From NCBI RefSeq assembly GCF_005938105.1, contig NZ_VCPE01000003.1, positions 62,001-126,000 of the forward strand: a stretch of DNA of 64,000 nucleotides. Reading direction: 5' to 3'. The notes under the pieces are model-generated. The model saw only the letters and a program-made list of their open reading frames with translations, ran no database searches and was not told the DNA's origin. The translations under genes and the position numbers were made by a program. Positions 1 through 64,000 of the stretch are shown here, in pieces. The first letter of the stretch is position 1; every line of letters starts with the position of its first letter. The stretch comes from Brucella haematophila. Lineage in GTDB: Bacteria; Pseudomonadota; Alphaproteobacteria; Rhizobiales; Rhizobiaceae.

Positions 1-221
1 AAAGACAGCGAAAGCTGAAGTAGTGGACTATTTATAACCGATGTGAAAGACACACTCTTTCTTCAAGCCGAATTGAAAAAGGCCCGTGTTTGCGAGTAGC
101 TAGTGCAGCCTTCTGACGTCTTAACGTTAATTTCCGAATTTATGCTCAAATGAGTTCCATCTGAGGGAATATTAAGCGTGAACAAGCCGACCTTATAGAA
201 GCCGGCATGTTCGTTCGTCCA

Positions 222-896
222 TTATAACGAGTGAGGCTCCAAGACTTTGGAGGGTGTCATCTGATACATATCCATAATTGTATGGCCATTGCGGATTCCA
301 TCGATATAGATAGCTTCCTTTTTCAGATGCGCTTGAGCCGCAGCGAGAATTTCACTTGTCCGCTCCAGGGGGATAACGACTACCCCATCATCGTTGCCTA
401 GAACCAAATCGCCTGGACGGATTGTGGCACCATTAATGGCGATACTTCCGTCAATGACCCCACCAAACCCGTGATGGGGTCCCTTCGGTACAATAGACTT
501 GCAGAACATCGCGAAACCAAGCTGACGGATCTCGGCGACGTCACGTATTGCCCCGTAAACAACAGCGCCACCAATACAACGATGAGTAGCTTCCGTCGCC
601 ATGATGCCGCCCCAAACTGCGGTGTCTTCAAAGCCACCAGCGTCAACAACGATGACTTCGCCTGGCCGCGCAGTACTGATCAACTCGCAAATACTGGCAC
701 AATCGCCGACCATCACTTCGGCTGTCCGTGCCTGCCCGCAGATGGTTAGACCCGGCGTAATCGGCTTCAATGCTGCTCCAAGTGATTGCGTGCGATTCAT
801 GCAATCCGACGCGACCGCAGGTGGTATCTCCTTCCACGCGTTGAGAACGTCGTCGCTGAGCGGATGAAATGACTGGTTTATACGAATGAATGCCAT
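222..896 (-). CDS. RraA / 4-hydroxy-4-methyl-2-oxoglutarate aldolase-like protein
   Basis: A 224-residue protein of the RraA-like fold, which includes class II HMG/CHA aldolases that cleave 4-hydroxy-2-oxo acids to pyruvate, as well as RNase E regulators. The GAIRD stretch (residues 115-119) carries the Arg-Asp pair that binds substrate and metal in the aldolases, and NDDGVVVIP (168-176) is the family's C-terminal signature. It is the last gene of a minus-strand operon, 15 bases behind a D-2-hydroxyacid dehydrogenase and after an ABC importer. That context favours a catabolic aldolase or decarboxylase over an RNase E regulator. Substrate unknown. Confidence 0.85.
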   Translation of the reverse strand: MAFIRINQSFHPLSDDVLNAWKEIPPAVASDCMNRTQSLGAALKPITPGLTICGQARTAEVMVGDCASICELISTARPGEVIVVDAGGFEDTAVWGGIMATEATHRCIGGAVVYGAIRDVAEIRQLGFAMFCKSIVPKGPHHGFGGVIDGSIAINGATIRPGDLVLGNDDGVVVIPLERTSEILAAAQAHLKKEAIYIDGIRNGHTIMDMYQMTPSKVLEPHSL

Positions 897-911
897 TGTC
901 GTTCTCCAACG

Positions 912-1934
912 TTAGCGAGCTACGGTCTGCCAACCGGGATTAACGTTGTTGCGAATCTTCTCTTTCAACAAGAAATCCATCAGGATTTCTGCGGAGAAGG
1001 TACGCATATCAACGTAACCAGCCTCGGAATAGAAGGCAGCATGTGGAGATACAATAAACCGGCCAGCCAACCATTTTTCTTCATTGCGCCAAGCAGTCAG
1101 TAGCGTTGGCTCGTTCACTGGTGGTTCTTGGGGAAGCACATCAAGACCCGCTGCGGCGAGCTTTTCGCTACGCAGCGCCCGCTCGAGTGCCTCGATATCG
1201 ACCAGTCCTCCACGAGCAATATTGACGAACACCGCACCATCTTTGCACATCGCCAACAAATCGTCGTTCACCATGCTGCGCGTTTCGTCATTCAGCGGCG
1301 TGTGGATGCTTATTACATCGGCATCTGCAAGCAGCTCCTTCAGCGAGTGGCGACGCTCAAAACCTATACCTAAATCATGGCCTTCCGGCAGATAGGGATC
1401 GTAATAAGCGACATTCATGTCAAAAGCAGCGGCACGACGCGCTACAGCAGTACCGATGCGGCCAAGCCCGATGGCCGCGAAACGACTTCCACGAATACGT
1501 CGCACCACAGGAACATTTTCCGCCACAAATCCCGCAACCGGATCAGCTTTCATGCGCTTCTCGTAACTGCCAAGGCCTCGGACAAGATATAGGATCATAG
1601 CAAGCGCATGATCGGCAACCTCGGTAGTTCCATAGTTCGGTACATTGGAAACCGGAATGCCAGCATCGCCGCAGGCGGCCACATTGACATTGTCGTAGCC
1701 AACTCCGACACGGACGATATGCTTGCAATTCTCCAGCTTAGCAATGGTTTCCGGCTGGATGCGCATACGGTGCCACACGAGTATCGCATCGCAGGAACGC
1801 CACTCGTCATCAGGGATCGCAGAGGGGTCAGTCTCATCGTAGATGACATAGTCGAAATGGTCGCCAGTTATGGCTTTTTCGATTTCAAGATCGCGCTGAT
1901 GCGCATCAGGAACGAGAACCTTATATCTCTTCAT
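912..1934 (-). CDS. D-2-hydroxyacid dehydrogenase (NAD-dependent)
   Basis: A 340-residue D-isomer-specific 2-hydroxyacid dehydrogenase of the phosphoglycerate dehydrogenase/CtBP type, interconverting a 2-hydroxy acid and a 2-oxo acid with NAD(H). The Rossmann motif GLGRIG is at 156-161. The catalytic triad is visible: Arg241 in NIARGGLVD, Glu270 in DVLPQE and His298 in SPHAA. The gene lies 10 bases after the transporter ATPase gene and 15 before the RraA-like gene. The likely scheme is uptake, redox step, then aldol cleavage. Exact substrate unknown. Confidence 0.9.
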   Translation of the reverse strand: MKRYKVLVPDAHQRDLEIEKAITGDHFDYVIYDETDPSAIPDDEWRSCDAILVWHRMRIQPETIAKLENCKHIVRVGVGYDNVNVAACGDAGIPVSNVPNYGTTEVADHALAMILYLVRGLGSYEKRMKADPVAGFVAENVPVVRRIRGSRFAAIGLGRIGTAVARRAAAFDMNVAYYDPYLPEGHDLGIGFERRHSLKELLADADVISIHTPLNDETRSMVNDDLLAMCKDGAVFVNIARGGLVDIEALERALRSEKLAAAGLDVLPQEPPVNEPTLLTAWRNEEKWLAGRFIVSPHAAFYSEAGYVDMRTFSAEILMDFLLKEKIRNNVNPGWQTVAR

Positions 1935-1944
1935 AGTTTAGACC

Positions 1945-2697
1945 TCATAGAACCTTTGAAAGGAATTCGCGGAAGCGTTCATCTTTGGGGTTTTTGAACA
2001 TTTCTTTCGGTGGGCCATGCTCGACGATCACGCCACCGTCGGTGAAGAAAACTTCGTCGGCGACTTCCTCCGCGAAGCGCATCTCATGAGTGACGAGAAC
2101 GCAGGTCATGCCCTCGCTGGCCAGATCGCGGATGACGTTCAGTACTTCCTTGACCATTTCTGGATCAAGCGCCGCCGTAACTTCGTCGAACAGAATGATC
2201 TGCGGCTGCATTGCCAGCGCGCGGGCAATTGCCACACGCTGTTGCTGGCCGCCTGACAACTGGCCGGGATAAGAATCCGCGCGGCCAGATAGCTTGACTT
2301 TGCTAAGCAAATCCAACGCTCGCTTTTTTACCTCAGTACTGTTTTGACCCAGAACCTTGACGGGCGCCATAACGACGTTTTCCAGAACTGTGCGATGCGG
2401 AAATAGATTATACTGTTGAAACACCATTGAAACTTTGTGTCGAAGCAGCACCAGCTCTTTTTCGGTGCGCAGTTTTTCCACCTGAAACGCACCCACACGG
2501 ATTGTGCCTTCGTCGATCGGAACAAGCGCATTGATGCATCGCAGAAGCGTCGATTTACCGGAACCCGATGGGCCAATAATGCAGACGACGCTGCCAGGTT
2601 TGACTGACATAGAAACGCCGTTCAGTACTTTCACCGCTCCATAGGATTTGTGGATGTTCGAGATTTCAATAATCGGTTTGATCATACTGATGGTCAT
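1945..2697 (-). CDS. Polar amino acid ABC transporter ATP-binding protein (GlnQ type)
   Basis: Cytoplasmic ATPase of a polar amino acid uptake system. It has Walker [10 protein letters not shown], signature [15 protein letters not shown], Walker B ending in FDE and an H-loop THEM. Walker B reads [10 protein letters not shown] where most relatives have DEPT-ALDPE. The open frame extends upstream to 2742, inside the preceding permease gene. The ATG at 2697 gives 250 residues, the usual family length, and sits just after the permease stop; an ATG at 2685 is also possible. It works with the two permeases and the binding protein encoded upstream. Confidence 0.9.
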
Positions 2698-2699
2698 GG

Positions 2700-3497
2700 T
2701 CAGTGTCGCATCCTCAGACGGCGTTCCAAAGCCCGGCTCCATGTCGCCAACGGATAGGCAAACACGAAAAACATGAGCAGAATGTAGAGATAGATGGCAG
2801 TCGCATACTTGTCGCCGTCGGCTGCAATCACCGTTTTGCCAATCGACATGACGTCGGAGGTGCCAGTGACGACTATAAGACTAGTTCCAATGAACAACAT
2901 TGCATAGGTGGTCATGATATTCGGGACCATCGCAGGTAAGGCCTGTGGCAGGATGATCGAGCACATGATCTGGTGACGAGTGTAGCCGAGCGCGCGGGCC
3001 GATTCCCACTGGCCATCGGGGATGGAGCGTATGCCGGAGCGGACGACCTCCGCCATATAGGCCGTGACGGGGACGGACAACCCTATCACCGCTTTAAAGA
3101 AAGGAGACAGATAGAACGTATGTCCGAGCAGCGAAAACTTAAACGGCAGAAGATAGAGCATCGCGTATAGGACAACCAACCAAGGCGAATTCCTCATGAT
3201 GTTCATCACCAGAATAGCACATCTGCGCGTTACTGCCGATTGAGCCACCATCATCGTTCCTACTAAAAAGCCAGCAACTGTTGCGATAGTCATGACTACA
3301 AAGCTCACGAGGAGATTGATTGCAAAACCGCCATTAACCGTTGAAAAGCCTGGGGCTCCAACAAGCAGCAGCGAAGACCGATCTAAAAGGACTGCTAATG
3401 CTTTGACACTGTCGCCGCGATAGGTGGTGATAAACACCAAGACTAAAAAGACAACGACACCGAGAAAGCCAAACAGCGCATTTCTGGAATGTTTCAT
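2700..3497 (-). CDS. Amino acid ABC transporter permease
   Basis: A 265-residue inner-membrane permease of the HisM/GlnP family. An N-terminal membrane segment (about residues 8-25) precedes a core with several more. The EAA loop is clear (VRSGIRSIPDGQWESARALG), the contact site for the ATPase. Its start codon overlaps the end of the upstream permease by one base (ATG at 3497), so the two are probably translationally coupled. Two unlike permeases imply a heterodimeric channel. Specificity cannot be read from the sequence. Confidence 0.9.
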   Translation of the reverse strand: MKHSRNALFGFLGVVVFLVLVFITTYRGDSVKALAVLLDRSSLLLVGAPGFSTVNGGFAINLLVSFVVMTIATVAGFLVGTMMVAQSAVTRRCAILVMNIMRNSPWLVVLYAMLYLLPFKFSLLGHTFYLSPFFKAVIGLSVPVTAYMAEVVRSGIRSIPDGQWESARALGYTRHQIMCSIILPQALPAMVPNIMTTYAMLFIGTSLIVVTGTSDVMSIGKTVIAADGDKYATAIYLYILLMFFVFAYPLATWSRALERRLRMRH

Positions 3498-4279
3498 TAT
3501 ACTTCGACGCCTCCAGAAAATCCCGGTACCGCAAAGCGCTCCGCAATCGCCTTCGCCAGAAGCGTCGCGATGGATGCGATCACCAGATAGATTATCCAGA
3601 TCACGATCATCACTTCCAGATTCAGGAAGGTTTCGAGGCTGATCTGAGTCGCGTAGAACATAATGTCAGTCACAGCCACAAGTGAAGCTTGCGCCGATGT
3701 CTTGATCAGGCTCACAACATTGCTCGTCATGTTGGGAACGGTCATGCGCAAAGCCAACGGCAGTTCGACCAAGCGAAAGATAGCGCCTCGCGAATATCCT
3801 AGTGCCTTGGCACCCTCAACCGTCTGAGGAGGCACAGCCTCAATACCAGAGCGAATGATCTCAACGGCTATGGAACCATTGTACAATGCTAGTGATATGA
3901 CCACGCATGCAAAGCCGGAAAACAACGGGACTTGCGTGCCGGTCGCATGATCGGTGAAAGTAATACCTAGATCGGACAGCATGAAGTAAAGGAAGAACAG
4001 CTGTACAAGCGGGGGTGTATTCCTGAAAAGATCAACGAGGACGATAGTCAATGGAAAAAGGAACGGCACTTTGAAGTGGACGACTGCCGCGCCCGCTATA
4101 CCAACGACCAACATCGCCGCCGTACCCATCACAGCCAGCGCAATTGTGATCCAAAGGCCCTTCAATAACCAGTGAAGATATAGCGGGTCAGCTAGCCAGT
4201 TGAAGTCCAATCCAAACATCATGGATGCTGGTCCTGCATTTACGATAAGTTTCGCAGCCTTGCACTCGCTATGAGCCAC
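3497..4279 (-). CDS. Amino acid ABC transporter permease
   Basis: The second permease (260 residues) of the same importer, with an EAA loop IRSGIEAVPPQTVEGAKALG and about five hydrophobic segments. It lies 43 bases downstream of the binding-protein gene and one base overlaps the next permease. The frame starts MAHSECKAAKL; the ATG encoding MMFGLDFNWL (4222) would give a shorter protein starting nearer the first membrane segment, so the exact start is uncertain. Confidence 0.88.
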   Translation of the reverse strand: MAHSECKAAKLIVNAGPASMMFGLDFNWLADPLYLHWLLKGLWITIALAVMGTAAMLVVGIAGAAVVHFKVPFLFPLTIVLVDLFRNTPPLVQLFFLYFMLSDLGITFTDHATGTQVPLFSGFACVVISLALYNGSIAVEIIRSGIEAVPPQTVEGAKALGYSRGAIFRLVELPLALRMTVPNMTSNVVSLIKTSAQASLVAVTDIMFYATQISLETFLNLEVMIVIWIIYLVIASIATLLAKAIAERFAVPGFSGGVEV

Positions 4280-4322
4280 GGCTTAATGATTAAACGTCAG
4301 CAGAAAGCTTTGTAACCGACGA

Positions 4323-5153
4323 TCAAAAACCCGCAGTCTTTGCGTCGGCGGCCCGCTTTTTTACGTAATCGCTTTCACCCATGGAGAATTCTTTCTCAGC
4401 ATTCACCAGCACGCCATTCGCTTCAGCGGACAATATCCCATCGTTGACGGCCTTCAAGAAAGCTTCTTCATTCTTCCGGACACCGCCAGCGATGGGGATG
4501 TAGTTGAAGGTTTCAAGCGCGATTTTGTATTTCGCAGCCCATTCGGGGTCGGCTATTTTCTGGCGCAAGATCGGCCCATCAAAAGCGATTGCCTCGCATC
4601 GTCCGTCTTGAAATGCCTTGAACATTTCAGCCGTTCCAGTGAACAAAACGGTCTCACCACCGTATTTTTCGGTCAATGTCTTGTTGTAAAGATTGCCCTG
4701 GACCCCGCAGAGTTTTTTGCCCTTAACCTCATCCCACGACTTGACTGTCATGTTCTGTGGGCCAAGCAACTCGATACCGGCCATCATATAGTAGGCCTCT
4801 GTAAAATCGATGACTCGGGCGCGTTCAGCATTCTGGCCAAGAGTTGCAAGGATAAGGTCGATACGACCAGCATTCAGCAGCTCGATACGGTTTGAGGCGA
4901 TCACAGGCACGAATTCCAGCGCATCTTCCGAACCCAAGAGCTTCTTTGCGACCTGTTTCGCCAGATCGATTTCATACCCCTTGAGCACTGCATCCTTGTC
5001 AAGAAAACCAAACGGGCGGTAGTCGTTTTTGATGCCAACAATTATTTTGCCCCGGGCCTTCACTTCGTCCAACTGGTCGGCGAACGTCGTCACTGCACTG
5101 AAGGTTATGAGTGCTGCAGCGCCGCAAAACACCGCAAAAGATTTCTTTATCAC
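4323..5153 (-). CDS. Amino acid ABC transporter substrate-binding protein
   Basis: A 276-residue periplasmic binding protein of the SBP_bac_3 family. A classic signal peptide (positive MIKK, hydrophobic core, likely cleavage after TTFA near residue 25) is followed by the lobe-I opening GKIIVGIKNDYRPFGF. This is the first gene of the minus-strand operon, so the promoter should lie in the 135-base AT-rich gap (5154-5288) shared with the divergent LysR gene. Family members bind polar amino acids, opines or related acids. The neighbouring hydroxyacid dehydrogenase and aldolase-like genes hint at a hydroxylated or oxo-acid-related ligand, but that is inference. Confidence 0.9.
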   Translation of the reverse strand: MIKKSFAVFCGAAALITFSAVTTFADQLDEVKARGKIIVGIKNDYRPFGFLDKDAVLKGYEIDLAKQVAKKLLGSEDALEFVPVIASNRIELLNAGRIDLILATLGQNAERARVIDFTEAYYMMAGIELLGPQNMTVKSWDEVKGKKLCGVQGNLYNKTLTEKYGGETVLFTGTAEMFKAFQDGRCEAIAFDGPILRQKIADPEWAAKYKIALETFNYIPIAGGVRKNEEAFLKAVNDGILSAEANGVLVNAEKEFSMGESDYVKKRAADAKTAGF

Positions 5154-5288
5154 GCGCTAATCCCCTTTTATTTGGCAGTGAGCTGAAGGGCAATCTAGCA
5201 ACTCAAGACCATAAATGATAATACTGTTTTCTTACAATTTGATAAGATACTCTAATATTATAGATTTCGGAGAGTGGGGAGTAAGCGG

Positions 5289-6185
5289 ATGAATATAAGA
5301 CAACTGGAAGCGTTTAGAGCAGTCATGTCGTGCGGGAGTGTGAGCGGCGCTGCACAAATGTTAAATGTATCTCAACCGGCGATTAGCCAGCAGATCATCT
5401 TGCTCGAACAGAGTTGCCGGTTCAGTTTATTTGAACGTGTAAAAAAGAGGCTTCACCCGACTCGCGAAGCCGAAGCTTTACTGATTGAAGTGGATCGCAT
5501 TTTTGACGGGCTCCATCGGGTTTCCCGCGTAACGGAAGCTCTTCGGCAACAAAAATGGGGGGCCATCAGTGTGGGTTCATTCCCCGCTGTGGCAAAAAGA
5601 ATCTTACCGCATATGATAGCTTCTTTTGTTTCCGAACGCCCCAATCTTGAGCTCCAGCTTCAAAGCATGCGCAGTATAAGCCTGATAGACGCGATCGCAT
5701 CACAGCAACTGGATCTCGCTGTTAGCTTTTTGCCTGCAGACCGCGAAGAAATCGAAAGCATTCACATCAAAAAAGTGAGAGCGGTATGCATTCTTCCGAA
5801 CAACCATCCTCTGACAGGCAAAGCGGTTATCCATGCAGGTGATCTTGAAGGTGAAAGATTCATATCGCTAGGAAAACAAGATCGTGCGCGGATGCAAATC
5901 GATAAGGTGTTTTCCGATCACGGCGTCATCCGACATCTTCAGATCGAGACGGGCCAATCTGATGCAGCCCTGGTCCTGGTTGGCCAGAAGGTTGGTGTTT
6001 CAGTCATTGACGCACTCAGCGCTCAAGATTTTCCGACGGACGATATCTGTGTTCGGCATTTCGAGCCCAAAATCGAATTTGGTGTATGGATCTTACGATC
6101 CAAAATTCGCAAGAAATCAGATCTTATTGACGGATTAGTCGCCTTTCTGAAAAATGCGTTCACAGACCTACCAGGAGTTGATTAG
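5289..6185 (+). CDS. LysR family transcriptional regulator
   Basis: A 298-residue LysR-type regulator with an N-terminal winged helix-turn-helix (NIRQLEAFRAVMSCGSVSGA through VSQPAISQQI, residues 2-35) and a C-terminal effector-binding fold. The frame is open from a GTG at 5274, but the ATG at 5289 has a good Shine-Dalgarno sequence (GGGGAG, 5277-5282) and starts at the canonical HTH position. It is divergent from the transporter/dehydrogenase operon and is its most likely regulator, acting through the 135-base AT-rich gap. Confidence 0.9.
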   Translation: MNIRQLEAFRAVMSCGSVSGAAQMLNVSQPAISQQIILLEQSCRFSLFERVKKRLHPTREAEALLIEVDRIFDGLHRVSRVTEALRQQKWGAISVGSFPAVAKRILPHMIASFVSERPNLELQLQSMRSISLIDAIASQQLDLAVSFLPADREEIESIHIKKVRAVCILPNNHPLTGKAVIHAGDLEGERFISLGKQDRARMQIDKVFSDHGVIRHLQIETGQSDAALVLVGQKVGVSVIDALSAQDFPTDDICVRHFEPKIEFGVWILRSKIRKKSDLIDGLVAFLKNAFTDLPGVD

Positions 6186-6458
6186 ACTACATGCATGGCT
6201 ACCACATCAGATCGTCATTTTGGGTTCGTGCATCGGGCGGAGTGGTAACCACATGCACATTGCACTCTCATTTTTCAAAGCGCGGCGAATTTGGTCAGAA
6301 ACTGTCACGTCTGACGCTCGGACAGTTGGCGTTACGCCTATTCCGCAGTGCTCGACTGAAGACGGCTGACAATAATCGCTTTCGAAGAACTGTCCTAATC
6401 AATCCGATCTGGCCTTCAGATTGCCAGTCAGAATCTGATTAGCCTGGCCCAAGCTTTA

Positions 6459-6790
6459 TCACTCGAACAAAAGCAAGATTGGTAGAGCCTTCGGCCAAAC
6501 CATTTCCTGGAGTGAGATTTGGCTCAACGCGGAATCCTGCACCGCTACATGCCCGCTCTTCTCCCCTTGCTCTAAAATGACAACGTCGCCGTCATCGGCT
6601 TTTTCAATTGGACCACCTCAGCGTTGCGCGCGGTCCTTGCCGGAGGTGATGGTAATAACCTGACCCGACATAGGTATGCCACGCAGTACGCGCCTGGCTG
6701 AAATTGAGGATGCCCACCGGGCATACGCGAATGCTCGTTGTTCGGGAACAGCGGCTGCATACAGACCGTTACGGTAGATTCTCGTGATTT
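6459..6790 (-). pseudogene. Degenerate cupin-domain protein
   Basis: Minus-strand remains of a small quercetin-type cupin found by joining three frames. One frame gives MQPLFPNNEHSRMPGG then HPQFQPGA (near 6760-6690); a second gives ARTAWHTY, the metal-binding strand (near 6685); a third gives GQVITITSGKDRAQR, a stop codon, then GGPIEKADDGDVVILEQGEK down to the stop at 6459. Intact relatives read roughly FEPGARTAWHTHPLGQ through GRVQREGGPIE and PGDVVWFPPGEKHWHG. At least two frameshifts and one in-frame stop make it non-functional; the metal-binding His residues of WHTHP and HWH are also lost. Such cupins often sit beside CMD-domain and flavodoxin genes, as here. Confidence 0.7.
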
Positions 6791-6991
6791 TCGTCCTTAT
6801 ACGTGGACCGATAAGTACCTGCATGTGACAAAAAATACGCCTCACTTGCTCAGTGAGCTACCGGAGGTCGTTCTTCATGCGGTCATGAGCAAACTCAGCA
6901 ATGAACCTGATGCGTGGAAATTATAACTCACTCTCGGTGGAGATATGTTTTCATCGTTTACGCCCAATCTCGCTCTTGATTTGCGTTGACT

Positions 6992-7924
6992 TTACAAACC
7001 CATCGGTCGCAGTTCGCGAATAAGGTCGATCAGCAATCGCAGCCCTGTCGGCACTTGGTGTCGGCTCGAATAATATATGTAGAAGCCATCGCCCATCGAA
7101 CGCCAGTCCTGCAGCACCAGCCGCAGTCGGCCGTCCGCCACATAGGGGGCAACGAGTGGTTCCGGGAAATACATGAGACCTATGCCACCAAGGACGGCAA
7201 CCAACCCGGTTCCCGCCAGATTGACAGTGATCGACGTTGGGACGGCAACCTGCATCTCTTCACCGTCGCGCTCGAACTCCCATCGGTAGACGCGATCGTC
7301 GCCGAGCCGGTTGTTGATACAACGGTGTTGGAGCAAATCGTTGGGATGCTCGGGTACGCCAAACCGATCAAGATATTCAGGTGAGGCCGCCACCACCCAC
7401 TGAAAATCGGACGACAGCCGTTGGGCAATCATGTCCTCTGGGACCGTGCCGCCATATCGAATGCCGGCGTCGAACCCTGCATCCGTTACATCAACCATGC
7501 GATTGCTGGCGACGATGTCGAGTTCGATATCCGGGTAGCGTTCCACAAATGTGGGAAGCACCGGTGCGAGCAACAAATTGGCGGCCTCAACGGCGACGTT
7601 AAGGCGAATGCGACCCGTCGGCTCATCACGAAAGCGGTTCAAGGTCTCCATCGCTGTGTCGATGACCTCGAACGGTCCACCGATGGCGGTAGCAAGAGCT
7701 TCGCCAGCGGCTGTAAGCGTGACACTCTTGGTCGTGCGGTTGAGTAACCGGACGCCGAGCCGGTTCTCCAAGCCCTTAAGAGCATGGCTCAGGGCGGACG
7801 CGCTTACACCGATTTCGATGGCCGCACGGCTAAAGCTCCGATGTCTTGCAATGGTCAGAAAATAGGTAAGATCGGCGATATCCGCACGATTTGTTTGCAT
7901 GCTACATTCTTTCGTCAGTGCCAC
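6992..7924 (-). CDS. LysR family transcriptional regulator
   Basis: A 310-residue LysR regulator of the CrgA/DsdC-like group, with HTH RSFSRAAIEIGVSASALSHA and LLNRTTKSVTLTAAGE, then a substrate-binding fold. An internal ATG at 7900 (MQTNRADIADL) begins nearer the HTH and may be the true start. It sits between a ruined cupin gene and, across a 328-base divergent gap, a truncated oxidoreductase gene and a CMD-domain gene. Relatives in this arrangement control small stress or aldehyde-detoxification clusters. Its targets here are partly destroyed. Confidence 0.88.
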   Translation of the reverse strand: MALTKECSMQTNRADIADLTYFLTIARHRSFSRAAIEIGVSASALSHALKGLENRLGVRLLNRTTKSVTLTAAGEALATAIGGPFEVIDTAMETLNRFRDEPTGRIRLNVAVEAANLLLAPVLPTFVERYPDIELDIVASNRMVDVTDAGFDAGIRYGGTVPEDMIAQRLSSDFQWVVAASPEYLDRFGVPEHPNDLLQHRCINNRLGDDRVYRWEFERDGEEMQVAVPTSITVNLAGTGLVAVLGGIGLMYFPEPLVAPYVADGRLRLVLQDWRSMGDGFYIYYSSRHQVPTGLRLLIDLIRELRPMGL

Positions 7925-8252
7925 TCATATCCGCTACCCTGTTTCGCATCCCCCATCATGGCGCTCAGTGAAAAGTGAACGCGTCCCTTTGACGGGCGTC
8001 CATGCTTTGCAACCGGATTGCCAAGCTTGGAGCCGATCTGTCAGGCGCTTCGCCCATTTGTAGCACGAAACACTGCTGAATGGCTCTCATAGATGAGCAT
8101 GCAACAAAGCCCATCCCTGGCAGTACCTTCGTCGGCGTCCCTCTGTTTCATGAGCACAGCTCAAAGGTCCATTCAGCATTCCAAGGGTAGCCGTCTCCCC
8201 GTTGCCACACTAACTTTCGTAATGAAGGCATGAGCAATAAAGGTGGTACCGG
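7925..8252. other. Intergenic region between LysR and oxidoreductase remnant
   Basis: 328 bases without a recognisable gene in any frame. As the divergent gap between a LysR gene and its probable targets it should hold both promoters and the LysR site, but no convincing -35/-10 pair or operator was picked out. A possible ribosome binding site (AAAGGTGG, about 8240) precedes the ATG at 8253. Confidence 0.4.
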
Positions 8253-8570
8253 ATGAATCGACGCGATTTGTTGAAAGCTGAACTCGCTCTGGCCGCTACG
8301 GTTGGCAGCAGTTTACGCAATTCGAGCGCCGTGCAGGCGGCCGAGAAGCCCCATAGAACCGACACTAAAACCCTGCTGATCGCCTCCCATACATACCCGG
8401 AACAATCGGTGATGATCCAAGGATTGCAGCAGGCGGGCGTGTTTACCCCGATGAGGGCAAGCGCCTTGCATTGCGGAATGATTTACCTGCCGCCGCTGGC
8501 GTTTCAGGCGGTCACGGCTTCGGAACTACCCCAATACCAACAGCAGTTGACTGAACGACTTCAAAATTGA
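8253..8570 (+). pseudogene. Flavodoxin-fold NAD(P)H oxidoreductase, internally deleted
   Basis: A 105-residue open frame that keeps only the two ends of a KefF/NQO-type flavodoxin-fold oxidoreductase. Residues 1-31 look like a twin-arginine-type signal (MNRRDLLKAELALAATVG). KTLLIASHTYPEQS (39-52) is the first beta strand and FMN phosphate loop. The sequence then jumps to GVFTPMRASALHCGMIYLPPLAF, which is the C-terminal end of the family. Roughly 100 or more residues of the FMN- and NAD-binding core are missing, with the reading frame kept. A good ribosome binding site remains, so a small product may still be made, but no oxidoreductase activity is expected. Confidence 0.7.
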
Positions 8571-8623
8571 TCCCGCGGCCTTGTCAGGCCGAAAATCACA
8601 AAGCCCAGCACCGGGAAACCGAT

Positions 8624-9400
8624 ATGAAACGCTTTATCTCACCAGTCATAGGAGCCATCATCATGGTAAATACTGCGTACGCACAGCAACCCAATCCCGA
8701 AGGCCGCCGCTTCTCGTCAGATGCTGTCCTGTCCGTTGCACCGGCGCTCGAACATTACACACAGGATCACCTTTACGGCGACGTCTGGAAACGACCGGGT
8801 CTTAACTCGCGCGATCGCAGCTTGGTCACAATCGCGGCGCTCATCGCCCGCGGCGAGGCCGACGCGCTCAATTATTATGCCGATCAAGCACTTGAAAACG
8901 GCGTGAAGCCAGCCGAAATCTCGGAAACGATTACGCATCTGGCCTATTATTCCGGCTGGGGTAAAGCGATGACTGCCATCCGCCCTGTGAGCGAAGTCTT
9001 CGCCAAGCATCGTATTGGGGCCGATCAACTCCCAACAGTCAAGCCCACGCCCCTTCCACTGGATGAAAAGGCAGAGGCTGATCGCGCAACGCGCGTCGGA
9101 GACCAGTTCGGCAAGACAGCGCCCGGCCTCGTGCAGTACACGACGGACTATCTGTTCCGCGACCTGTGGCTGCGTCCCGATCTTGCGCCGCGTGACCGCA
9201 GCCTCGTTACCGTCGCCGCGCTGATCTCCAGCGGCCAGGTCGAGCAGATCACCTACCATCTCAATCGCGCGATGGATAACGGGCTCACCGAGGAGCAGGC
9301 AGCCGAAGCCATCACTCATCTGGCCTTCTATGCTGGCTGGCCCAACGCCATGTCGGCCCTTCCCGTGGCGAAAACGATTTTTGAGAAGCGGCGCGGCTGA
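8624..9400 (+). CDS. Carboxymuconolactone decarboxylase (CMD) family protein, exported
   Basis: Starting at the ATG at 8624 gives 258 residues with a signal peptide (MKRFISPVIGAIIMVNTAYA, cleavage about residue 20); the frame opens upstream at 8567 but that part has no family similarity. Two tandem CMD repeats follow (about 30-120 and 150-245), each with the RDRSLVT-AALI and ITHLA-Y-GW elements. The CxxC redox pair of AhpD is absent, so the gamma-carboxymuconolactone-decarboxylase-like subgroup is meant, and no peroxidase role can be claimed. Periplasmic location is inferred from the signal. It appears to be the only intact structural gene of its cluster. Confidence 0.85.
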   Translation: MKRFISPVIGAIIMVNTAYAQQPNPEGRRFSSDAVLSVAPALEHYTQDHLYGDVWKRPGLNSRDRSLVTIAALIARGEADALNYYADQALENGVKPAEISETITHLAYYSGWGKAMTAIRPVSEVFAKHRIGADQLPTVKPTPLPLDEKAEADRATRVGDQFGKTAPGLVQYTTDYLFRDLWLRPDLAPRDRSLVTVAALISSGQVEQITYHLNRAMDNGLTEEQAAEAITHLAFYAGWPNAMSALPVAKTIFEKRRG

Positions 9401-9408
9401 TACGATCG

Positions 9409-9439
9409 GGTCTGGTGTAGCCCGCAGCTGCGCCAGACC
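9409..9439 (+). terminator. Hairpin downstream of the CMD gene
   Basis: A 9-bp stem (GGTCTGGTG at 9409-9417 with CGCCAGACC at 9431-9439, one G-T pair) begins eight bases after the CMD stop codon. There is no uridine run directly behind it, so intrinsic termination is possible but not certain. The rest of the 9401-9836 gap shows no gene and no clear promoter for nasT. Confidence 0.4.
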
Positions 9440-9836
9440 GTGCGCCTTCGGTAGTTTTGTGAGCGCCGCTCAGAACCGCATGAACATTGCGATATCTAAT
9501 CAGACAAGATTTTGATGGTTAGACTTCCGACAGTGTTTAAGCCCGTTGGCCAACATGGAATATGTGCGCAGCTACAATGGGCGAAAGTCTCGGTGGTATC
9601 AGGCTGCAATCAGCTAGCCTTTCGTTTGCACCCTTCACGGACCTTTCGGCTTGCATGATAATGCGAGCCCCTTCCCCAAAAGTGGGTGAATAGAATTCAA
9701 GCCCTGATCATCGCACTTCTTGCGATTTTGCTATTAATTCAGCCGCCGTTGATTAAATAATAGTCAACATCAATATTGATTACGAAATAGACATAAAACT
9801 ATTGCCAACGCAGAAGCTCTGCGGCATCAATGCGAC

Positions 9837-10427
9837 ATGAACCAGGCGGACCTGACCATTCTCATTATCGACGAGAATGCCATTCGTTCCTCGATTATCG
9901 AGGAAGGATTGCGAGAGGCCGGACATGGAAAAGTAGTCGTGATCAATGAGATGCATGGCATCGCCCGGATGATTGAAACACTCAATCCAGACGTGATTGT
10001 CATCGACATCGAAAACCCCAATCGTGACATGATGGAGCACCTGTTCCAGCTGACGCGTACAATCAGCCGCCCAATCGCCATGTTTGTCGACCGATCCGAC
10101 ACCGCTTCCATTGAAGCGGCAGTTGAGGCAGGCGTTTCCGCCTATATTGTGGACGGACTGAAGAAGGAGCGGGTAAAGCCCATCCTTGATATGGCGGTCA
10201 GTCGCTTCAATGCCTTCAGTCGCCTGCAGCGCGAACTGGCGGACGCCAAATCCGCGCTGGAGGAAAGGAAAGTCGTTGAACGCGCCAAGGGCATTCTCAT
10301 GAAGATGCGGGGACTTTCCGAGGAAGATGCTTTTTCCTTACTGCGGCAGACTGCCATGAACGAGAAAAAGAAAATGTCGGATATAGCCCAAAGCATCGTG
10401 ACTGCAGCCGGACTACTGATGAAATGA
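9837..10427 (+). CDS. nasT: ANTAR-domain antitermination regulator NasT
   Basis: A 196-residue RNA-binding response regulator. Residues 1-125 form a receiver-like domain with Asp57 near the usual phosphorylation site. The ANTAR domain follows (about 138-193: VVERAKGILMKMRGLSEEDA through MSDIAQSIV). In characterised NasST systems NasT binds a two-hexaloop RNA structure in the nitrate operon leader and prevents termination, while NasS sequesters NasT until nitrate or nitrite is bound. The next gene is nasS, and a matching leader structure lies at 11937-12061. The ATG has no strong Shine-Dalgarno sequence. Confidence 0.93.
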   Translation: MNQADLTILIIDENAIRSSIIEEGLREAGHGKVVVINEMHGIARMIETLNPDVIVIDIENPNRDMMEHLFQLTRTISRPIAMFVDRSDTASIEAAVEAGVSAYIVDGLKKERVKPILDMAVSRFNAFSRLQRELADAKSALEERKVVERAKGILMKMRGLSEEDAFSLLRQTAMNEKKKMSDIAQSIVTAAGLLMK

Positions 10428-10473
10428 CGGTGAATTTGAACCCTGGGGGAAACCATTCCGGGAGTATGGGCAG

Positions 10474-11754
10474 ATGAACATGCCAAACAGATTTGCTGAA
10501 GCGGGTAACAGCCTTACCAAACCCGCCAGCATTGCGGGCAAAGAAATCAAGACATTGCGCGCCGGCTTTATTCCGCTTGTCGACGCGGCCGTGCTGATCG
10601 CGGCCTCCGAATTTGGCTTCGCAAGAGTCGAAGGCCTGAGCCTCGACCTCGTCAAGGATGTCTCTTGGGCCAATGTCCGCGATCGGTTGGCTTTTCGGCA
10701 GTTCGATATAGCGCATATGCTGTCACCGATGCCCGTAGCCTCCATGCTGGGGCTCGGATCCAACCCATCGCCAACGATAACGCCGTTTTCTCTGGGGAGG
10801 GGCGGCAACGCGATCACCCTTTCTGCGCGGCTTTACGAAAGAATGCGCGTAACCGCCAGTCTGGCAGAAACCGCAACTGCACTCGAAAATGCCAGGGCGC
10901 TCGCTTCCGTAATACGTGACATGCAATCGCGCGGCGAACCTCTATTGAAACTCGCCATCACTTATCCGTTTTCGCCGCATAATTACGAATTTCGGTACTG
11001 GCTGGCAGCAGGCGGCATCGACCCCGACAATGATGTAAGACTTGTCGTCGTACCTCCACCATTAACCTCGGATGCACTGGCAACCGGTGCAATCGATGGT
11101 TTTTGTGTCGGCGCGCCATGGAACATGGTGGCTTCCGAACGCGGCACCGGGCGGATTGTTGCTGCCAAGCAGGACATCTGGCCGTCTGCGCCCGAAAAGG
11201 TCATTGGCATGCGTCCGGAATGGGCCGAAACTCATCCCGAAACCGTATCTCGTCTCATTGTGGCTCTCGACAAGGCGGCACGCTGGTGCGACAGCACTGA
11301 AAATCACGACACGCTTGCCGAGGTTCTGGCAGACAATCGTTATCTTGGCGTATCGCAGCAGATCGTCCGCAACGTGCTCGCCGGAACGTTCAGTCTCGAC
11401 TCACAAGGCAATCATCGCGTTATCGAACATTACTTCGCCTTCCATGCCGGTTTTGCCAATTGCCCCCGCCCCAATGATGCAATGTGGATTTATAGCCAGA
11501 TGGTACGCTGGGGGCAGATAGAGGCATCGCAATCGGCGCAGCAAAAAGCGGCTCAGTCCTACCGACCAGATCTCTATTGTACAGCTCTTGGCATTTCGCA
11601 CCCGCCCTTCGAAGGGAATACCGTTGAAGGTATCAGCGCCAAAGATCGCTTCATGGATGACCGAACCTTCGACCCGTCGGATATAGAGACTTACGTGCAA
11701 GGATTTGATGTGCGTCGCGAGACTTCTACGGCCCCGATCACGTCGGAAGATTGA
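10474..11754 (+). CDS. nasS: Nitrate/nitrite sensor NasS (NrtA-like, cytoplasmic)
   Basis: A 426-residue CmpA/NrtA-family ligand-binding protein without any signal peptide, beginning MNMPNRFAEAGNSL and entering the fold at LRAGFIPLVDAAVLIAASE. Absence of an export signal separates it from the transporter subunit NrtA encoded downstream and fits a cytoplasmic sensor. Conserved family blocks include YWLAAGGIDPDNDV and CVGAPWNMVA. NasS proteins bind nitrate/nitrite and release NasT. It lies 46 bases after nasT and is presumably co-transcribed with it. Confidence 0.92.
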   Translation: MNMPNRFAEAGNSLTKPASIAGKEIKTLRAGFIPLVDAAVLIAASEFGFARVEGLSLDLVKDVSWANVRDRLAFRQFDIAHMLSPMPVASMLGLGSNPSPTITPFSLGRGGNAITLSARLYERMRVTASLAETATALENARALASVIRDMQSRGEPLLKLAITYPFSPHNYEFRYWLAAGGIDPDNDVRLVVVPPPLTSDALATGAIDGFCVGAPWNMVASERGTGRIVAAKQDIWPSAPEKVIGMRPEWAETHPETVSRLIVALDKAARWCDSTENHDTLAEVLADNRYLGVSQQIVRNVLAGTFSLDSQGNHRVIEHYFAFHAGFANCPRPNDAMWIYSQMVRWGQIEASQSAQQKAAQSYRPDLYCTALGISHPPFEGNTVEGISAKDRFMDDRTFDPSDIETYVQGFDVRRETSTAPITSED

Positions 11755-11908
11755 GCTACCAATGCCCAATTTGATTGCACACAGACGGCACAATCCGGCA
11801 AAAGCGCCTAAAATACAGACTTACTGAGGGGAGCGTGAATTAGGTCCGCTTATTTTCTCATCCTTTTTAATTTCGTATTTTCAATCACTTGCAAATATTT
11901 TGAAATTC

Positions 11909-11924
11909 TGGCACGCTTCTTGCT
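11909..11924 (+). promoter_or_regulatory. Sigma-54 (-24/-12) promoter of the nitrate operon
   Basis: TGGCACG-cttc-TTGCT matches the RpoN consensus at every conserved position, with GG at 11910-11911 and GC at 11922-11923. Transcription should start about 11935, just before the first leader hairpin. Sigma-54 control with NtrC would couple the operon to nitrogen limitation, in addition to NasST control by nitrate. No NtrC box was assigned. Confidence 0.85.
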
Positions 11925-11936
11925 TGTAAGACTTTT

Positions 11937-12003
11937 GCACCGGTCAACGGCGACCGATGCAACAAGCGAGCCAGATACCGCTCCTGTCACGACACCGACG
12001 TCG
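11937..12003 (+). promoter_or_regulatory. ANTAR-target tandem hexaloop antiterminator (NasT site)
   Basis: Two hairpins with six-base loops. P1 pairs CGGTC (11941-11945) with GACCG (11952-11956) around loop AACGGC, and can extend by GCA/TGC beyond one mismatch. P2 pairs CGAC (11990-11993) with GTCG (12000-12003) around loop ACCGAC. Both loops have A at position 1 and G at position 4, the signature recognised by ANTAR proteins. The 3' arm of P2 is also the 5' arm of the terminator, so the two are mutually exclusive. The 33-base linker is rather long. Confidence 0.8.
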
Positions 12004-12061
12004 CAAGGAATTGCAGCCTGAACCTTTCGTTCGGGGATGCATCTCCAAGCGGCGTTTTTTT
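11998..12061 (+). terminator. Leader terminator of the nrt-nir-nas operon
   Basis: A long hairpin closed by seven pairs (ACGTCGC at 11998-12004 with GCGGCGT at 12049-12055). Inside it are GGA/TCC pairs, TGCA/TGCA pairs and an inner 7-bp stem CCTGAAC/GTTCGGG with loop CTTTC. Seven T residues follow (12055-12061). Forming P2 of the antiterminator occupies its 5' arm and should let polymerase read into nrtA. Confidence 0.8.
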
Positions 12062-12113
12062 GTGCCCAGTTTCAAGCGAGCCCAATTCAAGCCAGCATAG
12101 GGGAAGCCAGCTG

Positions 12114-13424
12114 ATGACAACGCATAAGAGGCCAGAAACCAGAACCGGCATCACCCGGCGTAGCATTCTGAAGACCAGCGCCACCGCAGCTCTTTTCACC
12201 GCAATTCGCTCGACCTTTCCCGGCGGAGCCTTTGCAGCCAGTAGCGGACCTGAAGTCAGCGGCGCCAAGCTCGGCTTCATCGCGCTCACCGATGCCGCAC
12301 CGCTGATTGTTGCCAAGGAAAAGGGCCTGTTTGAAAAACACGGTCTGCCGGATGTCGAGGTCGCCAAGCAGGCATCCTGGGGCGCAACACGTGACAATCT
12401 CGTGCTGGGCGGCGCTTCGAACGGCATTGATGGCGCGCACATCCTTTCGCCGCTTCCATATCTCATCCATACCGGCAAGGTAACGCAGAACAACCAGCCA
12501 GTGCCGATGGCGCTGCTGGCACGACTGAATTACGACAGTCAGGCTATTTCGGTTGCCAAAGAATATGCCGATACTGGCGTCCAGCTGGATTCACCCAAGT
12601 TGAAGGCGGCCTTTGAAAAGAAGAAGGCGGATGGCAAAGAGATCAAAGCTGCGATGACCTTCCCCGGCGGCACGCACGATCTGTGGATCCGCTACTGGCT
12701 CGCTGCTGGCGGCATTGACCCCGACAAGGACGTTTCGACCATCGTTGTCCCACCACCGCAAATGGTTGCCAATATGAAGGTTGGGAATATGGATCTGTTC
12801 TGCGTCGGTGAGCCGTGGAACGAGCAGCTGGTCAACCAGGGTATCGGCTTCACGGCAGCGACGACGGGTGAAATCTGGAAACATCATCCGGAAAAGGCGC
12901 TCGGCATGCGCGCCGACTGGATTGAGAAAAATCCGAATGCCGCAAAAGCCCTGCTCATGGCTGTAATGGAAGCCCAGCAATGGTGCGAAAGCATGGACAA
13001 CAAGGCAGAAATGGCAGACATCCTTGGTAAACGGCAATGGTTCAACGTGCCGCCGAAGGATGTGCTGGGCCGTCTCAAGGGCGACATCAATTACGGCAAT
13101 GGTCGTGTGGTGCAAGGCACCAACCTGCAAATGAAATTCTGGGCGAACGGCGCATCCTATCCGTTCAAAAGCCACGACACCTGGTTCATCGCCGAAAATA
13201 TTCGCTGGGGTAAATTCACGCCCGACACAGACATCAAGGCGCTGGTCGATCAGGTCAATCGTGAAGATATCTGGCGCGATGCAGCCAAGGATCTCGGTGT
13301 CGCGGCGGCAGATATTCCAGCTTCGACGTCACGCGGCAAGGAAACCTTCTTCGACGGCAAGGTCTTCGATCCCGAAAATCCTTCGGCCTATCTCGATAGT
13401 CTCGCAATCAAGGTTGCGTCCTGA
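12114..13424 (+). CDS. nrtA: Nitrate ABC transporter substrate-binding protein NrtA
   Basis: A 436-residue CmpA/NrtA family binding protein. The frame is open from a TTG at 12060, inside the terminator T-run, but the ATG at 12114 follows a GGGGAAG ribosome binding site and begins the export signal. That signal carries a twin-arginine motif (TRRSILK, about residues 14-20) and ends about GAFAASS, so Tat export to the periplasm is likely. The fold follows from AKLGFIALTDAAPLIVAKEKG. First gene of the nrtABC-nirBD-cynS-nasA-cysG operon. Nitrate/nitrite specificity is inferred from operon context; cyanate or bicarbonate relatives exist. Confidence 0.92.
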   Translation: MTTHKRPETRTGITRRSILKTSATAALFTAIRSTFPGGAFAASSGPEVSGAKLGFIALTDAAPLIVAKEKGLFEKHGLPDVEVAKQASWGATRDNLVLGGASNGIDGAHILSPLPYLIHTGKVTQNNQPVPMALLARLNYDSQAISVAKEYADTGVQLDSPKLKAAFEKKKADGKEIKAAMTFPGGTHDLWIRYWLAAGGIDPDKDVSTIVVPPPQMVANMKVGNMDLFCVGEPWNEQLVNQGIGFTAATTGEIWKHHPEKALGMRADWIEKNPNAAKALLMAVMEAQQWCESMDNKAEMADILGKRQWFNVPPKDVLGRLKGDINYGNGRVVQGTNLQMKFWANGASYPFKSHDTWFIAENIRWGKFTPDTDIKALVDQVNREDIWRDAAKDLGVAAADIPASTSRGKETFFDGKVFDPENPSAYLDSLAIKVAS

Positions 13425-13479
13425 GCCAATCTGGCGCGCGCAACCAGCGCGTCTCTCTCCCTTCGAACAGGAGCGTTGC

Positions 13480-14382
13480 ATGTCCGCCGTGCTGAAAGAT
13501 CAAACCGTCGTTACGCCGCTAACGCCCAAGGCGACAAAACCCGCGGGGAATGTCGTCCGGCTGGCCAAGCAGCCCAAATCGGGCCTCGATATAAGTGCGC
13601 TAGCGCGCGGTGCCGTGCGTAACATCGTACCGCCGTTGGTGGTGCTGGCCGTACTGCTGGGGATATGGCAACTCCTTTGTGCTGCCCCTGATGCATCCTT
13701 GCCTGCACCGTCCAAAGTCTGGGAGGATAGTTATGATCTGATCGCCTATCCCTTCTTTAACTACGGATCACAAGATATCGGGCTTGGCTGGCGTGTGCTC
13801 GTCTCGCTGGAACGTGTCGCCTACGGCTTTGGCCTCGCTGCTATTGCCGGCATCGTGATCGGCGCAGTCATCGGCCAGTCAGTATGGGCGATGCGTGGCC
13901 TCGATCCAATCTTTCAGGTGCTGCGCACTGTACCCCCGCTGGCTTGGTTGCCCCTATCGCTTGCCGCCTTTCAGAATGCCAATCCGTCAGCGATTTTCGT
14001 TATCTTCATCACTTCAATCTGGCCGATCATCATCAACACCGCGGTCGGCGTACGCAATATTCCACAGGATTATCGCAACGTCGCCAAAGTGCTACGCCTC
14101 AACCAGTTTGAGTTCTTCTTCAAGATTATGTTGCCATCGGCAGCACCCTATATCTTTACCGGCCTCCGGATCGGCGTTGGCCTCTCCTGGTTGGCCATCG
14201 TAGCTGCAGAAATGCTGACCGGCGGTGTCGGCATCGGGTTCTTCATCTGGGACGCTTGGAACTCCTCACGTCTGTCCGACATCATCGTCGCCCTCGCCTA
14301 TATCGGCCTTGTCGGCTTCGCGCTCGACAAGCTCGTGGCAGCAGTCGGTCGACTTGTCACCCGCAATGCGTCTGTAAGCTGA
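13480..14382 (+). CDS. nrtB: Nitrate ABC transporter permease NrtB
   Basis: A 300-residue inner-membrane permease. The open frame reaches back into nrtA, but the ATG at 13480 follows an AGGAG site (13469-13473) and gives the expected length. A cytoplasmic N-terminal tail of about 45 residues precedes the first membrane helix (VPPLVVLAVLLGIWQLL). The EAA loop reads NIPQDYRNVAKVLRLNQ. It pairs with the ATPase encoded 11 bases downstream. Confidence 0.92.
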   Translation: MSAVLKDQTVVTPLTPKATKPAGNVVRLAKQPKSGLDISALARGAVRNIVPPLVVLAVLLGIWQLLCAAPDASLPAPSKVWEDSYDLIAYPFFNYGSQDIGLGWRVLVSLERVAYGFGLAAIAGIVIGAVIGQSVWAMRGLDPIFQVLRTVPPLAWLPLSLAAFQNANPSAIFVIFITSIWPIIINTAVGVRNIPQDYRNVAKVLRLNQFEFFFKIMLPSAAPYIFTGLRIGVGLSWLAIVAAEMLTGGVGIGFFIWDAWNSSRLSDIIVALAYIGLVGFALDKLVAAVGRLVTRNASVS

Positions 14383-14393
14383 GGAGAAGAGAT

Positions 14394-15179
14394 ATGAACG
14401 CCTATCTCAAGCTTGACCATATCGACAAATATTTCGACCGCTCGGAAGTCCTCAAAGACATCAATCTCTCGATCTCCAAGGGCGAGTTCGTTTCCATCAT
14501 CGGTCACTCCGGTTGCGGAAAGTCCACGCTTCTGAACCTGATTGCCGGGCTGACGCCGGTCTCGTCCGGTGCAGTCCTGCTCGAAAACAAGGAAGTCAAC
14601 GCACCGGGGCCTGAGCGGGCCGTAGTGTTCCAGAACCATTCGTTGCTACCCTGGCTGTCGGTTTACGAGAACGTCAATCTTGCGGTGACGAAGGTTTTCC
14701 GGTCCAGCAAGACCAGAGCTGAACGACATGATTGGGTCATGACCAATCTCGACCTCGTCCAGATGGCCCATGCAAAAGACAAGCGCCCGTCGGAAATTTC
14801 CGGCGGCATGAAGCAGCGCGTTGGCATCGCCCGCGCATTGGCTATGGAACCGAAAATACTGCTGCTCGACGAGCCTTTTGGCGCACTGGACGCGCTGACC
14901 CGCGCCCATCTTCAGGATGCGGTCATGGAAATCCACGCCCGGCTTGGCAACACTATAGTGATGATCACGCATGATGTAGATGAAGCGGTCCTGCTCTCCG
15001 ACCGTATCGTGATGATGACCAATGGTCCGGCGGCGAAGATAGGCGAGGTGCTGGATGTCGCTATCCCGCGTCCGCGCAACCGCATCGAGCTGGCCTCCGA
15101 CCGCGCCTATCTGAAATGCCGCGAGGCTGTTTTGAAGTTCCTCTACGAGCGCCATCGCTTCGTGGAAGCTGCGGAGTAA
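14394..15179 (+). CDS. nrtC: Nitrate ABC transporter ATP-binding protein (NrtC/NrtD type)
   Basis: A 261-residue ATPase, begun at the ATG at 14394 behind GAGGAGA. Walker A is GHSGCGKST, the signature ISGGMKQRVGIARAL, Walker B ILLLDEPFGALD, and the H-loop ITHDVDEA. It lacks the C-terminal NrtA-like regulatory domain found in cyanobacterial NrtC, so it matches NrtD-type ATPases and presumably acts as a homodimer. The stop is four bases before nirB. Confidence 0.92.
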   Translation: MNAYLKLDHIDKYFDRSEVLKDINLSISKGEFVSIIGHSGCGKSTLLNLIAGLTPVSSGAVLLENKEVNAPGPERAVVFQNHSLLPWLSVYENVNLAVTKVFRSSKTRAERHDWVMTNLDLVQMAHAKDKRPSEISGGMKQRVGIARALAMEPKILLLDEPFGALDALTRAHLQDAVMEIHARLGNTIVMITHDVDEAVLLSDRIVMMTNGPAAKIGEVLDVAIPRPRNRIELASDRAYLKCREAVLKFLYERHRFVEAAE

Positions 15180-15183
15180 TCCT

Positions 15184-17631
15184 ATGGCTGAGAAACTCGT
15201 TATCATCGGCAATGGCATGGCACCGGGCCGCATGCTGGAGCATTTGCTCGAACAGGCGCCAGACCAGTATGACGTTACCATTTTCAACGCCGAGCCGCGT
15301 GTCAATTATGACCGCATCATGCTCTCGCCAGTTCTGTCCGGCGAGAAGACCTATGAGCAGATCGTCATTCATGGCGATGGTTGGTACATCAAGCACGGTA
15401 TTACGCTCTATAAGGGTCACAAGGTCGTCGCCATCGACCGCGACGCCCAGACCGTGACATCGGATCATGGTGTTACAGAAAGCTATGACAAGCTGGTGAT
15501 TGCCACCGGTTCAGTGCCTTTCATCATTCCTGTGCCAGGCAAAGATCTGCCGGGTGTCATCAGCTATCGCGATCTCGACGATGTTGATGCAATGCTGGTC
15601 GCTGCGCAATCGCGTGAAAAAGCCATCGTCATTGGCGGTGGCTTGCTCGGGCTGGAAGCGGCGGCAGGCCTCGCCCAGCGCGGTATGGATGTAACGGTGC
15701 TGCATGTCATGCCGACGCTCATGGAACGCCAGCTCGATCCTGCAGCCGGCTATCTGTTGCAGCGTGCGGTCGAGCAGCGTGGCATCAAAGTCATTTGCAA
15801 GGCTAACACCAAGGCCATTATCGGCAAAGGCAAGGTCGAAGGCGTCGAGCTTGACGACGGCACCGTCATCCCGGCCACACTGGTTGTGATGGCGGTTGGT
15901 ATTCGCCCCAATGTCGGTCTGGCGAGAGAGGCCGGTCTGGACGTCAATCGTGGCATCATCGTTGATGCGGGCATGCGGACATCCGATGCCAATATTCTGT
16001 CGCTGGGCGAATGTGCGGAAGTGGGTGGCATGGTCTACGGTCTTGTCGCTCCGCTTTACGAAATGGCACGTGTGGCAGCCTCACATTTGGCGGGTGATGA
16101 CGCCCCGGCCTTTACCCACTCCGACACACCGACCAAGCTGAAGGTCACAGGCATCGATCTGTTCTCATTGGGCGATTTCGCCGATGGTCCAGACCGCGAA
16201 GAGATCGTGCTGCGCGACGCCATGGCAGGCATCTACAAGCGGCTCGTGATCAAGGAAAACCGGATCATCGGTACGGTTCTCTATGGTGAAACGACTGACG
16301 GCACCTGGTTCAACGACCTGAAGAAGAAGGCAACCGACATTTCGGAGATGCGCGATACGCTGATCTTCGGACAGGCCTATCAGGGAGGAACCCCACTGGA
16401 CCCTATGGCGGCCGTTGCAGCCTTGCCGGATGATACAGAAATCTGCGGCTGCAACGGCATTTGTAAGGGTAAAATCGTCTCGACAATGACCGAAAAGGGC
16501 CTCACCTCGCTCGATGAGGTGCGGGCTCACACAAAGGCGTCCGCGTCTTGCGGTTCGTGCACGGGGCTGGTCGAGCAACTCATGGCGCTGACGCTTGGCG
16601 ACAGCTACAATCCCAAGGCGGTTCAGCCCATGTGCGGCTGCACCGATCTGGGTCATGACGATGTGCGCAGGCTCATCAAGGCGAAAAAGCTCAAGACCAT
16701 TCCCGCCGTCATGCAGGAACTGGAATGGAAAACATCATGCGGCTGCGCCAAATGCCGTCCGGCGCTTAACTATTACCTCGTCTGCGACTGGCCAGACGAA
16801 TATGCCGACGACTACCAGTCGCGTTTCATCAATGAGCGCGTACACGCGAATATCCAGAAGGACGGCACCTATTCAGTCGTGCCGCGAATGTGGGGCGGCG
16901 TGACCAACTCGAGCGAACTGCGCGCCATCGCCGATGTAGTGGACAAATTTGCCATCCCGATGGTCAAGGTTACAGGTGGACAGCGCATCGATCTGCTGGG
17001 AATCGAAAAAGAACAGTTACCAGCCGTCTGGTCTGATCTTGGCAAGGCGGGCTTCATCTCCGGTCAGGCTTACGCGAAGGGGTTGCGTACGGTGAAAACC
17101 TGCGTCGGCTCGGACTGGTGCCGGTTCGGCACGCAGGACTCTACCGGTCTTGGTATTCGCATCGAGAAGTTCATGTGGGGTTCCTGGACCCCCGCCAAAC
17201 TGAAATTGGCGGTCTCCGGTTGTCCGCGCAATTGCGCAGAAGCGACGTGTAAGGATATCGGCGTCATCTGCGTGGATTCCGGTTTCGAAATCCACTTCGC
17301 TGGTGCCGCTGGTCTCGACATTAAGGGCACTGAAGTTCTGGGGCTGGTCAAGACCGAAGACGAGGCGCTGGAGCATATTGTTGCGCTGACGCAGATGTAT
17401 CGCGAACAGGCCCGTTATCTGGAGCGGATTTATAAATGGGCCAAGCGCATCGGTCTCGATGAAATCCGCCGCCAGATCATGGGCGATCCGGAAAAACGCC
17501 TGTCCTATTACAACCGCTTCGTGTTTTCGCAGAAATTCGCGCAGGTCGATCCGTGGTCCGAACGTGTTTCCGGCAAGGACAAACACGAATTCAGGCCCAT
17601 GGCTGTTTTAAACGCGGAGGCTGCGGAATGA
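15184..17631 (+). CDS. nirB: NADH-dependent assimilatory nitrite reductase large subunit NirB
   Basis: An 815-residue enzyme reducing nitrite to ammonium with six electrons from NAD(P)H. Domains in order: FAD/NAD(P)H oxidoreductase (1 to about 310, with IGNGMAPGR and the second nucleotide fold IGGGLLGLEAAAGLA); two BFD-like [2Fe-2S] regions (CGCNGICKG...SCGSC, then CGC...SCGCAKC, about 420-540); and a siroheme/[4Fe-4S] ferredoxin-reductase module. In the last, Cys ligands are visible as CVGSDWC and SGCPRNCAEATC. Length is normal. NirD is translationally coupled downstream. Confidence 0.96.
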   Translation: MAEKLVIIGNGMAPGRMLEHLLEQAPDQYDVTIFNAEPRVNYDRIMLSPVLSGEKTYEQIVIHGDGWYIKHGITLYKGHKVVAIDRDAQTVTSDHGVTESYDKLVIATGSVPFIIPVPGKDLPGVISYRDLDDVDAMLVAAQSREKAIVIGGGLLGLEAAAGLAQRGMDVTVLHVMPTLMERQLDPAAGYLLQRAVEQRGIKVICKANTKAIIGKGKVEGVELDDGTVIPATLVVMAVGIRPNVGLAREAGLDVNRGIIVDAGMRTSDANILSLGECAEVGGMVYGLVAPLYEMARVAASHLAGDDAPAFTHSDTPTKLKVTGIDLFSLGDFADGPDREEIVLRDAMAGIYKRLVIKENRIIGTVLYGETTDGTWFNDLKKKATDISEMRDTLIFGQAYQGGTPLDPMAAVAALPDDTEICGCNGICKGKIVSTMTEKGLTSLDEVRAHTKASASCGSCTGLVEQLMALTLGDSYNPKAVQPMCGCTDLGHDDVRRLIKAKKLKTIPAVMQELEWKTSCGCAKCRPALNYYLVCDWPDEYADDYQSRFINERVHANIQKDGTYSVVPRMWGGVTNSSELRAIADVVDKFAIPMVKVTGGQRIDLLGIEKEQLPAVWSDLGKAGFISGQAYAKGLRTVKTCVGSDWCRFGTQDSTGLGIRIEKFMWGSWTPAKLKLAVSGCPRNCAEATCKDIGVICVDSGFEIHFAGAAGLDIKGTEVLGLVKTEDEALEHIVALTQMYREQARYLERIYKWAKRIGLDEIRRQIMGDPEKRLSYYNRFVFSQKFAQVDPWSERVSGKDKHEFRPMAVLNAEAAE

Positions 17632-17954
17632 ACGAGATGGTCAGGAACTGGATTGCTATCGGAACGCTCGACGACATTCCGCGTCAGGGGTCGCGCTGTG
17701 TGAAAAACGGATCGACAACGATTGCCGTCTTTCGCACTTTCGACGATCGCCTGTTCGCAATCGAAGATCGTTGTCCGCACAAGAACGGCCCGCTCAGTCA
17801 GGGCATTGTTCATGATGGTTGCGTGACCTGCCCGCTGCATAACTGGGTGATCAATCTTGCGACCGGCAAGGCGCAGGGCGCCGATGAAGGCGTGACGCAG
17901 ACGTTTCCAGTCAAGCAGGAAGGCGACACTGTTTATCTCGCGCTGGCCTTCTGA
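17628..17954 (+). CDS. nirD: Nitrite reductase small subunit NirD (Rieske type)
   Basis: A 108-residue Rieske-fold protein whose ATG overlaps the nirB stop (ATGA at 17628-17631). The [2Fe-2S] ligands Cys-x-His and Cys-x2-His are both present (CPHKNG and CPLHNW). Many NirD proteins lack these ligands, so this copy may truly carry a cluster. The frame is open further upstream, but that would overlap nirB by 79 bases. Confidence 0.95.
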   Translation: MNEMVRNWIAIGTLDDIPRQGSRCVKNGSTTIAVFRTFDDRLFAIEDRCPHKNGPLSQGIVHDGCVTCPLHNWVINLATGKAQGADEGVTQTFPVKQEGDTVYLALAF

Positions 17955-17995
17955 CGAACCGACACTGGTGAAAACAACCAACTAGAGGAGATGAC

Positions 17996-18439
17996 ATGCT
18001 GAGTAAAAGTGACGTCACCGATCTGATCTATGAGAAAAAGCGCCTCGCCGGTCTGACCTGGGCCTCAATTGCCGAAGGCATTGGTATGAGCGAAGTGTTC
18101 GTCACCTCCGCCTGTCTTGGCATGAATGCCCTGCCACGCGACAAGGCGGACAAGCTGGCGATCAATCTCGGCTTGCCGCAGGAAGCAGGTGTGGTGCTGG
18201 CGGAATATCCGACCAAGGAATGGGACCGCGCCGTTCCCACAGATCCTTGCATCTATCGCCTTTACGAGATCGTTGGGGTCTACGGCCCCACGCTGAAGGA
18301 GCTTATTCAGGAAAAGAGCGGCAACGGCATCATGAGCGCCATCGATTTCGAGATGAGTGTAGACAAGGTAGCGAACCCGAAGGGCGAACGCATCGAAATC
18401 CGCATGAGCGGCAAGTTCCTCTCCTACAACAGCTGGTAA
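17996..18439 (+). CDS. cynS: Cyanate hydratase (cyanase)
   Basis: A 147-residue cyanase, catalysing cyanate plus bicarbonate to ammonia and carbon dioxide (via carbamate). An N-terminal helical DNA-binding-like domain (about 1-80) is followed by the catalytic domain. YRLYEI contains the Arg and Glu, and GIMSAIDF the Ser, of the active site known from E. coli CynS. A strong AGAGGAG site lies just upstream. It sits between nirD and nasA in the same operon, so it should be made under nitrogen limitation and nitrate. The NrtABC importer might also bring in cyanate. Confidence 0.96.
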   Translation: MLSKSDVTDLIYEKKRLAGLTWASIAEGIGMSEVFVTSACLGMNALPRDKADKLAINLGLPQEAGVVLAEYPTKEWDRAVPTDPCIYRLYEIVGVYGPTLKELIQEKSGNGIMSAIDFEMSVDKVANPKGERIEIRMSGKFLSYNSW

Positions 18440-18482
18440 GACAGGCACGCGCCAGGCTTGCGGTTTCGATATGAGGTCCGAA

Positions 18483-21146
18483 ATGGCGACGATCACCGAA
18501 ACAAAGACCACCTGCCCCTATTGTGGCGTCGGCTGCGGCGTCATCGCCACTGTGGATGAAGCCGGCGCAGTATCCGTTAGAGGCGATCCCGATCACCCGG
18601 CGAATTTCGGACGATTGTGCTCGAAAGGTTCGGCTCTTGCAGAGACCATCGATCTCGATGGTCGGCTGCTCTTTCCTGAAATCGACGGCCAGCGTGCGGA
18701 GTGGGACCGGGCGCTCGATCTTGTGGCCCGGAGATTTTCGGAGACGATAGCTGAACATGGGCCAGAGTCAGTAGCCTTCTACGTGTCGGGCCAATTGTTG
18801 ACCGAAGATTATTACGTCGCAAACAAGCTGATGAAGGGCTTTATAGGGTCAGCAAACATAGACACGAATTCGCGTCTTTGCATGTCCTCCTCGGTGGCAG
18901 GGCATCGCCGCGCTTTCGGTGCCGATACAGTGCCCGGCACCTATGAGGATATGGAACTTGCTGATCTGGTGGTACTGACCGGCTCCAATCTCGCCTGGTG
19001 CCATCCAGTGCTTTATCAAAGGCTTGCCGCCGCAAAGGCGACTCGACCGCAGATGAAGATTGCCGTCATCGATCCACGTCGAACGATGACCTGTGACATT
19101 GCCGATCTGCATCTGGCAATTCGTCCGGATGGCGATGTGGCGCTTTTCATGGGGCTTTTCGCCCATCTGGTGAAGAGTCCAGCGCTCAATATGAACTATG
19201 TCAATGCGTATACATCCGGCCTGGGGCTAGCCGTCGAAGCAGCCGCAGCGATTGATAGGGAAATGCTGGTCGAGCGCACGGGCCTGTCTCCAGCTCAGCT
19301 TGGAGAATTCTTCCAACTGTTTGAGGCCACCGAAAATACGGTTACCTGCTACAGTCAGGGCGTCAATCAGTCGTCCTCGGGAACCGACAAGGTCAATGCC
19401 ATCATCAATTGTCATCTGGCGACCGGCAGGATCGGGCGTCCTGGAATGGGGCCCTTTTCACTAACCGGACAGCCCAATGCCATGGGTGGCCGTGAAGTGG
19501 GTGGTCTCGCCAATATGCTCGCAGCCCATATGGCCATCGAGAATGCAGACGACCGCGACCGCGTGCAGCGTTTCTGGTCCTCACCCACCATTGCCACAAA
19601 GCCCGGACTGAAAGCCGTCGACATGTTCCGTGCGGTGGCGGACGGACGCATCAAAGCGCTGTGGATCATGGCCACCAATCCGGTTGTATCCATGCCGGAT
19701 GCTGATGCAGTTGAAGCGGCAATAGCGGCCTGCCCTTTTGTTGTCGTCTCTGACATCGTTCACGACACCGACACAACGCGCCACGCTCATGTGCTTTTGC
19801 CATCGCTTGGTTGGGGCGAGAAAGACGGCACCGTCACCAATTCCGAACGACGCATCTCCCGGCAGCGGGCATTTCTGGCCGCTCCGGGCGAGGCCAAGCC
19901 GGACTGGTGGCAGCTTGCCGAAGTGGCGCGTCGCATGAACTTTAAAAAGCAGTTTGTCTATAACAATCCAGCTGTCATTTTCATCGAACATGCTGCTCTA
20001 TCGGCCTTTGAGAACAATGGCAGCCGCGATTTCGATATTGGCGCAGTCCAAAACAGTACACCGTCACAATATGACGCCATGACGCCCTTCCAGTGGCCAC
20101 AAGCCTCGCGAAACACTGGCTCACCAGCGCGCTTCTTTGCAAAGGGAGGCTATTTCCATTCCGACCGGCGTGCGCGCTTTGTCGTCACGGCACTCCCGGA
20201 AACTGATCGCACAAGCAGCGCATTCCCGTTTACACTCAACACGGGCCGCATCCGCGATCAGTGGCATACCATGACGCGGACAGGCAAAAGCGCACGGCTT
20301 TCAGCCCATATTGCCGAACCATTTGCCGAGCTTCATCCGCGCGACGCCACAGAACTTGGCATTGCCAGCGCCGGGCTGGTGGAAATCGAAAGCCCACACG
20401 GGAAAGCCATCGTGCGCGCACTTGCGACGGAACGTCAGGCGCGAGGTAGCGTCTTTGCTCCGATGCACTGGAACGATCAGTCTTCTGCCTGCGCCCGTAT
20501 AGATGCTCTGGTCGCCCCCGTAGTCGATCCAGTTTCAGGGCAGCCTGCCTCTAAAAATGTAGCCGTGACTGTAAGACCCTTCCACGCTGTTTGCTACGGT
20601 TTTGCCGTTTCGCTTGCAAAGCCGTCGGGTGTCGATTGTGATTACTGGACACAGGCGCGTGCAGAGGGCGGTTGGCGGCTGGAACTAGCCTCGCTCACGG
20701 CGATTTCCGATTGGGCACAGTGGTGCCATGCGCATTTCAGTATCCCAGCAGAGATTGACCCCATCGGTTATACGGATAACGCAACCGGCGAGACGCGGCT
20801 CGCTTTCTTTGACGGCTCGCGATTGCTTGCCGCGCTTTTCATCGCGCCACAACCGGTTGCCGTCGCTCGCAACTGGGCCATCCAGCAGTTGACTGTCACC
20901 CATGACGATTTGCGCAAGCGTTTTGCAATCATTGCAGGCCGACCCAGCATGGATAAACCGGATCCTGGCGCAACAGTTTGCTCGTGCTTCGGTGTAGGCA
21001 TCAATCAAATTGCTGCTGCCATTCACTCCGGTTGCCATAGTGTCGAGGCCATCGGCGAGCAACTCAACGCTGGAACCAATTGCGGCTCGTGCCGCGCTGA
21101 AATCAGGGGGATCATCAATGGGTGTCTCGCAACCGCAGCCGAGTGA
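18483..21146 (+). CDS. nasA: Assimilatory nitrate reductase catalytic subunit NasA
   Basis: An 887-residue molybdopterin enzyme reducing nitrate to nitrite in the cytoplasm. The start at 18483 is chosen over 18471 because GAGG lies six bases before it. The N-terminal [4Fe-4S] ligands are Cys11, Cys14, Cys18 (CPYCGVGC) and Cys46 (LCSKG). Bis-MGD binding blocks include GSNLAWCHPVLYQR and ATNPVVSMPDAD. The C-terminus has a BFD-like [2Fe-2S] domain (VCSCFGVG ... TNCGSCRAE). No NADH-binding electron-transfer subunit is encoded nearby, so the donor is unclear. Confidence 0.95.
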   Translation: MATITETKTTCPYCGVGCGVIATVDEAGAVSVRGDPDHPANFGRLCSKGSALAETIDLDGRLLFPEIDGQRAEWDRALDLVARRFSETIAEHGPESVAFYVSGQLLTEDYYVANKLMKGFIGSANIDTNSRLCMSSSVAGHRRAFGADTVPGTYEDMELADLVVLTGSNLAWCHPVLYQRLAAAKATRPQMKIAVIDPRRTMTCDIADLHLAIRPDGDVALFMGLFAHLVKSPALNMNYVNAYTSGLGLAVEAAAAIDREMLVERTGLSPAQLGEFFQLFEATENTVTCYSQGVNQSSSGTDKVNAIINCHLATGRIGRPGMGPFSLTGQPNAMGGREVGGLANMLAAHMAIENADDRDRVQRFWSSPTIATKPGLKAVDMFRAVADGRIKALWIMATNPVVSMPDADAVEAAIAACPFVVVSDIVHDTDTTRHAHVLLPSLGWGEKDGTVTNSERRISRQRAFLAAPGEAKPDWWQLAEVARRMNFKKQFVYNNPAVIFIEHAALSAFENNGSRDFDIGAVQNSTPSQYDAMTPFQWPQASRNTGSPARFFAKGGYFHSDRRARFVVTALPETDRTSSAFPFTLNTGRIRDQWHTMTRTGKSARLSAHIAEPFAELHPRDATELGIASAGLVEIESPHGKAIVRALATERQARGSVFAPMHWNDQSSACARIDALVAPVVDPVSGQPASKNVAVTVRPFHAVCYGFAVSLAKPSGVDCDYWTQARAEGGWRLELASLTAISDWAQWCHAHFSIPAEIDPIGYTDNATGETRLAFFDGSRLLAALFIAPQPVAVARNWAIQQLTVTHDDLRKRFAIIAGRPSMDKPDPGATVCSCFGVGINQIAAAIHSGCHSVEAIGEQLNAGTNCGSCRAEIRGIINGCLATAAE

Positions 21147-22068
21147 AGCCTTTACCCGCATCGAGCCCCTGGCGAAGCTTCCGGTATTTTGGGCGCTGGA
21201 GGGAAGGCGCTGTATTGTCTCTGGCGGTTCCGATGCCGCGGCATGGAAGGCAGAATTGCTCGCCGCCTGCGGGGCTCGTGTGGAGGTCTATACCGATGCG
21301 CCCGACGACATGATGCACGCATTAGCTGTCCGTCCGGTGGTACATGCAGAAGCATGCATAACGCTGATTTTCAGGCCATTACAAGATGCCGACTTGCCAG
21401 GTGCGGCTATGGCAATTGCCGATTGCCACGACGAAGGCGAAGCCGCGGCCTTGCTTGCTGCCTGCAACCGAGCCGGCGTTCCCGTCAATGTCATCGACAA
21501 ACCGCAGTATTGCCAATTCCAGTTCGGGTCGATCGTCAATCGCTCACCGGTTATCGTGGCTATCTCGACAGACGGCGGAGCGCCTGTTCTGGCGCAAACC
21601 ATCCGCCGTAAGATCGAAGCGCTTTTGCCCGCTTCGCTGAAAGACTGGGCACTGCTTGCCCAAAACCTGCGCACCCGTATCGGTTCCATGGTGACGACGG
21701 CAACGGCGCGTCGCCACTTTTGGGATATATTTGCGGACAAAGCCTTCTCGGAACCGTGTACGAGAAACTCGGAAACCGATCTTCTCGCGGTTGCTTCGCA
21801 CGAGGTATCTGATGCTGGGAGTGTGAAAGTCTTTACCGTGAATCCCGCGGACCCCGAGCTGATGACGCTCAAAGCCATTCGCGCACTGCAAGCCGCAGAC
21901 ATTATCTATTTCAACAAGGACATCGTTCCAGCAATATTGGAATTCGGACGACGCGAAGCCAAGCGCTATCAAATAGAAGATATTTCCAGTCAGATATCTA
22001 AGCTAGATCAATGCCGTATTGTTTATCTGAAATCGGGCAAGAACTCTTCGGGCACTCCATTTCGATAA
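21118..22068 (+). CDS. cysG: Siroheme synthase CysG-like protein with truncated, degenerate methyltransferase part
   Basis: A 316-residue protein overlapping the end of nasA by 29 bases; the ATG at 21118 begins the family similarity. Residues 20-220 match the CysG N-terminal (Met8p-like) precorrin-2 dehydrogenase/ferrochelatase: CIVSGGSDAAAWKAELL, then PVNVIDKPQYCQFQFGSIV. The C-terminal 80 residues align to only the start of the uroporphyrinogen-III methyltransferase domain (DPELMTLKAIRALQAADII). The SAM-binding glycine-rich GAGPGDPE is replaced by TVNPADPE and the rest of the domain is absent. It probably supplies siroheme for NirB through the N-terminal activities, with methylation done by another enzyme. 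Confidence 0.85.
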   Translation: MGVSQPQPSEAFTRIEPLAKLPVFWALEGRRCIVSGGSDAAAWKAELLAACGARVEVYTDAPDDMMHALAVRPVVHAEACITLIFRPLQDADLPGAAMAIADCHDEGEAAALLAACNRAGVPVNVIDKPQYCQFQFGSIVNRSPVIVAISTDGGAPVLAQTIRRKIEALLPASLKDWALLAQNLRTRIGSMVTTATARRHFWDIFADKAFSEPCTRNSETDLLAVASHEVSDAGSVKVFTVNPADPELMTLKAIRALQAADIIYFNKDIVPAILEFGRREAKRYQIEDISSQISKLDQCRIVYLKSGKNSSGTPFR

Positions 22069-22103
22069 CAATAATATACATACCAATAAAAAATTAGCGT
22101 TTC

Positions 22104-22430
22104 TCATAAGATGTGCTCGCCAAACTGAAGATAGGCGATCAATGCCCCTCCAGACAAAGCAATCAGTATTGCAGGAAAGATCACCTGCCTGATCAATGCG
22201 GAGAGTAGCCAGCCGGCTAATAAAACGAATCCGCTATAGAGCAAACCAAAGTCTGAAACAGACAGCGCCAGTGCGGTAATGCAGATCGGGCTAGCAAACA
22301 TTAGCAGAAGAAGATCGGCGTTTTCATAGCGAGGCTGCAAAAAGAAGATCGAGACAGACATGCGCCAGGTCAATCCAAGCGAGATACTGAGTAGAGCAGG
22401 CAGAAGGATCGGATATGACACGAAAGACAC
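22104..22430 (-). CDS. Hypothetical small membrane protein
   Basis: A 108-residue protein with about three to four hydrophobic segments (around 5-25, 45-75 and 82-102) and few charges. I do not recognise the family; an AzlD-like two-component transporter subunit was considered, but its typical motifs are absent and no AzlC partner is adjacent. It is convergent with the nitrate operon, 35 bases after the cysG stop, and lies alone on the minus strand. Confidence 0.5.
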   Translation of the reverse strand: MSFVSYPILLPALLSISLGLTWRMSVSIFFLQPRYENADLLLLMFASPICITALALSVSDFGLLYSGFVLLAGWLLSALIRQVIFPAILIALSGGALIAYLQFGEHIL

Positions 22431-22743
22431 CCCAACTTGTTTACGTTAAAACAAGCAGGTTTCGTGCCAGATTAAAGACTCTAGATTTAGTCATGCGGAT
22501 TTGCCGGGGCCCACACATCAACCCAAGAACCAAGCGCGTCACAATCCTCAAATTCTAAGAACCGGAAGAGATCCAGAAGAGGACTGGCAGCTTTCTGGAC
22601 GAGCCAGGCCTGTCCTGAACGACCGAACTGAAGGCACAATGCGGTCTGCAACTACGAGGCTCTACGAGGCATCGCGGTTAGCGGCAACCCACGCATTCTC
22701 CTTGACCGTTCGCTTGCAATCACATGATAGGGTCGTTAGTATG
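22431..22743. other. Intergenic region upstream of the ester cyclase gene
   Basis: A 313-base stretch with no supported gene. A short open frame at 22501-22755 on the plus strand has no family similarity or ribosome binding site and is not called. The region presumably holds the promoters of the flanking divergent genes. Confidence 0.4.
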
Positions 22744-22764
22744 ATATACAGGTAGACTGTATAT
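22744..22764. promoter_or_regulatory. Perfect palindrome before the ester cyclase gene
   Basis: ATATACAG-gtaga-CTGTATAT: perfect 8-base arms with a 5-base spacer, ending 32 bases before the ester cyclase ATG. Size and spacing fit a MarR- or TetR-type operator overlapping the promoter or early leader. The MarR gene immediately downstream is an obvious candidate regulator. Confidence 0.6.
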
Positions 22765-22796
22765 TTTGCTGTTGTTCACGACAGAAGGGATCGGGC

Positions 22797-23207
22797 ATGA
22801 CGTTAGACAACAAGGAAGTCGTTCGCCGCTTCAACATCGAGGTTATTCAGAACGGCAATGAAGCTGCATTCCAAGAGCTGATGGCACCGGACTTCATCAA
22901 TCATTCCGCACCGCAAGGGATGTCGAACGGCTCGGACAGCATGTGGAATACCTTTCACAACATTCTTCGACCTGCGCTTTCGGGCTTAACGGTGACAATC
23001 CATGATCAGATCGCCGAAGGTGACAAAGTAACAACCCGCAAGACGATCAGTGGCATTCACTCAGGTGCATTGATGGGGATTCCGGCGACTGGACGGGACG
23101 TTGCTATCACCGTTATTGATATCGTTCGCATACGCGACGGCAGATATGCCGAACACTGGGGCCTCAACACCATGTCGACTGTCCTTACTACATTATCGAC
23201 GACGTAA
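22797..23207 (+). CDS. Ester cyclase / SnoaL-like polyketide cyclase family protein
   Basis: A 136-residue NTF2-fold protein of the SnoaL-like group, opening with NKEVVRRFNIEVIQNGNEAA and ending with the family's IVRIRDGRYAEHWGLNTM. Such small cytoplasmic proteins are found with stress or degradation genes and rarely have assigned substrates. An AGAAGGGA ribosome binding site precedes the ATG. It is convergent with a MarR gene nine bases away. Confidence 0.85.
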   Translation: MTLDNKEVVRRFNIEVIQNGNEAAFQELMAPDFINHSAPQGMSNGSDSMWNTFHNILRPALSGLTVTIHDQIAEGDKVTTRKTISGIHSGALMGIPATGRDVAITVIDIVRIRDGRYAEHWGLNTMSTVLTTLSTT

Positions 23208-23216
23208 TCGCTCGTC

Positions 23217-23660
23217 CTAGCAAAGCCGTTCGATAACGAGGATTGCCGCTTCCAGTTTACGTCTATCCTCCTCGGTGAGCCGTTCCTCTATCAGCGCGGC
23301 AATCTTCGTCGTCCGTGCTTCGCGAGATAGGGACAGTATCTCTCGTCCTTGTTCTGTAATTGAGAGAAGTTGGCTGCGCCGATCTGCTGGATTGAGCAAC
23401 TTGCAGACCAAACCATCCGCTTCAAGCTGGGCGGCCACCAGTCGCATGCTCTGATGCCGGACATTACGGCAGCCCGCCAGTTCGGCGACAGTGAGCGGAC
23501 CGCTTTTTTCTAGAAGTAGCAGCGTCTCAGACTGCGATGTCGTCGGCGTCTCTGCGTGCGCTCTAACGCTGCGAACAAACCGCCCAAGGGTAATGCGGAG
23601 ACTTTCCGCAAGTATCAGTGTTGTCGTATCAGTTCCGGAGACGGCTTCATTGATCGCCAT
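23217..23660 (-). CDS. MarR family transcriptional regulator
   Basis: A 147-residue winged-helix regulator. The recognition region reads GPLTVAELAGCRNVRHQSM and the wing ADRRSQLLSITEQGREIL, typical of MarR proteins that sense small aromatic or oxidising compounds. It is convergent with the ester cyclase gene. The palindrome at 22744-22764 is a candidate target. Confidence 0.9.
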   Translation of the reverse strand: MAINEAVSGTDTTTLILAESLRITLGRFVRSVRAHAETPTTSQSETLLLLEKSGPLTVAELAGCRNVRHQSMRLVAAQLEADGLVCKLLNPADRRSQLLSITEQGREILSLSREARTTKIAALIEERLTEEDRRKLEAAILVIERLC

Positions 23661-23987
23661 TTGCTCGTTCTACCCTTCGAAAGGATGCGTTCCGACTTCC
23701 CATAGGACCAGATGTTGCGAAAGTGAAGCAGGATAGGCCAGCATGACCGTATTTAGGTGCAAAACGAATTTCAACTGCACCTGATCGCCAGTCATGCCTC
23801 CAGTTCTAACGTGTACTCAGTCCTGCGCCATCGGCGGCGATGCCGGTACGTGTTGAAGCTCGTTCTACGAACCCGGCCATCACACACAATATCGCGTGTA
23901 TTCGGCGTTTCCGGTCACGGCTCGCATATCGATCGCTATGATCTCAAGTCGTACAGTAGCCTCCCAGACGCACAAATACGGACGCGA
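23661..23987. other. Intergenic region between the MarR gene and rpsU
   Basis: 327 bases with no supported gene on either strand. It is upstream of the MarR gene and downstream of rpsU. No intrinsic terminator with a clean T-run was found for rpsU. Confidence 0.4.
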
Positions 23988-24260
23988 TCACGATGCGGCA
24001 GCTGACGGTATTGGATTTCGTGGACGCGAAGGAGCCGTCTTTCTTTTAGGCTTGGGCAAAAGGCCCTCGCGTTGCGCCCTCTTTTTTGCGTCTTTGCGAG
24101 CGCGACGGATCGCTTCGTCTTTCTCCCTGATGCGCCTTTCAGACGGCTTTTCGTAAGCGCGCCGTGCTTTCATTTCACGAAAAACACCTTCGCGCTGCAA
24201 TTTCTTTTTCAGTACACGGAGTGCTTGGTCGACATTATTATCTCTAACGAGTACCTGCAA
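23988..24260 (-). CDS. rpsU: 30S ribosomal protein S21
   Basis: A 90-residue, very basic protein. [18 protein letters not shown] and [16 protein letters not shown] are the S21 signature, followed by a long Lys/Arg-rich tail ([19 protein letters not shown]) as in other alphaproteobacteria. S21 sits by the anti-Shine-Dalgarno end of 16S rRNA and aids initiation. It lies eight bases after a 61-residue unknown and downstream of cspA, suggesting a small cold-linked translation locus. Confidence 0.95.
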
Positions 24261-24268
24261 TTTCTATC

Positions 24269-24454
24269 CTACTCTTTTGAAAATTTGGTGTGATCGCGCT
24301 CCAATCGCGCAGCTCGGAGCCTTTCAGTCTTTGCGTCTATTGCAGCTCTTTCTTTTTCGAGAATGGCTTTGGCAGTCTTGTCGGTCGTAGCGTTCTTGGT
24401 TTCCATTCGCGTTAGAGGCTGTTTGAAGAGCGTTTCTTTTGTGGCCTCACCCAT
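24269..24454 (-). CDS. Hypothetical 61-residue charged protein upstream of rpsU
   Basis: A hydrophilic protein, MGEATKETLFKQPL onward, rich in Lys, Glu, Arg and Ala, with a probable helix or coiled coil over residues 27-55. An AGGGGAG ribosome binding site lies just upstream of the ATG on the minus strand and rpsU follows after eight bases, which supports it as a real gene. No function is known to me. Confidence 0.65.
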   Translation of the reverse strand: MGEATKETLFKQPLTRMETKNATTDKTAKAILEKERAAIDAKTERLRAARLERDHTKFSKE

Positions 24455-24513
24455 ATTATACTCCCCTTCTGGCTATTGGTTCCGCATTGGGGTCAGAAAA
24501 ACAGGACCAAAAT

Positions 24514-24539
24514 AAAAAAAGGCCGGGCTAACCCGACCT
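24514..24539 (-). terminator. Intrinsic terminator of cspA
   Basis: On the minus strand GGTCGGG-TTAG-CCCGGCC (24538-24521) is followed by seven T residues (24520-24514). It lies about 70 bases after the cspA stop and before the 61-residue gene, so cspA is probably mostly monocistronic, with any rpsU read-through being partial. Confidence 0.85.
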
Positions 24540-24608
24540 TCCAATAGTCTCAACGAGCAGTGCCAGTACATCCGTGGTCAAAGATCGCAGGCAACATTTC
24601 GTCTCTGA

Positions 24609-24818
24609 TTACAGAGCCTGTAGGTTATCGGCAGCTTTCTTGCCCGAGCGGCGATCAGCTACCAGTTCGAAACCAATTTTCTGACCTTCGTTGAGCGAAT
24701 GCAAACCTGCCCGCTCAACTGCCGAAATATGAACGAACACATCCGGAGAACCATCATCAGGCTGAATAAATCCAAAGCCTTTTGTGCTATTAAAGAATTT
24801 TACTGTGCCGTTGGTCAT
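24609..24818 (-). CDS. cspA: Cold shock protein, CspA family
   Basis: A 69-residue single cold-shock domain with both RNA-binding motifs: KGFGFIQ (RNP1, about 14-20) and VFVHISA (RNP2, about 28-34). It acts as an RNA chaperone and binds single-stranded nucleic acid. The start follows AAGGATATT. The AT-rich stretch upstream on the minus strand (24819 to about 24960) could be the long untranslated leader typical of cold-shock mRNAs; no transcription start was assigned. Confidence 0.95.
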
Positions 24819-25468
24819 ATTGAATATCCTTCAAATCAAACGGTTTAAGAATAACGAAAATAAATTCGCTGCGAGTTTTACGATCTGAAAGAAAAAGAAG
24901 CGCGTTAGATGTTAGCCGCGTCGTTCGATGACAAAATCGATTTCTAACATGTATCGCTTTCGTGCCAGTTTTACAAGTGAAACCGAGGATGTCGACATTT
25001 AGCCGCTATGACCACGGATTTTCTTGACTGTCGAGAAGAACGGTACGGTCTTCGTCGACGATGCGCTTGGCATCCTCTGCAGTCGAACAAGCTTCAAAAA
25101 ATTCCTATAGAGTCAGGCAGTTTTCGGGACTTCGCGAGGTTCGTTCCAATGACTCTTATTGAGGCGCCTTACGGATCCCAGCTAAGCCCCTCACGGGTTG
25201 CCGCGGCTTGGAGGCCCGAAGCGGTCGATCCGATTTCGGTGGACGCGGTTGAAATTGCCGCCAGAGAACTGGACAGACGTCTATGACCGTTATCGACCTT
25301 ATTGCGGCCTTTAAATGAGCAACCTGGATTTGCCGAAAGCCGACACAATGGCATTTGAGGACACTGCGGCCATTTTGGCGTAATGTGCAGTCATGTTGGC
25401 GTACTACGATAATGTATTGTCTCGTAACACAGCCTATCTCTTGGTCATCGAAATACAGCGAGGCTGAG
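24819..25468. other. Intergenic region between cspA and the SDR gene
   Basis: 650 bases. The left part is the cspA promoter/leader. A plus-strand open frame at 25008-25286 (its tail MTLIEAPYGSQLSP to the stop at 25286) has no recognisable family and no good ribosome binding site, so it is not called. The right part, from about 25380, should carry the promoter of the SDR-AraC pair. Confidence 0.4.
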
Positions 25469-26296
25469 ATGTTCACCAAAGTAAAGAAAACGGCTCTGGT
25501 CACCGGCGCATCGTCGGGCATGGGCAAGTCTATTGCAAAGCGCCTGATCAAGGATGGCTATCAGGTTTATGTCGCGGCGCGCAACGTCGACAAGATGGTA
25601 GATCTCGCTACGCTCGGTGCTCAGCCACTGCGCATCGACGTCTCGAAGGACGAAGAGATCGTTGCCGGCGTCAAAACCATTCTGGCCCAGACCGGCGGCG
25701 TCGATGTTCTCGTCAACAATGCCGGGTTCGGCCTTTATGGACCGGTGGAAGAAATCCCGCTCGATGAAGCCCGTTACCAGTTCGAGGTCAACATGTTCGG
25801 CGCCGCGCGCCTGACGCAGCTGCTTCTGCCCGCCATGCGCGAGTGGAAAGCTGGTACCGTCGTCAACATAACGTCCATGGGTGGCAAGATCTACACCGTG
25901 CTTGGGGCTTGGTATCATGCAACTAAACATGCGCTGGAAGGCTGGTCGGACAGCCTGCGCCTTGAGGTCGAGCCATTCGGTATCCGCGTTGTCATCATCG
26001 AGCCAGGCCTGATCGAAACCGGCTTTGGCGATGCCGGACAGCAGGGCATTGCCGAGCGCTCCAAGAACGGCCCCTATGAAAAGATCGCCAACGGCGTGGT
26101 CAAGTCGATGCAGGCCAGCTACGGCCAAAACCGCGGCACCAGCCCGGACGTAATCGCAGACACTATTTCCAAGGCCATAGCATCATCGCGCCCAAAGACC
26201 CGCTATGCGGTCGGCGCATATGCCAAGCCGATGATCTGGATCCGCAAATGGCTCGGCGACCGCATTTTCGACCGTATGATCAAGAGCCGGATGTAA
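25469..26296 (+). CDS. Short-chain dehydrogenase/reductase (SDR)
   Basis: A 275-residue classical SDR. Cofactor motif TGASSGMGKSIA (residues 12-23), NNAGFGLYG, and the catalytic YHATK, preceded by ITSMGG. The frame is open from 25355 but the ATG at 25469 begins the family similarity. NAD(P)H-dependent oxidation or reduction of an unknown alcohol/ketone. An AraC-family gene follows after 19 bases, so the pair may be one transcription unit. Confidence 0.9.
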   Translation: MFTKVKKTALVTGASSGMGKSIAKRLIKDGYQVYVAARNVDKMVDLATLGAQPLRIDVSKDEEIVAGVKTILAQTGGVDVLVNNAGFGLYGPVEEIPLDEARYQFEVNMFGAARLTQLLLPAMREWKAGTVVNITSMGGKIYTVLGAWYHATKHALEGWSDSLRLEVEPFGIRVVIIEPGLIETGFGDAGQQGIAERSKNGPYEKIANGVVKSMQASYGQNRGTSPDVIADTISKAIASSRPKTRYAVGAYAKPMIWIRKWLGDRIFDRMIKSRM

Positions 26297-26315
26297 GAGA
26301 AAAACGGAGGTTACC

Positions 26316-27341
26316 ATGCCCAGATTCCCTGTCGACAAGTGCAAGATTCCTCAGGCCTTCTGGCGCGCTGTCGGACGTACCCGCATCCCGCCCGCCGCGT
26401 TGCTCCGACAGGCAAAGCTGCCGGTGACATTGCACGTCTCAGACGACGCTTGGGTGACGACCGCACAATACTTTGCGCTCTGGCGTGCGTTGGAAGAACT
26501 GACCGGCGATCCGGCGATCGGCCTGACTCTCACCGTCGAGACCGACACATCCGTGCATCCGCCAGCCACTATGTCGGCCTTCTTCGCCAAGGATTTTCGC
26601 GATGGGCTGCTGCGTCTGACCCGGTTCAAGCGGCTCTGCACGCCCGAGGAACTCATCCTTGTCGAAAAAGGCCGCGAAGCGCAGGTTGTGGTGGACTGGG
26701 TCCACGCCGTCGAGTTGGAGCCTGATGCCGCAGCCGATGTGACCTTTGCCGCCATACTGGAGCTGGGACGACGCGGCACTGGCCGGCATATCGTGCCGAT
26801 CCGGGTGGAGATGACCCGCTCCGGGCCGCTGAGCCAAGCTCATCGGGACTATTTCGCCGCTCCGGTCATCTTCAACTCATCGCGCAATGTCCTGGTCCTC
26901 GACGCTGCCGATCTCGACCGGCCCTTTGCGGGGCACAATCCCGAGCTACTGGCCATTCTGACACCGGCATTATCCAGTGCGTTAAAGGAGATCGACGCGC
27001 AAAGCTCCTTGCCCGAACAGGTCAAGATCGTGCTCAAGCGTAGGCTGGCCAGCGGCAAGCCGGAACTGGCCGATGTGGCGCTCGCGCTGGGGTTCAGCGC
27101 GCGAACTCTCCAAAGGCGCATTGCCGAGGCGGACACTTCATTCCGGCACCTGCTGGAAGCCTCGCGGCAGGAACTGGGTCGCGACATGTTGGCCAGTGGC
27201 GTCAACGACACCGAGGAAATCGCCTATCTGCTCGGTTATCAGGACACCAGCTCCTTCTATCGCGCCTTCCGCGAATGGGAAGGCGTCACCCCAAGCCAAT
27301 GGCGCGAGGACAATATCGGTCGTGGGGGCTCGAACGTCTAA
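26316..27341 (+). CDS. AraC family transcriptional regulator (ArgR/OruR-like N-domain)
   Basis: A 341-residue regulator with an N-terminal Arabinose_bd-type domain (about 20-200, including ALTVETDTSVHPPA-like elements) and a C-terminal double HTH (LADVALALGFSARTLQRRI, then IAYLLGYQDTSSFYRAFREW). ACGGAGG lies before the ATG. Adjacent to an SDR gene in the same direction, which it probably controls. Confidence 0.9.
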   Translation: MPRFPVDKCKIPQAFWRAVGRTRIPPAALLRQAKLPVTLHVSDDAWVTTAQYFALWRALEELTGDPAIGLTLTVETDTSVHPPATMSAFFAKDFRDGLLRLTRFKRLCTPEELILVEKGREAQVVVDWVHAVELEPDAAADVTFAAILELGRRGTGRHIVPIRVEMTRSGPLSQAHRDYFAAPVIFNSSRNVLVLDAADLDRPFAGHNPELLAILTPALSSALKEIDAQSSLPEQVKIVLKRRLASGKPELADVALALGFSARTLQRRIAEADTSFRHLLEASRQELGRDMLASGVNDTEEIAYLLGYQDTSSFYRAFREWEGVTPSQWREDNIGRGGSNV

Positions 27342-27548
27342 GGCAAGCAGCGTATGACATTTCGAGTGTCCGCTTTCCACCCATCACGGACGTTGAAGCG
27401 TGATCTCTGGAATGACTGCTTGGGTAGCGCGGGTATGCTGCTTGAATGACTGTAATGGTGTCGGTTGCTCTCCGACAGGAGCGAGGCCCAACGCAGATAT
27501 ATCGCTTTGAGCATCAAGGGTTGATCAGAAACGATCATATTGAGACCG

Positions 27549-27797
27549 CTAGTTCTTTCGATCTACAAATGCTTGTCTGATAGCCGGAACCATCAGAGCG
27601 AACCCAAATGCTGCCATTGCTGTGCCAAAACCTGCTGCGAACTGTGCATCATGACAATCATTACCTCCCGGACATTGTTGATTAGCCACTGACCATCCGA
27701 CGGCACCGATAAAACCGAATACAATGAGTAAGAGCAATCCAACGATTGCGGCGATCATCAGAATGATGCGCAAGTCTTTGCCTTTCAAAGAGGGCAT
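27549..27797 (-). CDS. Hypothetical two-helix membrane protein
   Basis: 82 residues with two hydrophobic segments (about 11-35 and 53-72) separated by a loop holding two Cys (QQCPGGNDCHDAQ). The topology suggests a small inner-membrane protein with the Cys loop on the periplasmic side. No family recognised. It stands alone between an AraC gene and a hydrolase gene. Confidence 0.5.
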   Translation of the reverse strand: MPSLKGKDLRIILMIAAIVGLLLLIVFGFIGAVGWSVANQQCPGGNDCHDAQFAAGFGTAMAAFGFALMVPAIRQAFVDRKN

Positions 27798-27875
27798 CCA
27801 TAGCCAATTTATTCATGTTTTTCCATGCGTCGCAGAAGGCGCAAGGCGGTTCGGTCGCTTGCCAGCCCTTTTCAG

Positions 27876-28715
27876 TTATTCCGTGGATGCAGCGCCGGGT
27901 CCGAAAGCAGCCACCTGAGCCAAAAATGAAGTCAGGGTTTTGCCTATCCTATCCGGCACATCATAGGGCAGCCCGTGGCCGATATTAGCAACGTGTTTAT
28001 GGCGGAACAAAAGGTTGAGACCCTGTAACTCGTGCGCCATTTCGGGCGAGACGATGCCACGCTCAGCTGTCACAAGGAGTGTCGGCACTTCAATTGCCCG
28101 CGCCACTTCGCGCCAATCCGGGTTTGGTGGACTGAGAACCTCACAGGCATTGATACTGGTCTGAAGTCGAGCGTCGACAAGATGCCGGATCATTTCCTCC
28201 GAACGGTTTGGGCTTTTCTCACGCGCTCTGCTGATTAGGCGATCTCTCGTCCATTTGAGCAACTGCTGATGTTCTTCTCCGACACCACTTTCGTAGACTT
28301 CACGCTGCATCTCCGCGCCGAGGAAGGTTGGATCTATGAGAACAACGGCCCTCGCTGACGAACGAAGCTCGCTAGCTGCGAGTGCAGCCGTCATGCCACC
28401 CATTGAATGCCCGATCAAGATCGGCCGATCTAGCTTCAAGCATTCGATGAGCTCGACAACATCTCTAGCATGGTCAGTATATCGGCAGCCTGTCACAGGT
28501 GAGCTAGTTCCACCATGGCCGCGGGCATCGGGAAGGACAACATCAAAATCGGCCAGTGCCCGCGCCATCGGCAAGAGACAGGCAACACTTCCAAAAAGTC
28601 CATGCAAAGCGATCAGGGAAGGCTTATGCCCCCCTGATCGCCAATAGCTGACTGTCAGCCGGCTGGTTTGGCAGGCGGCTCGTTGCCAGTCGACTTGTTC
28701 ATCCGTATTGCGCAT
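27876..28715 (-). CDS. Alpha/beta hydrolase
   Basis: A 279-residue alpha/beta-hydrolase-fold enzyme. The oxyanion loop is HGLFGS (38-43), the nucleophile elbow GHSMGG puts Ser104 at the catalytic position, and the C-terminal His lies in NIGHGLPYD. DARGHGGTSSP is the usual strand-4 loop. Esterase or lactonase activity is likely; substrate unknown. Monocistronic by context. Confidence 0.9.
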   Translation of the reverse strand: MRNTDEQVDWQRAACQTSRLTVSYWRSGGHKPSLIALHGLFGSVACLLPMARALADFDVVLPDARGHGGTSSPVTGCRYTDHARDVVELIECLKLDRPILIGHSMGGMTAALAASELRSSARAVVLIDPTFLGAEMQREVYESGVGEEHQQLLKWTRDRLISRAREKSPNRSEEMIRHLVDARLQTSINACEVLSPPNPDWREVARAIEVPTLLVTAERGIVSPEMAHELQGLNLLFRHKHVANIGHGLPYDVPDRIGKTLTSFLAQVAAFGPGAASTE

Positions 28716-29217
28716 TCAACGACGTTGGCACGATTCGCGTACGACGGTCGACGGCAGTGTTCCTCGCAGCTAACTCCAACGTGATGCCAACTGCATTCGA
28801 CTGTCAGCATCTAAGATGCCTGAATCAAAAAGCGGCATGTGCGTGCGAAAATGGTGATTTTCGAGTACCGGAGCGGAGCGTACTCAAGGTACGTGAGCAC
28901 CGGAACGCAAAAAATTGCCATTTACAGCCGCACAGGACGACTTTTGGAACAGGCTCTAAGCCTTCCAGAACCTTGACAAGTCTGAGTGCTGACGACTGCT
29001 TTGAAAAGCACCGCAATGCTACGCTTATGTCTGTTTTTGCGCGCAAAGCGGTCCGACAGCATTGAGACGATTTGCCAACGGTCGCAACGGGACGGGACGG
29101 CGTGGCACGAGTCTGGCGAACAGCGGGAACCAATGTAAGACGGTCCTCTTTCATGAATTCAATGCGGTGACGTACAGACAAAAGCGCTTCTCATTCACAT
29201 ACGGAACGCATTCTTCT
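28716..29217. other. Intergenic region containing a repeat-like element
   Basis: About 500 bases with no gene supported in either direction. It contains the imperfect direct repeat at 28863-28907. Between about 28930 and 29120 the sequence resembles degraded mobile or repeat DNA, but no transposase similarity could be seen. Confidence 0.4.
28863..28907. repeat. Imperfect direct repeat, 32-base period
   Basis: GAGTACCGGAGCG (28863-28875) recurs as GAGCACCGGAACG (28895-28907), and the bases between include GTACTCAAGGTAC, so the element can also fold. This has the look of a dispersed intergenic element; whether other copies exist cannot be told from this window. Confidence 0.45.
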
Positions 29218-29260
29218 TGACATACGCTACGTATGTCAGTTATTTGCATACGCAGCGTAT
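29218..29260. promoter_or_regulatory. Tandem palindromic operators before the RidA gene
   Basis: The first palindrome has perfect 9-base arms (TGACATACG and CGTATGTCA, 29218-29238) around CTA. The second repeats its core as ATACG-cag-CGTAT (29248-29260). Centres are 26 bases apart. A -35-like TTGACA (29217-29222) lies within the first site, so bound protein should block transcription toward the gene at 29349. TetR-family repressors often use such paired sites; no such gene is adjacent. Confidence 0.65.
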
Positions 29261-29348
29261 ATCAAATTGTGCCCCATATGAGGTGCCCTGGTGGATGCCA
29301 CAATGATCGTCATCATCCGGCAGCTCAGTTTCCAAGAAGGTTGCTACC

Positions 29349-29747
29349 ATGACTAAACGCAATGCTGTTTTTCCGACGAGCCGGCATGCCCTCTACGAGG
29401 CCCACGGTTATTCCGCGGCTATCGCGTCCGGCGATCTTTTGTTCGTTTCCGGGCAAGTGGGAAGCCGTGCCGATGGCTCGCCGGAACCGGACTTCGCCAA
29501 GCAGGTCCGGCTGGCCTTTTCCAATCTGGAAGCAACGCTGGCCGCGGGCGGTTGCACCTTTGATGACATCGTCGACGTAACAACTTTCCATACCGATCCT
29601 GAAAATCAATTCGAAACGATCATGGCCGTGAAGAGCGAGGTCTTTTCCCATCCACCCTATCCGAACTGGACCGCGATCGGTGTCAACTGGCTCGCCGGCT
29701 TCGATTTCGAGATAAAAGTAATCGCTAGAATCCCGGTTGGAATCTGA
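29349..29747 (+). CDS. RidA family protein
   Basis: A 132-residue YjgF/YER057c/UK114 protein forming trimers in its family. GDLLFVSGQVGSRADG and FDDIVDVTTFHTD are characteristic. The Arg that makes RidA an imine/enamine deaminase would fall at residue 107, but here the stretch reads PNWTAIGV with Trp107. It thus belongs to an Arg-lacking subgroup and enamine deaminase activity should not be assumed. AAGAAGG precedes the ATG. Single gene behind two operator-like palindromes. Confidence 0.88.
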   Translation: MTKRNAVFPTSRHALYEAHGYSAAIASGDLLFVSGQVGSRADGSPEPDFAKQVRLAFSNLEATLAAGGCTFDDIVDVTTFHTDPENQFETIMAVKSEVFSHPPYPNWTAIGVNWLAGFDFEIKVIARIPVGI

Positions 29748-29957
29748 GCCTAGACCTGCAGGAACAGCATGATATGGCAACACTTCATTTAGCGTAATTG
29801 TCGTGCTGCCGATCCGCTGACCACCTTTACCGACACTCGATCACCAGAAGAGATCCGCCCAGCGACAAACGCGCAACGTAGATGCTACCCGCAAGCCCCA
29901 ACCGAAAGCTTATAGGCGTTTGGGACTGGGCTTGCGGCGGATCTGCCTTATTGATTG

Positions 29958-30785
29958 TCAGCCGTCCGTGGAACAGGTGATTGCTTCCCAGTCGTCGATC
30001 TCGCGGAGCATCGCGTGAAGCCGATTGCGAACAAGACCAAGTGCGTCGCTGCCCAAAAGCAGTTGCGGCGGAGGATTTTCGGACATCACGAGAGACATGA
30101 CTACTTCAGCAAGCTTTTCCGGATCGCCGAGCTGTGCGCCGTGCTTTTTTTGCCGCGCTTCGCGGATCGGATCAAAGAGCCTGTCGTACTCGTCGATCGA
30201 GCGCTCTGTACGGACCATAGAGCGCCCCGCCCAGTCGGTGCGGAAAGAGCCTGGGCAAAGCGCGGTGACGTGCACCCCAAACGGTGCCATCTCGGTACGC
30301 ATGACTTCGGATATACCCTGCAGCGCAAACTTGCTGCCACAGTAATAGGCAATCCCGGGCATTGTGATAAGGCCGCCCATCGAGGTTACATTGACGACAA
30401 ATCCCGAACGCCTTTGGCGGAAGAGCGGCAAAAATGCCTTGGCCACAGCAACGGCGCCAAAAACATTCACGTCGAACTGACGCTGCATCTCGGACAACGG
30501 GGATTCCTCCAGCACCCCCTCGTGCCCGTAACCGGCATTGTTGATCAGCACGTCAACCGGGCCGAAATCGGCCTCGGCTCTTTGAACGATCCCCTCAATG
30601 CGTTCAAATTCGGTGATGTCGCATAATACTGCATGCACTCTTGGAAGTCGCTCGAGCAGGAAGCGGCGTGCCTCTTCGGAACGGACGGTGCCGATCACAT
30701 TGTGTCCCGCCCGCGATGCTGCCCTGGCAATGGCAAACCCGAATCCCGAATTGGCACCGGTAATGAAGAATGTCTTGGCTGTCAT
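29958..30785 (-). CDS. Short-chain dehydrogenase/reductase (SDR)
   Basis: A 275-residue classical SDR: TGANSGFGFAIA cofactor loop, NNAGYGHEG, and YxxxK as YYCGSK, with Ser in VTSMGG. The frame is open from 30845, but the ATG at 30785 gives the standard N-terminus (MTAKTFFITGANSG). It is divergent from an AraC gene starting at 30881 and probably under its control; the 95-base gap shows no obvious inverted repeat. Confidence 0.9.
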   Translation of the reverse strand: MTAKTFFITGANSGFGFAIARAASRAGHNVIGTVRSEEARRFLLERLPRVHAVLCDITEFERIEGIVQRAEADFGPVDVLINNAGYGHEGVLEESPLSEMQRQFDVNVFGAVAVAKAFLPLFRQRRSGFVVNVTSMGGLITMPGIAYYCGSKFALQGISEVMRTEMAPFGVHVTALCPGSFRTDWAGRSMVRTERSIDEYDRLFDPIREARQKKHGAQLGDPEKLAEVVMSLVMSENPPPQLLLGSDALGLVRNRLHAMLREIDDWEAITCSTDG

Positions 30786-30880
30786 GATTGGGCCTTGCTT
30801 GTGCGTTTCGATAGATTGTAAAATAATCTGAAACGAACCCGTCAAACAGCACGGATCCTCTGTTATAGTTGAACGATCCT

Positions 30881-31771
30881 ATGAAACCTGACGAACTAGC
30901 CTGGCAGGCGTCCAAACTAGCACCGCACCCCGGTTACAACCCTACGGCCTTGGATGGCATACGTATCTTACGGTCTGAAGCCGTTCTGGAGGATGTGCCA
31001 GTTCTCTATCGACCTGGTGCGGTCTTTGTGCTGCAAGGCGCGAAACAGGGCCTCCTGGATGGGCAAATCTATCGCTACGATGCCGATCACTATCTCGGCG
31101 TATCGGTTCCAGTGCCGTTCCGCATGGCGTCGCAAGCCAGTCCCGAAATGCCACTGCTCGCGCTCTACGTGGAATTCGACCTGCATCTGGCTGCCGAGAT
31201 CGCTATGATGCTTGAGAACGGCAGAAACACGACGCGAGAGCAGGCTCGGAGTCTTGTCTCAAGCCCGTTGTCTCCGAAATTGCGAAACCTCTTGTGCAGA
31301 ACCATGAATGCGCTTGCGGATCCGCGGGAATGCGCGATCCTCGGACCCGGCATTATGCGGGAACTGCATTACCTGGTCCTCGTCGGGCCTCAGGGGGGCG
31401 CTCTTCGGGCCGCCCTGCGTCACCGGGGCCCTGCCGGACGGATCGTGGATAGCCTTGCACGTATTCGCGCATCATTCACAACAGACGTTTCCGTCCCGGA
31501 ATTAGCAGCAGAGGCCTGTATGAGTGTTCCTTCCTATCACGCCCATTTTAAGGCCTTCACCGGCACTTCTCCAGTCCGCTACGTCAAGGCTATGCGACTG
31601 CACGAAGCGCGCTTGATGATCGCATCCAATCGTGGCTCAATCGCCAGTGTTGCAGCCGAAGTCGGCTATGCCAGCGCCGCCCAGTTCAGCCGCGATTTTC
31701 GTAAGCATTTCGGGCGAAGCGCTACCGAGGAGGCCCGCTGGATGCGAGAGCACCTGGGAATGCCGGCCTGA
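30881..31771 (+). CDS. AraC family transcriptional regulator
   Basis: A 296-residue regulator with an AraC-type N-terminal domain (about 20-170) and C-terminal double HTH (VPELAAEACMSVPSYHAHF, then VAAEVGYASAAQFSRDF). An upstream TTG (30869) is in frame, but the ATG at 30881 is taken. The type resembles regulators paired with aldehyde/alcohol dehydrogenase genes, and an SDR gene is divergent here. Confidence 0.88.
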   Translation: MKPDELAWQASKLAPHPGYNPTALDGIRILRSEAVLEDVPVLYRPGAVFVLQGAKQGLLDGQIYRYDADHYLGVSVPVPFRMASQASPEMPLLALYVEFDLHLAAEIAMMLENGRNTTREQARSLVSSPLSPKLRNLLCRTMNALADPRECAILGPGIMRELHYLVLVGPQGGALRAALRHRGPAGRIVDSLARIRASFTTDVSVPELAAEACMSVPSYHAHFKAFTGTSPVRYVKAMRLHEARLMIASNRGSIASVAAEVGYASAAQFSRDFRKHFGRSATEEARWMREHLGMPA

Positions 31772-31929
31772 TGGCGAGCCCAGACCGCGCTCACGGCCTC
31801 TCGCCTATTTCAAGAAAAAGATCGTCCGAAAGTGTGCGCTTATTGGGGCTGGATCAGAAGCCTCAAGCGACTGAAATGAATGCGCTTTACAGAAGCGAAA
31901 ACTCTTCGCTCATTTGTTGGCAATGATCA

Positions 31930-31962
31930 GGAATGAGGCGACCCATCGGATTGCCTCATTCC
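31930..31962 (+). terminator. Hairpin between AraC and autotransporter genes
   Basis: A perfect 10-bp stem, GGAATGAGGC (31930-31939) with GCCTCATTCC (31953-31962), followed on the plus strand by ATTTTCT. It lies between two convergent genes and may stop transcription from either side, best supported for the plus strand. Confidence 0.6.
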
Positions 31963-32030
31963 ATTTTCTGGCTTCCTGTTACACGACGCCTGTTCCATCG
32001 CGTGACCGGAGAAAGCCGGCATTACGGTGT

Positions 32031-34976
32031 TCAAAAATTCACGCTCAACTTTGCATTAACGCCATTCTGTTGAGCAGATGAACCAAACTGACCGTTATAT
32101 GAAATCCCCAGCACCGCATCCTTACTGATCTGGAAATCCAGACCTGCTTCGATCGTAGCAGCATCTCTGGCAATGGGAGCGCCCGTAACCGTAAACGCAT
32201 CCGATCCAACGAAGCTCGCCGTCGATACAGGCGACACATCGCCATAGGCATGCCGCCAGCCAATATCCGCACGCGCTCTGGCATTCAGGCTGCCCAGATC
32301 AACATCGGTCGAGGCCCGAAAACCAAGCGTACTGAACGTCGGATCCGTCGTGTCGGAATGCGTAGACAGAGCAGCGGCTGTCAGCCCCTGTTCATCGAAA
32401 CCATCTGTTTTCAAGCGCACATAAGCCAGATTGGCATATGGTTCCAAAGTGGCCTTGCTCAGTTGAGTCCGGTAAGCCAGCTCGCCGAACATCTGGAACG
32501 TGCCCGCATTATAATCGGCACTCAGACGATCGCTGAAGCCCGGGAAAGCAACCCAGCGCCCCATCTCCAGTTCATGCCACGTATAGCTGAGGCCCGACCG
32601 GAAGGCCAGAACATCGCCACCCGACAAGCCCCATTCCGTACCGGCATAGGTGCCCAGCGTGTAGTTATCGCTGCTGCCTGAGGATGCGCGATCATCAGCA
32701 TTGAAGCTCGTATGGCTGTAGCCCGCGAGCAGACCAAGCCGCCAATTGTCATAGACAACGCCATCCAGACCGGTGACAAAACCGCCGGTCGATGATTTCA
32801 GTTCACCGGTATTATTGCGATCGTCCTGCTGCCCCCAAACACCGAAAGCATAACCCCAGGCCGCATAACCAGTGGCCGGGCGGCCAACGCTGGCTGGGCT
32901 GACATAATCAAATGCCTGACCATCAGACTTCTTCTGATCCGGTCCGTAGGACAGAACCTCGATAGGAGTCGAAGGCGTTGCACCGAAGGCCTGCTGCAAC
33001 CGGTTTGTCATCGCATCACGCGTGAAATGCGCCTGTTCAATCAGAACGCCCTTTGCAGAAGCATAGGCCTCACCAGACAGCCGATCGAACGCTGCACGCG
33101 CTTCTTCGTCAGTCAGCATCAGAAGACTGTTATAAAAAGCCAGCGGCTGGCCGCTTTGTTCCAGCGTACCCAAAGCAGCGGCAGTCGCCCACTGATTTGG
33201 CGTGTTCGCCGCTTTCGTAAACAGCTTGGCTGGTGCGGAATTGCCATCTTTCAATGAAATGGTCAGCGCCGTCCCCGATGAAACACCAAAGTTCAGGAAT
33301 GCCGAACGAGATGTAACATCCGCAAACTGCCCCGTTATACCATCTGTGGCCGTCAGGATCGTATAGGTCTGCCCCAGCCTATAGCTCGTTTCGGGGTCGA
33401 TAGCCGTGATGACCGCATGCGAGCCCGTAATGGTCGCCATGCCGCTGACATTCACAAGATCGGTCGTGCCATTACCGGCGATTTCAACCTCGAGCGTCGA
33501 TCCGGCTTGCAGCACCAGATCGCCGTTGATCGTCAGGGTGCCAATTGAATTACCCGGTGAAAGAATACCTCCCGACGCAATGTTCACGTTGCCGTCAAGC
33601 GAGCCCGTTCCACCCAGTGTAGCCCCGGACAGAACCGAAACCCCACCACCAAGCGAACCCGTGCCGTGATTGCCAACGATCAGCGTTCCGGATTGAACCG
33701 TTGTTCCGCCGTCAAAATGGTTGGCTCCGGTGAGTATGGTTTTATTGGTACCGCTAAAAGTCATGCCGCCAACACCGGTCAGCGCGCCTGCGAATGTAAG
33801 GTCACCATTGGTGTTGTCGATAATGCCGCCAGACGTATGAACCGTCATGTCCTCATTGAAGGTCATGGTTCCCGTCGGGCGCAACGTGCCACCATCGAAC
33901 TCAATCGCGCCATGTGTCATGGCATAGTCGGTCTCGATGAAATACGGACGCGATGTATCCAGCGTCAGCCCGACAAAATCGTAATTGAGTATTTCTTTCA
34001 GCTCTTCGCGTGACAGGTCCGAGAAGAATGTAAAAGGTAGCGAATCCGCTGAAATCGCCTGACCGTTATTGGTGATGAGATTGGCTATCCCGGCACCAAG
34101 AGCAACATCGGAACTGACATTCGTGTAGTCGAAATTCAGATCTGCCGTCAGAACGTTGAACAGCACGATCTTCTTGGTTTCACCCGGCGCGAGCGTGATG
34201 GAATATTGCCATTCTGGATTATCGTTGCCGTCGCTATGAACCATGGTCGAGTTCAGCGTATAGTCGTTATTGCCGAAAATATGTGTGATAACCGGATCCG
34301 TACTGATTGTCTGATGGGAAACCAGATACAGAATACCGGATTGTGCATTGACGTCACCAGAACTTGACGCATCATAGACAGTAGAGCTGTCTGACCCCAT
34401 ATTATTGAAATAAGAAAAAGTTCCGTTGATCGTACTGCCGGTCGTGTTCGATATTGTCTCGACCCAGCGTGCAGCATTGGCCACCCCGCCGACCGCAAAG
34501 TTCGCGGTTATTGGGGTGCTTACCGAGTTCGGACCATGTGTCACATCGACCTGTCGCGTGACCGTCAACCCACCAAAATTGGTCACCAGACTGCCGCCCT
34601 GCCGGAAGCCGATCCCGCCATAACCGTCATAGGCATCGTTGACCTGCGGACCGGTAACCGGCGAACCCTTCGTTCCGACACCGGCAGACTGTGCTTCGGA
34701 AATGGCCCCGGGACCGGAACTGGTCGTCATAAATCCGCCGGGGAGAACAGGAGCATCATCAGGTCCCTGGCCGGGACCGCGATAAGACGCACAGCAGCCC
34801 GAATTGAAATTGGTCTGAGGCCCGCCAAAAGCTGGATTTGTTATGTCGTTGCTGAGGGCACCGTTGACGTAAAAATTGATCAGCTGCTGTTCGGCGTGCC
34901 CCGGCGCCATCAAAAGCAACAACGTCATAAGAGAAGCGCCGGCCGACAGGCCGCCACGACGAACGCTTAATTTCAT
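32031..34976 (-). CDS. Autotransporter (type Va) outer-membrane protein
   Basis: A 981-residue autotransporter. The signal peptide spans about 1-28 (hydrophobic LMTLLLLMAPGHA). The passenger (about 29-700) ends in Gly/Thr/Asn-rich beta-helix repeats including an autotransporter-associated strand (SGTNKTILTGANHFDGGTT), then GGILSPGNSIGTLTI. The C-terminal ~270 residues form the beta-barrel and end in Phe (KLSVNF), as BAM substrates do. Two adjacent Cys (GCC, about 60) are unusual for a passenger. The ATG follows GGGGGAATC. Role probably adhesion or surface display; no protease triad was identified. Confidence 0.92.
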   Translation of the reverse strand: MKLSVRRGGLSAGASLMTLLLLMAPGHAEQQLINFYVNGALSNDITNPAFGGPQTNFNSGCCASYRGPGQGPDDAPVLPGGFMTTSSGPGAISEAQSAGVGTKGSPVTGPQVNDAYDGYGGIGFRQGGSLVTNFGGLTVTRQVDVTHGPNSVSTPITANFAVGGVANAARWVETISNTTGSTINGTFSYFNNMGSDSSTVYDASSSGDVNAQSGILYLVSHQTISTDPVITHIFGNNDYTLNSTMVHSDGNDNPEWQYSITLAPGETKKIVLFNVLTADLNFDYTNVSSDVALGAGIANLITNNGQAISADSLPFTFFSDLSREELKEILNYDFVGLTLDTSRPYFIETDYAMTHGAIEFDGGTLRPTGTMTFNEDMTVHTSGGIIDNTNGDLTFAGALTGVGGMTFSGTNKTILTGANHFDGGTTVQSGTLIVGNHGTGSLGGGVSVLSGATLGGTGSLDGNVNIASGGILSPGNSIGTLTINGDLVLQAGSTLEVEIAGNGTTDLVNVSGMATITGSHAVITAIDPETSYRLGQTYTILTATDGITGQFADVTSRSAFLNFGVSSGTALTISLKDGNSAPAKLFTKAANTPNQWATAAALGTLEQSGQPLAFYNSLLMLTDEEARAAFDRLSGEAYASAKGVLIEQAHFTRDAMTNRLQQAFGATPSTPIEVLSYGPDQKKSDGQAFDYVSPASVGRPATGYAAWGYAFGVWGQQDDRNNTGELKSSTGGFVTGLDGVVYDNWRLGLLAGYSHTSFNADDRASSGSSDNYTLGTYAGTEWGLSGGDVLAFRSGLSYTWHELEMGRWVAFPGFSDRLSADYNAGTFQMFGELAYRTQLSKATLEPYANLAYVRLKTDGFDEQGLTAAALSTHSDTTDPTFSTLGFRASTDVDLGSLNARARADIGWRHAYGDVSPVSTASFVGSDAFTVTGAPIARDAATIEAGLDFQISKDAVLGISYNGQFGSSAQQNGVNAKLSVNF

Positions 34977-35091
34977 GATTCCCCCGAACCCTTTTTCTCT
35001 AGCGAGATTAGATATCGATGCTTTTACTAGAAAACATCTTTCGAATCGAGAATAATTTAGAAACTAATAAATATTTTTATGGAGCGTTTTT

Positions 35092-36642
35092 TTGGGGAAA
35101 AAAGCAATAATCACGATGGATTCCGAAACCATCGCGGTTTTCATGGAAAAGGCCACCCAACTGCATGGCAAAGGGCTGCTTGAAGATGCCGCGCGCATCT
35201 ATAACCACCTTGAACGGGAAGCACCACAGTATCTTCCGGCGCGTTATTTCAACGCGACAATAGACATTGAAACAGGGGCGCTCGTCAGCGCGCGGGACCG
35301 GCTAAGAAAGATCTTACGCTCCGACCCACGCTCATTTGAAGCGATTTTCGCACTGGCTTTCACGTTTGGCGAATTGGGAGAATGGCAACTTGCCGTCGAC
35401 ACCTATCGGCGGGCAGGTGTTGTTAAACCCCGCAGCACGGCGGTCGGTTTCTCCCTGGCCTATGCTCTTGAAGTCACTGGCGATCTGGACACAGCGCTGC
35501 AAACCTACCGGTCTTTGCTAGACATCGACGACGTTCGCGTGGGCGCCCTACTCGGCATCGCCCGTATCAAGCCGGGTGACATCTCCGACGAGGAGCGCAA
35601 AGAAATGTTCGCCGTAGCGCATGATGCCGACCGGCCGGAATCCATCAGAATTCCGCTGTTGTTCGCTCTTGGCGAATTGCTGGAAAAGGCGGGGCAATTC
35701 GATGAAGCCTTCGGTGCATTTCTAGCGGCCAACCGCATGCGACGAAAACAAATCATCGACAATCTGGGCGGGCCGGAACCTATTCTGATTGCACCACCGC
35801 ATTCCCGGCCCAGGAGCGAGCATCCGGAAGCAGTCGCACGCCGCCATGCAGATATTATTGAGGATCGCAAAGCTCGCTATACTCCGGCGTTCGTCAACGG
35901 GAAGAGCGGTTACGGGCGAGAAGACGTTGCGCCGATCTTCATCGTCGGCATGCCGCGTTCGGGCTCAACACTCATTGAGCAGATTCTCTCAAGCCACAGC
36001 AAAGTGCAGGGGCTCGGCGAAGTGCCCGCGCTGTGGAAAGCTATTGTCAATCTCAGTGCTGAGGCACGATTTACCGACACCGGCCAGATTTCGGCCTTGG
36101 CAAACGAATATCTGCGTCTGATGCGCGACTACGGCTGGACCGGAGGAGCGCTCTTTGTCGACAAGCTTCTGGGCAACTATCTCAATATCGGCGCAATCCA
36201 TCTGATGTTTCCAAATGCCCGAATATTGCACAGCGTGAGAAACCCGGTAGATACCTGCCTCGGTTGTTTCCGCCAGTCATTCAAAGCCAGCAATGAAACG
36301 ACATACGATCTCAAGGACATCGGCGAACAATATGTTCGTTATCGCGACATGATGGATCATTGGGATCGGGTGCTGCCAACAGGCCGCGTCATCCATGTGC
36401 AGCATGAAGAACTCATCTCGAACCCGACGGAAAAAATCAAATGGCTGATTGAAGACGCTTGCCAGCTAAAATGGGATGAAAACTGTCTGAGCTTCTACCG
36501 CACCAAACGCTCAGTGCGAACGGCAAGCGTGGTTCAGGTGCGTCAGCCCGTGTTTCGCCACGCAATCGACCGGTGGCGCAAATATGCCCATCATCTGCGA
36601 CCGCTTTTCGACGCGTTAGGCCCGTATGCACCGCCTTTATGA
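35092..36642 (+). CDS. TPR-containing sulfotransferase family protein
   Basis: A 516-residue protein with TPR-like helical repeats (about 10-215) followed by a P-loop sulfotransferase domain. The 5'-phosphosulfate loop is IVGMPRSGSTLIEQ (284-297) and the 3'-phosphate site is near HSVRNPVDTCL (about 380), indicating use of PAPS. The TTG at 35092 has GGAG seven bases upstream; the in-frame ATG at 35116 has no clear ribosome binding site, so TTG is preferred with some doubt. Relatives include tyrosylprotein-sulfotransferase-like enzymes. The divergent neighbour is an autotransporter. Confidence 0.85.
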   Translation: MGKKAIITMDSETIAVFMEKATQLHGKGLLEDAARIYNHLEREAPQYLPARYFNATIDIETGALVSARDRLRKILRSDPRSFEAIFALAFTFGELGEWQLAVDTYRRAGVVKPRSTAVGFSLAYALEVTGDLDTALQTYRSLLDIDDVRVGALLGIARIKPGDISDEERKEMFAVAHDADRPESIRIPLLFALGELLEKAGQFDEAFGAFLAANRMRRKQIIDNLGGPEPILIAPPHSRPRSEHPEAVARRHADIIEDRKARYTPAFVNGKSGYGREDVAPIFIVGMPRSGSTLIEQILSSHSKVQGLGEVPALWKAIVNLSAEARFTDTGQISALANEYLRLMRDYGWTGGALFVDKLLGNYLNIGAIHLMFPNARILHSVRNPVDTCLGCFRQSFKASNETTYDLKDIGEQYVRYRDMMDHWDRVLPTGRVIHVQHEELISNPTEKIKWLIEDACQLKWDENCLSFYRTKRSVRTASVVQVRQPVFRHAIDRWRKYAHHLRPLFDALGPYAPPL

Positions 36643-36802
36643 AATCCCCGACGGAGTTTGAATGATAACAGGGAAAATGTGGGGGCAGGAGTTCTGGAGA
36701 CGGCCAGACCCAGGACCTAATAAATCACTTGCTGAGAGCAGTCAGTTTTAATTAACTCGGCTCGACCACGTCCTCCCCAAGCTTTTAAATACCGTCAGTT
36801 TA

Positions 36803-37445
36803 GGGTTTTGTCGCAGAAATTCACTTCTTCTTAGCTCTATTGCGATAGGTGGGCAGAATTAATTGTGGTGACTGGGTATGGCGACCGATTTCAAAGGGGT
36901 GCCCTTTCCCAAGAGGGTCATCCTCTACACCGTTTTCTTTTGCGTGCTTTATCCCGGTTTCTATCGTGGCTTTCAGGAAATTATGGCTGAACGTGGTGTG
37001 GACGTTGACCATGCAACATTGAACCGTTGGTTGCCCGTTACGCGCCACAGATTGCAGATCAGGCACAAAGCGCAAACGTCGAACGTGTGGCTCATGGCGT
37101 GTTGATGAGAGCGGAGCCAATGTGGCGGGATCACAAGCTGTAAACACAATCCTGAAAACCACGGGTCACGGCAAGATGATTGAAAGCCTGCAGGTAAAAT
37201 ATCTCAATAAAATCCTTAAGCAGGATCACCGGTTTATCAAACAGTCTACCAAACACATGTTGGGCTTCAAGGCATTTCATTCGGCTTCGGCAACAATCGC
37301 AAAAATCAAAGTAGCACATATGATGCGCAAGAAGCATTTCGCAAATGACAATTGCTCGCCATTTCCGTTTTTTGCAGAGCTCGCAGCATAAATTCGGACA
37401 AGAATACGACTGATATTAACAAAGTGAATTTTTGTGACATAATCC
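36803..37445. mobile_element. IS6-family insertion sequence, internally deleted
   Basis: A 643-bp element bounded by 22-base inverted repeats, 36803-36824 and 37424-37445, agreeing at 18 of 22 positions and sharing the inner AAATTCAC. The interior is a broken IS6-type transposase. Intact family members are about 800-900 bp, so roughly 200 bp have been lost. The eight bases on each side (36795-36802 and 37446-37453) do not match, so there is no target duplication. Confidence 0.75.
36878..37391 (+). pseudogene. IS6-family transposase remnant
   Basis: The N-terminal part (36878 on) reads DFKGVPFPKRVILYTVFF through MAERGVDVDHATLNRWLPV, the helix-turn-helix region of IS6 transposases. The frame then breaks and the sequence resumes in another frame near 37103 as DESGANVAGSQAVNTI and continues YLNKILKQDHRFIKQ to the stop at 37391. 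The first catalytic Asp block (WRMDETY in relatives) is deleted and the third-residue Glu of the family (NIVEQDHR) is Lys here. The product cannot be active. Confidence 0.85.
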
Positions 37446-37485
37446 GGCATATACGGCAAGGATCGTTAGTCATCATACTTGAAAA

Positions 37486-37755
37486 TCACACTGCAAATTC
37501 AGGAGCCTTCCGATTGATCTGACCTTCCAGACGGCACCCTTCACTCAAACTAAGTGCAATTGTGGAGTTTATAGCTGCCCACTTGTTCAATGAGAGTATC
37601 AAGGATGCGGTGCGGTAAATGTAGGGGATGTATATCAGAATCCCCTTTGTGCATTCATCGTCGATTTGCGCTGATAGCGCGCGGATACCTGAGTGGTAGT
37701 CTGGATACTGCCGGACCCCTACGAGGATGAGGTGACCACGGACAGTTATTTCCAA
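37486..37755 (-). CDS. Hypothetical protein (doubtful)
   Basis: An open frame of 89 residues (MEITVRGHLILVGVRQYPDY onward) overlapping the 3' end of the phosphatase-like gene by 10 bases. No family recognised and no strong ribosome binding site. The overlap with the upstream gene is the only positional support; it may be a relic flanking the IS element. Confidence 0.25.
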   Translation of the reverse strand: MEITVRGHLILVGVRQYPDYHSGIRALSAQIDDECTKGILIYIPYIYRTASLILSLNKWAAINSTIALSLSEGCRLEGQINRKAPEFAV

Positions 37756-39005
37756 GGCCGCTCAGTAGCGTCGTATTTCGTTCTCAAGTCGCTCAAAACT
37801 AATCGGTTGTTTTCGATCAGTTTATCAATCGACCCCGCCCTATACCATTCTAAAAACCGGTCGAGGCCGTAGAACTGTCGATCAGTCAAGCCTGTATTAT
37901 GTGCCTGCATGAGAACGTCATCAAGAGATGGCCTCTTTGCAGAGGCGATACGCATTTGAGCCTCCAGAAGCATATATTCCCGCATCTGCCTGTTAACCGT
38001 TTCCAGACGATGCGGAACTTCGACGCTTTTTCCCTGCGTAAAAACTTCACGCATAACCCGCCCAGCCCCTGGCCCCTTGTTGGGCGCGGCCACGTGGAGC
38101 ACTGCTGCGATGGTCGGAACGATATCCGTCTGTTCTCCGTATGACAACGTGCGACCTCTGACGATGCCCGGACCAGTGATTAAAAAGGGGGTGGACCACG
38201 ATGCTTCAGACATTGGCGCATGCCAACCATGATCCGCCTGCCCGTGATCCGAGGTAACGATCAATACAGTATCATCCCATTTGCCATTGGCTTTCAGCGC
38301 AGTAACAAAGCGAGCAAGCTCGCTATCAGCTGCCTCTGCCGCGCGACGATAGGGGGAGTTTTCAGCCCAGATGTTGTGGCGCCAGGGAACATCTTTGATT
38401 TGATCGGCACTTTCCACCCGACCGGCCTCGCCAGTGTTTTGCAGATGTATGCGCATGAACTTGACATCTGTGCTTTGAAGCAGAGCAATCGACCAGTCAA
38501 TAACAGCGCGATCTGGACCGCGCTGCATGAAACTGTGATTAAAGCCGCGATTAAGCGAGGCATAGGCGGTACTGTTGGTCGCATGGGCTGTAATTCCAAC
38601 AGGCCCACCTCGGCCAAGCTGTGGCGGAAACCATATTTCCTGCACGTAACGCGTATCGGGTTTGATAAAGAGTGTTCCCGTTAATTGAACAACGTTCGGA
38701 TATGATGTCGTTTGAAGATCACCCCATGGGCCGATGGTTGGATGCCAGGGCGGTGCCACAAACATTTCACGAATTCGCACCCCCTGTTTAGCTAGTGCAT
38801 TGAATGTTGGCATTGCGATGCGCTCCGGCGCAGCAGCAGCAAGCCCGTCAATACCAAACAGGATGACACGTTTGGCCGTGGCTGAAGCTATCGGGCTTGT
38901 ATCATCGTCAGGACTGGCGGAAGCGGCTGAGTTTGCCATGACGAATGCGACAAGGCCGAAAAGAATGATCTTTAACATCGTTGGTGCCCTAGCTTTGTCG
39001 ATCAT
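37746..39005 (-). CDS. Exported alkaline phosphatase/sulfatase superfamily protein
   Basis: A 419-residue protein of the alkaline phosphatase fold. A signal peptide (core MLKIILFGLVAFVMANS, cleavage about residue 30) is followed by RVILFGIDGLA, the first metal-binding Asp block, and later VTSDHGQADHGWH with the paired Asp/His metal ligands. The usual Ser/Thr nucleophile region (PWHPTIGPWGDLQTT) diverges from characterised phosphodiesterases. The ATG at 39005 overlaps the stop of the preceding hydrolase (ATGA); an ATG at 38978 is an alternative. Substrate may be a phosphate or sulfate ester. Confidence 0.82.
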   Translation of the reverse strand: MIDKARAPTMLKIILFGLVAFVMANSAASASPDDDTSPIASATAKRVILFGIDGLAAAAPERIAMPTFNALAKQGVRIREMFVAPPWHPTIGPWGDLQTTSYPNVVQLTGTLFIKPDTRYVQEIWFPPQLGRGGPVGITAHATNSTAYASLNRGFNHSFMQRGPDRAVIDWSIALLQSTDVKFMRIHLQNTGEAGRVESADQIKDVPWRHNIWAENSPYRRAAEAADSELARFVTALKANGKWDDTVLIVTSDHGQADHGWHAPMSEASWSTPFLITGPGIVRGRTLSYGEQTDIVPTIAAVLHVAAPNKGPGAGRVMREVFTQGKSVEVPHRLETVNRQMREYMLLEAQMRIASAKRPSLDDVLMQAHNTGLTDRQFYGLDRFLEWYRAGSIDKLIENNRLVLSDLRTKYDATERPWK

Positions 39006-40066
39006 TGCGGAGCAGTTGTGGACAAAAAGCGCTCCACTTCGGCCAGGAAAAGGTTGCGTCCTTTATCTCCGCGATCGAGATGGACGAAATGTGTGGCTTC
39101 TGGAATGGTGACGCTTTGAACGTCCCTCGCCCTGACCAATCGTTCGGCAAGGCTTGTCGCATCGGCAGGTCTGCTCCAAAAATCATTCTCGGATCGAATA
39201 ATTAACACCCGCGCAGTGATCGATGCCGCATCCCAAAGCTGTCGGCCATTTGCGAGGTAGAAACTATCTTCCATAGCGCCGGACGGAGCACGGAATGCAG
39301 GCGGTGTTCGTGAAGAAGATGTTGGATCAGACGCCAAGGCAGCTTCCTGATAAGCTGCTGCTACTGTCGGATCCCGCCAGATTGACTTATCGTCAATGGG
39401 AATAGATCGGTCCCAGGCGGACATGAGCGACGCAGCCGTGTTTAAACGAAAAGCACCGAATTTATCGACGTTAAAACGACTGCGGTCCGATGGATCGGCA
39501 TTTTCACCCGTTGATCCAAGCGCTGGATGTCCGGAAGTTGCGCCATAGAGGCTGTTCAGCATAACCAAATGGCTGACCCGTCCGGGATAGAGGGAAGCAT
39601 ACATACCTGCCCAGTGACCACCCGTGGCCCAACCCAAAAGTGCGATTTGCCTTGCCCCTGTTCTGAATGTAACGCTGTCATTGACCGCCAGAATATCCCG
39701 CACCACCTCAAATGAACTTGAAAGCGGCAATCCTTTATTGTCCCCGTCCTGTCCCGGTCGGCTCGACGCGCCGTAGCCACTAGCGTCCATGACAAAAACA
39801 AGATGGCCGGCACGCGCGAGATCTGCAGCCAGCGACCCACCTTCGACGGGCAAATCGAACGAAGCAATTCCCGGCACACGTGCGCCATGAAGAAGGATAA
39901 CCGGCGGCTTGTTGGCCTCAACTCGTGTTTCACGGACTTCCCGGACGGCAATTTCAATGCCCGGCGCAGCGGTAACACGAAAGTCCTGCCGCAGTATTTC
40001 GGCTGATGCTGGATTGCATAAGGTCGTTGCAAGACCCATTGCGGAGGCGAATGCGGGTAGTTTCAT
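39002..40066 (-). CDS. Exported alpha/beta hydrolase lacking the nucleophile Ser
   Basis: A 354-residue alpha/beta-hydrolase-fold protein. The ATG at 40066 is preceded by AAGGAA and starts a signal peptide (MKLPAFASAMGLATTL, cleavage about residue 22). The oxyanion strand VILLHGARV and MDASGYGASS are typical. The nucleophile elbow reads GWATGG (145-150), with Ala147 where Ser, Cys or Asp is expected. The acid (SENDFWSRP) and His (ATHFVHLDR) regions are kept. It is first in a two-gene unit with the phosphatase-like gene and divergent from a LysR gene. Confidence 0.85.
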   Translation of the reverse strand: MKLPAFASAMGLATTLCNPASAEILRQDFRVTAAPGIEIAVREVRETRVEANKPPVILLHGARVPGIASFDLPVEGGSLAADLARAGHLVFVMDASGYGASSRPGQDGDNKGLPLSSSFEVVRDILAVNDSVTFRTGARQIALLGWATGGHWAGMYASLYPGRVSHLVMLNSLYGATSGHPALGSTGENADPSDRSRFNVDKFGAFRLNTAASLMSAWDRSIPIDDKSIWRDPTVAAAYQEAALASDPTSSSRTPPAFRAPSGAMEDSFYLANGRQLWDAASITARVLIIRSENDFWSRPADATSLAERLVRARDVQSVTIPEATHFVHLDRGDKGRNLFLAEVERFLSTTAPQ

Positions 40067-40087
40067 CGTCAGATTCCTTGCTACTTT

Positions 40088-40136
40088 TGTCAGTCGACAG
40101 AACACTGCTCTCTGTTTGTCAAAAAATGTCGCGACA
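40088..40136. promoter_or_regulatory. TGTC/GACA inverted repeats in the hydrolase-LysR gap
   Basis: Two inverted repeats share the same half-sites: TGTC-AGTC-GACA (40088-40099) and TGTC-GC-GACA (40127-40136, a perfect 10-base palindrome). Both lie in the 119-base gap between the divergent hydrolase and LysR genes, so LysR binding is plausible. The different spacers weaken the case. Confidence 0.4.
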
Positions 40137-40185
40137 AAAGAAGGACTTCAAATATCAATGGTCGCTGTATTAAGATGCTGGCGAT

Positions 40186-41091
40186 ATGACACTTGACCTG
40201 CATCATCTCCGCCACTTTGTGGCTGTGGCCGAAGAACTGCATTTTGGTCGTGCAGCTATACGTCTGCACATGGCGCAACCTCCGCTCAGTCAGTCCATCA
40301 GACGGCTGGAGGCAGATCTTGGTTTTTCGCTTTTTGAACGCACGCGCCGACATGTGGAACTGACACCTGCGGGAGCGGTATTCCTGATTGAAGCACGAAA
40401 GACACTGTTGCAAGCCGACGAAGCCGTCCGGATCGCGCGTCGAGCTGCATCAGCAGCGGTTGCGGAACTGTCAATTACCTTTGTTTCTGCAGCGCTTTAC
40501 CATCTTCTTCCCGAAACACTGCGACGGTTCACCCGAGCCCACTCGAAAGTGGCTATACGGCTTGACGAGAGGCCCACAGACGCTCAACTATCCGACATCA
40601 TCAAGGGAAGTGTCGATCTCGGGTTTGTTCACCCTCCGGCCGCCAGCGAACGTGAACTCCATGTGGAAACCATTTTCCGTGATAGATTCATTGTTGCTAT
40701 TCCTGAAAGTGATGATCTGGCTCGTGCAGCAAGCGTATCACTCAGCAATCTGGCCTCGCGCCGTTTTATCATGTTTCCCTATAGCCAAGGGCCAGTCCTG
40801 CATGCCCGTATCACCCAGGCTTGCCGAAACGCAGGTTTCCTGCCGGATATCGTTCAGGAAGCGCGACAGATGCACACAATCCTCAGTCTGGTCGCGGCAC
40901 AGTTGGGCGTTGCGCTTATACCATCCGGTGCGCGTACCATGCGCATCAATGGCGTGGTCTTTCGAGAAATCCAGGATTTACCAACGGATCTGGTATGGGA
41001 ACTGGCAATCGCCCGTCGCAATCGCGATTCAAAGAAAGCCCTCCAAGATTTTATAGCAATCCTTAAGACCGTCGCGGTGGAACTATCTTAG
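40186..41091 (+). CDS. LysR family transcriptional regulator
   Basis: A 301-residue LysR regulator of the CbnR/CatR-like group (LHHLRHFVAVAEELHFGRAA, then HMAQPPLSQSIRRLEADLG). The C-terminal effector domain is complete. It is divergent from the hydrolase/phosphatase-like unit, the standard layout for a LysR regulator and its target. Confidence 0.92.
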   Translation: MTLDLHHLRHFVAVAEELHFGRAAIRLHMAQPPLSQSIRRLEADLGFSLFERTRRHVELTPAGAVFLIEARKTLLQADEAVRIARRAASAAVAELSITFVSAALYHLLPETLRRFTRAHSKVAIRLDERPTDAQLSDIIKGSVDLGFVHPPAASERELHVETIFRDRFIVAIPESDDLARAASVSLSNLASRRFIMFPYSQGPVLHARITQACRNAGFLPDIVQEARQMHTILSLVAAQLGVALIPSGARTMRINGVVFREIQDLPTDLVWELAIARRNRDSKKALQDFIAILKTVAVELS

Positions 41092-41640
41092 AATATTGCA
41101 GCTATTTCCCTTGGGAAGGTTGCTCATCAGTTCCACCAGCCCCGGTTTCTTTCACAGCGGCAATGCGAAGGCCGCCTTCTTGCCCGCGCGACTGGATTCC
41201 AGCCGCCTTGATCACAGGGTTGAGAACGCTTATGTCGCCATTCACCTCAACGATGAACGGCGTCCGGCTTCGGTTAGCCGAACGTTGCGGGTGCCGCGGT
41301 CGAAGAGGATAACGTCGAGTTCAGCCTTTCGGGCATTCGTCGTTAGGCTTTGCATTTCAACCCCAAATTGCTTGAGCGCTTCAACGGCACGACTTACCTC
41401 AGTAAACAATTCTCGGCGCGGAGCACAATTGCGTCTGCAGATAGGCACGTTCCCTACTGGACAATTTTTGCAACGCCACCCGCGAAACTAACTGCACAAT
41501 TGCGTTCTGCCGTAAGCCACATTTCGTCCTGAACCAATTCTCTGCAACGCATCCCGCCAGCACAAACCAGTGCGTGGCTTGCGACATAGCGCCATCTTCT
41601 CCTGAGCTCACGGCACTTTCAGCCGCCAATAGGCTTTTTC
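41092..41640. other. Gene-free region with possible regulator debris
   Basis: About 550 bases without an intact gene. On the minus strand at 41242-41448 the stretch VILFDRGTRNVRLTEAGRR looks like the end of a LysR helix-turn-helix domain, but the residues before it do not fit that family, so this may be chance or scrambled debris. Nothing else was recognised. Confidence 0.35.
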
Positions 41641-41659
41641 AAGTGCATATATTGCACTT
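41641..41659. promoter_or_regulatory. Palindromic operator before the MFS-SDR-RbsD-IclR unit
   Basis: AAGTGCA-TATAT-TGCACTT is a perfect palindrome with 7-base arms and a 5-base spacer, followed by a half-site TTGTGCAAA (about 41660-41668). It lies 54 bases before the MFS start. The arm/spacer layout is that of IclR-family sites, and an IclR gene ends this four-gene unit. Confidence 0.65.
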
Positions 41660-41712
41660 ATTGTGCAAATGCTGTACCACATCGCCAAATCCAGATCATG
41701 AAAGGGAGGTTC

Positions 41713-43041
41713 ATGTTGCAGGTACTGAATGAGAAAGAAGTACTGGAATCGGCGCTGCACCGGGTAAAGTGGCGATTGTTGCCACTTATCGTCCTGCTTT
41801 ATTTCGTTGCATATCTTGATCGAAACAACGTCGCCTTTGCAAAGGAACAGATGAGTGCCGAACTTGGCTTCTCCTCAACTGTTTTCGGCCTGGGCGCCGG
41901 CCTGTTCTTTATCGGTTACACGCTGTTCGAAATCCCAAGCAATGCAGGCATGTACCGGTTCGGCGCGCGCAAATGGATCGCCCGTATACTTATCCCCTGG
42001 GGGCTACTGGCCATGGCAATGGCCTTCGTAACCGACACCACCTCATTTTACATCGTGCGTTTCTTGCTCGGTGTCGCCGAGGCAGGCTTTTTCCCCGCGG
42101 TCGTTTTCTATTTCACGCTTTGGTTCCCAGTACGAATGCGGGCTGCCATGCTTGGTGTTTTTGTATTGGCTCAACCTGTTGCCAACATGCTCGGTGCACC
42201 TTTGTCAGGTCTCTTGCTTGAGATGGATGGGATTGGGGGTTTGCATGGTTGGCAATGGATGTACCTTGTGGAAGGCTTGCCAGCGGTGGTGCTCGGGTTT
42301 CTGACACCGTTTCTTCTAACTGACAGACCATCGGAAGCAAAATGGTTGACCGTTGCACAGAGGCAGGCACTTCAGAATGCGATTGAACGCGACTGTGCAG
42401 ATCTCAGTTCCGGTCGCAACCATTCTTTTTGGAGTGCACTCAAAGACCCTCGTGCCATCGTTTACGCGCTGCTCAATTTCGGCATGGTGCTCGGTATCTA
42501 TGGCCTTGGTTTCTGGCTACCAACGATTGTCGGCGAAATGGGACAGTTCAGCGATTTTCATCGTGGTTTGATTGTTTCGATCCCCTATCTGGCTGGCGCG
42601 CTCGTCATCATCTGGTGGAGCCGGCGCGCGGACCGAACCGGAAAACGTGCCGCCCATGTCTCAATCAGCCTTTTGATTGCTTCCATTGGGCTGTTGGGTG
42701 CCGGATATGCCCTGAGCGTGAATGCCGTGATTGCACTGGCGTTACTTTCGGTCGCTGCAATGGGCATTTTCACCGCGATTGGTCCGATGCTTTCCATGCC
42801 TGCCAGCCTCTTTAGCGGTGCCGCAGCCGCAGCCAGCATCGGTCTTGTCAATTCGATTGGCAATATTGGCGGTTTCGTTTCACCTTTTGTTGTCGGATGG
42901 CTGACTGACCTCACCGGCTCCACAAAAGCAGGGCTGCTTTTTCTCGCGTGCTCTCTAGCAATAACGGCTCTCGCCACGTTCGCATATGCGCACCGCCGAC
43001 CGGAAGGGAACACATCCCTTGCCGCAAAATCCCAGCACTAA
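41713..43041 (+). CDS. MFS transporter (anion:cation symporter family)
   Basis: A 442-residue, 12-helix major facilitator of the ACS/phthalate-permease type, importing organic or sugar acids with protons. The opening RLLPLIVLLYFVAYLDRNNVAFAK is typical of that family. GGGAGG lies directly before the ATG at 41713; an ATG at 41698 is in frame without a ribosome binding site. First gene of a unit with SDR, RbsD/FucU and IclR genes, which suggests a sugar or sugar acid as solute. Confidence 0.88.
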   Translation: MLQVLNEKEVLESALHRVKWRLLPLIVLLYFVAYLDRNNVAFAKEQMSAELGFSSTVFGLGAGLFFIGYTLFEIPSNAGMYRFGARKWIARILIPWGLLAMAMAFVTDTTSFYIVRFLLGVAEAGFFPAVVFYFTLWFPVRMRAAMLGVFVLAQPVANMLGAPLSGLLLEMDGIGGLHGWQWMYLVEGLPAVVLGFLTPFLLTDRPSEAKWLTVAQRQALQNAIERDCADLSSGRNHSFWSALKDPRAIVYALLNFGMVLGIYGLGFWLPTIVGEMGQFSDFHRGLIVSIPYLAGALVIIWWSRRADRTGKRAAHVSISLLIASIGLLGAGYALSVNAVIALALLSVAAMGIFTAIGPMLSMPASLFSGAAAAASIGLVNSIGNIGGFVSPFVVGWLTDLTGSTKAGLLFLACSLAITALATFAYAHRRPEGNTSLAAKSQH

Positions 43042-43063
43042 CGATACTGAAGGAGAAAGCTCG

Positions 43064-43825
43064 ATGAGCAATTTGGAACTGAGCGGAAAGACCGCCCTTG
43101 TAACGGGCGGCGGTGTCGGCATAGGAGCAGCCATAGCAGAAGATCTCGCGAAACGCGGTGCGCACGTCATCCTGACATATCGAAGCCACCAACCTTCGCC
43201 CGAAGCTATGGCAAGGCTTGTAAACGCCGCACAGAAAGCACCATTGGCACTTCCAGTCGATTTGACCATCGAAGAAGAGGTGAACAAATTCGGGGATCGG
43301 ATTGAGAGCCAGATCGGGCACATCGATATTCTCGTTCACAATGCCGGTGGCCTGGTGCAGCGTTCCAGCATCGAAGAAATGCCCTACGAATTGTTTCGTA
43401 AGGTTCAGGCACTGAATGTGGACAGCGTATTCCTTTTAACGAAACGCCTTCTGCCAATCATGAATAAGGATGGCCGCATTGTCATCGTGGCTTCTCTTGC
43501 GGGACGGACGGGCGGCCACGCCGGCGCAACAGCCTATGGTACGGCAAAGGCCGCACTTTTCGGCTTCACGCGCGGTCTTTCCAAAGAAGTAGCCGATCAG
43601 GGCATAACGGTTAATGCGGTCGCTCCCGGATTTATCGAAGCAACACCGTTTCACGACACGTTCACCACAAAAGATTCCAAGCGGACAACCATCACAACGA
43701 TACCGGTCGGGCGTGCCGGCGTCCCTGCCGATGTTGCCTCAGCCGTCAGCTGGCTGACATCACCTGGGGCAGCCTTTGTCACCGGCACTGTAATCGATAT
43801 CAACGGCGGACAACATTTCAGCTGA
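43064..43825 (+). CDS. Short-chain dehydrogenase/reductase (SDR)
   Basis: A 253-residue classical SDR (TGGGVGIGAAIA, HNAGG, ASLAGRTGGHAG then YGTAK, and the C-terminal VTGTVIDINGG typical of the 3-oxoacyl-ACP-reductase-like group). AAGGAGAAAG precedes the ATG. Its stop overlaps the start of the RbsD/FucU gene (TGATG). Probable sugar or sugar-acid dehydrogenase, by context. Confidence 0.92.
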   Translation: MSNLELSGKTALVTGGGVGIGAAIAEDLAKRGAHVILTYRSHQPSPEAMARLVNAAQKAPLALPVDLTIEEEVNKFGDRIESQIGHIDILVHNAGGLVQRSSIEEMPYELFRKVQALNVDSVFLLTKRLLPIMNKDGRIVIVASLAGRTGGHAGATAYGTAKAALFGFTRGLSKEVADQGITVNAVAPGFIEATPFHDTFTTKDSKRTTITTIPVGRAGVPADVASAVSWLTSPGAAFVTGTVIDINGGQHFS

Positions 43826-44259
43826 TGCTCAGATTTCCAATCATTCATCCCCATGTCCTGTCGGCTCTGGCCTCGGCAGGGCATAAATCGCTCATCATTG
43901 TCACAGATGCCCATTTCGCCGCGGCCACAGCCGTGAACGACAAGGCAACCATCGTGCATGCTGCACTGCGCTCTGGAAGCCCGCTTGTTCCTGAAGTTGT
44001 CGAACTGATCTCGCAGGCAGTTGCCATCGAAGCACTCACCACCATGACCCCGTCCGAGCCTGCGCTGGCCGCAGTTGCCGATGAAGTGGCTACGGTTCTG
44101 CCGCCTCGAATCGAACGCCAAACCATCGACCGCGCATCCTTTGTTGCATTAACGCGCTCGTCAGACACGGCTTTGTGCATCGTTACCGGGGACACGCGAA
44201 GATTTGCAAATGCGATCTTGCGTATTGGCGTGACTGGAGCGGAAAGAACGGTTAGATAA
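43825..44259 (+). CDS. RbsD/FucU family mutarotase-like protein
   Basis: A 144-residue RbsD/FucU-fold protein, a family catalysing anomer interconversion of ribose or fucose. LIIVTDAHFAAATA resembles the LVIADANFPA block that carries active-site residues in the family, and ATALCIVTGDTRRFANAILRIGV-like C-terminal elements are present (in two parts). Translationally coupled to the SDR gene. It points to a monosaccharide substrate for the unit. Confidence 0.85.
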   Translation: MLRFPIIHPHVLSALASAGHKSLIIVTDAHFAAATAVNDKATIVHAALRSGSPLVPEVVELISQAVAIEALTTMTPSEPALAAVADEVATVLPPRIERQTIDRASFVALTRSSDTALCIVTGDTRRFANAILRIGVTGAERTVR

Positions 44260-44264
44260 AATGC

Positions 44265-45008
44265 ATGAGCACTACCGTATCGCGCGCTATTGAGATCCTG
44301 GAACTTTGCAGCCTGTCTCCAAGGACGGCTGTCGATATTGCAGCACTTATGGGCGTGCACAGAACTACGGTTTTGCGAACCCTGCTGACCCTTCAAGACG
44401 CCGGTTTTGTTCGCCAGACATCACCTGGCGTTTTTGGCACGGGTTTTCGTCTGGCTGCGCTTGCGCGCTCTGCGATGGAGAACTTTGATCTGCGTTCCAT
44501 CGCGCACCCCTATTTGAACGAGCTTGGAACAAGGCTGCGACTTACAATTCAGTTCGCGGTGCCCAATCACGACCGCATTACTTATGTGGACAAAATAGAG
44601 CCGCGTGAATCCATTGTCCTCAACACTGTGATTGGTGGCGATGTTGTCGTCAATACCGCCGGTGTTGCCAAGGCAATACTTGCCTTTTTACCGGAGGCGC
44701 AAAAAGAGCGTATTCTCGCCCGTGCGAATTTCAGCCGCCATACCGACAGAACACTCACCGACATCGACACATATAATCGGGTCCTTGAGCAGGTTCGTGA
44801 GCGGGGATGGGCATTTGACGATGGCGAATTTGACTCTTTATCCAACTGCATCGCAGCACCTGTTCGCGATCATTCCAATTCCGTGGTTGGAGCAGTTTCC
44901 ATTACCTCCTTCCGGGCTCAGATCAATATCGATGTCCTTCAAGGTCACCTTCCCGAACTCCTGAAAACGACAAAAGCGATCAGTACCGCGTTTGGATGGC
45001 GGGAATAG
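44265..45008 (+). CDS. IclR family transcriptional regulator
   Basis: A 247-residue IclR regulator with N-terminal winged HTH (RTAVDIAALMGVHRTTVLR) and a C-terminal effector domain (about 75-245, IVLNTVIGGDVVVNT, AFDDGEFDSLSNCIAAP). It ends the MFS-SDR-RbsD unit, five bases after the RbsD/FucU stop, and is the likely ligand of the palindrome at 41641-41659. It is convergent with the kinase gene at 45095. Confidence 0.92.
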   Translation: MSTTVSRAIEILELCSLSPRTAVDIAALMGVHRTTVLRTLLTLQDAGFVRQTSPGVFGTGFRLAALARSAMENFDLRSIAHPYLNELGTRLRLTIQFAVPNHDRITYVDKIEPRESIVLNTVIGGDVVVNTAGVAKAILAFLPEAQKERILARANFSRHTDRTLTDIDTYNRVLEQVRERGWAFDDGEFDSLSNCIAAPVRDHSNSVVGAVSITSFRAQINIDVLQGHLPELLKTTKAISTAFGWRE

Positions 45009-45094
45009 ATCTTGTTCTGACCCCGATATGTGCTTTTCACATCTCCGATGTTTCTGGGTGAAAGCCAACACCCACCATATTTAGGAGATGAACA

Positions 45095-46078
45095 CTAGCG
45101 GTAACCGGTGGCCAGCGTCCGAACATCGGCAATATAACGCTTCAGGCGTTCAACATTGTCCGGCAACTCCTGCCGCGTTGCGGCCCAGCCAACATAGGTC
45201 AAAGCACGCAGCAACAGAAAAAGCGGCAGATGTACAAATTCTGCGGCCATCTGCGGCCTGAAAGCCGCATAGCCTTCGAGCAGGCTGGCACATAGATCGT
45301 CATAATCAGCTTCGCGCCGGCTTCTCAACAGCACTGTCGCGAGATCGAACAGGCGAAACCCGAAGCCGCAATCATCGAAATCGATAAACGCGACAGACCC
45401 GTTTTGAATAAAGACATTTTCGCGTACCAGATCAGCATGGATAAGCCCGTAATCAATCGCCGGAGCCAGCCCGGCCAGCTGTATCAACAGAGTTTCCCGC
45501 AGTACGGTCAAATATGTGCGGTCACTATCATCCACCGCAACGCAATCCCAAAAGCGTCCCCAAAATGGCGCTTCGCCTAATAATCCCGAAACATCCCAGG
45601 CGGGGCGCTCAAAATTCTTCGGTCGGTCAAACCTGTCAGCAGCCTCATGCATTCGTGCCATTTCAGAACCTATGGCGCGAAACACATCCCGCATGTCTCT
45701 CCCTTGGCGCATGAGCGGTACGCCGCTTTCCCCAAGCGGTTCGCCCTCAACCCAGCCTATGAGATCGACATACAGCGTCAGGCCACCATTCGCGGGCAAA
45801 GCGACAAGTGGTGCGCCCCCTGATGACGGAAGCGGTTGTGGCACCGTGATGCCGCATTTACCGAGGTCAGCCATCCAGTCAAGTTCCGACACCAGCGCCT
45901 GACGGGAATGATAGCCAGGACGATGCAAGCGCAATGCTGCGCGGTCACCATTTGGGAGAATAACTTTGAACACCGCATTCTCGCGATATTTCAGTAATTG
46001 CGGCGTTTGATCCGGCAAGTTCCAATGGGCGCTGGCGACCGTCGCCCGCCTGGTCAACGCCTCTATCATATCAGCCAT
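45095..46078 (-). CDS. APH-fold small-molecule kinase (hydroxylysine/ethanolamine-kinase-like)
   Basis: A 327-residue protein kinase-like phosphotransferase. The catalytic loop is YGLIHADLVRENVF (HxDxxxxN) and the metal-binding motif FIDFDDCGFG. The fold also includes homoserine kinase II and mammalian hydroxylysine kinase. Three bases separate it from a class-III enzyme gene resembling amino-alcohol-phosphate phospho-lyases. That pairing suggests it phosphorylates an amino alcohol whose phosphate the partner then eliminates. Antibiotic resistance is unlikely from context. Last gene of the minus unit. Confidence 0.85.
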   Translation of the reverse strand: MADMIEALTRRATVASAHWNLPDQTPQLLKYRENAVFKVILPNGDRAALRLHRPGYHSRQALVSELDWMADLGKCGITVPQPLPSSGGAPLVALPANGGLTLYVDLIGWVEGEPLGESGVPLMRQGRDMRDVFRAIGSEMARMHEAADRFDRPKNFERPAWDVSGLLGEAPFWGRFWDCVAVDDSDRTYLTVLRETLLIQLAGLAPAIDYGLIHADLVRENVFIQNGSVAFIDFDDCGFGFRLFDLATVLLRSRREADYDDLCASLLEGYAAFRPQMAAEFVHLPLFLLLRALTYVGWAATRQELPDNVERLKRYIADVRTLATGYR

Positions 46079-46081
46079 AGT

Positions 46082-47365
46082 TCACAGCCCGCTCAAAACA
46101 TCATCAAGAGCCGAGAGCATCAAATCGGCGTTTTCTTTCGAAAACGGCAGAGGGGGCCGGATTTTGGTGACGTTCTGGTGTATCCCCAGTTTGCCCATCA
46201 ATACGCCGCGCTGACGCATTTCATTGATGACCCGTGTCGCGACTTCCGCAGCCGGGGTCTTTTCCAGGCGATCAAGCACCAGTTCCGCACCGAAAAACAA
46301 ACCACTGCCCCGCACATTGCCGATGAGGGTATGTTTCTCAGCCAGCATCTGAAGTCCCTGTCGTGCATAAGCTCCGATGACACATGCGTTGGCCTGCAGT
46401 TGTTCGTCCTCCAGTACATCGAGGACCGCCGCGGCTGCCGCACAGGATACGGGGTTGCCACCAAAGGTGTTGAAATAGCGAAAAGCCTTGCGAAAAGCGT
46501 TCAGCGTGTCAGAACCCGCAACCACGGCGCCGACAGGATGCCCGTTAGCCATCGGCTTACCGAGCGTCACCACATCCGGCACGATGCCCGCCTTCTGATG
46601 ACCCCACATATGCGTACCCGTACGGCCAAAACCAGGCTGTACTTCGTCGGCTATAACGAGACCTCCGGCCTTTCTGACCGCTGCAACGGCAGATGCGAGA
46701 AAACTGTCAGGCAGATCGGGAAAACCTTCATTGGCAAAAAACGGATCTATGATCAGAGCCGAGAAGCCAAAAGGACTGTCCTGCAATGACGCAATGGCTT
46801 GTTCCACCTGATAGGCCCATGCCTTGGCAAAGGCCTCATCTGGCTCTCCGCCGAGGGGGCGATAAGCATCTGGTGCCGGGACATGACGGACATGACCGCC
46901 AAAACCACCAACCGGCGGCATCCGGGTGGACAGTTGGGACACGGCAGTCGTGTTCCCATGATAGGTAAAGTCAGTCGCGATAACACCGGTTTTGCCGGTC
47001 ACGGCCTGCGCCATGCGCAGCGCCACATCGTTCGCTTCGCTGCCGGTGCAGGTCAGGATCGCCGTGTTGAGGCTCGGGTCAAAGGTCGCGGTCAGTCGGT
47101 CAACATAGTCGAGAATGCCTTCATGCAGATAGCGTGTATGCGTGTTGAGCGTCGAAGCCTGCCGATAGATCGCCTCGACGACACGCGGGTGGCAATGACC
47201 GACATGGGGCACATTGTTGTAGCAATCGAGATATTGCCGACCATCGGCGTCCCACAGCCACACACCCTCACCCTTCACCAGATGTACCGGGTCGTTGTAG
47301 AAGAGTGACATGTTACGCCCAAGCAACTTCTCGCGTCGCGCGAGCAGGTCTCGTGTTCCACTCAT
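46082..47365 (-). CDS. Class III PLP enzyme, phospho-lyase-like (AGXT2L family)
   Basis: A 427-residue fold-type I PLP enzyme. The N-terminus (LLARREKLLGRNMSLFYND, then CYNNVPHVGHCHPRVVEA and NTHTRYLHEGILDY) closely follows ethanolamine-phosphate and 5-phosphohydroxylysine phospho-lyases, which release aldehyde, ammonia and phosphate rather than transaminate. The PLP Lys is in TLGKPMANGHPVG. It sits between an APH-fold kinase gene and an omega-aminotransferase gene. Aminotransferase activity cannot be excluded from sequence alone. Confidence 0.85.
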   Translation of the reverse strand: MSGTRDLLARREKLLGRNMSLFYNDPVHLVKGEGVWLWDADGRQYLDCYNNVPHVGHCHPRVVEAIYRQASTLNTHTRYLHEGILDYVDRLTATFDPSLNTAILTCTGSEANDVALRMAQAVTGKTGVIATDFTYHGNTTAVSQLSTRMPPVGGFGGHVRHVPAPDAYRPLGGEPDEAFAKAWAYQVEQAIASLQDSPFGFSALIIDPFFANEGFPDLPDSFLASAVAAVRKAGGLVIADEVQPGFGRTGTHMWGHQKAGIVPDVVTLGKPMANGHPVGAVVAGSDTLNAFRKAFRYFNTFGGNPVSCAAAAAVLDVLEDEQLQANACVIGAYARQGLQMLAEKHTLIGNVRGSGLFFGAELVLDRLEKTPAAEVATRVINEMRQRGVLMGKLGIHQNVTKIRPPLPFSKENADLMLSALDDVLSGL

Positions 47366-47366
47366 C

Positions 47367-48725
47367 TCACTGGCCCTTCGCAGCGGTCAGACCCGCATCC
47401 AGTGCAGAAACAATACGGCTTACATCCTTGGCAGAAATGATGAGTGGTGGCGAAATGATGACATTGGCGCCCGACGTGCGCACCATAACGCCTTCATCAT
47501 AAGCCACTTCATATACCTTCTGCACGATATCCTTCGCGGCGGCACTTTTCTTCGTACGGTTGGAAACTAGCTCCAGCGCCGCCATGAGGCCCCGACCGCG
47601 CACGTCGCCAACCAGTTCATGTTTTAACTTTAGCCCCTCAAGTCCCGCCAGCAACTCCGCTCCGCGCACCGCTGCATTGGCAGCAGTATTGATCCGCGCC
47701 GTTTCCTTCAGCGTTGCCAGTGCTGCTGCCGCCCCAACCGGGTGACCGGAATAGGTATAACCATGGCCGATAGCGCCGAAGGAATCCTTGTTGTTTTCGA
47801 AGGCGGCAGCCACCTTGTCGGAAATCATCACGGCTCCAAAAGGAAAATAGCCGTTGGTAATGGCCTTGGCGGTGGTCATCATGTCAGGCTTTACGCCCCA
47901 TCCACGCGAGCCGGTCCATGCGCCGGTACGCCCGAATGCACAGATGACTTCGTCGGCAATCAGCAGAATGCCGTGCCGGTCACAAATCTCCCGCATCGCA
48001 GGCATGAAGCTCTCATGTGGCACGATAACGCCACCTGCTCCCAGCACGGGTTCCATGATGAAAGCGGCAATCGTATCCGCCCCCTGAAATGCAATCTCGT
48101 CTTCGAACTGCCGCGCAATTGCAGCAGCGAGTTCCGAAGGATCCGTCATATTGAACGGATTGCGGTACGGATATGGCGCTGCGAGATGGAACACACCTGG
48201 CAAAAGCGGTTCGTAATTCCGACGGAAGTTGGCATTTCCGTTGACCGATGCACCGCCGAAATGCGTGCCGTGATAACCCTTCTTCAGGGCAAAGAACTTG
48301 GTGCGCTCCGGCTGCCCGTTAATCTTGTGATACTGCCTGGCCAGACGCAGTGCCGTCTCGACCGAGTCAGAGCCGCCCGATGTGAAAAATGAGCGGCTCA
48401 AGCCGTCTGGTTTGAAGAATTCAGCCAGTTCATAAGACAGTTCGATCAGCGGTGAGTTCGTCGTACCGCGGAAAGTCGAGTAATAAGGCAATTCATTGAG
48501 CTGGTCTTGGATCGCCTTTTTCACCGGTTCACAGGAATAGCCAAGATTGACGTTCCAAAGCCCTCCAACAGCATCCAGCACCTTCTTGCCGTGGATATCC
48601 ACCACTTCGACACCTTCGCCCGAATTGATGATGCGAGGCGGCTTGGCCTGCATTTCGGCAGGATGCGCCATGGGATGCCAGAGGTGGCGGGCATTGTTTT
48701 CGATCAGAAAATTGGAGTCGCGCAT
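47367..48725 (-). CDS. Omega-amino acid / polyamine:pyruvate aminotransferase family protein
   Basis: A 452-residue class III aminotransferase. The ATG at 48725 has GAGG six bases upstream; the frame is open to 48767. LYNVNLGYS-like DAVGGLWNVNLGYS and YYSTFRGTTNSP match the putrescine/taurine/beta-alanine:pyruvate group. The PLP Lys is in TTAKAITNGYFPFG. It would turn a terminal amine into an aldehyde, which the aldehyde dehydrogenase at 53196 could oxidise. One base separates it from the next gene of the unit. Confidence 0.88.
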   Translation of the reverse strand: MRDSNFLIENNARHLWHPMAHPAEMQAKPPRIINSGEGVEVVDIHGKKVLDAVGGLWNVNLGYSCEPVKKAIQDQLNELPYYSTFRGTTNSPLIELSYELAEFFKPDGLSRSFFTSGGSDSVETALRLARQYHKINGQPERTKFFALKKGYHGTHFGGASVNGNANFRRNYEPLLPGVFHLAAPYPYRNPFNMTDPSELAAAIARQFEDEIAFQGADTIAAFIMEPVLGAGGVIVPHESFMPAMREICDRHGILLIADEVICAFGRTGAWTGSRGWGVKPDMMTTAKAITNGYFPFGAVMISDKVAAAFENNKDSFGAIGHGYTYSGHPVGAAAALATLKETARINTAANAAVRGAELLAGLEGLKLKHELVGDVRGRGLMAALELVSNRTKKSAAAKDIVQKVYEVAYDEGVMVRTSGANVIISPPLIISAKDVSRIVSALDAGLTAAKGQ

Positions 48726-48735
48726 AGATATCCTC

Positions 48736-49380
48736 TTATATTCCAAGCATGGTGAGTGCCCGCGCATAGGCTTCCGCGGGCCGGGTCACATCGAAATGCA
48801 CATGGGGGAGACCGACAGCTTCCGCCCCTTCAATATTCTTCTTCTGGTCGTCAACGAACACGCAATCGGCGCGGTCTATATTCAGCTCGGCCAGCACCTG
48901 TTCATAGGCGCGTGGATCGGGCTTCAGAACCTTGGTGTAGGTTGCATCCACGATCACATCGAAAAGCTCAATCAACGGAAAGCGCTGACGAAATTCGACA
49001 CCGTAAAAAAGGTCGAGTTCGTTTGACAATATGGCGAGTTTGATGCCTTCCTGCTTCGCCTTGACAATGCTTTCGCGGGCTTCTGGGCGCAAAACCAGAT
49101 CAGGCTCGGCACCGCGCGCGCGTCGAACGAATGTCTTCATCTCCGTCCAGTCTTCGCCAAGCAATGCGCCAACCTCTCGCGTGCGTATTTGCCAGTAGTC
49201 GCGCTCGGTAATTTCCCGCGCCTGCATCGACGCCCATAGTGGATCGGTCGCAATATCGAACGGCCCACGCCAGCTCAGTGTCCCCGGCGCAAGGCCGAGC
49301 GCCCTTTCGGTCACGTCATGGGTCTCAAACAAAGTCCGCGTCACCACGCCGCCAAAATCGAGAATGAGGGCCTTGTTCAT
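48736..49380 (-). CDS. HAD family hydrolase
   Basis: A 214-residue haloacid-dehalogenase-like hydrolase. Motif I reads LILDFGGVV, the variant with Gly at the second Asp position seen in glucose-1-phosphatase-like members. Motif II Ser lies in LAILSNELD, and motif IV in CVFVDDQKKN. The ATG at 49380 overlaps the stop of the Tm-1-like gene (ATGA). Probably a small-molecule phosphatase, fitting a pathway with phosphorylated intermediates. Confidence 0.88.
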   Translation of the reverse strand: MNKALILDFGGVVTRTLFETHDVTERALGLAPGTLSWRGPFDIATDPLWASMQAREITERDYWQIRTREVGALLGEDWTEMKTFVRRARGAEPDLVLRPEARESIVKAKQEGIKLAILSNELDLFYGVEFRQRFPLIELFDVIVDATYTKVLKPDPRAYEQVLAELNIDRADCVFVDDQKKNIEGAEAVGLPHVHFDVTRPAEAYARALTMLGI

Positions 49381-50633
49381 GCAGCATTGCCTTTCATAAC
49401 GATGCCTTGCTCCACCCAACGATCGAAGACTTCCAGTGCTCTCGCCGCAAAATCGGGGGTATTGATATGCGCGTCGACTTCTTCAAGAGCCACCGCTGCC
49501 GGTGCGACCTTGCGCATCTCATCCAGAAATGCCCTGAGTGCCTCCGGCTCATGTAGGGGTTCGCCATGACGGTCCCATTCCTGAACGCCGCCAGAGGGCA
49601 GCATGAAAGCAACCGGAGCCACAGCACTTTCAAGCTTGGCGGCAATGACACGGGCCACTTCCCGCCGCTGTTCCGGTGCTACTGTAACCGAAGCGATCAA
49701 CCGGTTATGGGCATGATAAGGCCGACCGTCGAATGCCTTCGGCGCACGCTGCCACGCTGGAACGTCAACCATATCGACGGCACCTGGTGCGACAATCTGG
49801 GGAATTCCGGCGCGACCGGCATTTTCCATTCGGTCTGGTCCGGACGTGACAACAGATCCGCTATGCGCGTTGGTTACTTCCTGTATGCAAAAATCAAATA
49901 CCGCAACAAAGCCACCCTGCGCCGCCACGGCTTCAAAAGCCCGTCCGCCCATGCCCGTCGCATGAAAGATTGCAACGTCATAACCTCGCTTTTCGAGTTC
50001 CGGCTTTAGAAAGCGCATATATTTCAGACAGGACGAACCAAGCGAGGTCATCCCGATCAATGGTCGATTACTATTGGGCTTTTCCGTCATCTTCGCTGCA
50101 CCAACCACCGCGCCACAGGCCTGTGACAAAACCGACCGGCAGATGGGGTTCAATCCGTATAGGCCACCAGCCCACAAGATCATCATCAAATCCGGTGCAA
50201 TGCGTTCAGGTGGAAGAAGATGGGAATAAGCAATCGTAGAAACAATGAATTTCGGCACACCAAGCGGTAGAATAGCAGCGATATCGAGGGCGAGATCAGT
50301 GCCTAGCGATCCACCGAGCGCAATCATTCCGTCTACCTGCCCCATAGCAGAGAGCTCGCGAACCAGACGGGTCGCCCCTTCAGCCATCAAAGCCATGGCA
50401 CTATTTTCATCACCACTGTCGATAATCGCCTGTATGGTCGTGCGCGCGGCCTGCGCCACATCATGCTTGGAGTGATCCGGTGTGTAGGTAGGGTCTCCCA
50501 GAATGCTGACATCGATCATTACAGGAATGCCGCCTGCATCTTCGATGACCCCTGCCATGAACAGGAGTTCGTCGCTTTTGGTATCTCCGGTGCCAATGAC
50601 GATAATCCGGGGGGAACAGGCATTCACACGCAT
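49377..50633 (-). CDS. Tm-1-like ATP-binding domain protein (UPF0261)
   Basis: A 418-residue protein of the UPF0261 family. The N-terminal half matches the ATP-binding domain of the tomato Tm-1 resistance protein (IVIGTGDTKSDELLFMAGV, MIALGGSLGTDLALD). The C-terminal half is a TIM-barrel-like domain (LIGMTSLGSSCLKYM, IFHATGMGGRAFEA). Biochemical role in bacteria is unknown; members often lie in catabolic operons. Its start overlaps the IclR stop (TGATG), so it is the first structural gene of the minus unit. Confidence 0.9.
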   Translation of the reverse strand: MRVNACSPRIIVIGTGDTKSDELLFMAGVIEDAGGIPVMIDVSILGDPTYTPDHSKHDVAQAARTTIQAIIDSGDENSAMALMAEGATRLVRELSAMGQVDGMIALGGSLGTDLALDIAAILPLGVPKFIVSTIAYSHLLPPERIAPDLMMILWAGGLYGLNPICRSVLSQACGAVVGAAKMTEKPNSNRPLIGMTSLGSSCLKYMRFLKPELEKRGYDVAIFHATGMGGRAFEAVAAQGGFVAVFDFCIQEVTNAHSGSVVTSGPDRMENAGRAGIPQIVAPGAVDMVDVPAWQRAPKAFDGRPYHAHNRLIASVTVAPEQRREVARVIAAKLESAVAPVAFMLPSGGVQEWDRHGEPLHEPEALRAFLDEMRKVAPAAVALEEVDAHINTPDFAARALEVFDRWVEQGIVMKGNAA

Positions 50634-51418
50634 CAGCCATTCCTCTTCATAGGACCGGAGAGACCTGCTTGACGGCGTTCGCCGAACAGCGCGGCAGCGA
50701 TCGCTTCGGCCGCATGTAATGCTGCGGCTCCATGCTGTTGCACCACCGCATCATCTGCCCTGACGAGCGGCGCTGCCACGGTTATGCAGCCGACCGGAGA
50801 ACCGGTTGGAGCCAGAATCGCTGCCGATGTACTGACCACGCCGGCCTCCATGCCCTGTCGGTTGACAGAAAACCCTTTTATGCGTGTTTCTCTCAAAAGA
50901 CGCCGTACACCCAGAGCATCAACAACCGTGAATTCCGTGTAGGTTTCCAATGCTTCAGACAAAGCCACATTTATTGCTTCGTCTGAACAGGCGGCCAAAT
51001 AAGCAAGGCCCGACGCCGTCGCGTGGTAGGGCAAGATGGTACCCACATTGACGAACACACGATGCGCACGCGGAGATTCTTCGACATGAACGGTTGAAAG
51101 TCGCCCGTTGGAAAATTCGGACAGATGGACCGTTTCGCCAGTCTGTTCAGCAAGTTCTTTCACAAAAGAAAGAGCGGTACCGAGAAACGGATAGCGCGCC
51201 TCACGAATGCGGGCCAACCGTAAAGGCTCCGCGCCGATGCGATATTTCCGGCTCTCTGGAAGCTGCTCGACAAACCCGTGTTTCTCCAGATTAACCAGAA
51301 AACGGCGCGTCGTTGCTTTGTCATAGCCACAGGCCTGGGCGATCTCAGTCAGACCGGCATCGGCATTCAACCGCGACAAAACATCAAGAAGTGCCAAAGC
51401 TTTGCTGATAGTGCTCAT
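50633..51418 (-). CDS. IclR family transcriptional regulator
   Basis: A 261-residue IclR regulator. The ATG at 51418 follows GAGGAGA; the frame is open to 51457. HTH: LTEIAQACGYDKATTRRFL; effector domain from about residue 80. It starts the minus-strand unit and is divergent from the APC permease. The palindromes GGTTCA-N5-TGAACC at 51564 and 54878 are its likely binding sites, which would also make it autoregulated. Confidence 0.92.
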   Translation of the reverse strand: MSTISKALALLDVLSRLNADAGLTEIAQACGYDKATTRRFLVNLEKHGFVEQLPESRKYRIGAEPLRLARIREARYPFLGTALSFVKELAEQTGETVHLSEFSNGRLSTVHVEESPRAHRVFVNVGTILPYHATASGLAYLAACSDEAINVALSEALETYTEFTVVDALGVRRLLRETRIKGFSVNRQGMEAGVVSTSAAILAPTGSPVGCITVAAPLVRADDAVVQQHGAAALHAAEAIAAALFGERRQAGLSGPMKRNG

Positions 51419-51563
51419 TGTCGTTCTCCTCATACCAAGCTCTAGGTCAGCCAGCACGCTTTGCAGCTACGCCTCTTTGGGCGCTTCACATGACCTAGAT
51501 ACTTAACATGAGAAATAACTTGACAGAAAGCCGAACCGCTTGCAAGTCTATATTTGAAGCACT

Positions 51564-51580
51564 GGTTCATATATTGAACC
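51564..51580. promoter_or_regulatory. IclR-type operator 1 (GGTTCA-TATAT-TGAACC)
   Basis: A perfect palindrome with 6-base arms and a 5-base spacer in the divergent gap between the IclR gene and the APC permease gene. The same arms and spacing recur at 54878. A TTGACA hexamer starts 44 bases upstream (51520), as it does 43 bases upstream of site 2. Confidence 0.8.
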
Positions 51581-51680
51581 GCCGTTCTTTGGGAAAAATA
51601 AAAGAAATTGCCCAAACGGCCCACGTAGCTTCCGCCTCGATAGGAGCGAGGTGCATTGAAGATTCTGGGGAACAAAAACT

Positions 51681-53144
51681 ATGACAACAACCACTGAACC
51701 GTCTTCGCAAGCCGATCAATCGGCGAACCAATTACGTAAGAACAGCCTCGGTGTCGCGGCTGTAACTTTTCTCGTCGTCTCAGCAGCAGCGCCATTGACC
51801 GCCGTTGCAGGCGGCGTGCCATTGTCAATGCTTCTGGGAAATGGTGCGGGCATACCGCTCACCTTTCTTCTGGTCACGATTGTCCTTTTGATGTTTTCTG
51901 TCGGCTATGTTGCGATGGCCAGACACATCCGCAATGCCGGAGCATTCTATGCATTCACGGCGCAGGGACTGGGCGGGTTGATGGGGGGCGTTGCCGCCCT
52001 TCTCGCAATCCTGGCCTATAATGCCATGCAGATCGGCGTGTTCGGCCTCTTCGGCGCGGCAACGGCCGGGTTTCTGGCCAGCTTCGGCATCGATCTTCCC
52101 TGGTGGGCATGGACCTATATCGGTATTGCTGCTGTAGCGGTACTCGGCTATCGCCGAGTCGATCTTTCGGCACGGGTGCTGACAGTTCTCGTCGTGCTCG
52201 AATATGTCGTGGTGCTTATCATTGACGCGGCCATTCTCTTCACCGGTGGCGACAGCGGTCTTTCCATCACGCCCTTTACGCCGTCGGCCTTTCTGAGCGG
52301 CACACCCGCCATTGGAATCCTGTTCTGTTTTGCTGCCTTCATTGGCTTTGAAGCCACCACGATCTATAGCGAAGAAGCCCGTGATCCAGCTCGCACCGTA
52401 CCGCGTGCAACCTATATTTCCGTGCTGATGATCGGCCTGTTTTATATGCTCACCTCATGGCTCATGGTTAGCGGCGCAGGTGCCCACAAACTGGTGGGCG
52501 AATTGCAGGGACTTCAGGATCCGACCACCTTCCTCTTCGGCCTTGCAGAGAGATATGTCGGCCACTGGATCATACCGGTTATGAACCTGCTCTTCATTAC
52601 CAGCCTGTTTGCGGGTGTCGTTGCCTTTCACAATGGCGTTGCCCGTTACATGTATGTTGCAGGTCGCGAAGGTCTGTTGCCTGCCCGCCTTGGCACAACG
52701 CATTCCCTCTATCAGAGCCCCCATATTGGCTCGCTGGTGCAGACGGTTATCGCGTTGCTTGTGGTGACAATTTTCGCTGCCACAGGACAAGACCCGGTAC
52801 TGGCGCTCTTCTCCTGGCTGACCAATGTCGGCACACTTGCAATCATGCTGCTGATGACCTTCACCGCCTTCGCCATCATAACCTTCTTTGCCCGTCATCC
52901 CGGACTTGAAAATAGCGTTATGACCACACGGATTATGCCGCTGATAACAGGTACTGTCCTCGGCATTCTGGTCATTTATATCGCACTGAATTTCGGCAGT
53001 ATCGCTGGTGCCAACGGCATTATGGCCATTATCCTGCCGGGGCTGGTGCTTGTTGCTGCTGTCATCGGGCTGTTGCTTGCCATGAGGCTCAGGACCAACA
53101 ATGCAACCGGCTTTGCCCGTCTTGGTGCCGGTCAGATCGTCTGA
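51681..53144 (+). CDS. APC family amino acid/amine permease
   Basis: A 487-residue, 12-helix amino acid-polyamine-organocation transporter. The first helix region (VAAVTFLVVSAAAPLTAVAG) carries the small-residue turn of the fold, and TIYSEEARDPARTVPRATY marks the loop after helix 6. Inner-membrane uptake of an amino acid or amine. It lies behind operator 1 and is followed 51 bases later by an aldehyde dehydrogenase gene. Confidence 0.9.
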   Translation: MTTTTEPSSQADQSANQLRKNSLGVAAVTFLVVSAAAPLTAVAGGVPLSMLLGNGAGIPLTFLLVTIVLLMFSVGYVAMARHIRNAGAFYAFTAQGLGGLMGGVAALLAILAYNAMQIGVFGLFGAATAGFLASFGIDLPWWAWTYIGIAAVAVLGYRRVDLSARVLTVLVVLEYVVVLIIDAAILFTGGDSGLSITPFTPSAFLSGTPAIGILFCFAAFIGFEATTIYSEEARDPARTVPRATYISVLMIGLFYMLTSWLMVSGAGAHKLVGELQGLQDPTTFLFGLAERYVGHWIIPVMNLLFITSLFAGVVAFHNGVARYMYVAGREGLLPARLGTTHSLYQSPHIGSLVQTVIALLVVTIFAATGQDPVLALFSWLTNVGTLAIMLLMTFTAFAIITFFARHPGLENSVMTTRIMPLITGTVLGILVIYIALNFGSIAGANGIMAIILPGLVLVAAVIGLLLAMRLRTNNATGFARLGAGQIV

Positions 53145-53195
53145 CCCGCACCTCTCCCTAATGGCTCTATCATCTACCGGTTCAAGGAATTTGCC

Positions 53196-54674
53196 ATGCA
53201 AGACAAGATCGACGCTCTCGGCCAGCAAAACATCGCACCACAATTGCTGTTTATCGACGGGCGATGGCAATCCGCTATAGATGAAGCCACGATGGCGACT
53301 ATCTCGCCTATCGACGGCCAGCAGCTGACCAGTCTGGCAGCTGCGGGAACAGTTGATGTGGATCGCGCCGTGACGGCTGCTCGCCGTAGCTTCGACAAGG
53401 GCCTGTGGTCAAGGGCCTCCCCCGCCGAACGAAAAAAGGTGTTGTTAAAGATCGCCGAACTGATCGAAAAACACGCACTTGAACTTGCGGTACTTGGAGT
53501 ACGCGACAACGGCACCGAGATCTCGATGGCGATCAAAGCCGAGCCGGGGAGTGCAGCGAACACGTTCCGCTACTACGCGGAAGCCATTGACAAGGTTTAT
53601 GGCGAGATCGCCCCGACTGCAGAAGATGTGCTCGGCCTCATCCACCGCACGCCCGTTGGCGTAGTGGCCGCGATCGTGCCCTGGAATTTTCCGATGATGA
53701 TCAGTGCATGGAAAATTGCGCCGGCTTTGGCCGCTGGTAATTCAGTCATTCTCAAACCAGCCGAAGGTGCGTCGCTCACGCTGCTCCGTCTTGCTGAACT
53801 ATGCGCTGAAGCGGGGCTGCCGGAAGGCGTTTTGAATGTTGTGACCGGTGCAGGCGCGATCACGGGTGAGGCACTTGGGCTACACAACGATATCGATGTT
53901 CTGGCCTTTACCGGATCAGGACATGTCGGTCGCAAACTGCTCGAATATTCAGCCCGTTCGAACCTGAAACGGGTCTATCTGGAGCTTGGCGGCAAATCGC
54001 CGAATATCGTATTCGCCGATGCACCCGACCTTGACCGGGCAGCAAAGGTCTCCGCTTACGGAATATTCCGTAATTCGGGTCAGGTATGCGTTGCCGGATC
54101 GCGATTACTGATTGAGCGCTCCATTGCAGAGGAGTTTGCAGAACGCGTGAGCGCAATTGCTGGCGTCATGAAACTTGGCAACCCGTTGGACCTCGCCACC
54201 GAGGCCGGCGCTATCTCCAGCGAGGTGCAGCTGGGCAAAAATCTCGGTTTCGCCGCGCAAGCGCTATCGGAAGGTGCACGACTGCGAACCGGGGGTAATC
54301 GTATTCTGGAAGAAACTGGAGGTTATTACATGCAACCGACTGTCTTCGACGTGACCCCTGACATGACGCTAGCCCGTGAAGAAGTGTTCGGCCCCATTCT
54401 TGCGATCATCCCTTTCGACAAGGAAGACGATGCGTTGAAAATCGCCAATGACACAAGCTATGGCCTCGCTTCAGCGGTATGGACCTCCAGTCTGTCGCGT
54501 GCGCACCGCATGGTTCGTAATATTCGAGCCGGGGTAGTACACGTCAACACATATGGTGGCGCAGACAATTCTGTCCCGCTGGGAGGCGTCAAGCAGTCGG
54601 GCAACGGTCACGACAAATCACTGCACGCGCTGGATAAATATATAGATCTGAAAACGGCCTGGATTCAACTTTGA
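53196..54674 (+). CDS. Aldehyde dehydrogenase (PuuC/KauB-like)
   Basis: A 492-residue NAD(P)-dependent aldehyde dehydrogenase. Cofactor block PWNFPMMISAWKIAPAL, catalytic Glu in LELGGKSP and catalytic Cys in NSGQVCVAGSRL are all present. Overall style matches the gamma-aminobutyraldehyde/guanidinobutyraldehyde group of amine catabolism. It would oxidise the aldehyde made by the aminotransferase or phospho-lyase encoded in the divergent unit. Confidence 0.93.
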   Translation: MQDKIDALGQQNIAPQLLFIDGRWQSAIDEATMATISPIDGQQLTSLAAAGTVDVDRAVTAARRSFDKGLWSRASPAERKKVLLKIAELIEKHALELAVLGVRDNGTEISMAIKAEPGSAANTFRYYAEAIDKVYGEIAPTAEDVLGLIHRTPVGVVAAIVPWNFPMMISAWKIAPALAAGNSVILKPAEGASLTLLRLAELCAEAGLPEGVLNVVTGAGAITGEALGLHNDIDVLAFTGSGHVGRKLLEYSARSNLKRVYLELGGKSPNIVFADAPDLDRAAKVSAYGIFRNSGQVCVAGSRLLIERSIAEEFAERVSAIAGVMKLGNPLDLATEAGAISSEVQLGKNLGFAAQALSEGARLRTGGNRILEETGGYYMQPTVFDVTPDMTLAREEVFGPILAIIPFDKEDDALKIANDTSYGLASAVWTSSLSRAHRMVRNIRAGVVHVNTYGGADNSVPLGGVKQSGNGHDKSLHALDKYIDLKTAWIQL

Positions 54675-54743
54675 ATCCAAATTGCCTCGGACAGCTCCAA
54701 GTGCACTGATCCAAGGCAGTTCAATCGACAACGCATTGAGAGG

Positions 54744-54766
54744 CTGGGTAAACGCGCCTTACCCAG
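54744..54766 (+). terminator. Hairpin after the aldehyde dehydrogenase gene
   Basis: CTGGGTAA (54744-54751) pairs perfectly with TTACCCAG (54759-54766) around a 7-base loop, 70 bases after the stop codon. No T-run follows, so it is at best a weak or factor-assisted terminator separating the APC-ALDH unit from the next promoter. Confidence 0.4.
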
Positions 54767-54877
54767 TACTCCATTGCCAATTTGTGGGCATCTCAAAGTA
54801 AACCTCCAACCTTTTATTTAACGTGTGAATTATCTTGACACACTTAAATCCGGGCGGCACTCTAATAGTGAATAGCA

Positions 54878-54894
54878 GGTTCAAATAATGAACC
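54878..54894. promoter_or_regulatory. IclR-type operator 2 (GGTTCA-AATAA-TGAACC)
   Basis: The same palindrome as at 51564, 16 bases before the amidohydrolase ATG. Only the 5-base spacer differs. Its closeness to the start codon suggests it overlaps the transcription start, fitting repression. Confidence 0.8.
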
Positions 54895-54910
54895 CAAAGG
54901 GAACATCAGC

Positions 54911-56569
54911 ATGACAGTGACGCGACACGCAGACCTCATTCTCACTGATGGCCGTATCTATACGATCGACGCTTCACGCCCCTGGGCGCAGGCCATTGCA
55001 GTCGCGGATGGGAAGATACTTGCTGTCGGCAGCGTGTCTGAAATCGAGTACTATCGAACAGACACAACCGAGGTCATCGATCTCGAAGGCCGCATGGTGA
55101 TGCCGGGCTTTGTTGATGTACACAACCACATCATGATGGCTGGCCAGGCAGAACTGTTTGAAACGCAGTTGCCCAAAGGCGCAACTATCGACGACATTTG
55201 CGCCCATGTACGCGAGCAGGCGAAATCTGCTGCACCTGGTCAATGGATTATCGCCAATCAATGGGGCGCGGACATGATCGCCGTGCTCAATACCAAGGAA
55301 GCATTGCAAAAACTTGATGCTGCCAGCCTCGGCTATCCAGTATTGTTACGTGATGAAACCATGCACAACCGCTGGATCAACAGCGTTGCAATGCACCTGT
55401 CTGGCATCAACGAGCACCAACCGGATCCGCCTGCTGGTGCTTTCGGAAGAGACCCGGCGACCGGTCGATTGACCGGACTACTGGTTGAATCTGCAGCAGG
55501 TATTGTTGAACGGGTAGCGGCAAGCCATTTCACCGAAGCCATGGGCGAAGCCGCAGTCATACGCGCGGTCGAATTGGCCAATTCCTATGGCATCACCGCC
55601 TTTCAGGATGCCGCCTCGGTGCAGCCGGTTCTGCAAGCGCTCACAAATCTCGATAACAAGAACAAGCTGACAGCCTGGGCTGTCACGTCCCTTCCCTTAA
55701 TCGAACCGTCATTCATGTTCGGGCTTTCCGGTGATGAGCTTCTTGCGGTGCGCGAACATTATCGTACCCATCATGTGCGGCCGAACTTCACCAAGATTTT
55801 CCTCGATGGCGTGCCCGGTGCACGTACCGGGGCGTTTCACGACGCTTATTTGAACGACGACGCTCACCCCCATGGTTATAGAGGAGAAACGCTCGTCAGC
55901 TATGCCGATCTGGTCAAATATATCGACAGATCGGAAATGCTTGGCATGGGACTAAAGATCCACTGTGCCGGAGACTTTGCAGTCAGCGAAATGCTGGATG
56001 CCGTAGAGGCTGTGCGCTATTTCAAGGGGCCGGCAAAGGTCCTGCATCATATAGCGCATGCAAGCTATATCCGCCCACAGGATATCGAGCGCTTTGCAAA
56101 ACTCTCGGTGGTCGCCGACCTCTGCCCGATGATTTGGTACCCGACCACCTTTCTTGAGGGCCACAAGGCAGCCATGGGCGAAGAGCGGGCATCGCGGTTC
56201 TGGCCTATAGCCGATCTCCATCAGTCTGGCGCACTTCTGGCAGGCGGCTCCGACTGGCCGGTTATTCCTGTACCCGACCCATGGACCGGTATCGAAGGAA
56301 TGGTAACCCGGCAAAATCCATCCGGCGCGTTTCCAGGCGTTTCGCTTTGGCCCGAACAGGCCATCGATCTGGCCACCGCGATCAAGATATTCACGCTCAA
56401 TTCAGCAACCGCGATGGGTATCGCGGAACAGACCGGGTCTTTGGAGCCCGGCAAGTCGGCAGACCTGATCATTCTCGACCAGAATGTCTTCGATGTCCCG
56501 ACCAATCAGATCGCCAGCACCAAAGTTCTGACCACCTTCTTCGAAGGGCGAGCCGTCTATCAGCGCTAG
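54911..56569 (+). CDS. YtcJ-type amidohydrolase
   Basis: A 552-residue metal-dependent amidohydrolase of the YtcJ / N-substituted-formamide deformylase group. DVHNHIMMAG carries the HxH metal ligands, KIFLDGVPGART and KIHCAGD further ligand positions, and GSDWPVIPVPDPW the conserved Asp. No signal peptide, so cytoplasmic. Such enzymes split N-formyl or N-acyl amines. Behind operator 2 and directly before the ABC transporter genes, it may release the amine used by the rest of the pathway. Confidence 0.88.
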   Translation: MTVTRHADLILTDGRIYTIDASRPWAQAIAVADGKILAVGSVSEIEYYRTDTTEVIDLEGRMVMPGFVDVHNHIMMAGQAELFETQLPKGATIDDICAHVREQAKSAAPGQWIIANQWGADMIAVLNTKEALQKLDAASLGYPVLLRDETMHNRWINSVAMHLSGINEHQPDPPAGAFGRDPATGRLTGLLVESAAGIVERVAASHFTEAMGEAAVIRAVELANSYGITAFQDAASVQPVLQALTNLDNKNKLTAWAVTSLPLIEPSFMFGLSGDELLAVREHYRTHHVRPNFTKIFLDGVPGARTGAFHDAYLNDDAHPHGYRGETLVSYADLVKYIDRSEMLGMGLKIHCAGDFAVSEMLDAVEAVRYFKGPAKVLHHIAHASYIRPQDIERFAKLSVVADLCPMIWYPTTFLEGHKAAMGEERASRFWPIADLHQSGALLAGGSDWPVIPVPDPWTGIEGMVTRQNPSGAFPGVSLWPEQAIDLATAIKIFTLNSATAMGIAEQTGSLEPGKSADLIILDQNVFDVPTNQIASTKVLTTFFEGRAVYQR

Positions 56570-56623
56570 CCGTTTCATGAAACCTCTCCCGATGCATTGC
56601 GGGCAAATAAAAAAGGGAACAGC

Positions 56624-57805
56624 ATGCAATCGACCAGAAACCTCCTTCTCGCTTCAGCGGTAATATTGTCAGGCATGTGGGTTTTCGCCGGGGAGGCCGA
56701 GGCTTCCCCTTCCTGTGAAAATGGCCCCATCCAGATAGGCGCAGTTTCCACGATAACGGGCGTAGTCGATTTTTCCGATGCTCCCAAAGCGGCGGCGGCC
56801 GTCTTCGAGCAGCTTAACGCTGCCGGAGGTATCAACGGCTGCAAGATTGACTACACCATCGCCGACGATAAGGGCGATCCACAGGTCGCAGCCCAGGCTG
56901 CGCGCGATCTGATTGACAACAAATCTGTTGTTGCCCTGTCCGGGGGCGCAAGTCTGCTCGATTGCGCCGTCAATGCGGCCACCTACAATCGAAATGATGT
57001 GCTGGCGATACAAGGCGTCGGCGTCGATCCACTGTGTTTTAATGCTCCCAGCATCGCGCCTGTGAATGTCGGCCCCTACACTTTGACGACAGCCATGCTC
57101 GATTATGCGGCAAAAAATCTGGGTGCTCAGAAACTCTGCGCTTTTTTCCTCGTCATTGGCGGCACACAGGAGGCCTATGCCGCAGCCGTCACGCGCTGGG
57201 AGAAGATCAGCGGCAAGAAGATCGCCCTCAGTGACATGACCTTGCCTGCACAAGGTGATCTCACCCCCTATCTCATCAAAGCTCGCAACGCTGGATGTGA
57301 TACGGTCTTGACCAACCAAGTCGAGCCAGGTGTCGTTCAATGGGTGAAGACCGCCGACGCACAGAAGATCAGCGGTATGAACTGGCTGTTTCTTGCTCCC
57401 GGCTATACGGAGGGAGTCGCCAAAGCGCTCGCCGATAGCAAGCAGCCAATCTATATCGGCACCGAATGGGAGCCTTATACCGAGGCTACCGACGCCAATG
57501 CCGACTGGATCAAGACAATGGACGCGGCTGGCCTGCCCAAAACCGCTTTCTCGCAAGGTGGCTTCCTTGCCGCAAGAGCACTTATCGACACCATCTCAGG
57601 CATTGATGGCGAGGTCACGCGCGCGAGTGTAACCGCCGCGCTTAAATCCGGCAAGGAATTGCATTATGCCATGGCAGGCAGTCCTTACGTCTTCGGCGAA
57701 GCCAAAGCACACGCGCCAATGCAAGCCACCAAGGTCATGCAGCTCGAAGCGGGTAAGTGGACGGTAAAGACCAACGATTGGTTCTCGCTACCAAAAGCGG
57801 AATAA
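56624..57805 (+). CDS. Branched-chain-type ABC transporter substrate-binding protein
   Basis: A 393-residue LivJ-like periplasmic protein. The ATG at 56624 follows AAGGGAA and opens a signal peptide (core LLLASAVILSGMWVFAG, cleavage about residue 27). The mature protein opens with PIQIGAVSTITGVVDFSDAPKA in the usual style. Family ligands are amino acids, amides and urea. It follows the amidohydrolase gene by 54 bases, so its ligand may be that enzyme's amide substrate. Confidence 0.9.
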   Translation: MQSTRNLLLASAVILSGMWVFAGEAEASPSCENGPIQIGAVSTITGVVDFSDAPKAAAAVFEQLNAAGGINGCKIDYTIADDKGDPQVAAQAARDLIDNKSVVALSGGASLLDCAVNAATYNRNDVLAIQGVGVDPLCFNAPSIAPVNVGPYTLTTAMLDYAAKNLGAQKLCAFFLVIGGTQEAYAAAVTRWEKISGKKIALSDMTLPAQGDLTPYLIKARNAGCDTVLTNQVEPGVVQWVKTADAQKISGMNWLFLAPGYTEGVAKALADSKQPIYIGTEWEPYTEATDANADWIKTMDAAGLPKTAFSQGGFLAARALIDTISGIDGEVTRASVTAALKSGKELHYAMAGSPYVFGEAKAHAPMQATKVMQLEAGKWTVKTNDWFSLPKAE

Positions 57806-57940
57806 TCGAGACTGTTTGAACAGCAGGATGTTCTTTTCCGGCTCTTTCGAGAACCGGACGACCGCCGCCGCAAGTACCGCGACAGGCATACCGTTATTCA
57901 TCGTTCGGGCTTTGTGCCCGACTGTTTTGGGGTTCCAGCC

Positions 57941-58810
57941 ATGAGCTCTCTTCTCACAGCTGCAGTAGCCGGATTATCGGCAGGTGGCGCTTATGCGATC
58001 CTTGGCGTCTGCGCCATCTTCACTTATCGGCTGGTTGCCGTGGTAAATTTTACGGGCGCTGCAATAGGTGCCATCGGGACATTCGCGATGGTCAGCCTGT
58101 TCGAAACGGGTGTGCCATTGCCACTCGCGGTTGCCCTTGGCATCGCAACTGGTGTGCTTGCAGGTGTCATGATCGGCATCGTCATGACCACCTGGTTTGC
58201 CAACGCCAACGCCTCAACCAAAGCGGCGGTAACCGCAGCGCTTCTCGTTGGCATCATAGCACTGGGGCTACGTTTCACCGGTGGTCAGCATCCCCACTAC
58301 TTTCCCGCTGTGATACCCGGTTCAGCCTTTCGTCTGGCGGGGGTCGAAGTTACATGGGCTGCTGTCACAATGCTGCTGCTTGCCCTCGTCTTCACGGTTG
58401 CAACCGAACAATTCCTGGCTCGCACGCGCACAGGCCTTCAGCTCCGCGCACTGTCGCAACGCCCCATGGCCGCTGAACTCATCGGCATCCGGGTGCGCCT
58501 GCTGGCGCTTGGCGTCTGGGCGGTCACCGGCGCTGTGACATCCTTCGCCTTGATGGTGATAGCGCCATTGCGTTCCCCAGATTTCTCATCTCTCAGCCTT
58601 CTGGTCGTTCCAGCGCTGGCCGCCGCCCTGATCGGCGCTTTTTCAAGCTTCCGCGTTGCACTCATTGGTGGCGTGATGATTGGTGTGCTGGAAGGCATGG
58701 TCAGTGCGATGGGTTCCATCGGTCAATATCGCAGCACCGTTCCATTTCTGGTCATTCTGGCCGTCCTTTTGTGGTCGCAACGAGGAGCCCGTTGGGATGA
58801 AGCACGCTAG
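57941..58810 (+). CDS. Branched-chain amino acid ABC transporter permease (LivH type)
   Basis: A 289-residue permease with about eight hydrophobic segments. The start MSSLLTAAVAGLSAGGAYAI is chosen over an upstream in-frame codon at 57914 because it begins the LivH pattern. EAA-like loop: TRTGLQLRALSQRPMAAELI. The last bases overlap the next gene by 14. Confidence 0.9.
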   Translation: MSSLLTAAVAGLSAGGAYAILGVCAIFTYRLVAVVNFTGAAIGAIGTFAMVSLFETGVPLPLAVALGIATGVLAGVMIGIVMTTWFANANASTKAAVTAALLVGIIALGLRFTGGQHPHYFPAVIPGSAFRLAGVEVTWAAVTMLLLALVFTVATEQFLARTRTGLQLRALSQRPMAAELIGIRVRLLALGVWAVTGAVTSFALMVIAPLRSPDFSSLSLLVVPALAAALIGAFSSFRVALIGGVMIGVLEGMVSAMGSIGQYRSTVPFLVILAVLLWSQRGARWDEAR

Positions 58811-60521
58811 TTTTCACGCCATCATCATCGTTTTGTCCCTGGCAGCGCTCGGCGCGCTTGCTCTGGCTCTCCTGCCCAAATACTGGATATTCCTGATTAC
58901 GGCGGTCTTCATCGTCGGCATTGCACTACAAAGCCTCGGTCTCGTCACGGGTCGAACAGGTATGATTTCACTGTGCCAAATGTCCTTCGCCGGTGTAGGA
59001 GCCTGGGTTACCGGTTATCTCAACCTGATAGAAGCACCGGGCGGATTGATCGTCTGGGTCTTGATTGGCGGCCTGGCAGCCGTGCCTGTAGGAATTGCGA
59101 TCGGCCTTCCCGCGCTCAGGTTGCGCGGTATCAATCTCGCCATTGTCACACTGGGTTTTGCCGCGGCTTTTGACACAGTACTCGCAACCATCACCTTTCC
59201 GGGTCAGACGAGTTTTACCCAGGTTGCCCGCCCCGATATTTTCACCTCGGACCAGGGCTACTTCTTGCTTGTCTTGCTGTTTTACACGGTCATCGCAGTT
59301 CTACTGGAATTCATTGGTCATTCCCGACTTGGTTCCTCCTGGCTTGCAGTACGCTATTCCGAACGTGCCGCTGCCGCCAATGCGATCAGCGTGCCACTTG
59401 CCAAACTCAGCGCCTTCGCTATCAGTGCCTTCATATCAGGTATCTCTGGCGGCCTTCTTGCAGGGTATCTGGGCACGCTCGTTTCTGAAAATTTTTCGAT
59501 GATGCAATCATTGGCGTTATTTGCAGTTGCGACAATGACGGGTGCCCATTTCACGATGGGAGCCATTATTGGCGGCATCCTTATCGTGCTTTTCCCAGAG
59601 CTGTTACGTCGTATCAATCTACCACAGGATGTCGGCAACGTGTTCTTTGCGCTCGGAGCCGTACAAGCCTTGTCGACCGGCGAAACAATAGCCCAAACCT
59701 GGTCGAGGCTCGGGCGCAAACTGATTTCCCGCAAGAACAGGCAACCAGAACCATCCAGTGCTCAAACCCTGCCGAACGCCACGTCGCGGAGTGCACAAGG
59801 AAACACCGGTACAGCGCTTGAAGTGCGTGACCTTACCGTGCGTTATGGAGCAGTCACGGCACTGGATGGGGTTAACATTACAGTACCGGCGGGTGCTGTC
59901 ATTGGACTCGTCGGGCCAAACGGCGCCGGGAAATCCACACTGGTCGATGCCATCGCCGGTTTCCTGCCTCGATACGACGGCGCCGTCCTCTTGAACGGAA
60001 GCTCACTGGAAGGGCATTCCGCAGCATCACGCGCGCAAAGGGGTGTCCGCCGTACGTGGCAGACCACACGCATAGCTCCTGAACTGCGGATCGGTGAATA
60101 TATGCGGCTGGCGGCTGGTCCCATTGCGCAAAACGAGGTTGAAAGCCTGCTTGCCTGGTTTGGTTGCCCCGGCCCGGATGTTACCATCGGCTCAGTTGAC
60201 GTGGGAACGCGCCGCCTGATCGACGTAGCGGGAGCAGTCGCGTCACGGGCGCCCGTTATCTTGCTCGATGAACCGGCAGCCGGCATCTCTTATGACGAGG
60301 CGCTGAAACTTGGCCAGCGCATCGCTGCCATCCCTGCAACATTTGGCAGTTCGATATTATTGATCGAACATGACATGGACCTTGTGCGCAATGCCTGTTC
60401 ATCAATCACGGTCCTCGACTTTGGGCGCGTCATCGCCAGTGGCGCAACCGCTGAAGTTCTAGATCTACCCTCCGTCCAGAAAGCCTATATGGGCATCGAT
60501 TTTGAAGAGGCTGCCGAATGA
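58797..60521 (+). CDS. Fused ABC permease-ATPase (LivM-LivG type)
   Basis: A 574-residue fusion. Residues 1 to about 315 are a LivM-type permease (helices from HAIIIVLSLAALGALALAL; EAA-like SERAAAANAISVPLAKL region). A linker of about 35 residues leads to a LivG ATPase with Walker A GPNGAGKST and Walker B VILLDEPAAG. The signature LSGGQ is replaced by SVDVGTRRLIDVAGAVASR, a divergent form without the usual SGG. Start at 58797 overlaps the LivH gene; LivF follows with an ATGA overlap. Confidence 0.88.
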   Translation: MKHASFHAIIIVLSLAALGALALALLPKYWIFLITAVFIVGIALQSLGLVTGRTGMISLCQMSFAGVGAWVTGYLNLIEAPGGLIVWVLIGGLAAVPVGIAIGLPALRLRGINLAIVTLGFAAAFDTVLATITFPGQTSFTQVARPDIFTSDQGYFLLVLLFYTVIAVLLEFIGHSRLGSSWLAVRYSERAAAANAISVPLAKLSAFAISAFISGISGGLLAGYLGTLVSENFSMMQSLALFAVATMTGAHFTMGAIIGGILIVLFPELLRRINLPQDVGNVFFALGAVQALSTGETIAQTWSRLGRKLISRKNRQPEPSSAQTLPNATSRSAQGNTGTALEVRDLTVRYGAVTALDGVNITVPAGAVIGLVGPNGAGKSTLVDAIAGFLPRYDGAVLLNGSSLEGHSAASRAQRGVRRTWQTTRIAPELRIGEYMRLAAGPIAQNEVESLLAWFGCPGPDVTIGSVDVGTRRLIDVAGAVASRAPVILLDEPAAGISYDEALKLGQRIAAIPATFGSSILLIEHDMDLVRNACSSITVLDFGRVIASGATAEVLDLPSVQKAYMGIDFEEAAE

Positions 60522-61222
60522 CCTGTTTTTCAGTCAAGGCATTGCAGGTCGACCGTTCGGGCATTCCGGTAATTCGCGGTGTAGATCTGAGGGTGCAAAG
60601 CGGTGAAATCAGCGTGTTGCTGGGTTCCAATGGCGCCGGTAAAACAACCTTCCTTGAGAGTTTATCCGGCATCATATCAGCACGAGCCGGTTCGATCAGC
60701 ATCGGTGACGCAGAGCTGACCAAACTAAGGCCGGGCTTGCGAACGAAGGCTGGCCTGAGCCATGTCGAACAGGGACGCACCGTCTTCTCGGACATGACAA
60801 CGGAAGAAAATCTCAAGGTTGCTCTACATCCAGTTGCAGATTTGAACGAGGCCTATGAACTGTTTCCAGAGCTTGTTCAGCGACGCGACGTCAAAGCGGG
60901 CATGCTATCAGGCGGTGAACAGCAGATGGTGGTGATTGCGCGCTCCATCGTCAATCGGCCGAAGGTTATGCTGATCGATGAAATGTCATCCGGTCTGGCG
61001 CCCGTCATCGTCAATCGGCTCATGCGCGCCGTGAGACAACTTGCTGATAACGGCATGGCGATCATACTGGTGGAACAATTTGCGGCACTCGCGCTTTCCA
61101 TAAGCAATCATGCATATGTCTTGCGTCGCGGGCAGATCGTCTATGATGGTAGTAGTGAAGTCCTCGCCAAAGACCCCGCCCGGCTTCACAAGCTCTATCT
61201 GGGTGACGCCACTTCAAGCTGA
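60518..61222 (+). CDS. Branched-chain-type ABC transporter ATP-binding protein (LivF)
   Basis: A 234-residue ATPase with Walker A GSNGAGKTT, signature MLSGGEQQMVVIARSI, Walker B VMLIDEMSSGLAP (Met where most have Pro) and the LivF-type VEQFAALALSI H-region lacking a His. ATGA overlap with the fused permease-ATPase. It completes an importer of binding protein, LivH, LivM-LivG and LivF. Confidence 0.92.
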   Translation: MTCFSVKALQVDRSGIPVIRGVDLRVQSGEISVLLGSNGAGKTTFLESLSGIISARAGSISIGDAELTKLRPGLRTKAGLSHVEQGRTVFSDMTTEENLKVALHPVADLNEAYELFPELVQRRDVKAGMLSGGEQQMVVIARSIVNRPKVMLIDEMSSGLAPVIVNRLMRAVRQLADNGMAIILVEQFAALALSISNHAYVLRRGQIVYDGSSEVLAKDPARLHKLYLGDATSS

Positions 61223-61446
61223 TGAAGGCAATGGAACCTTAACCCGCGCTTCGATGCGTCTTGATCATGGATGTCGTGATTACGCGAGTTGCAGACCAGT
61301 GATATCATGCCAGATGCTACTTCTCACCAAATGGAAGGAAATGTCATTGCAGCCAAAACTAAACGATATTGAAAAGCGTGTTTCATACACTCATCCTTCG
61401 ATCTTGAAGTACTCAAAAACTTTGCTCGATATTTCAACCGAAACAC

Positions 61447-62414
61447 TCACCAGTGCGGCGCTCGACGATTTGCATCGATGGCGGTTTCCAGCCTGACCAT
61501 TTCATCGCTCGACAATTCGAGGGATAACGCGCCAAGCGCATCGGGGAGATGATGGGGCTTGGACATACCAACTATCGGAGAGGTTATATCCGGCTTCGCC
61601 AGCACCCAGGCCAAGGCGATTTGCGCTGGTGAGACGCCACGTGCTTTGGCAAGAACGCCAACACTCGCCACTGTTTCGTCAACTCCACCAGTACCTTGGT
61701 ACCATTGGACAGATTGTTCATCCGTCCCAGCGCGCAATGTTTCAATACTTTGCGTTGCCGCAAGTCTGCCGCGTGCCAAAGGCGACCAGGGTGTCAGACC
61801 AACACCTTCCTCGCGACACAATGGTATCAATTCCTCTTCATCATCACGGATAATGAGGTTGTATTGGCTTTGCATTGAGATGAAGCTGGCCAAGCCGTTG
61901 TTGCGCTGAAAGGCAAGCAACTTCATAAATCTCCATGCATGCATGGAAGACGCCCCGAGATAGCGCACCTTACCGGCCCGAACGATCATATCAAGTGCAT
62001 CGGCCGTTTCTTCGACAGGCGTTTCAGGGTCGAAGCGATGGATGACGACTAAATCAATGTAGTCCGTGCCAAGCCGTTTCAGAGAAGCATCAACACTTGC
62101 CAGAATATGCTTCCGCGATAGCCCCCGATTATTTGGCTTTTCATCCAATGGGAAGAAAGCCTTGGTGGCAATGACCGCATCGTCGCGAGAACCAAAATCC
62201 TTCAGTGCGCGTCCCAGAATCCGCTCACTTTCACCAACCGAATATTGGCCGTATCAAAGAAGTTAATCCCCGCTTCCAATGCATCACGAATGAACGGACG
62301 GGCTTCGTCCTCCCGTAAAACCCATGGCCTCCAGGACGGATCGCCATAGGTCATGCAACCAAGCGCAAGACGCGACACTTTCAATCCGCTATCACCGAGA
62401 GAAACATAGTACAT
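61447..62414 (-). pseudogene. Aldo/keto reductase, frameshifted
   Basis: The start (62414, MYYVSLGDSGLKVSRLALG) runs in frame through INFFDTANI and then shifts; the remaining 234 residues or so continue in another frame to 61447 (VGESERILGRALKDFGSRDD, KRLGTDYIDLVVIHRFD, SPLARGRLA). Relatives read DTANIYSVGESE; here the bases for part of Tyr-Ser are missing, consistent with a 4-base deletion near 62240. Otherwise the gene looks complete, so the break is recent, or a sequencing error. Confidence 0.85.
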
Positions 62415-62500
62415 TTGTCGTTCTCCAATTGAGACAACTTCTGCCGGGCAATTCGGGGCTCAGGTCGTTCACAACTGCCAACGCCACCGGCCGGTTCAGC

Positions 62501-63301
62501 TCACCGCACACCAGCAATCGTGTAGCCGCCATCCACGAGGATTGTCTGGCCAGTTACAAAGCGGGCTTCATCCGATGAAAGCCAGATTGCAAGATCGGCG
62601 ACATCATCCGGCTGGCCAAGCCGTTCTGCCGGCGTGTGCGCGACGAACGGCGCAAATGCCGTCATATCGCCGTTGACACTGCCGTGAGCCATCGGGGTTT
62701 CTATAATACCCGGATTGATATTGTTGATACGAATACCTTTGGATGCGTATTCGAGTACCAGTGCCGGGATCATCGCATCAAGCGCGCCCTTGCTGGCCGA
62801 ATAGATTGATGACCCGCGGAGCGCTCCCTTCGTGAGCCAGGATGAAGTATTTACAATCGCCCCGCCAAAGCCTTGTTTCAAGAACGCCTCGATTTCATAC
62901 TTCATCGAAAGCCAGATGCCTCTCAGATTGATGGCTATCACCGCATCGAAATCAGCGCTCCTCTGTTCGATAATTGGCGCGAAGTTGCCGAGGATTCCTG
63001 CGTTGTTAAACGCTGCGTCCAGCCTGCCGTATTGATCGAATGCCGTTGTGATCAGACGACGGACATCGTCTTCGTTCGATACGTCGGTGGGAGCAGCAAT
63101 TGCCTGACCACCGCCTTCGAAGATTTCATGCGCCACGGATTCAATCTCGGTTGTTCGGCGCCCCGCCAACATGACTTTTGCACCCTCGCGGGCATAGCCG
63201 ATAGCTGCCGCACGACCGATACCGGTACCGGCCCCCGACACAATAACGACCTTGTTCTGAAAGTGGCTTGAAGTTGCCGTTTGTCCTGAAAAATCTGACA
63301 T
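62501..63301 (-). CDS. Short-chain dehydrogenase/reductase (SDR)
   Basis: A 266-residue classical SDR with SGAGTGIGRAAA (cofactor), NNAGILGNFAP, Ser in NTSSWLT, YSASK catalytic pair, and the C-terminal TGQTILVDGGYT. Divergent from a LysR gene at 63400 and upstream of the broken aldo/keto reductase gene on the same strand, 86 bases apart, so the two were probably co-regulated. Confidence 0.92.
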   Translation of the reverse strand: MSDFSGQTATSSHFQNKVVIVSGAGTGIGRAAAIGYAREGAKVMLAGRRTTEIESVAHEIFEGGGQAIAAPTDVSNEDDVRRLITTAFDQYGRLDAAFNNAGILGNFAPIIEQRSADFDAVIAINLRGIWLSMKYEIEAFLKQGFGGAIVNTSSWLTKGALRGSSIYSASKGALDAMIPALVLEYASKGIRINNINPGIIETPMAHGSVNGDMTAFAPFVAHTPAERLGQPDDVADLAIWLSSDEARFVTGQTILVDGGYTIAGVR

Positions 63302-63343
63302 ATCTACCTCGCAGGTGGCTCATTTCCTTCAGGCTAGATCAGT

Positions 63344-63386
63344 TCACTATTCAATTTAACCCACCTTCCATTTCATTCAATAGTGA
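63344..63386. promoter_or_regulatory. Separated inverted repeat in the SDR-LysR gap
   Basis: TCACTATT (63344-63351) and AATAGTGA (63379-63386) are exact reverse complements, their centres 35 bases apart, in the 98-base gap between the SDR and LysR genes. LysR tetramers contact two such sites when repressing and activating divergent promoters. Confidence 0.5.
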
Positions 63387-63399
63387 GCTATATTCATCA

Positions 63400-64000
63400 A
63401 TGATGAGAACAAGTGATCTTGGTGAACTAGCGGCGTTCATCGCTATTGCGGAAGAAGGCAGGTTTCGCAAAGCAGCAGTTCGGCTGAATTTAACGCCGTC
63501 TGCCCTGTCACATTCCATCCGCTCACTTGAACAAAAGCTGGGGGTTCGTCTTTTTAACCGAACGACACGGACGATCGCGCTAACTGAAGCAGGACACCCC
63601 CTTCTGCGTCAGATCGGTCCGGCATTTGCCAGCATCGAAACAGCGGTGGAAACGCTCAATGATTTTCGCCAACAACCAGCCGGCAAGTTAAAGATCAGCA
63701 CTCCACGCACTGTCGCGTTGCGAGTGTTGGGACCTAAATTCCGCACCTATAGCGATCTTTACCCAGACGTTACCCTGGAGATCGCCGCACAAAACGGATT
63801 TGTCGATATCGTTCAGCAGGGCTTTGACGCCGGCATTCGGCTCGGCGAAAGTCTTGATCAGGACATGATCGCGGTGCGCATTACACCCGATTTGCGTACA
63901 GCCATTGTCGCTTCACCGGAATATTTCACACGATATTCACCACCAGAAACACCTCGCGATCTTCACCAGCACAATTGTATCGGTTTTCGCCAGATTGCGA
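63400..64000 (+). CDS. LysR family transcriptional regulator (partial, right edge)
   Basis: About 200 residues of a LysR regulator, cut by the window end. HTH: RFRKAAVRLNLTPSALSHSI, then LFNRTTRTIALTEAG; the effector domain begins at GKLKISTPRTVAL. Two adjacent ATG codons (63400 and 63403) can start it. Divergent from the SDR/aldo-keto reductase pair. Confidence 0.9.
   Translation, partial: MMRTSDLGELAAFIAIAEEGRFRKAAVRLNLTPSALSHSIRSLEQKLGVRLFNRTTRTIALTEAGHPLLRQIGPAFASIETAVETLNDFRQQPAGKLKISTPRTVALRVLGPKFRTYSDLYPDVTLEIAAQNGFVDIVQQGFDAGIRLGESLDQDMIAVRITPDLRTAIVASPEYFTRYSPPETPRDLHQHNCIGFRQIA

Follow-up and report, generated by a model that had tools for sequence, protein, structure and literature searches.

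Hydroxylysine kinase with PHYKPL, and ETNPPL, were reportedly described by Veiga-da-Cunha and colleagues in 2012. In these systems, a kinase step is followed by a class-III PLP phospho-lyase, which converts an amino-alcohol phosphate to an aldehyde, ammonia and phosphate. The gene set described here resembles them in this respect, but it is found in bacteria, as a probable regulon associated with hpa genes, and its substrate is probably aromatic. The tyramine/dopamine catabolon of Pseudomonas putida U, reportedly described by Arcos and colleagues in 2010, is similar going by its description, in that an aromatic amine is converted to 3,4-dihydroxyphenylacetate and then to ring-cleavage products; in our gene set, however, a transaminase and a kinase–lyase pair would carry out the deamination. 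The closest solved lyase is 5g4i/5g4j, which we take to be the A1RDF1 phospholyase of Arthrobacter origin. It belongs to the same clade, and the hpa-linked sequences differ from it at F295-R296. According to two papers on the RMM/Aut microcompartment, a kinase, an aminotransferase-like enzyme, an aldehyde dehydrogenase and a permease are found together there with GntR (PMC4207490, PMC6620236). Our set has the same grouping and its closest solved kinase, 6ef6, is from that system, but it has an IclR instead of a GntR regulator and an aromatic context. Membership of a microcompartment was rejected, as no shell family occurs among the Pfam matches of the 13 scanned proteins of the set. We recognised no prior description of the whole system in the open-licence literature, which is no proof of its absence.

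Gene content and a shared candidate operator

The window, a stretch of 64,000 nucleotides from Brucella haematophila, includes two divergent units (Table 1). All genes named in the initial annotation are present, with open reading frames throughout and the expected Pfam families: APH, two class-III PLP enzymes, HAD, UPF0261, IclR, AA_permease_2, Aldedh and Amidohydro_3, and, for the importer, Peripla_BP_6, two BPD_transp_2 and two ABC_tran. NCBIfam models identify the 47367-48725 protein as PRK07481 (786 bits, cut-off 575) and the UPF0261 protein as PRK02399.1-4 (735 bits, cut-off 556). The aldehyde dehydrogenase had been called PuuC-like. PuuC is its best NCBIfam model, but the score of 573 bits is under the cut-off of 850; the StyD model (458 bits) is also under its cut-off, and no phenylacetaldehyde-dehydrogenase model in NCBIfam matched over its own. 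The amidohydrolase shares 59% identity with its counterpart in locus L160. The ATG start of the HAD hydrolase was set by comparison with L002 (214 aa), the listed ORF extending to 49419, and the ATG at 58797 is, judged by eye, the likelier start of the LivM-LivG fusion.

Table 1. Features of the gene set, in window coordinates
Feature	Position	Strand	Basis
APH-fold kinase, proposed amino-alcohol (beta-hydroxy-arylethylamine) kinase	45095..46078	-	
Class-III PLP phospho-lyase relative	46082..47365	-	Solved relatives, tree, K270 in GKP motif, clade-specific residues
Omega-aminotransferase (PRK07481), proposed arylethylamine transaminase	47367..48725	-	NCBIfam over cut-off; tree
HAD hydrolase	48736..49383	-	Pfam Hydrolase 5.7e-20
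UPF0261 / Tm-1-like protein	49377..50633	-	Both UPF0261 domains
IclR regulator of the set	50633..51457	-	IclR_C and HTH_IclR; candidate operator in upstream gap
Palindromic candidate operator GGTTCATATATTGAACC	51564..51580	.	Divergent IclR/permease gap
APC-family permease	51681..53144	+	AA_permease_2 1.4e-24
Aldehyde dehydrogenase, proposed arylacetaldehyde dehydrogenase	53196..54674	+	Aldedh 1.6e-159
Second palindromic candidate operator GGTTCAAATAATGAACC	54878..54894	.	Ends 16 bp before amidohydrolase start
Amidohydro_3 (YtcJ-type) amidohydrolase	54911..56569	+	1.8e-87
Periplasmic substrate-binding protein, Liv-type importer	56597..57805	+	Peripla_BP_6 1.3e-57
LivH-type permease	57914..58810	+	BPD_transp_2
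LivM-LivG fusion	58680..60521	+	BPD_transp_2 plus ABC_tran, single frame
LivF-type ATPase	60518..61222	+	ABC_tran

The palindrome GGTTCA-N5-TGAACC occurs in the IclR/permease gap and again just before the amidohydrolase gene. No other perfect copy exists in the 5.5-Mb genome, so both units are probably under a single IclR regulator, and the palindrome would be the site that this protein binds. Co-regulation of the divergent units had been supposed earlier, and the common candidate operator sequence agrees with it; the opposite outcome, units that are not co-regulated, did not arise. The palindrome is perfect in 26 of 52 distinct IclR upstream regions and present with at most one mismatch in 34, compared with maxima of 0 and 2, respectively, for 179 permuted sites from which the real site was left out. 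Eighteen of the 52 regions have no palindrome within one mismatch. Elsewhere in the genome there are 13 one-mismatch sites (three for a reversed-pattern control). A promoter scan gave 5 promoter-like sites, fewer than the 10.2 in shuffled sequences.

The phospho-lyase relative and its kinase

In a phylogenetic tree with 5g4i and 6tor as phospho-lyase references (PHYKPL is not in the tree), the 46082-47365 protein stands apart from the transaminases, the grouping that would have spoken against the initial annotation, and forms a clade with A1RDF1 and ETNPPL (SH-aLRT 99), the kinship proposed there. Joining it to the transaminases was rejected by the AU test (p-AU 0.0002). The tree and this test rule out the transaminase reading and, judged from its sequence, the enzyme is a phospho-lyase relative. 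Its best solved relatives are the phospholyase 5g4i (7e-125) and the ETNPPL structure 6tor (1.5e-106), the next being at 8e-59. The alignment shows that it retains K270, presumably the PLP lysine, as well as the clade residues YNN 49-51, R78, GKP, K401 and R403. F295-R296 and like residues are common to 22 hpa-linked sequences and absent from A1RDF1, ETNPPL and five other comparators. The lyase was found in 59 plasmid records; in the 249 genomes of the order, 36 of which match at E 1e-120, it was counted at 69% identity or above (next 55%), a limit chosen after seeing the list. By contrast with this enzyme, the 47367-48725 protein groups with the transaminases, and its nearest solved relatives are 6s54 and 5lh9.

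The nearest solved relative of the kinase, 6ef6, is titled aminopropanol kinase (RMM microcompartment). The protein has an APH fold with HxDxxxxN and DFDD motifs, which we take to be the catalytic and metal-binding motifs, respectively. Its proposed pairing with the phospho-lyase holds widely: counting homologues of at least 30% identity anywhere in the fetched stretch, with no distance limit, 62 of the 69 named loci with a lyase at least 55% identical also have the kinase, as do all 39 core loci. Kinase and lyase also co-occur in 23 named loci that do not have the core.

Core, separable modules and genomic context

The core of the set consists of the IclR regulator, UPF0261 protein, transaminase, aldehyde dehydrogenase and a transporter. 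The kinase with the phospho-lyase, and the amidohydrolase with the Liv importer, are separable modules, a modular build that the initial annotation had not foreseen. Gene maps of relatives, made with tblastn, show that the gene order recurs in part in Rhizobiaceae, Phyllobacteriaceae, Rhodobacterales and one gammaproteobacterial bin; TctCBA genes replace the APC permease in Rhodobacterales loci such as L033. Because the gene order recurs, and because the transaminase and the PRK02399.1-4-type UPF0261 protein (counted at 50% identity or more, with the next at 36%, a limit set afterwards; 83 of the 249 genomes have a match at E 1e-40) are both confined to one group of 14 genomes out of 249, the set is more than a chance assembly. 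For the amidohydrolase the limit of at least 57% identity was post hoc, and dropped two genomes (46% and 41%) that do not have the core. Association P-values are inflated by the relatedness of the genomes.

The UPF0261 protein is the tightest-linked partner of the transaminase, yet it has no step in the scheme proposed below. It carries both UPF0261 domains, in the same two-domain fold as tomato Tm-1 (3wry) and Saro_1862 (9mpy), to which it is 28-31% identical. According to its entry title, the structure of Saro_1862 contains bound acetovanillone, which is a ketone with a 4-hydroxyphenyl group. The scanned proteins of the set include no TIM-barrel (TBST) family, which distinguishes it from the Tm-1/Saro_1862 systems. 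Titles and abstract openings of open-licence papers on UPF0261 gave no enzymatic role, and the acetovanillone paper (PMC9618137) mentions none of UPF0261, Tm-1 or Saro.

HpaE, HpaD and HpaI models score over cut-off beside the gene set in relatives, where hpa genes adjoin it in several different arrangements. Of the 39 named core loci, 21 have HpaE or HpaD, and of the 40 non-core loci none does. Across the 249 genomes, hpaD is present in 14/14 core genomes and in 19/235 others, and in 10 of the 14 it lies on the same contig as the core, at most 25 kb away. In annotated plasmids of R. leguminosarum ATCC 14479 and A. tumefaciens, the stretch downstream of the kinase gene carries hpaR, CHMI, hpaE, hpaD, hpaH and hpaI. 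Fifteen of the 39 core loci, compared with 1 of the 40 other loci, contain a DOPA/tyrosine-decarboxylase homologue, whose best solved relative is DOPA decarboxylase (6e-116). Ten of the 39 core loci, including L002, have no aromatic marker in the fetched stretch, and some stretches are short. The hpa and aromatic-amino-acid-decarboxylase context in relatives points to aromatic amines, a substrate class absent from the initial annotation; ethanolamine, hydroxylysine and polyamines, which it had put forward for growth tests, gain no support as the preferred substrates.

In the B. haematophila genome itself, hpaFEDGH lies 288 kb from the gene set, and HpaE, HpaD and HpaH models score over cut-off at about 397-401 kb of C23. 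A close hpaB was not found in this genome; only one HpaB-family protein was recovered, which shares 27% identity with hpa-linked HpaB and adjoins amidases. The organism may handle only catecholic amines, or may use another hydroxylase.

A proposed route and its alternatives

We consider it fairly likely that the gene set is an IclR-controlled regulon for the catabolism of phenolic and catecholic biogenic amines. The APC permease would import the amine, and the omega-transaminase would convert tyramine- or dopamine-type amines to the arylacetaldehyde. Amines of the octopamine, noradrenaline and phenylethanolamine type would be phosphorylated at the beta-hydroxyl by the APH kinase, after which the PLP phospho-lyase could expel phosphate and ammonia to give the same arylacetaldehyde. 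An activity on synephrine is classified as EC 4.2.1.88. The aldehyde dehydrogenase would then form (di)hydroxyphenylacetate, which would enter the homoprotocatechuate (hpa) meta-cleavage pathway. The amidohydrolase and Liv importer operon, with the same operator, might serve to import N-acyl conjugates, for instance hydroxycinnamoyl amides from plants, and to release their amine. The outline of amide to amine to aldehyde to acid drawn earlier fits the gene content, but its amide import and hydrolysis steps are conjectural. We infer every substrate and reaction of this scheme, binding of the operator by the IclR protein, and roles for the UPF0261 and HAD proteins; gene identities, the phospho-lyase clade, the shared operator sequence and the hpa association were computed directly. 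More tentatively, at somewhat less than even chances, the locus may combine, in an hpa-linked regulon of rhizobia and their relatives, an undescribed phosphorylation-elimination deamination of beta-hydroxylated aromatic amines directly to arylacetaldehydes with a PRK02399.1-4-type UPF0261 protein acting on hydroxyphenyl intermediates and an amidohydrolase/Liv module that opens hydroxycinnamoyl tyramine and octopamine amides.

Several observations count against the aromatic-amine reading: kinase-lyase pairs outside the core, the aldehyde dehydrogenase scores below model cut-offs, upstream regions lacking the operator, the distance to hpaFEDGH, the divergent HpaB, the marker-free core loci and the stepless UPF0261 protein. 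In addition, Tct and Liv receptors more typically serve acids and amino acids.

Because of the hpa context, we treat ethanolamine, aminopropanol and hydroxylysine as rivals and not as leading candidates. Catabolism of an aliphatic amino alcohol (ethanolamine or 1-amino-2-propanol), in which the product of kinase and phospho-lyase, acetaldehyde or propionaldehyde, would be oxidised to the corresponding acid, acetate or propionate, and the hpa neighbours would be incidental, is unlikely. The kinship of the kinase to 6ef6 and the place of ETNPPL within the lyase clade fit it, as does L052, where a lyase relative occurs with a Choline_kinase-type kinase and an aldehyde dehydrogenase (kinases 62-77% identical occupy the same place in L047, L054 and L056). 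EutB (PF06751) had no match in the B. haematophila genome, rated 100% complete, so the organism would benefit from a different way to use ethanolamine; however, this genome already holds a second, fused kinase-lyase, and the varied hpa arrangements, the presence of hpaD in every core genome and the decarboxylase in the same loci argue against aliphatic substrates. It is less probable still that the set degrades aromatic amines with the transaminase doing all deamination, while kinase and lyase act on some other target, such as the hydroxyl of the phenol ring or a damage product that carries phosphate. Loci L131-L133, which have the core without kinase-lyase and adjoin hpaBC and hpaFED(G), are consistent with this, and the acetovanillone paper describes phenol phosphorylation in aromatic catabolism; there, however, HpeHI is homologous to phenylphosphate synthase (PMC9618137), whereas our kinase is of the APH-fold amino-alcohol type. 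The lyase, moreover, keeps the PLP lysine and clade-specific residues. Hydroxylysine or another hydroxylated amino acid, e.g. 4-amino-3-hydroxybutyrate, is a very improbable substrate given the hpa and decarboxylase context, even though the PLP enzyme is in the ETNPPL clade and the loci have Liv, APC and Tct families, transporters that often carry amino or carboxylic acids; a gabD-like aldehyde dehydrogenase, which two annotated plasmids carry amid their hpa genes, is not decisive against it.

Three plasmid records, from R. leguminosarum, A. tumefaciens and Shinella, label the kinase 'phosphotransferase' and give both PLP genes the name 'aspartate aminotransferase family protein', generic names that make the route invisible. 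If the aromatic-amine reading is true, a gene set left unexplained in databases would have a job, and the removal of octopamine- and noradrenaline-type amines by bacteria could be assigned to genes. An unnamed IclR regulon would gain a substrate class and an operator, and the UPF0261 family would have a lead to, and possibly gain, its first role, on hydroxyphenyl intermediates.

Gene arrangement and modular composition

The initial annotation had placed a kinase, a phospho-lyase-like enzyme and catabolic partners on both strands of this 5.5-Mb genome, and the genes are found as named. Genes of the minus-strand unit, from IclR to the kinase, overlap or stand a few bases apart; on the plus strand, 236 bp separate the ALDH and amidohydrolase genes.

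Coordinates of the gene set and of associated features (window positions unless a fetched locus, L, or a contig of this genome, C, is named)
Feature	Position	Strand	Content
Gene set	45095..61222		both units below
Minus-strand unit	51457 down to 45095	-	IclR, UPF0261, HAD, omega-transaminase, phospho-lyase relative, kinase, in that order
Kinase	45095-46078	-	APH fold
Lyase	46082-47365	-	class-III PLP enzyme
Transaminase	47367-48725	-	
Plus-strand genes		+	APC permease, ALDH; then amidohydrolase, substrate-binding protein, LivH, LivM-LivG fusion, LivF
LivM-LivG	58680-60521	+	one reading frame; similarly long frames in L134, L160, L161, L016, L026
Operator sites	51564-51580; 54878-54894		GGTTCA-N5-TGAACC
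Separate adjoining unit	41698-45008		MFS-like transporter, SDR, RbsD/FucU-family protein, second IclR gene
Long ORF	32031-34976		beta-barrel autotransporter-like by eye
Divergent class-III PLP enzyme and SDR genes	L160:4177-6372; L161:6894-9109; L134:13511-15870		
Second phospho-lyase (L090)	C3:103290-104486		fused kinase-M23 peptidase-phospho-lyase

The occurrence pattern over 249 genomes of the order divides the set into a core and add-ons. The transaminase (E 1e-180, identity at least 66%) and this type of UPF0261 protein (at least 50%) co-occur in the same 14 genomes, from five families. The core comprises IclR, UPF0261, transaminase, ALDH and a transporter, which is APC or, mainly in Rhodobacterales, TctCBA; the HAD gene is mostly present. 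All six genomes with a lyase at least 69% identical, and all four with an amidohydrolase at least 57% identical, fall within the 14, and only the genome studied here combines the two. Weaker amidohydrolase homologues (46% and 41%) occur in two genomes where the core is absent.

We compared 79 loci from a single pattern-based scan that favours close relatives (89 relatives found, 80 kept). The kinase-lyase pair is an add-on to the core: within the same genus it is present in L140 and L141 and missing from L131-L133. The amidohydrolase-Liv cassette accompanies the core without the pair in L134 and L159, the pair with the core missing from the stretch fetched in L016 and L026, and SDR genes with a divergent class-III PLP enzyme in L160 and L161. 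CobW adjoins the amidohydrolase in L134, L160 and L161, which fits a metal-dependent hydrolase. The kinase-lyase pair is found at 23 named loci that lack the core; among such core-less loci, an RF-1-domain gene family neighbours the pair in L045, L046, L048, L050, L051 and L053, and likewise in L055, L057, L059, L062, L063 and L064.

A shared operator sequence and probable co-regulation

The IclR/permease gap contains GGTTCATATATTGAACC, and GGTTCAAATAATGAACC precedes the amidohydrolase gene. The window has two operator sites at up to one mismatch, against 0.11 expected, and these are exactly the two perfect sites in the whole genome; 13 one-mismatch sites lie elsewhere (reversed-pattern control, 3). 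Among 52 distinct IclR upstream regions, which are kin and hence not 52 independent events, 26 have a perfect operator and 34 one at up to one mismatch, against maxima of 0 and 2 over 179 permuted half-site controls; the operator is absent at this tolerance from the remaining 18. Upstream regions of the IclR genes in L131-L133, where the core lacks kinase-lyase, are without it.

Nine of 12 further genomes scanned have the core, each with one or two perfect operators (11 in total). Two of these sites are found elsewhere; the other nine stand at units of the set or, in three genomes (G105, G248 and G229), at a sister IclR gene accompanied by a divergent PLP enzyme. One of the three core-less genomes has a single site. 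A perfect operator also precedes the amidohydrolase in L002, L006, L026 and L159, and L016 has a one-mismatch version there. The gap holding it in L016 and L026 exceeds 250 bp and is shared with IclR. In L160, L161, L164 and L165 no operator was found immediately upstream of the amidohydrolase; in L160 and L161 it heads the gene run that includes this gene. The divergent PLP/SDR genes of these two loci are under the same operator, and together with those of L134 they may offer the hydroxylated amine another route.

Aromatic pathway genes beside the set

In relatives, proteins above the HpaE, HpaD and HpaI model cut-offs are encoded beside the set. Its neighbours also include a protein resembling HpaB-2 (758 of 885 bits), one resembling HpaG whose score falls below cut-off, and a flavin reductase with a higher score for RutF than for HpaC. 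We defined core loci by a transaminase at least 58% or a UPF0261 protein at least 50% identical (39 of the 79). The set is flanked by hpaB/hpaC and hpaE in 13 of these, and hpa genes lie on other sides or strands in L034, L038, L131, L140 and L159. Such varied arrangements argue that the association is not a single inherited accident. Annotated plasmids show the set between hpaBC-like genes and hpaR-to-hpaI in Rhizobium leguminosarum ATCC 14479, hpaR to hpaI only in Agrobacterium tumefaciens CFBP7129, and hpa genes on the set's other side in Shinella sp. PSBB067; each stretch has one perfect operator.

HpaE or HpaD was found in the stretch fetched for 21 of 39 core loci against 0 of 40 others. 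Of the 249 genomes, 33 have an HpaD above its cut-off, among them all 14 core genomes (Fisher 2.9e-14, with no correction for relatedness). Coordinates put it on the transaminase's contig, at most 25 kb away, in 10 of these 14. A group-II PLP decarboxylase, with DOPA and tyrosine decarboxylases as best matches, occurs in the Shinella record, 15/39 core loci and 1/40 others. Taking HpaE, HpaD, HpaB, this decarboxylase and homogentisate dioxygenase as markers, 29 of 39 core loci have at least one, against 1 of 40 others; none was found in ten core loci, including L002, the window's closest relative. In L030, L041 and L042 some 9 kb or less separates kinase-lyase from homogentisate dioxygenase, and L041 and L042 also have a decarboxylase and an HpaI-like aldolase.

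The genome studied here encodes hpaF-E-D-G-H on the same contig, 288 kb from the set and beside a MarR regulator. The sole HpaB-family protein found in it, encoded beside two amidases, shares 27% identity with the hpa-linked enzyme. Catecholic amines would bypass the 4-hydroxyphenylacetate hydroxylation step.

A phospho-lyase relative and a predicted aromatic-amine route

The nearest named relative of the lyase is a Rhizobiales record (98% identical); records of Shinella, Ensifer and Rhizobium, and Hyphomicrobiales bins, follow at 83-90%, which suggests that the genome belongs to the Hyphomicrobiales. Its best two solved matches are phospholyase 5g4i (E 7e-125), which we take to be A1RDF1, and ETNPPL 6tor (1.5e-106); the third, dialkylglycine decarboxylase, reaches only 8e-59. 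In a 47-protein tree, the lyase, 5g4i, ETNPPL and the genome's own fused enzyme form a 31-row group (SH-aLRT 99), outside which fall the transaminase encoded in the window and nine further class-III enzymes from this genome; a family search left two of these nine without any match at the limit used. With the two rows of longest branch excluded, the AU test on 32 rows rejected a topology uniting nine core lyases with eleven transaminases (p-AU 0.0002). The lyase retains the PLP lysine, K270 within GKP, and residues conserved across 80 lyase-clade rows and rare among 19 others in a larger, quicker tree. By its sequence, then, this PLP enzyme belongs with the phospho-lyases, which supports the initial assignment. 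The distant L080 protein (37%) falls outside the lyase clade in the quicker tree and is the deepest branch inside it in the 47-protein tree. The fused L090 protein, whose domains we assign from the PRK06148 model, groups with ETNPPL.

Family chemistry and gene context suggest that the set most likely serves an aromatic-amine route. The transaminase would convert tyramine or dopamine to the arylacetaldehyde, kinase and phospho-lyase would convert their beta-hydroxylated forms to the same product, and the ALDH would oxidize it to the arylacetate that enters the hpa pathway. Because elimination requires amine and phosphate on neighbouring carbons, octopamine, noradrenaline and phenylethanolamine qualify. 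The amidohydrolase/Liv operon could feed the set from N-acyl amines, one known source of which, according to PMC12158696, is plant hydroxycinnamoyl amides of tyramine and octopamine. The UPF0261 relative Saro_1862 was solved, per its entry title, with bound acetovanillone, as would be expected of a phenolic ligand. Our claim is limited to the fold, since the UPF0261 model (mean pLDDT 81) aligns at an rmsd of 10.4 over 389 residues.

Kinase with phospho-lyase and tyramine to hpa are each already a known kind; in the open-licence literature we found no prior account uniting both in one operator-defined regulon together with UPF0261 and the predicted route for beta-hydroxy aromatic amines. In microcompartment loci the PLP enzyme accompanying the kinase is called an aminotransferase in PMC6620236, and reclassifying it may matter beyond the locus described here.
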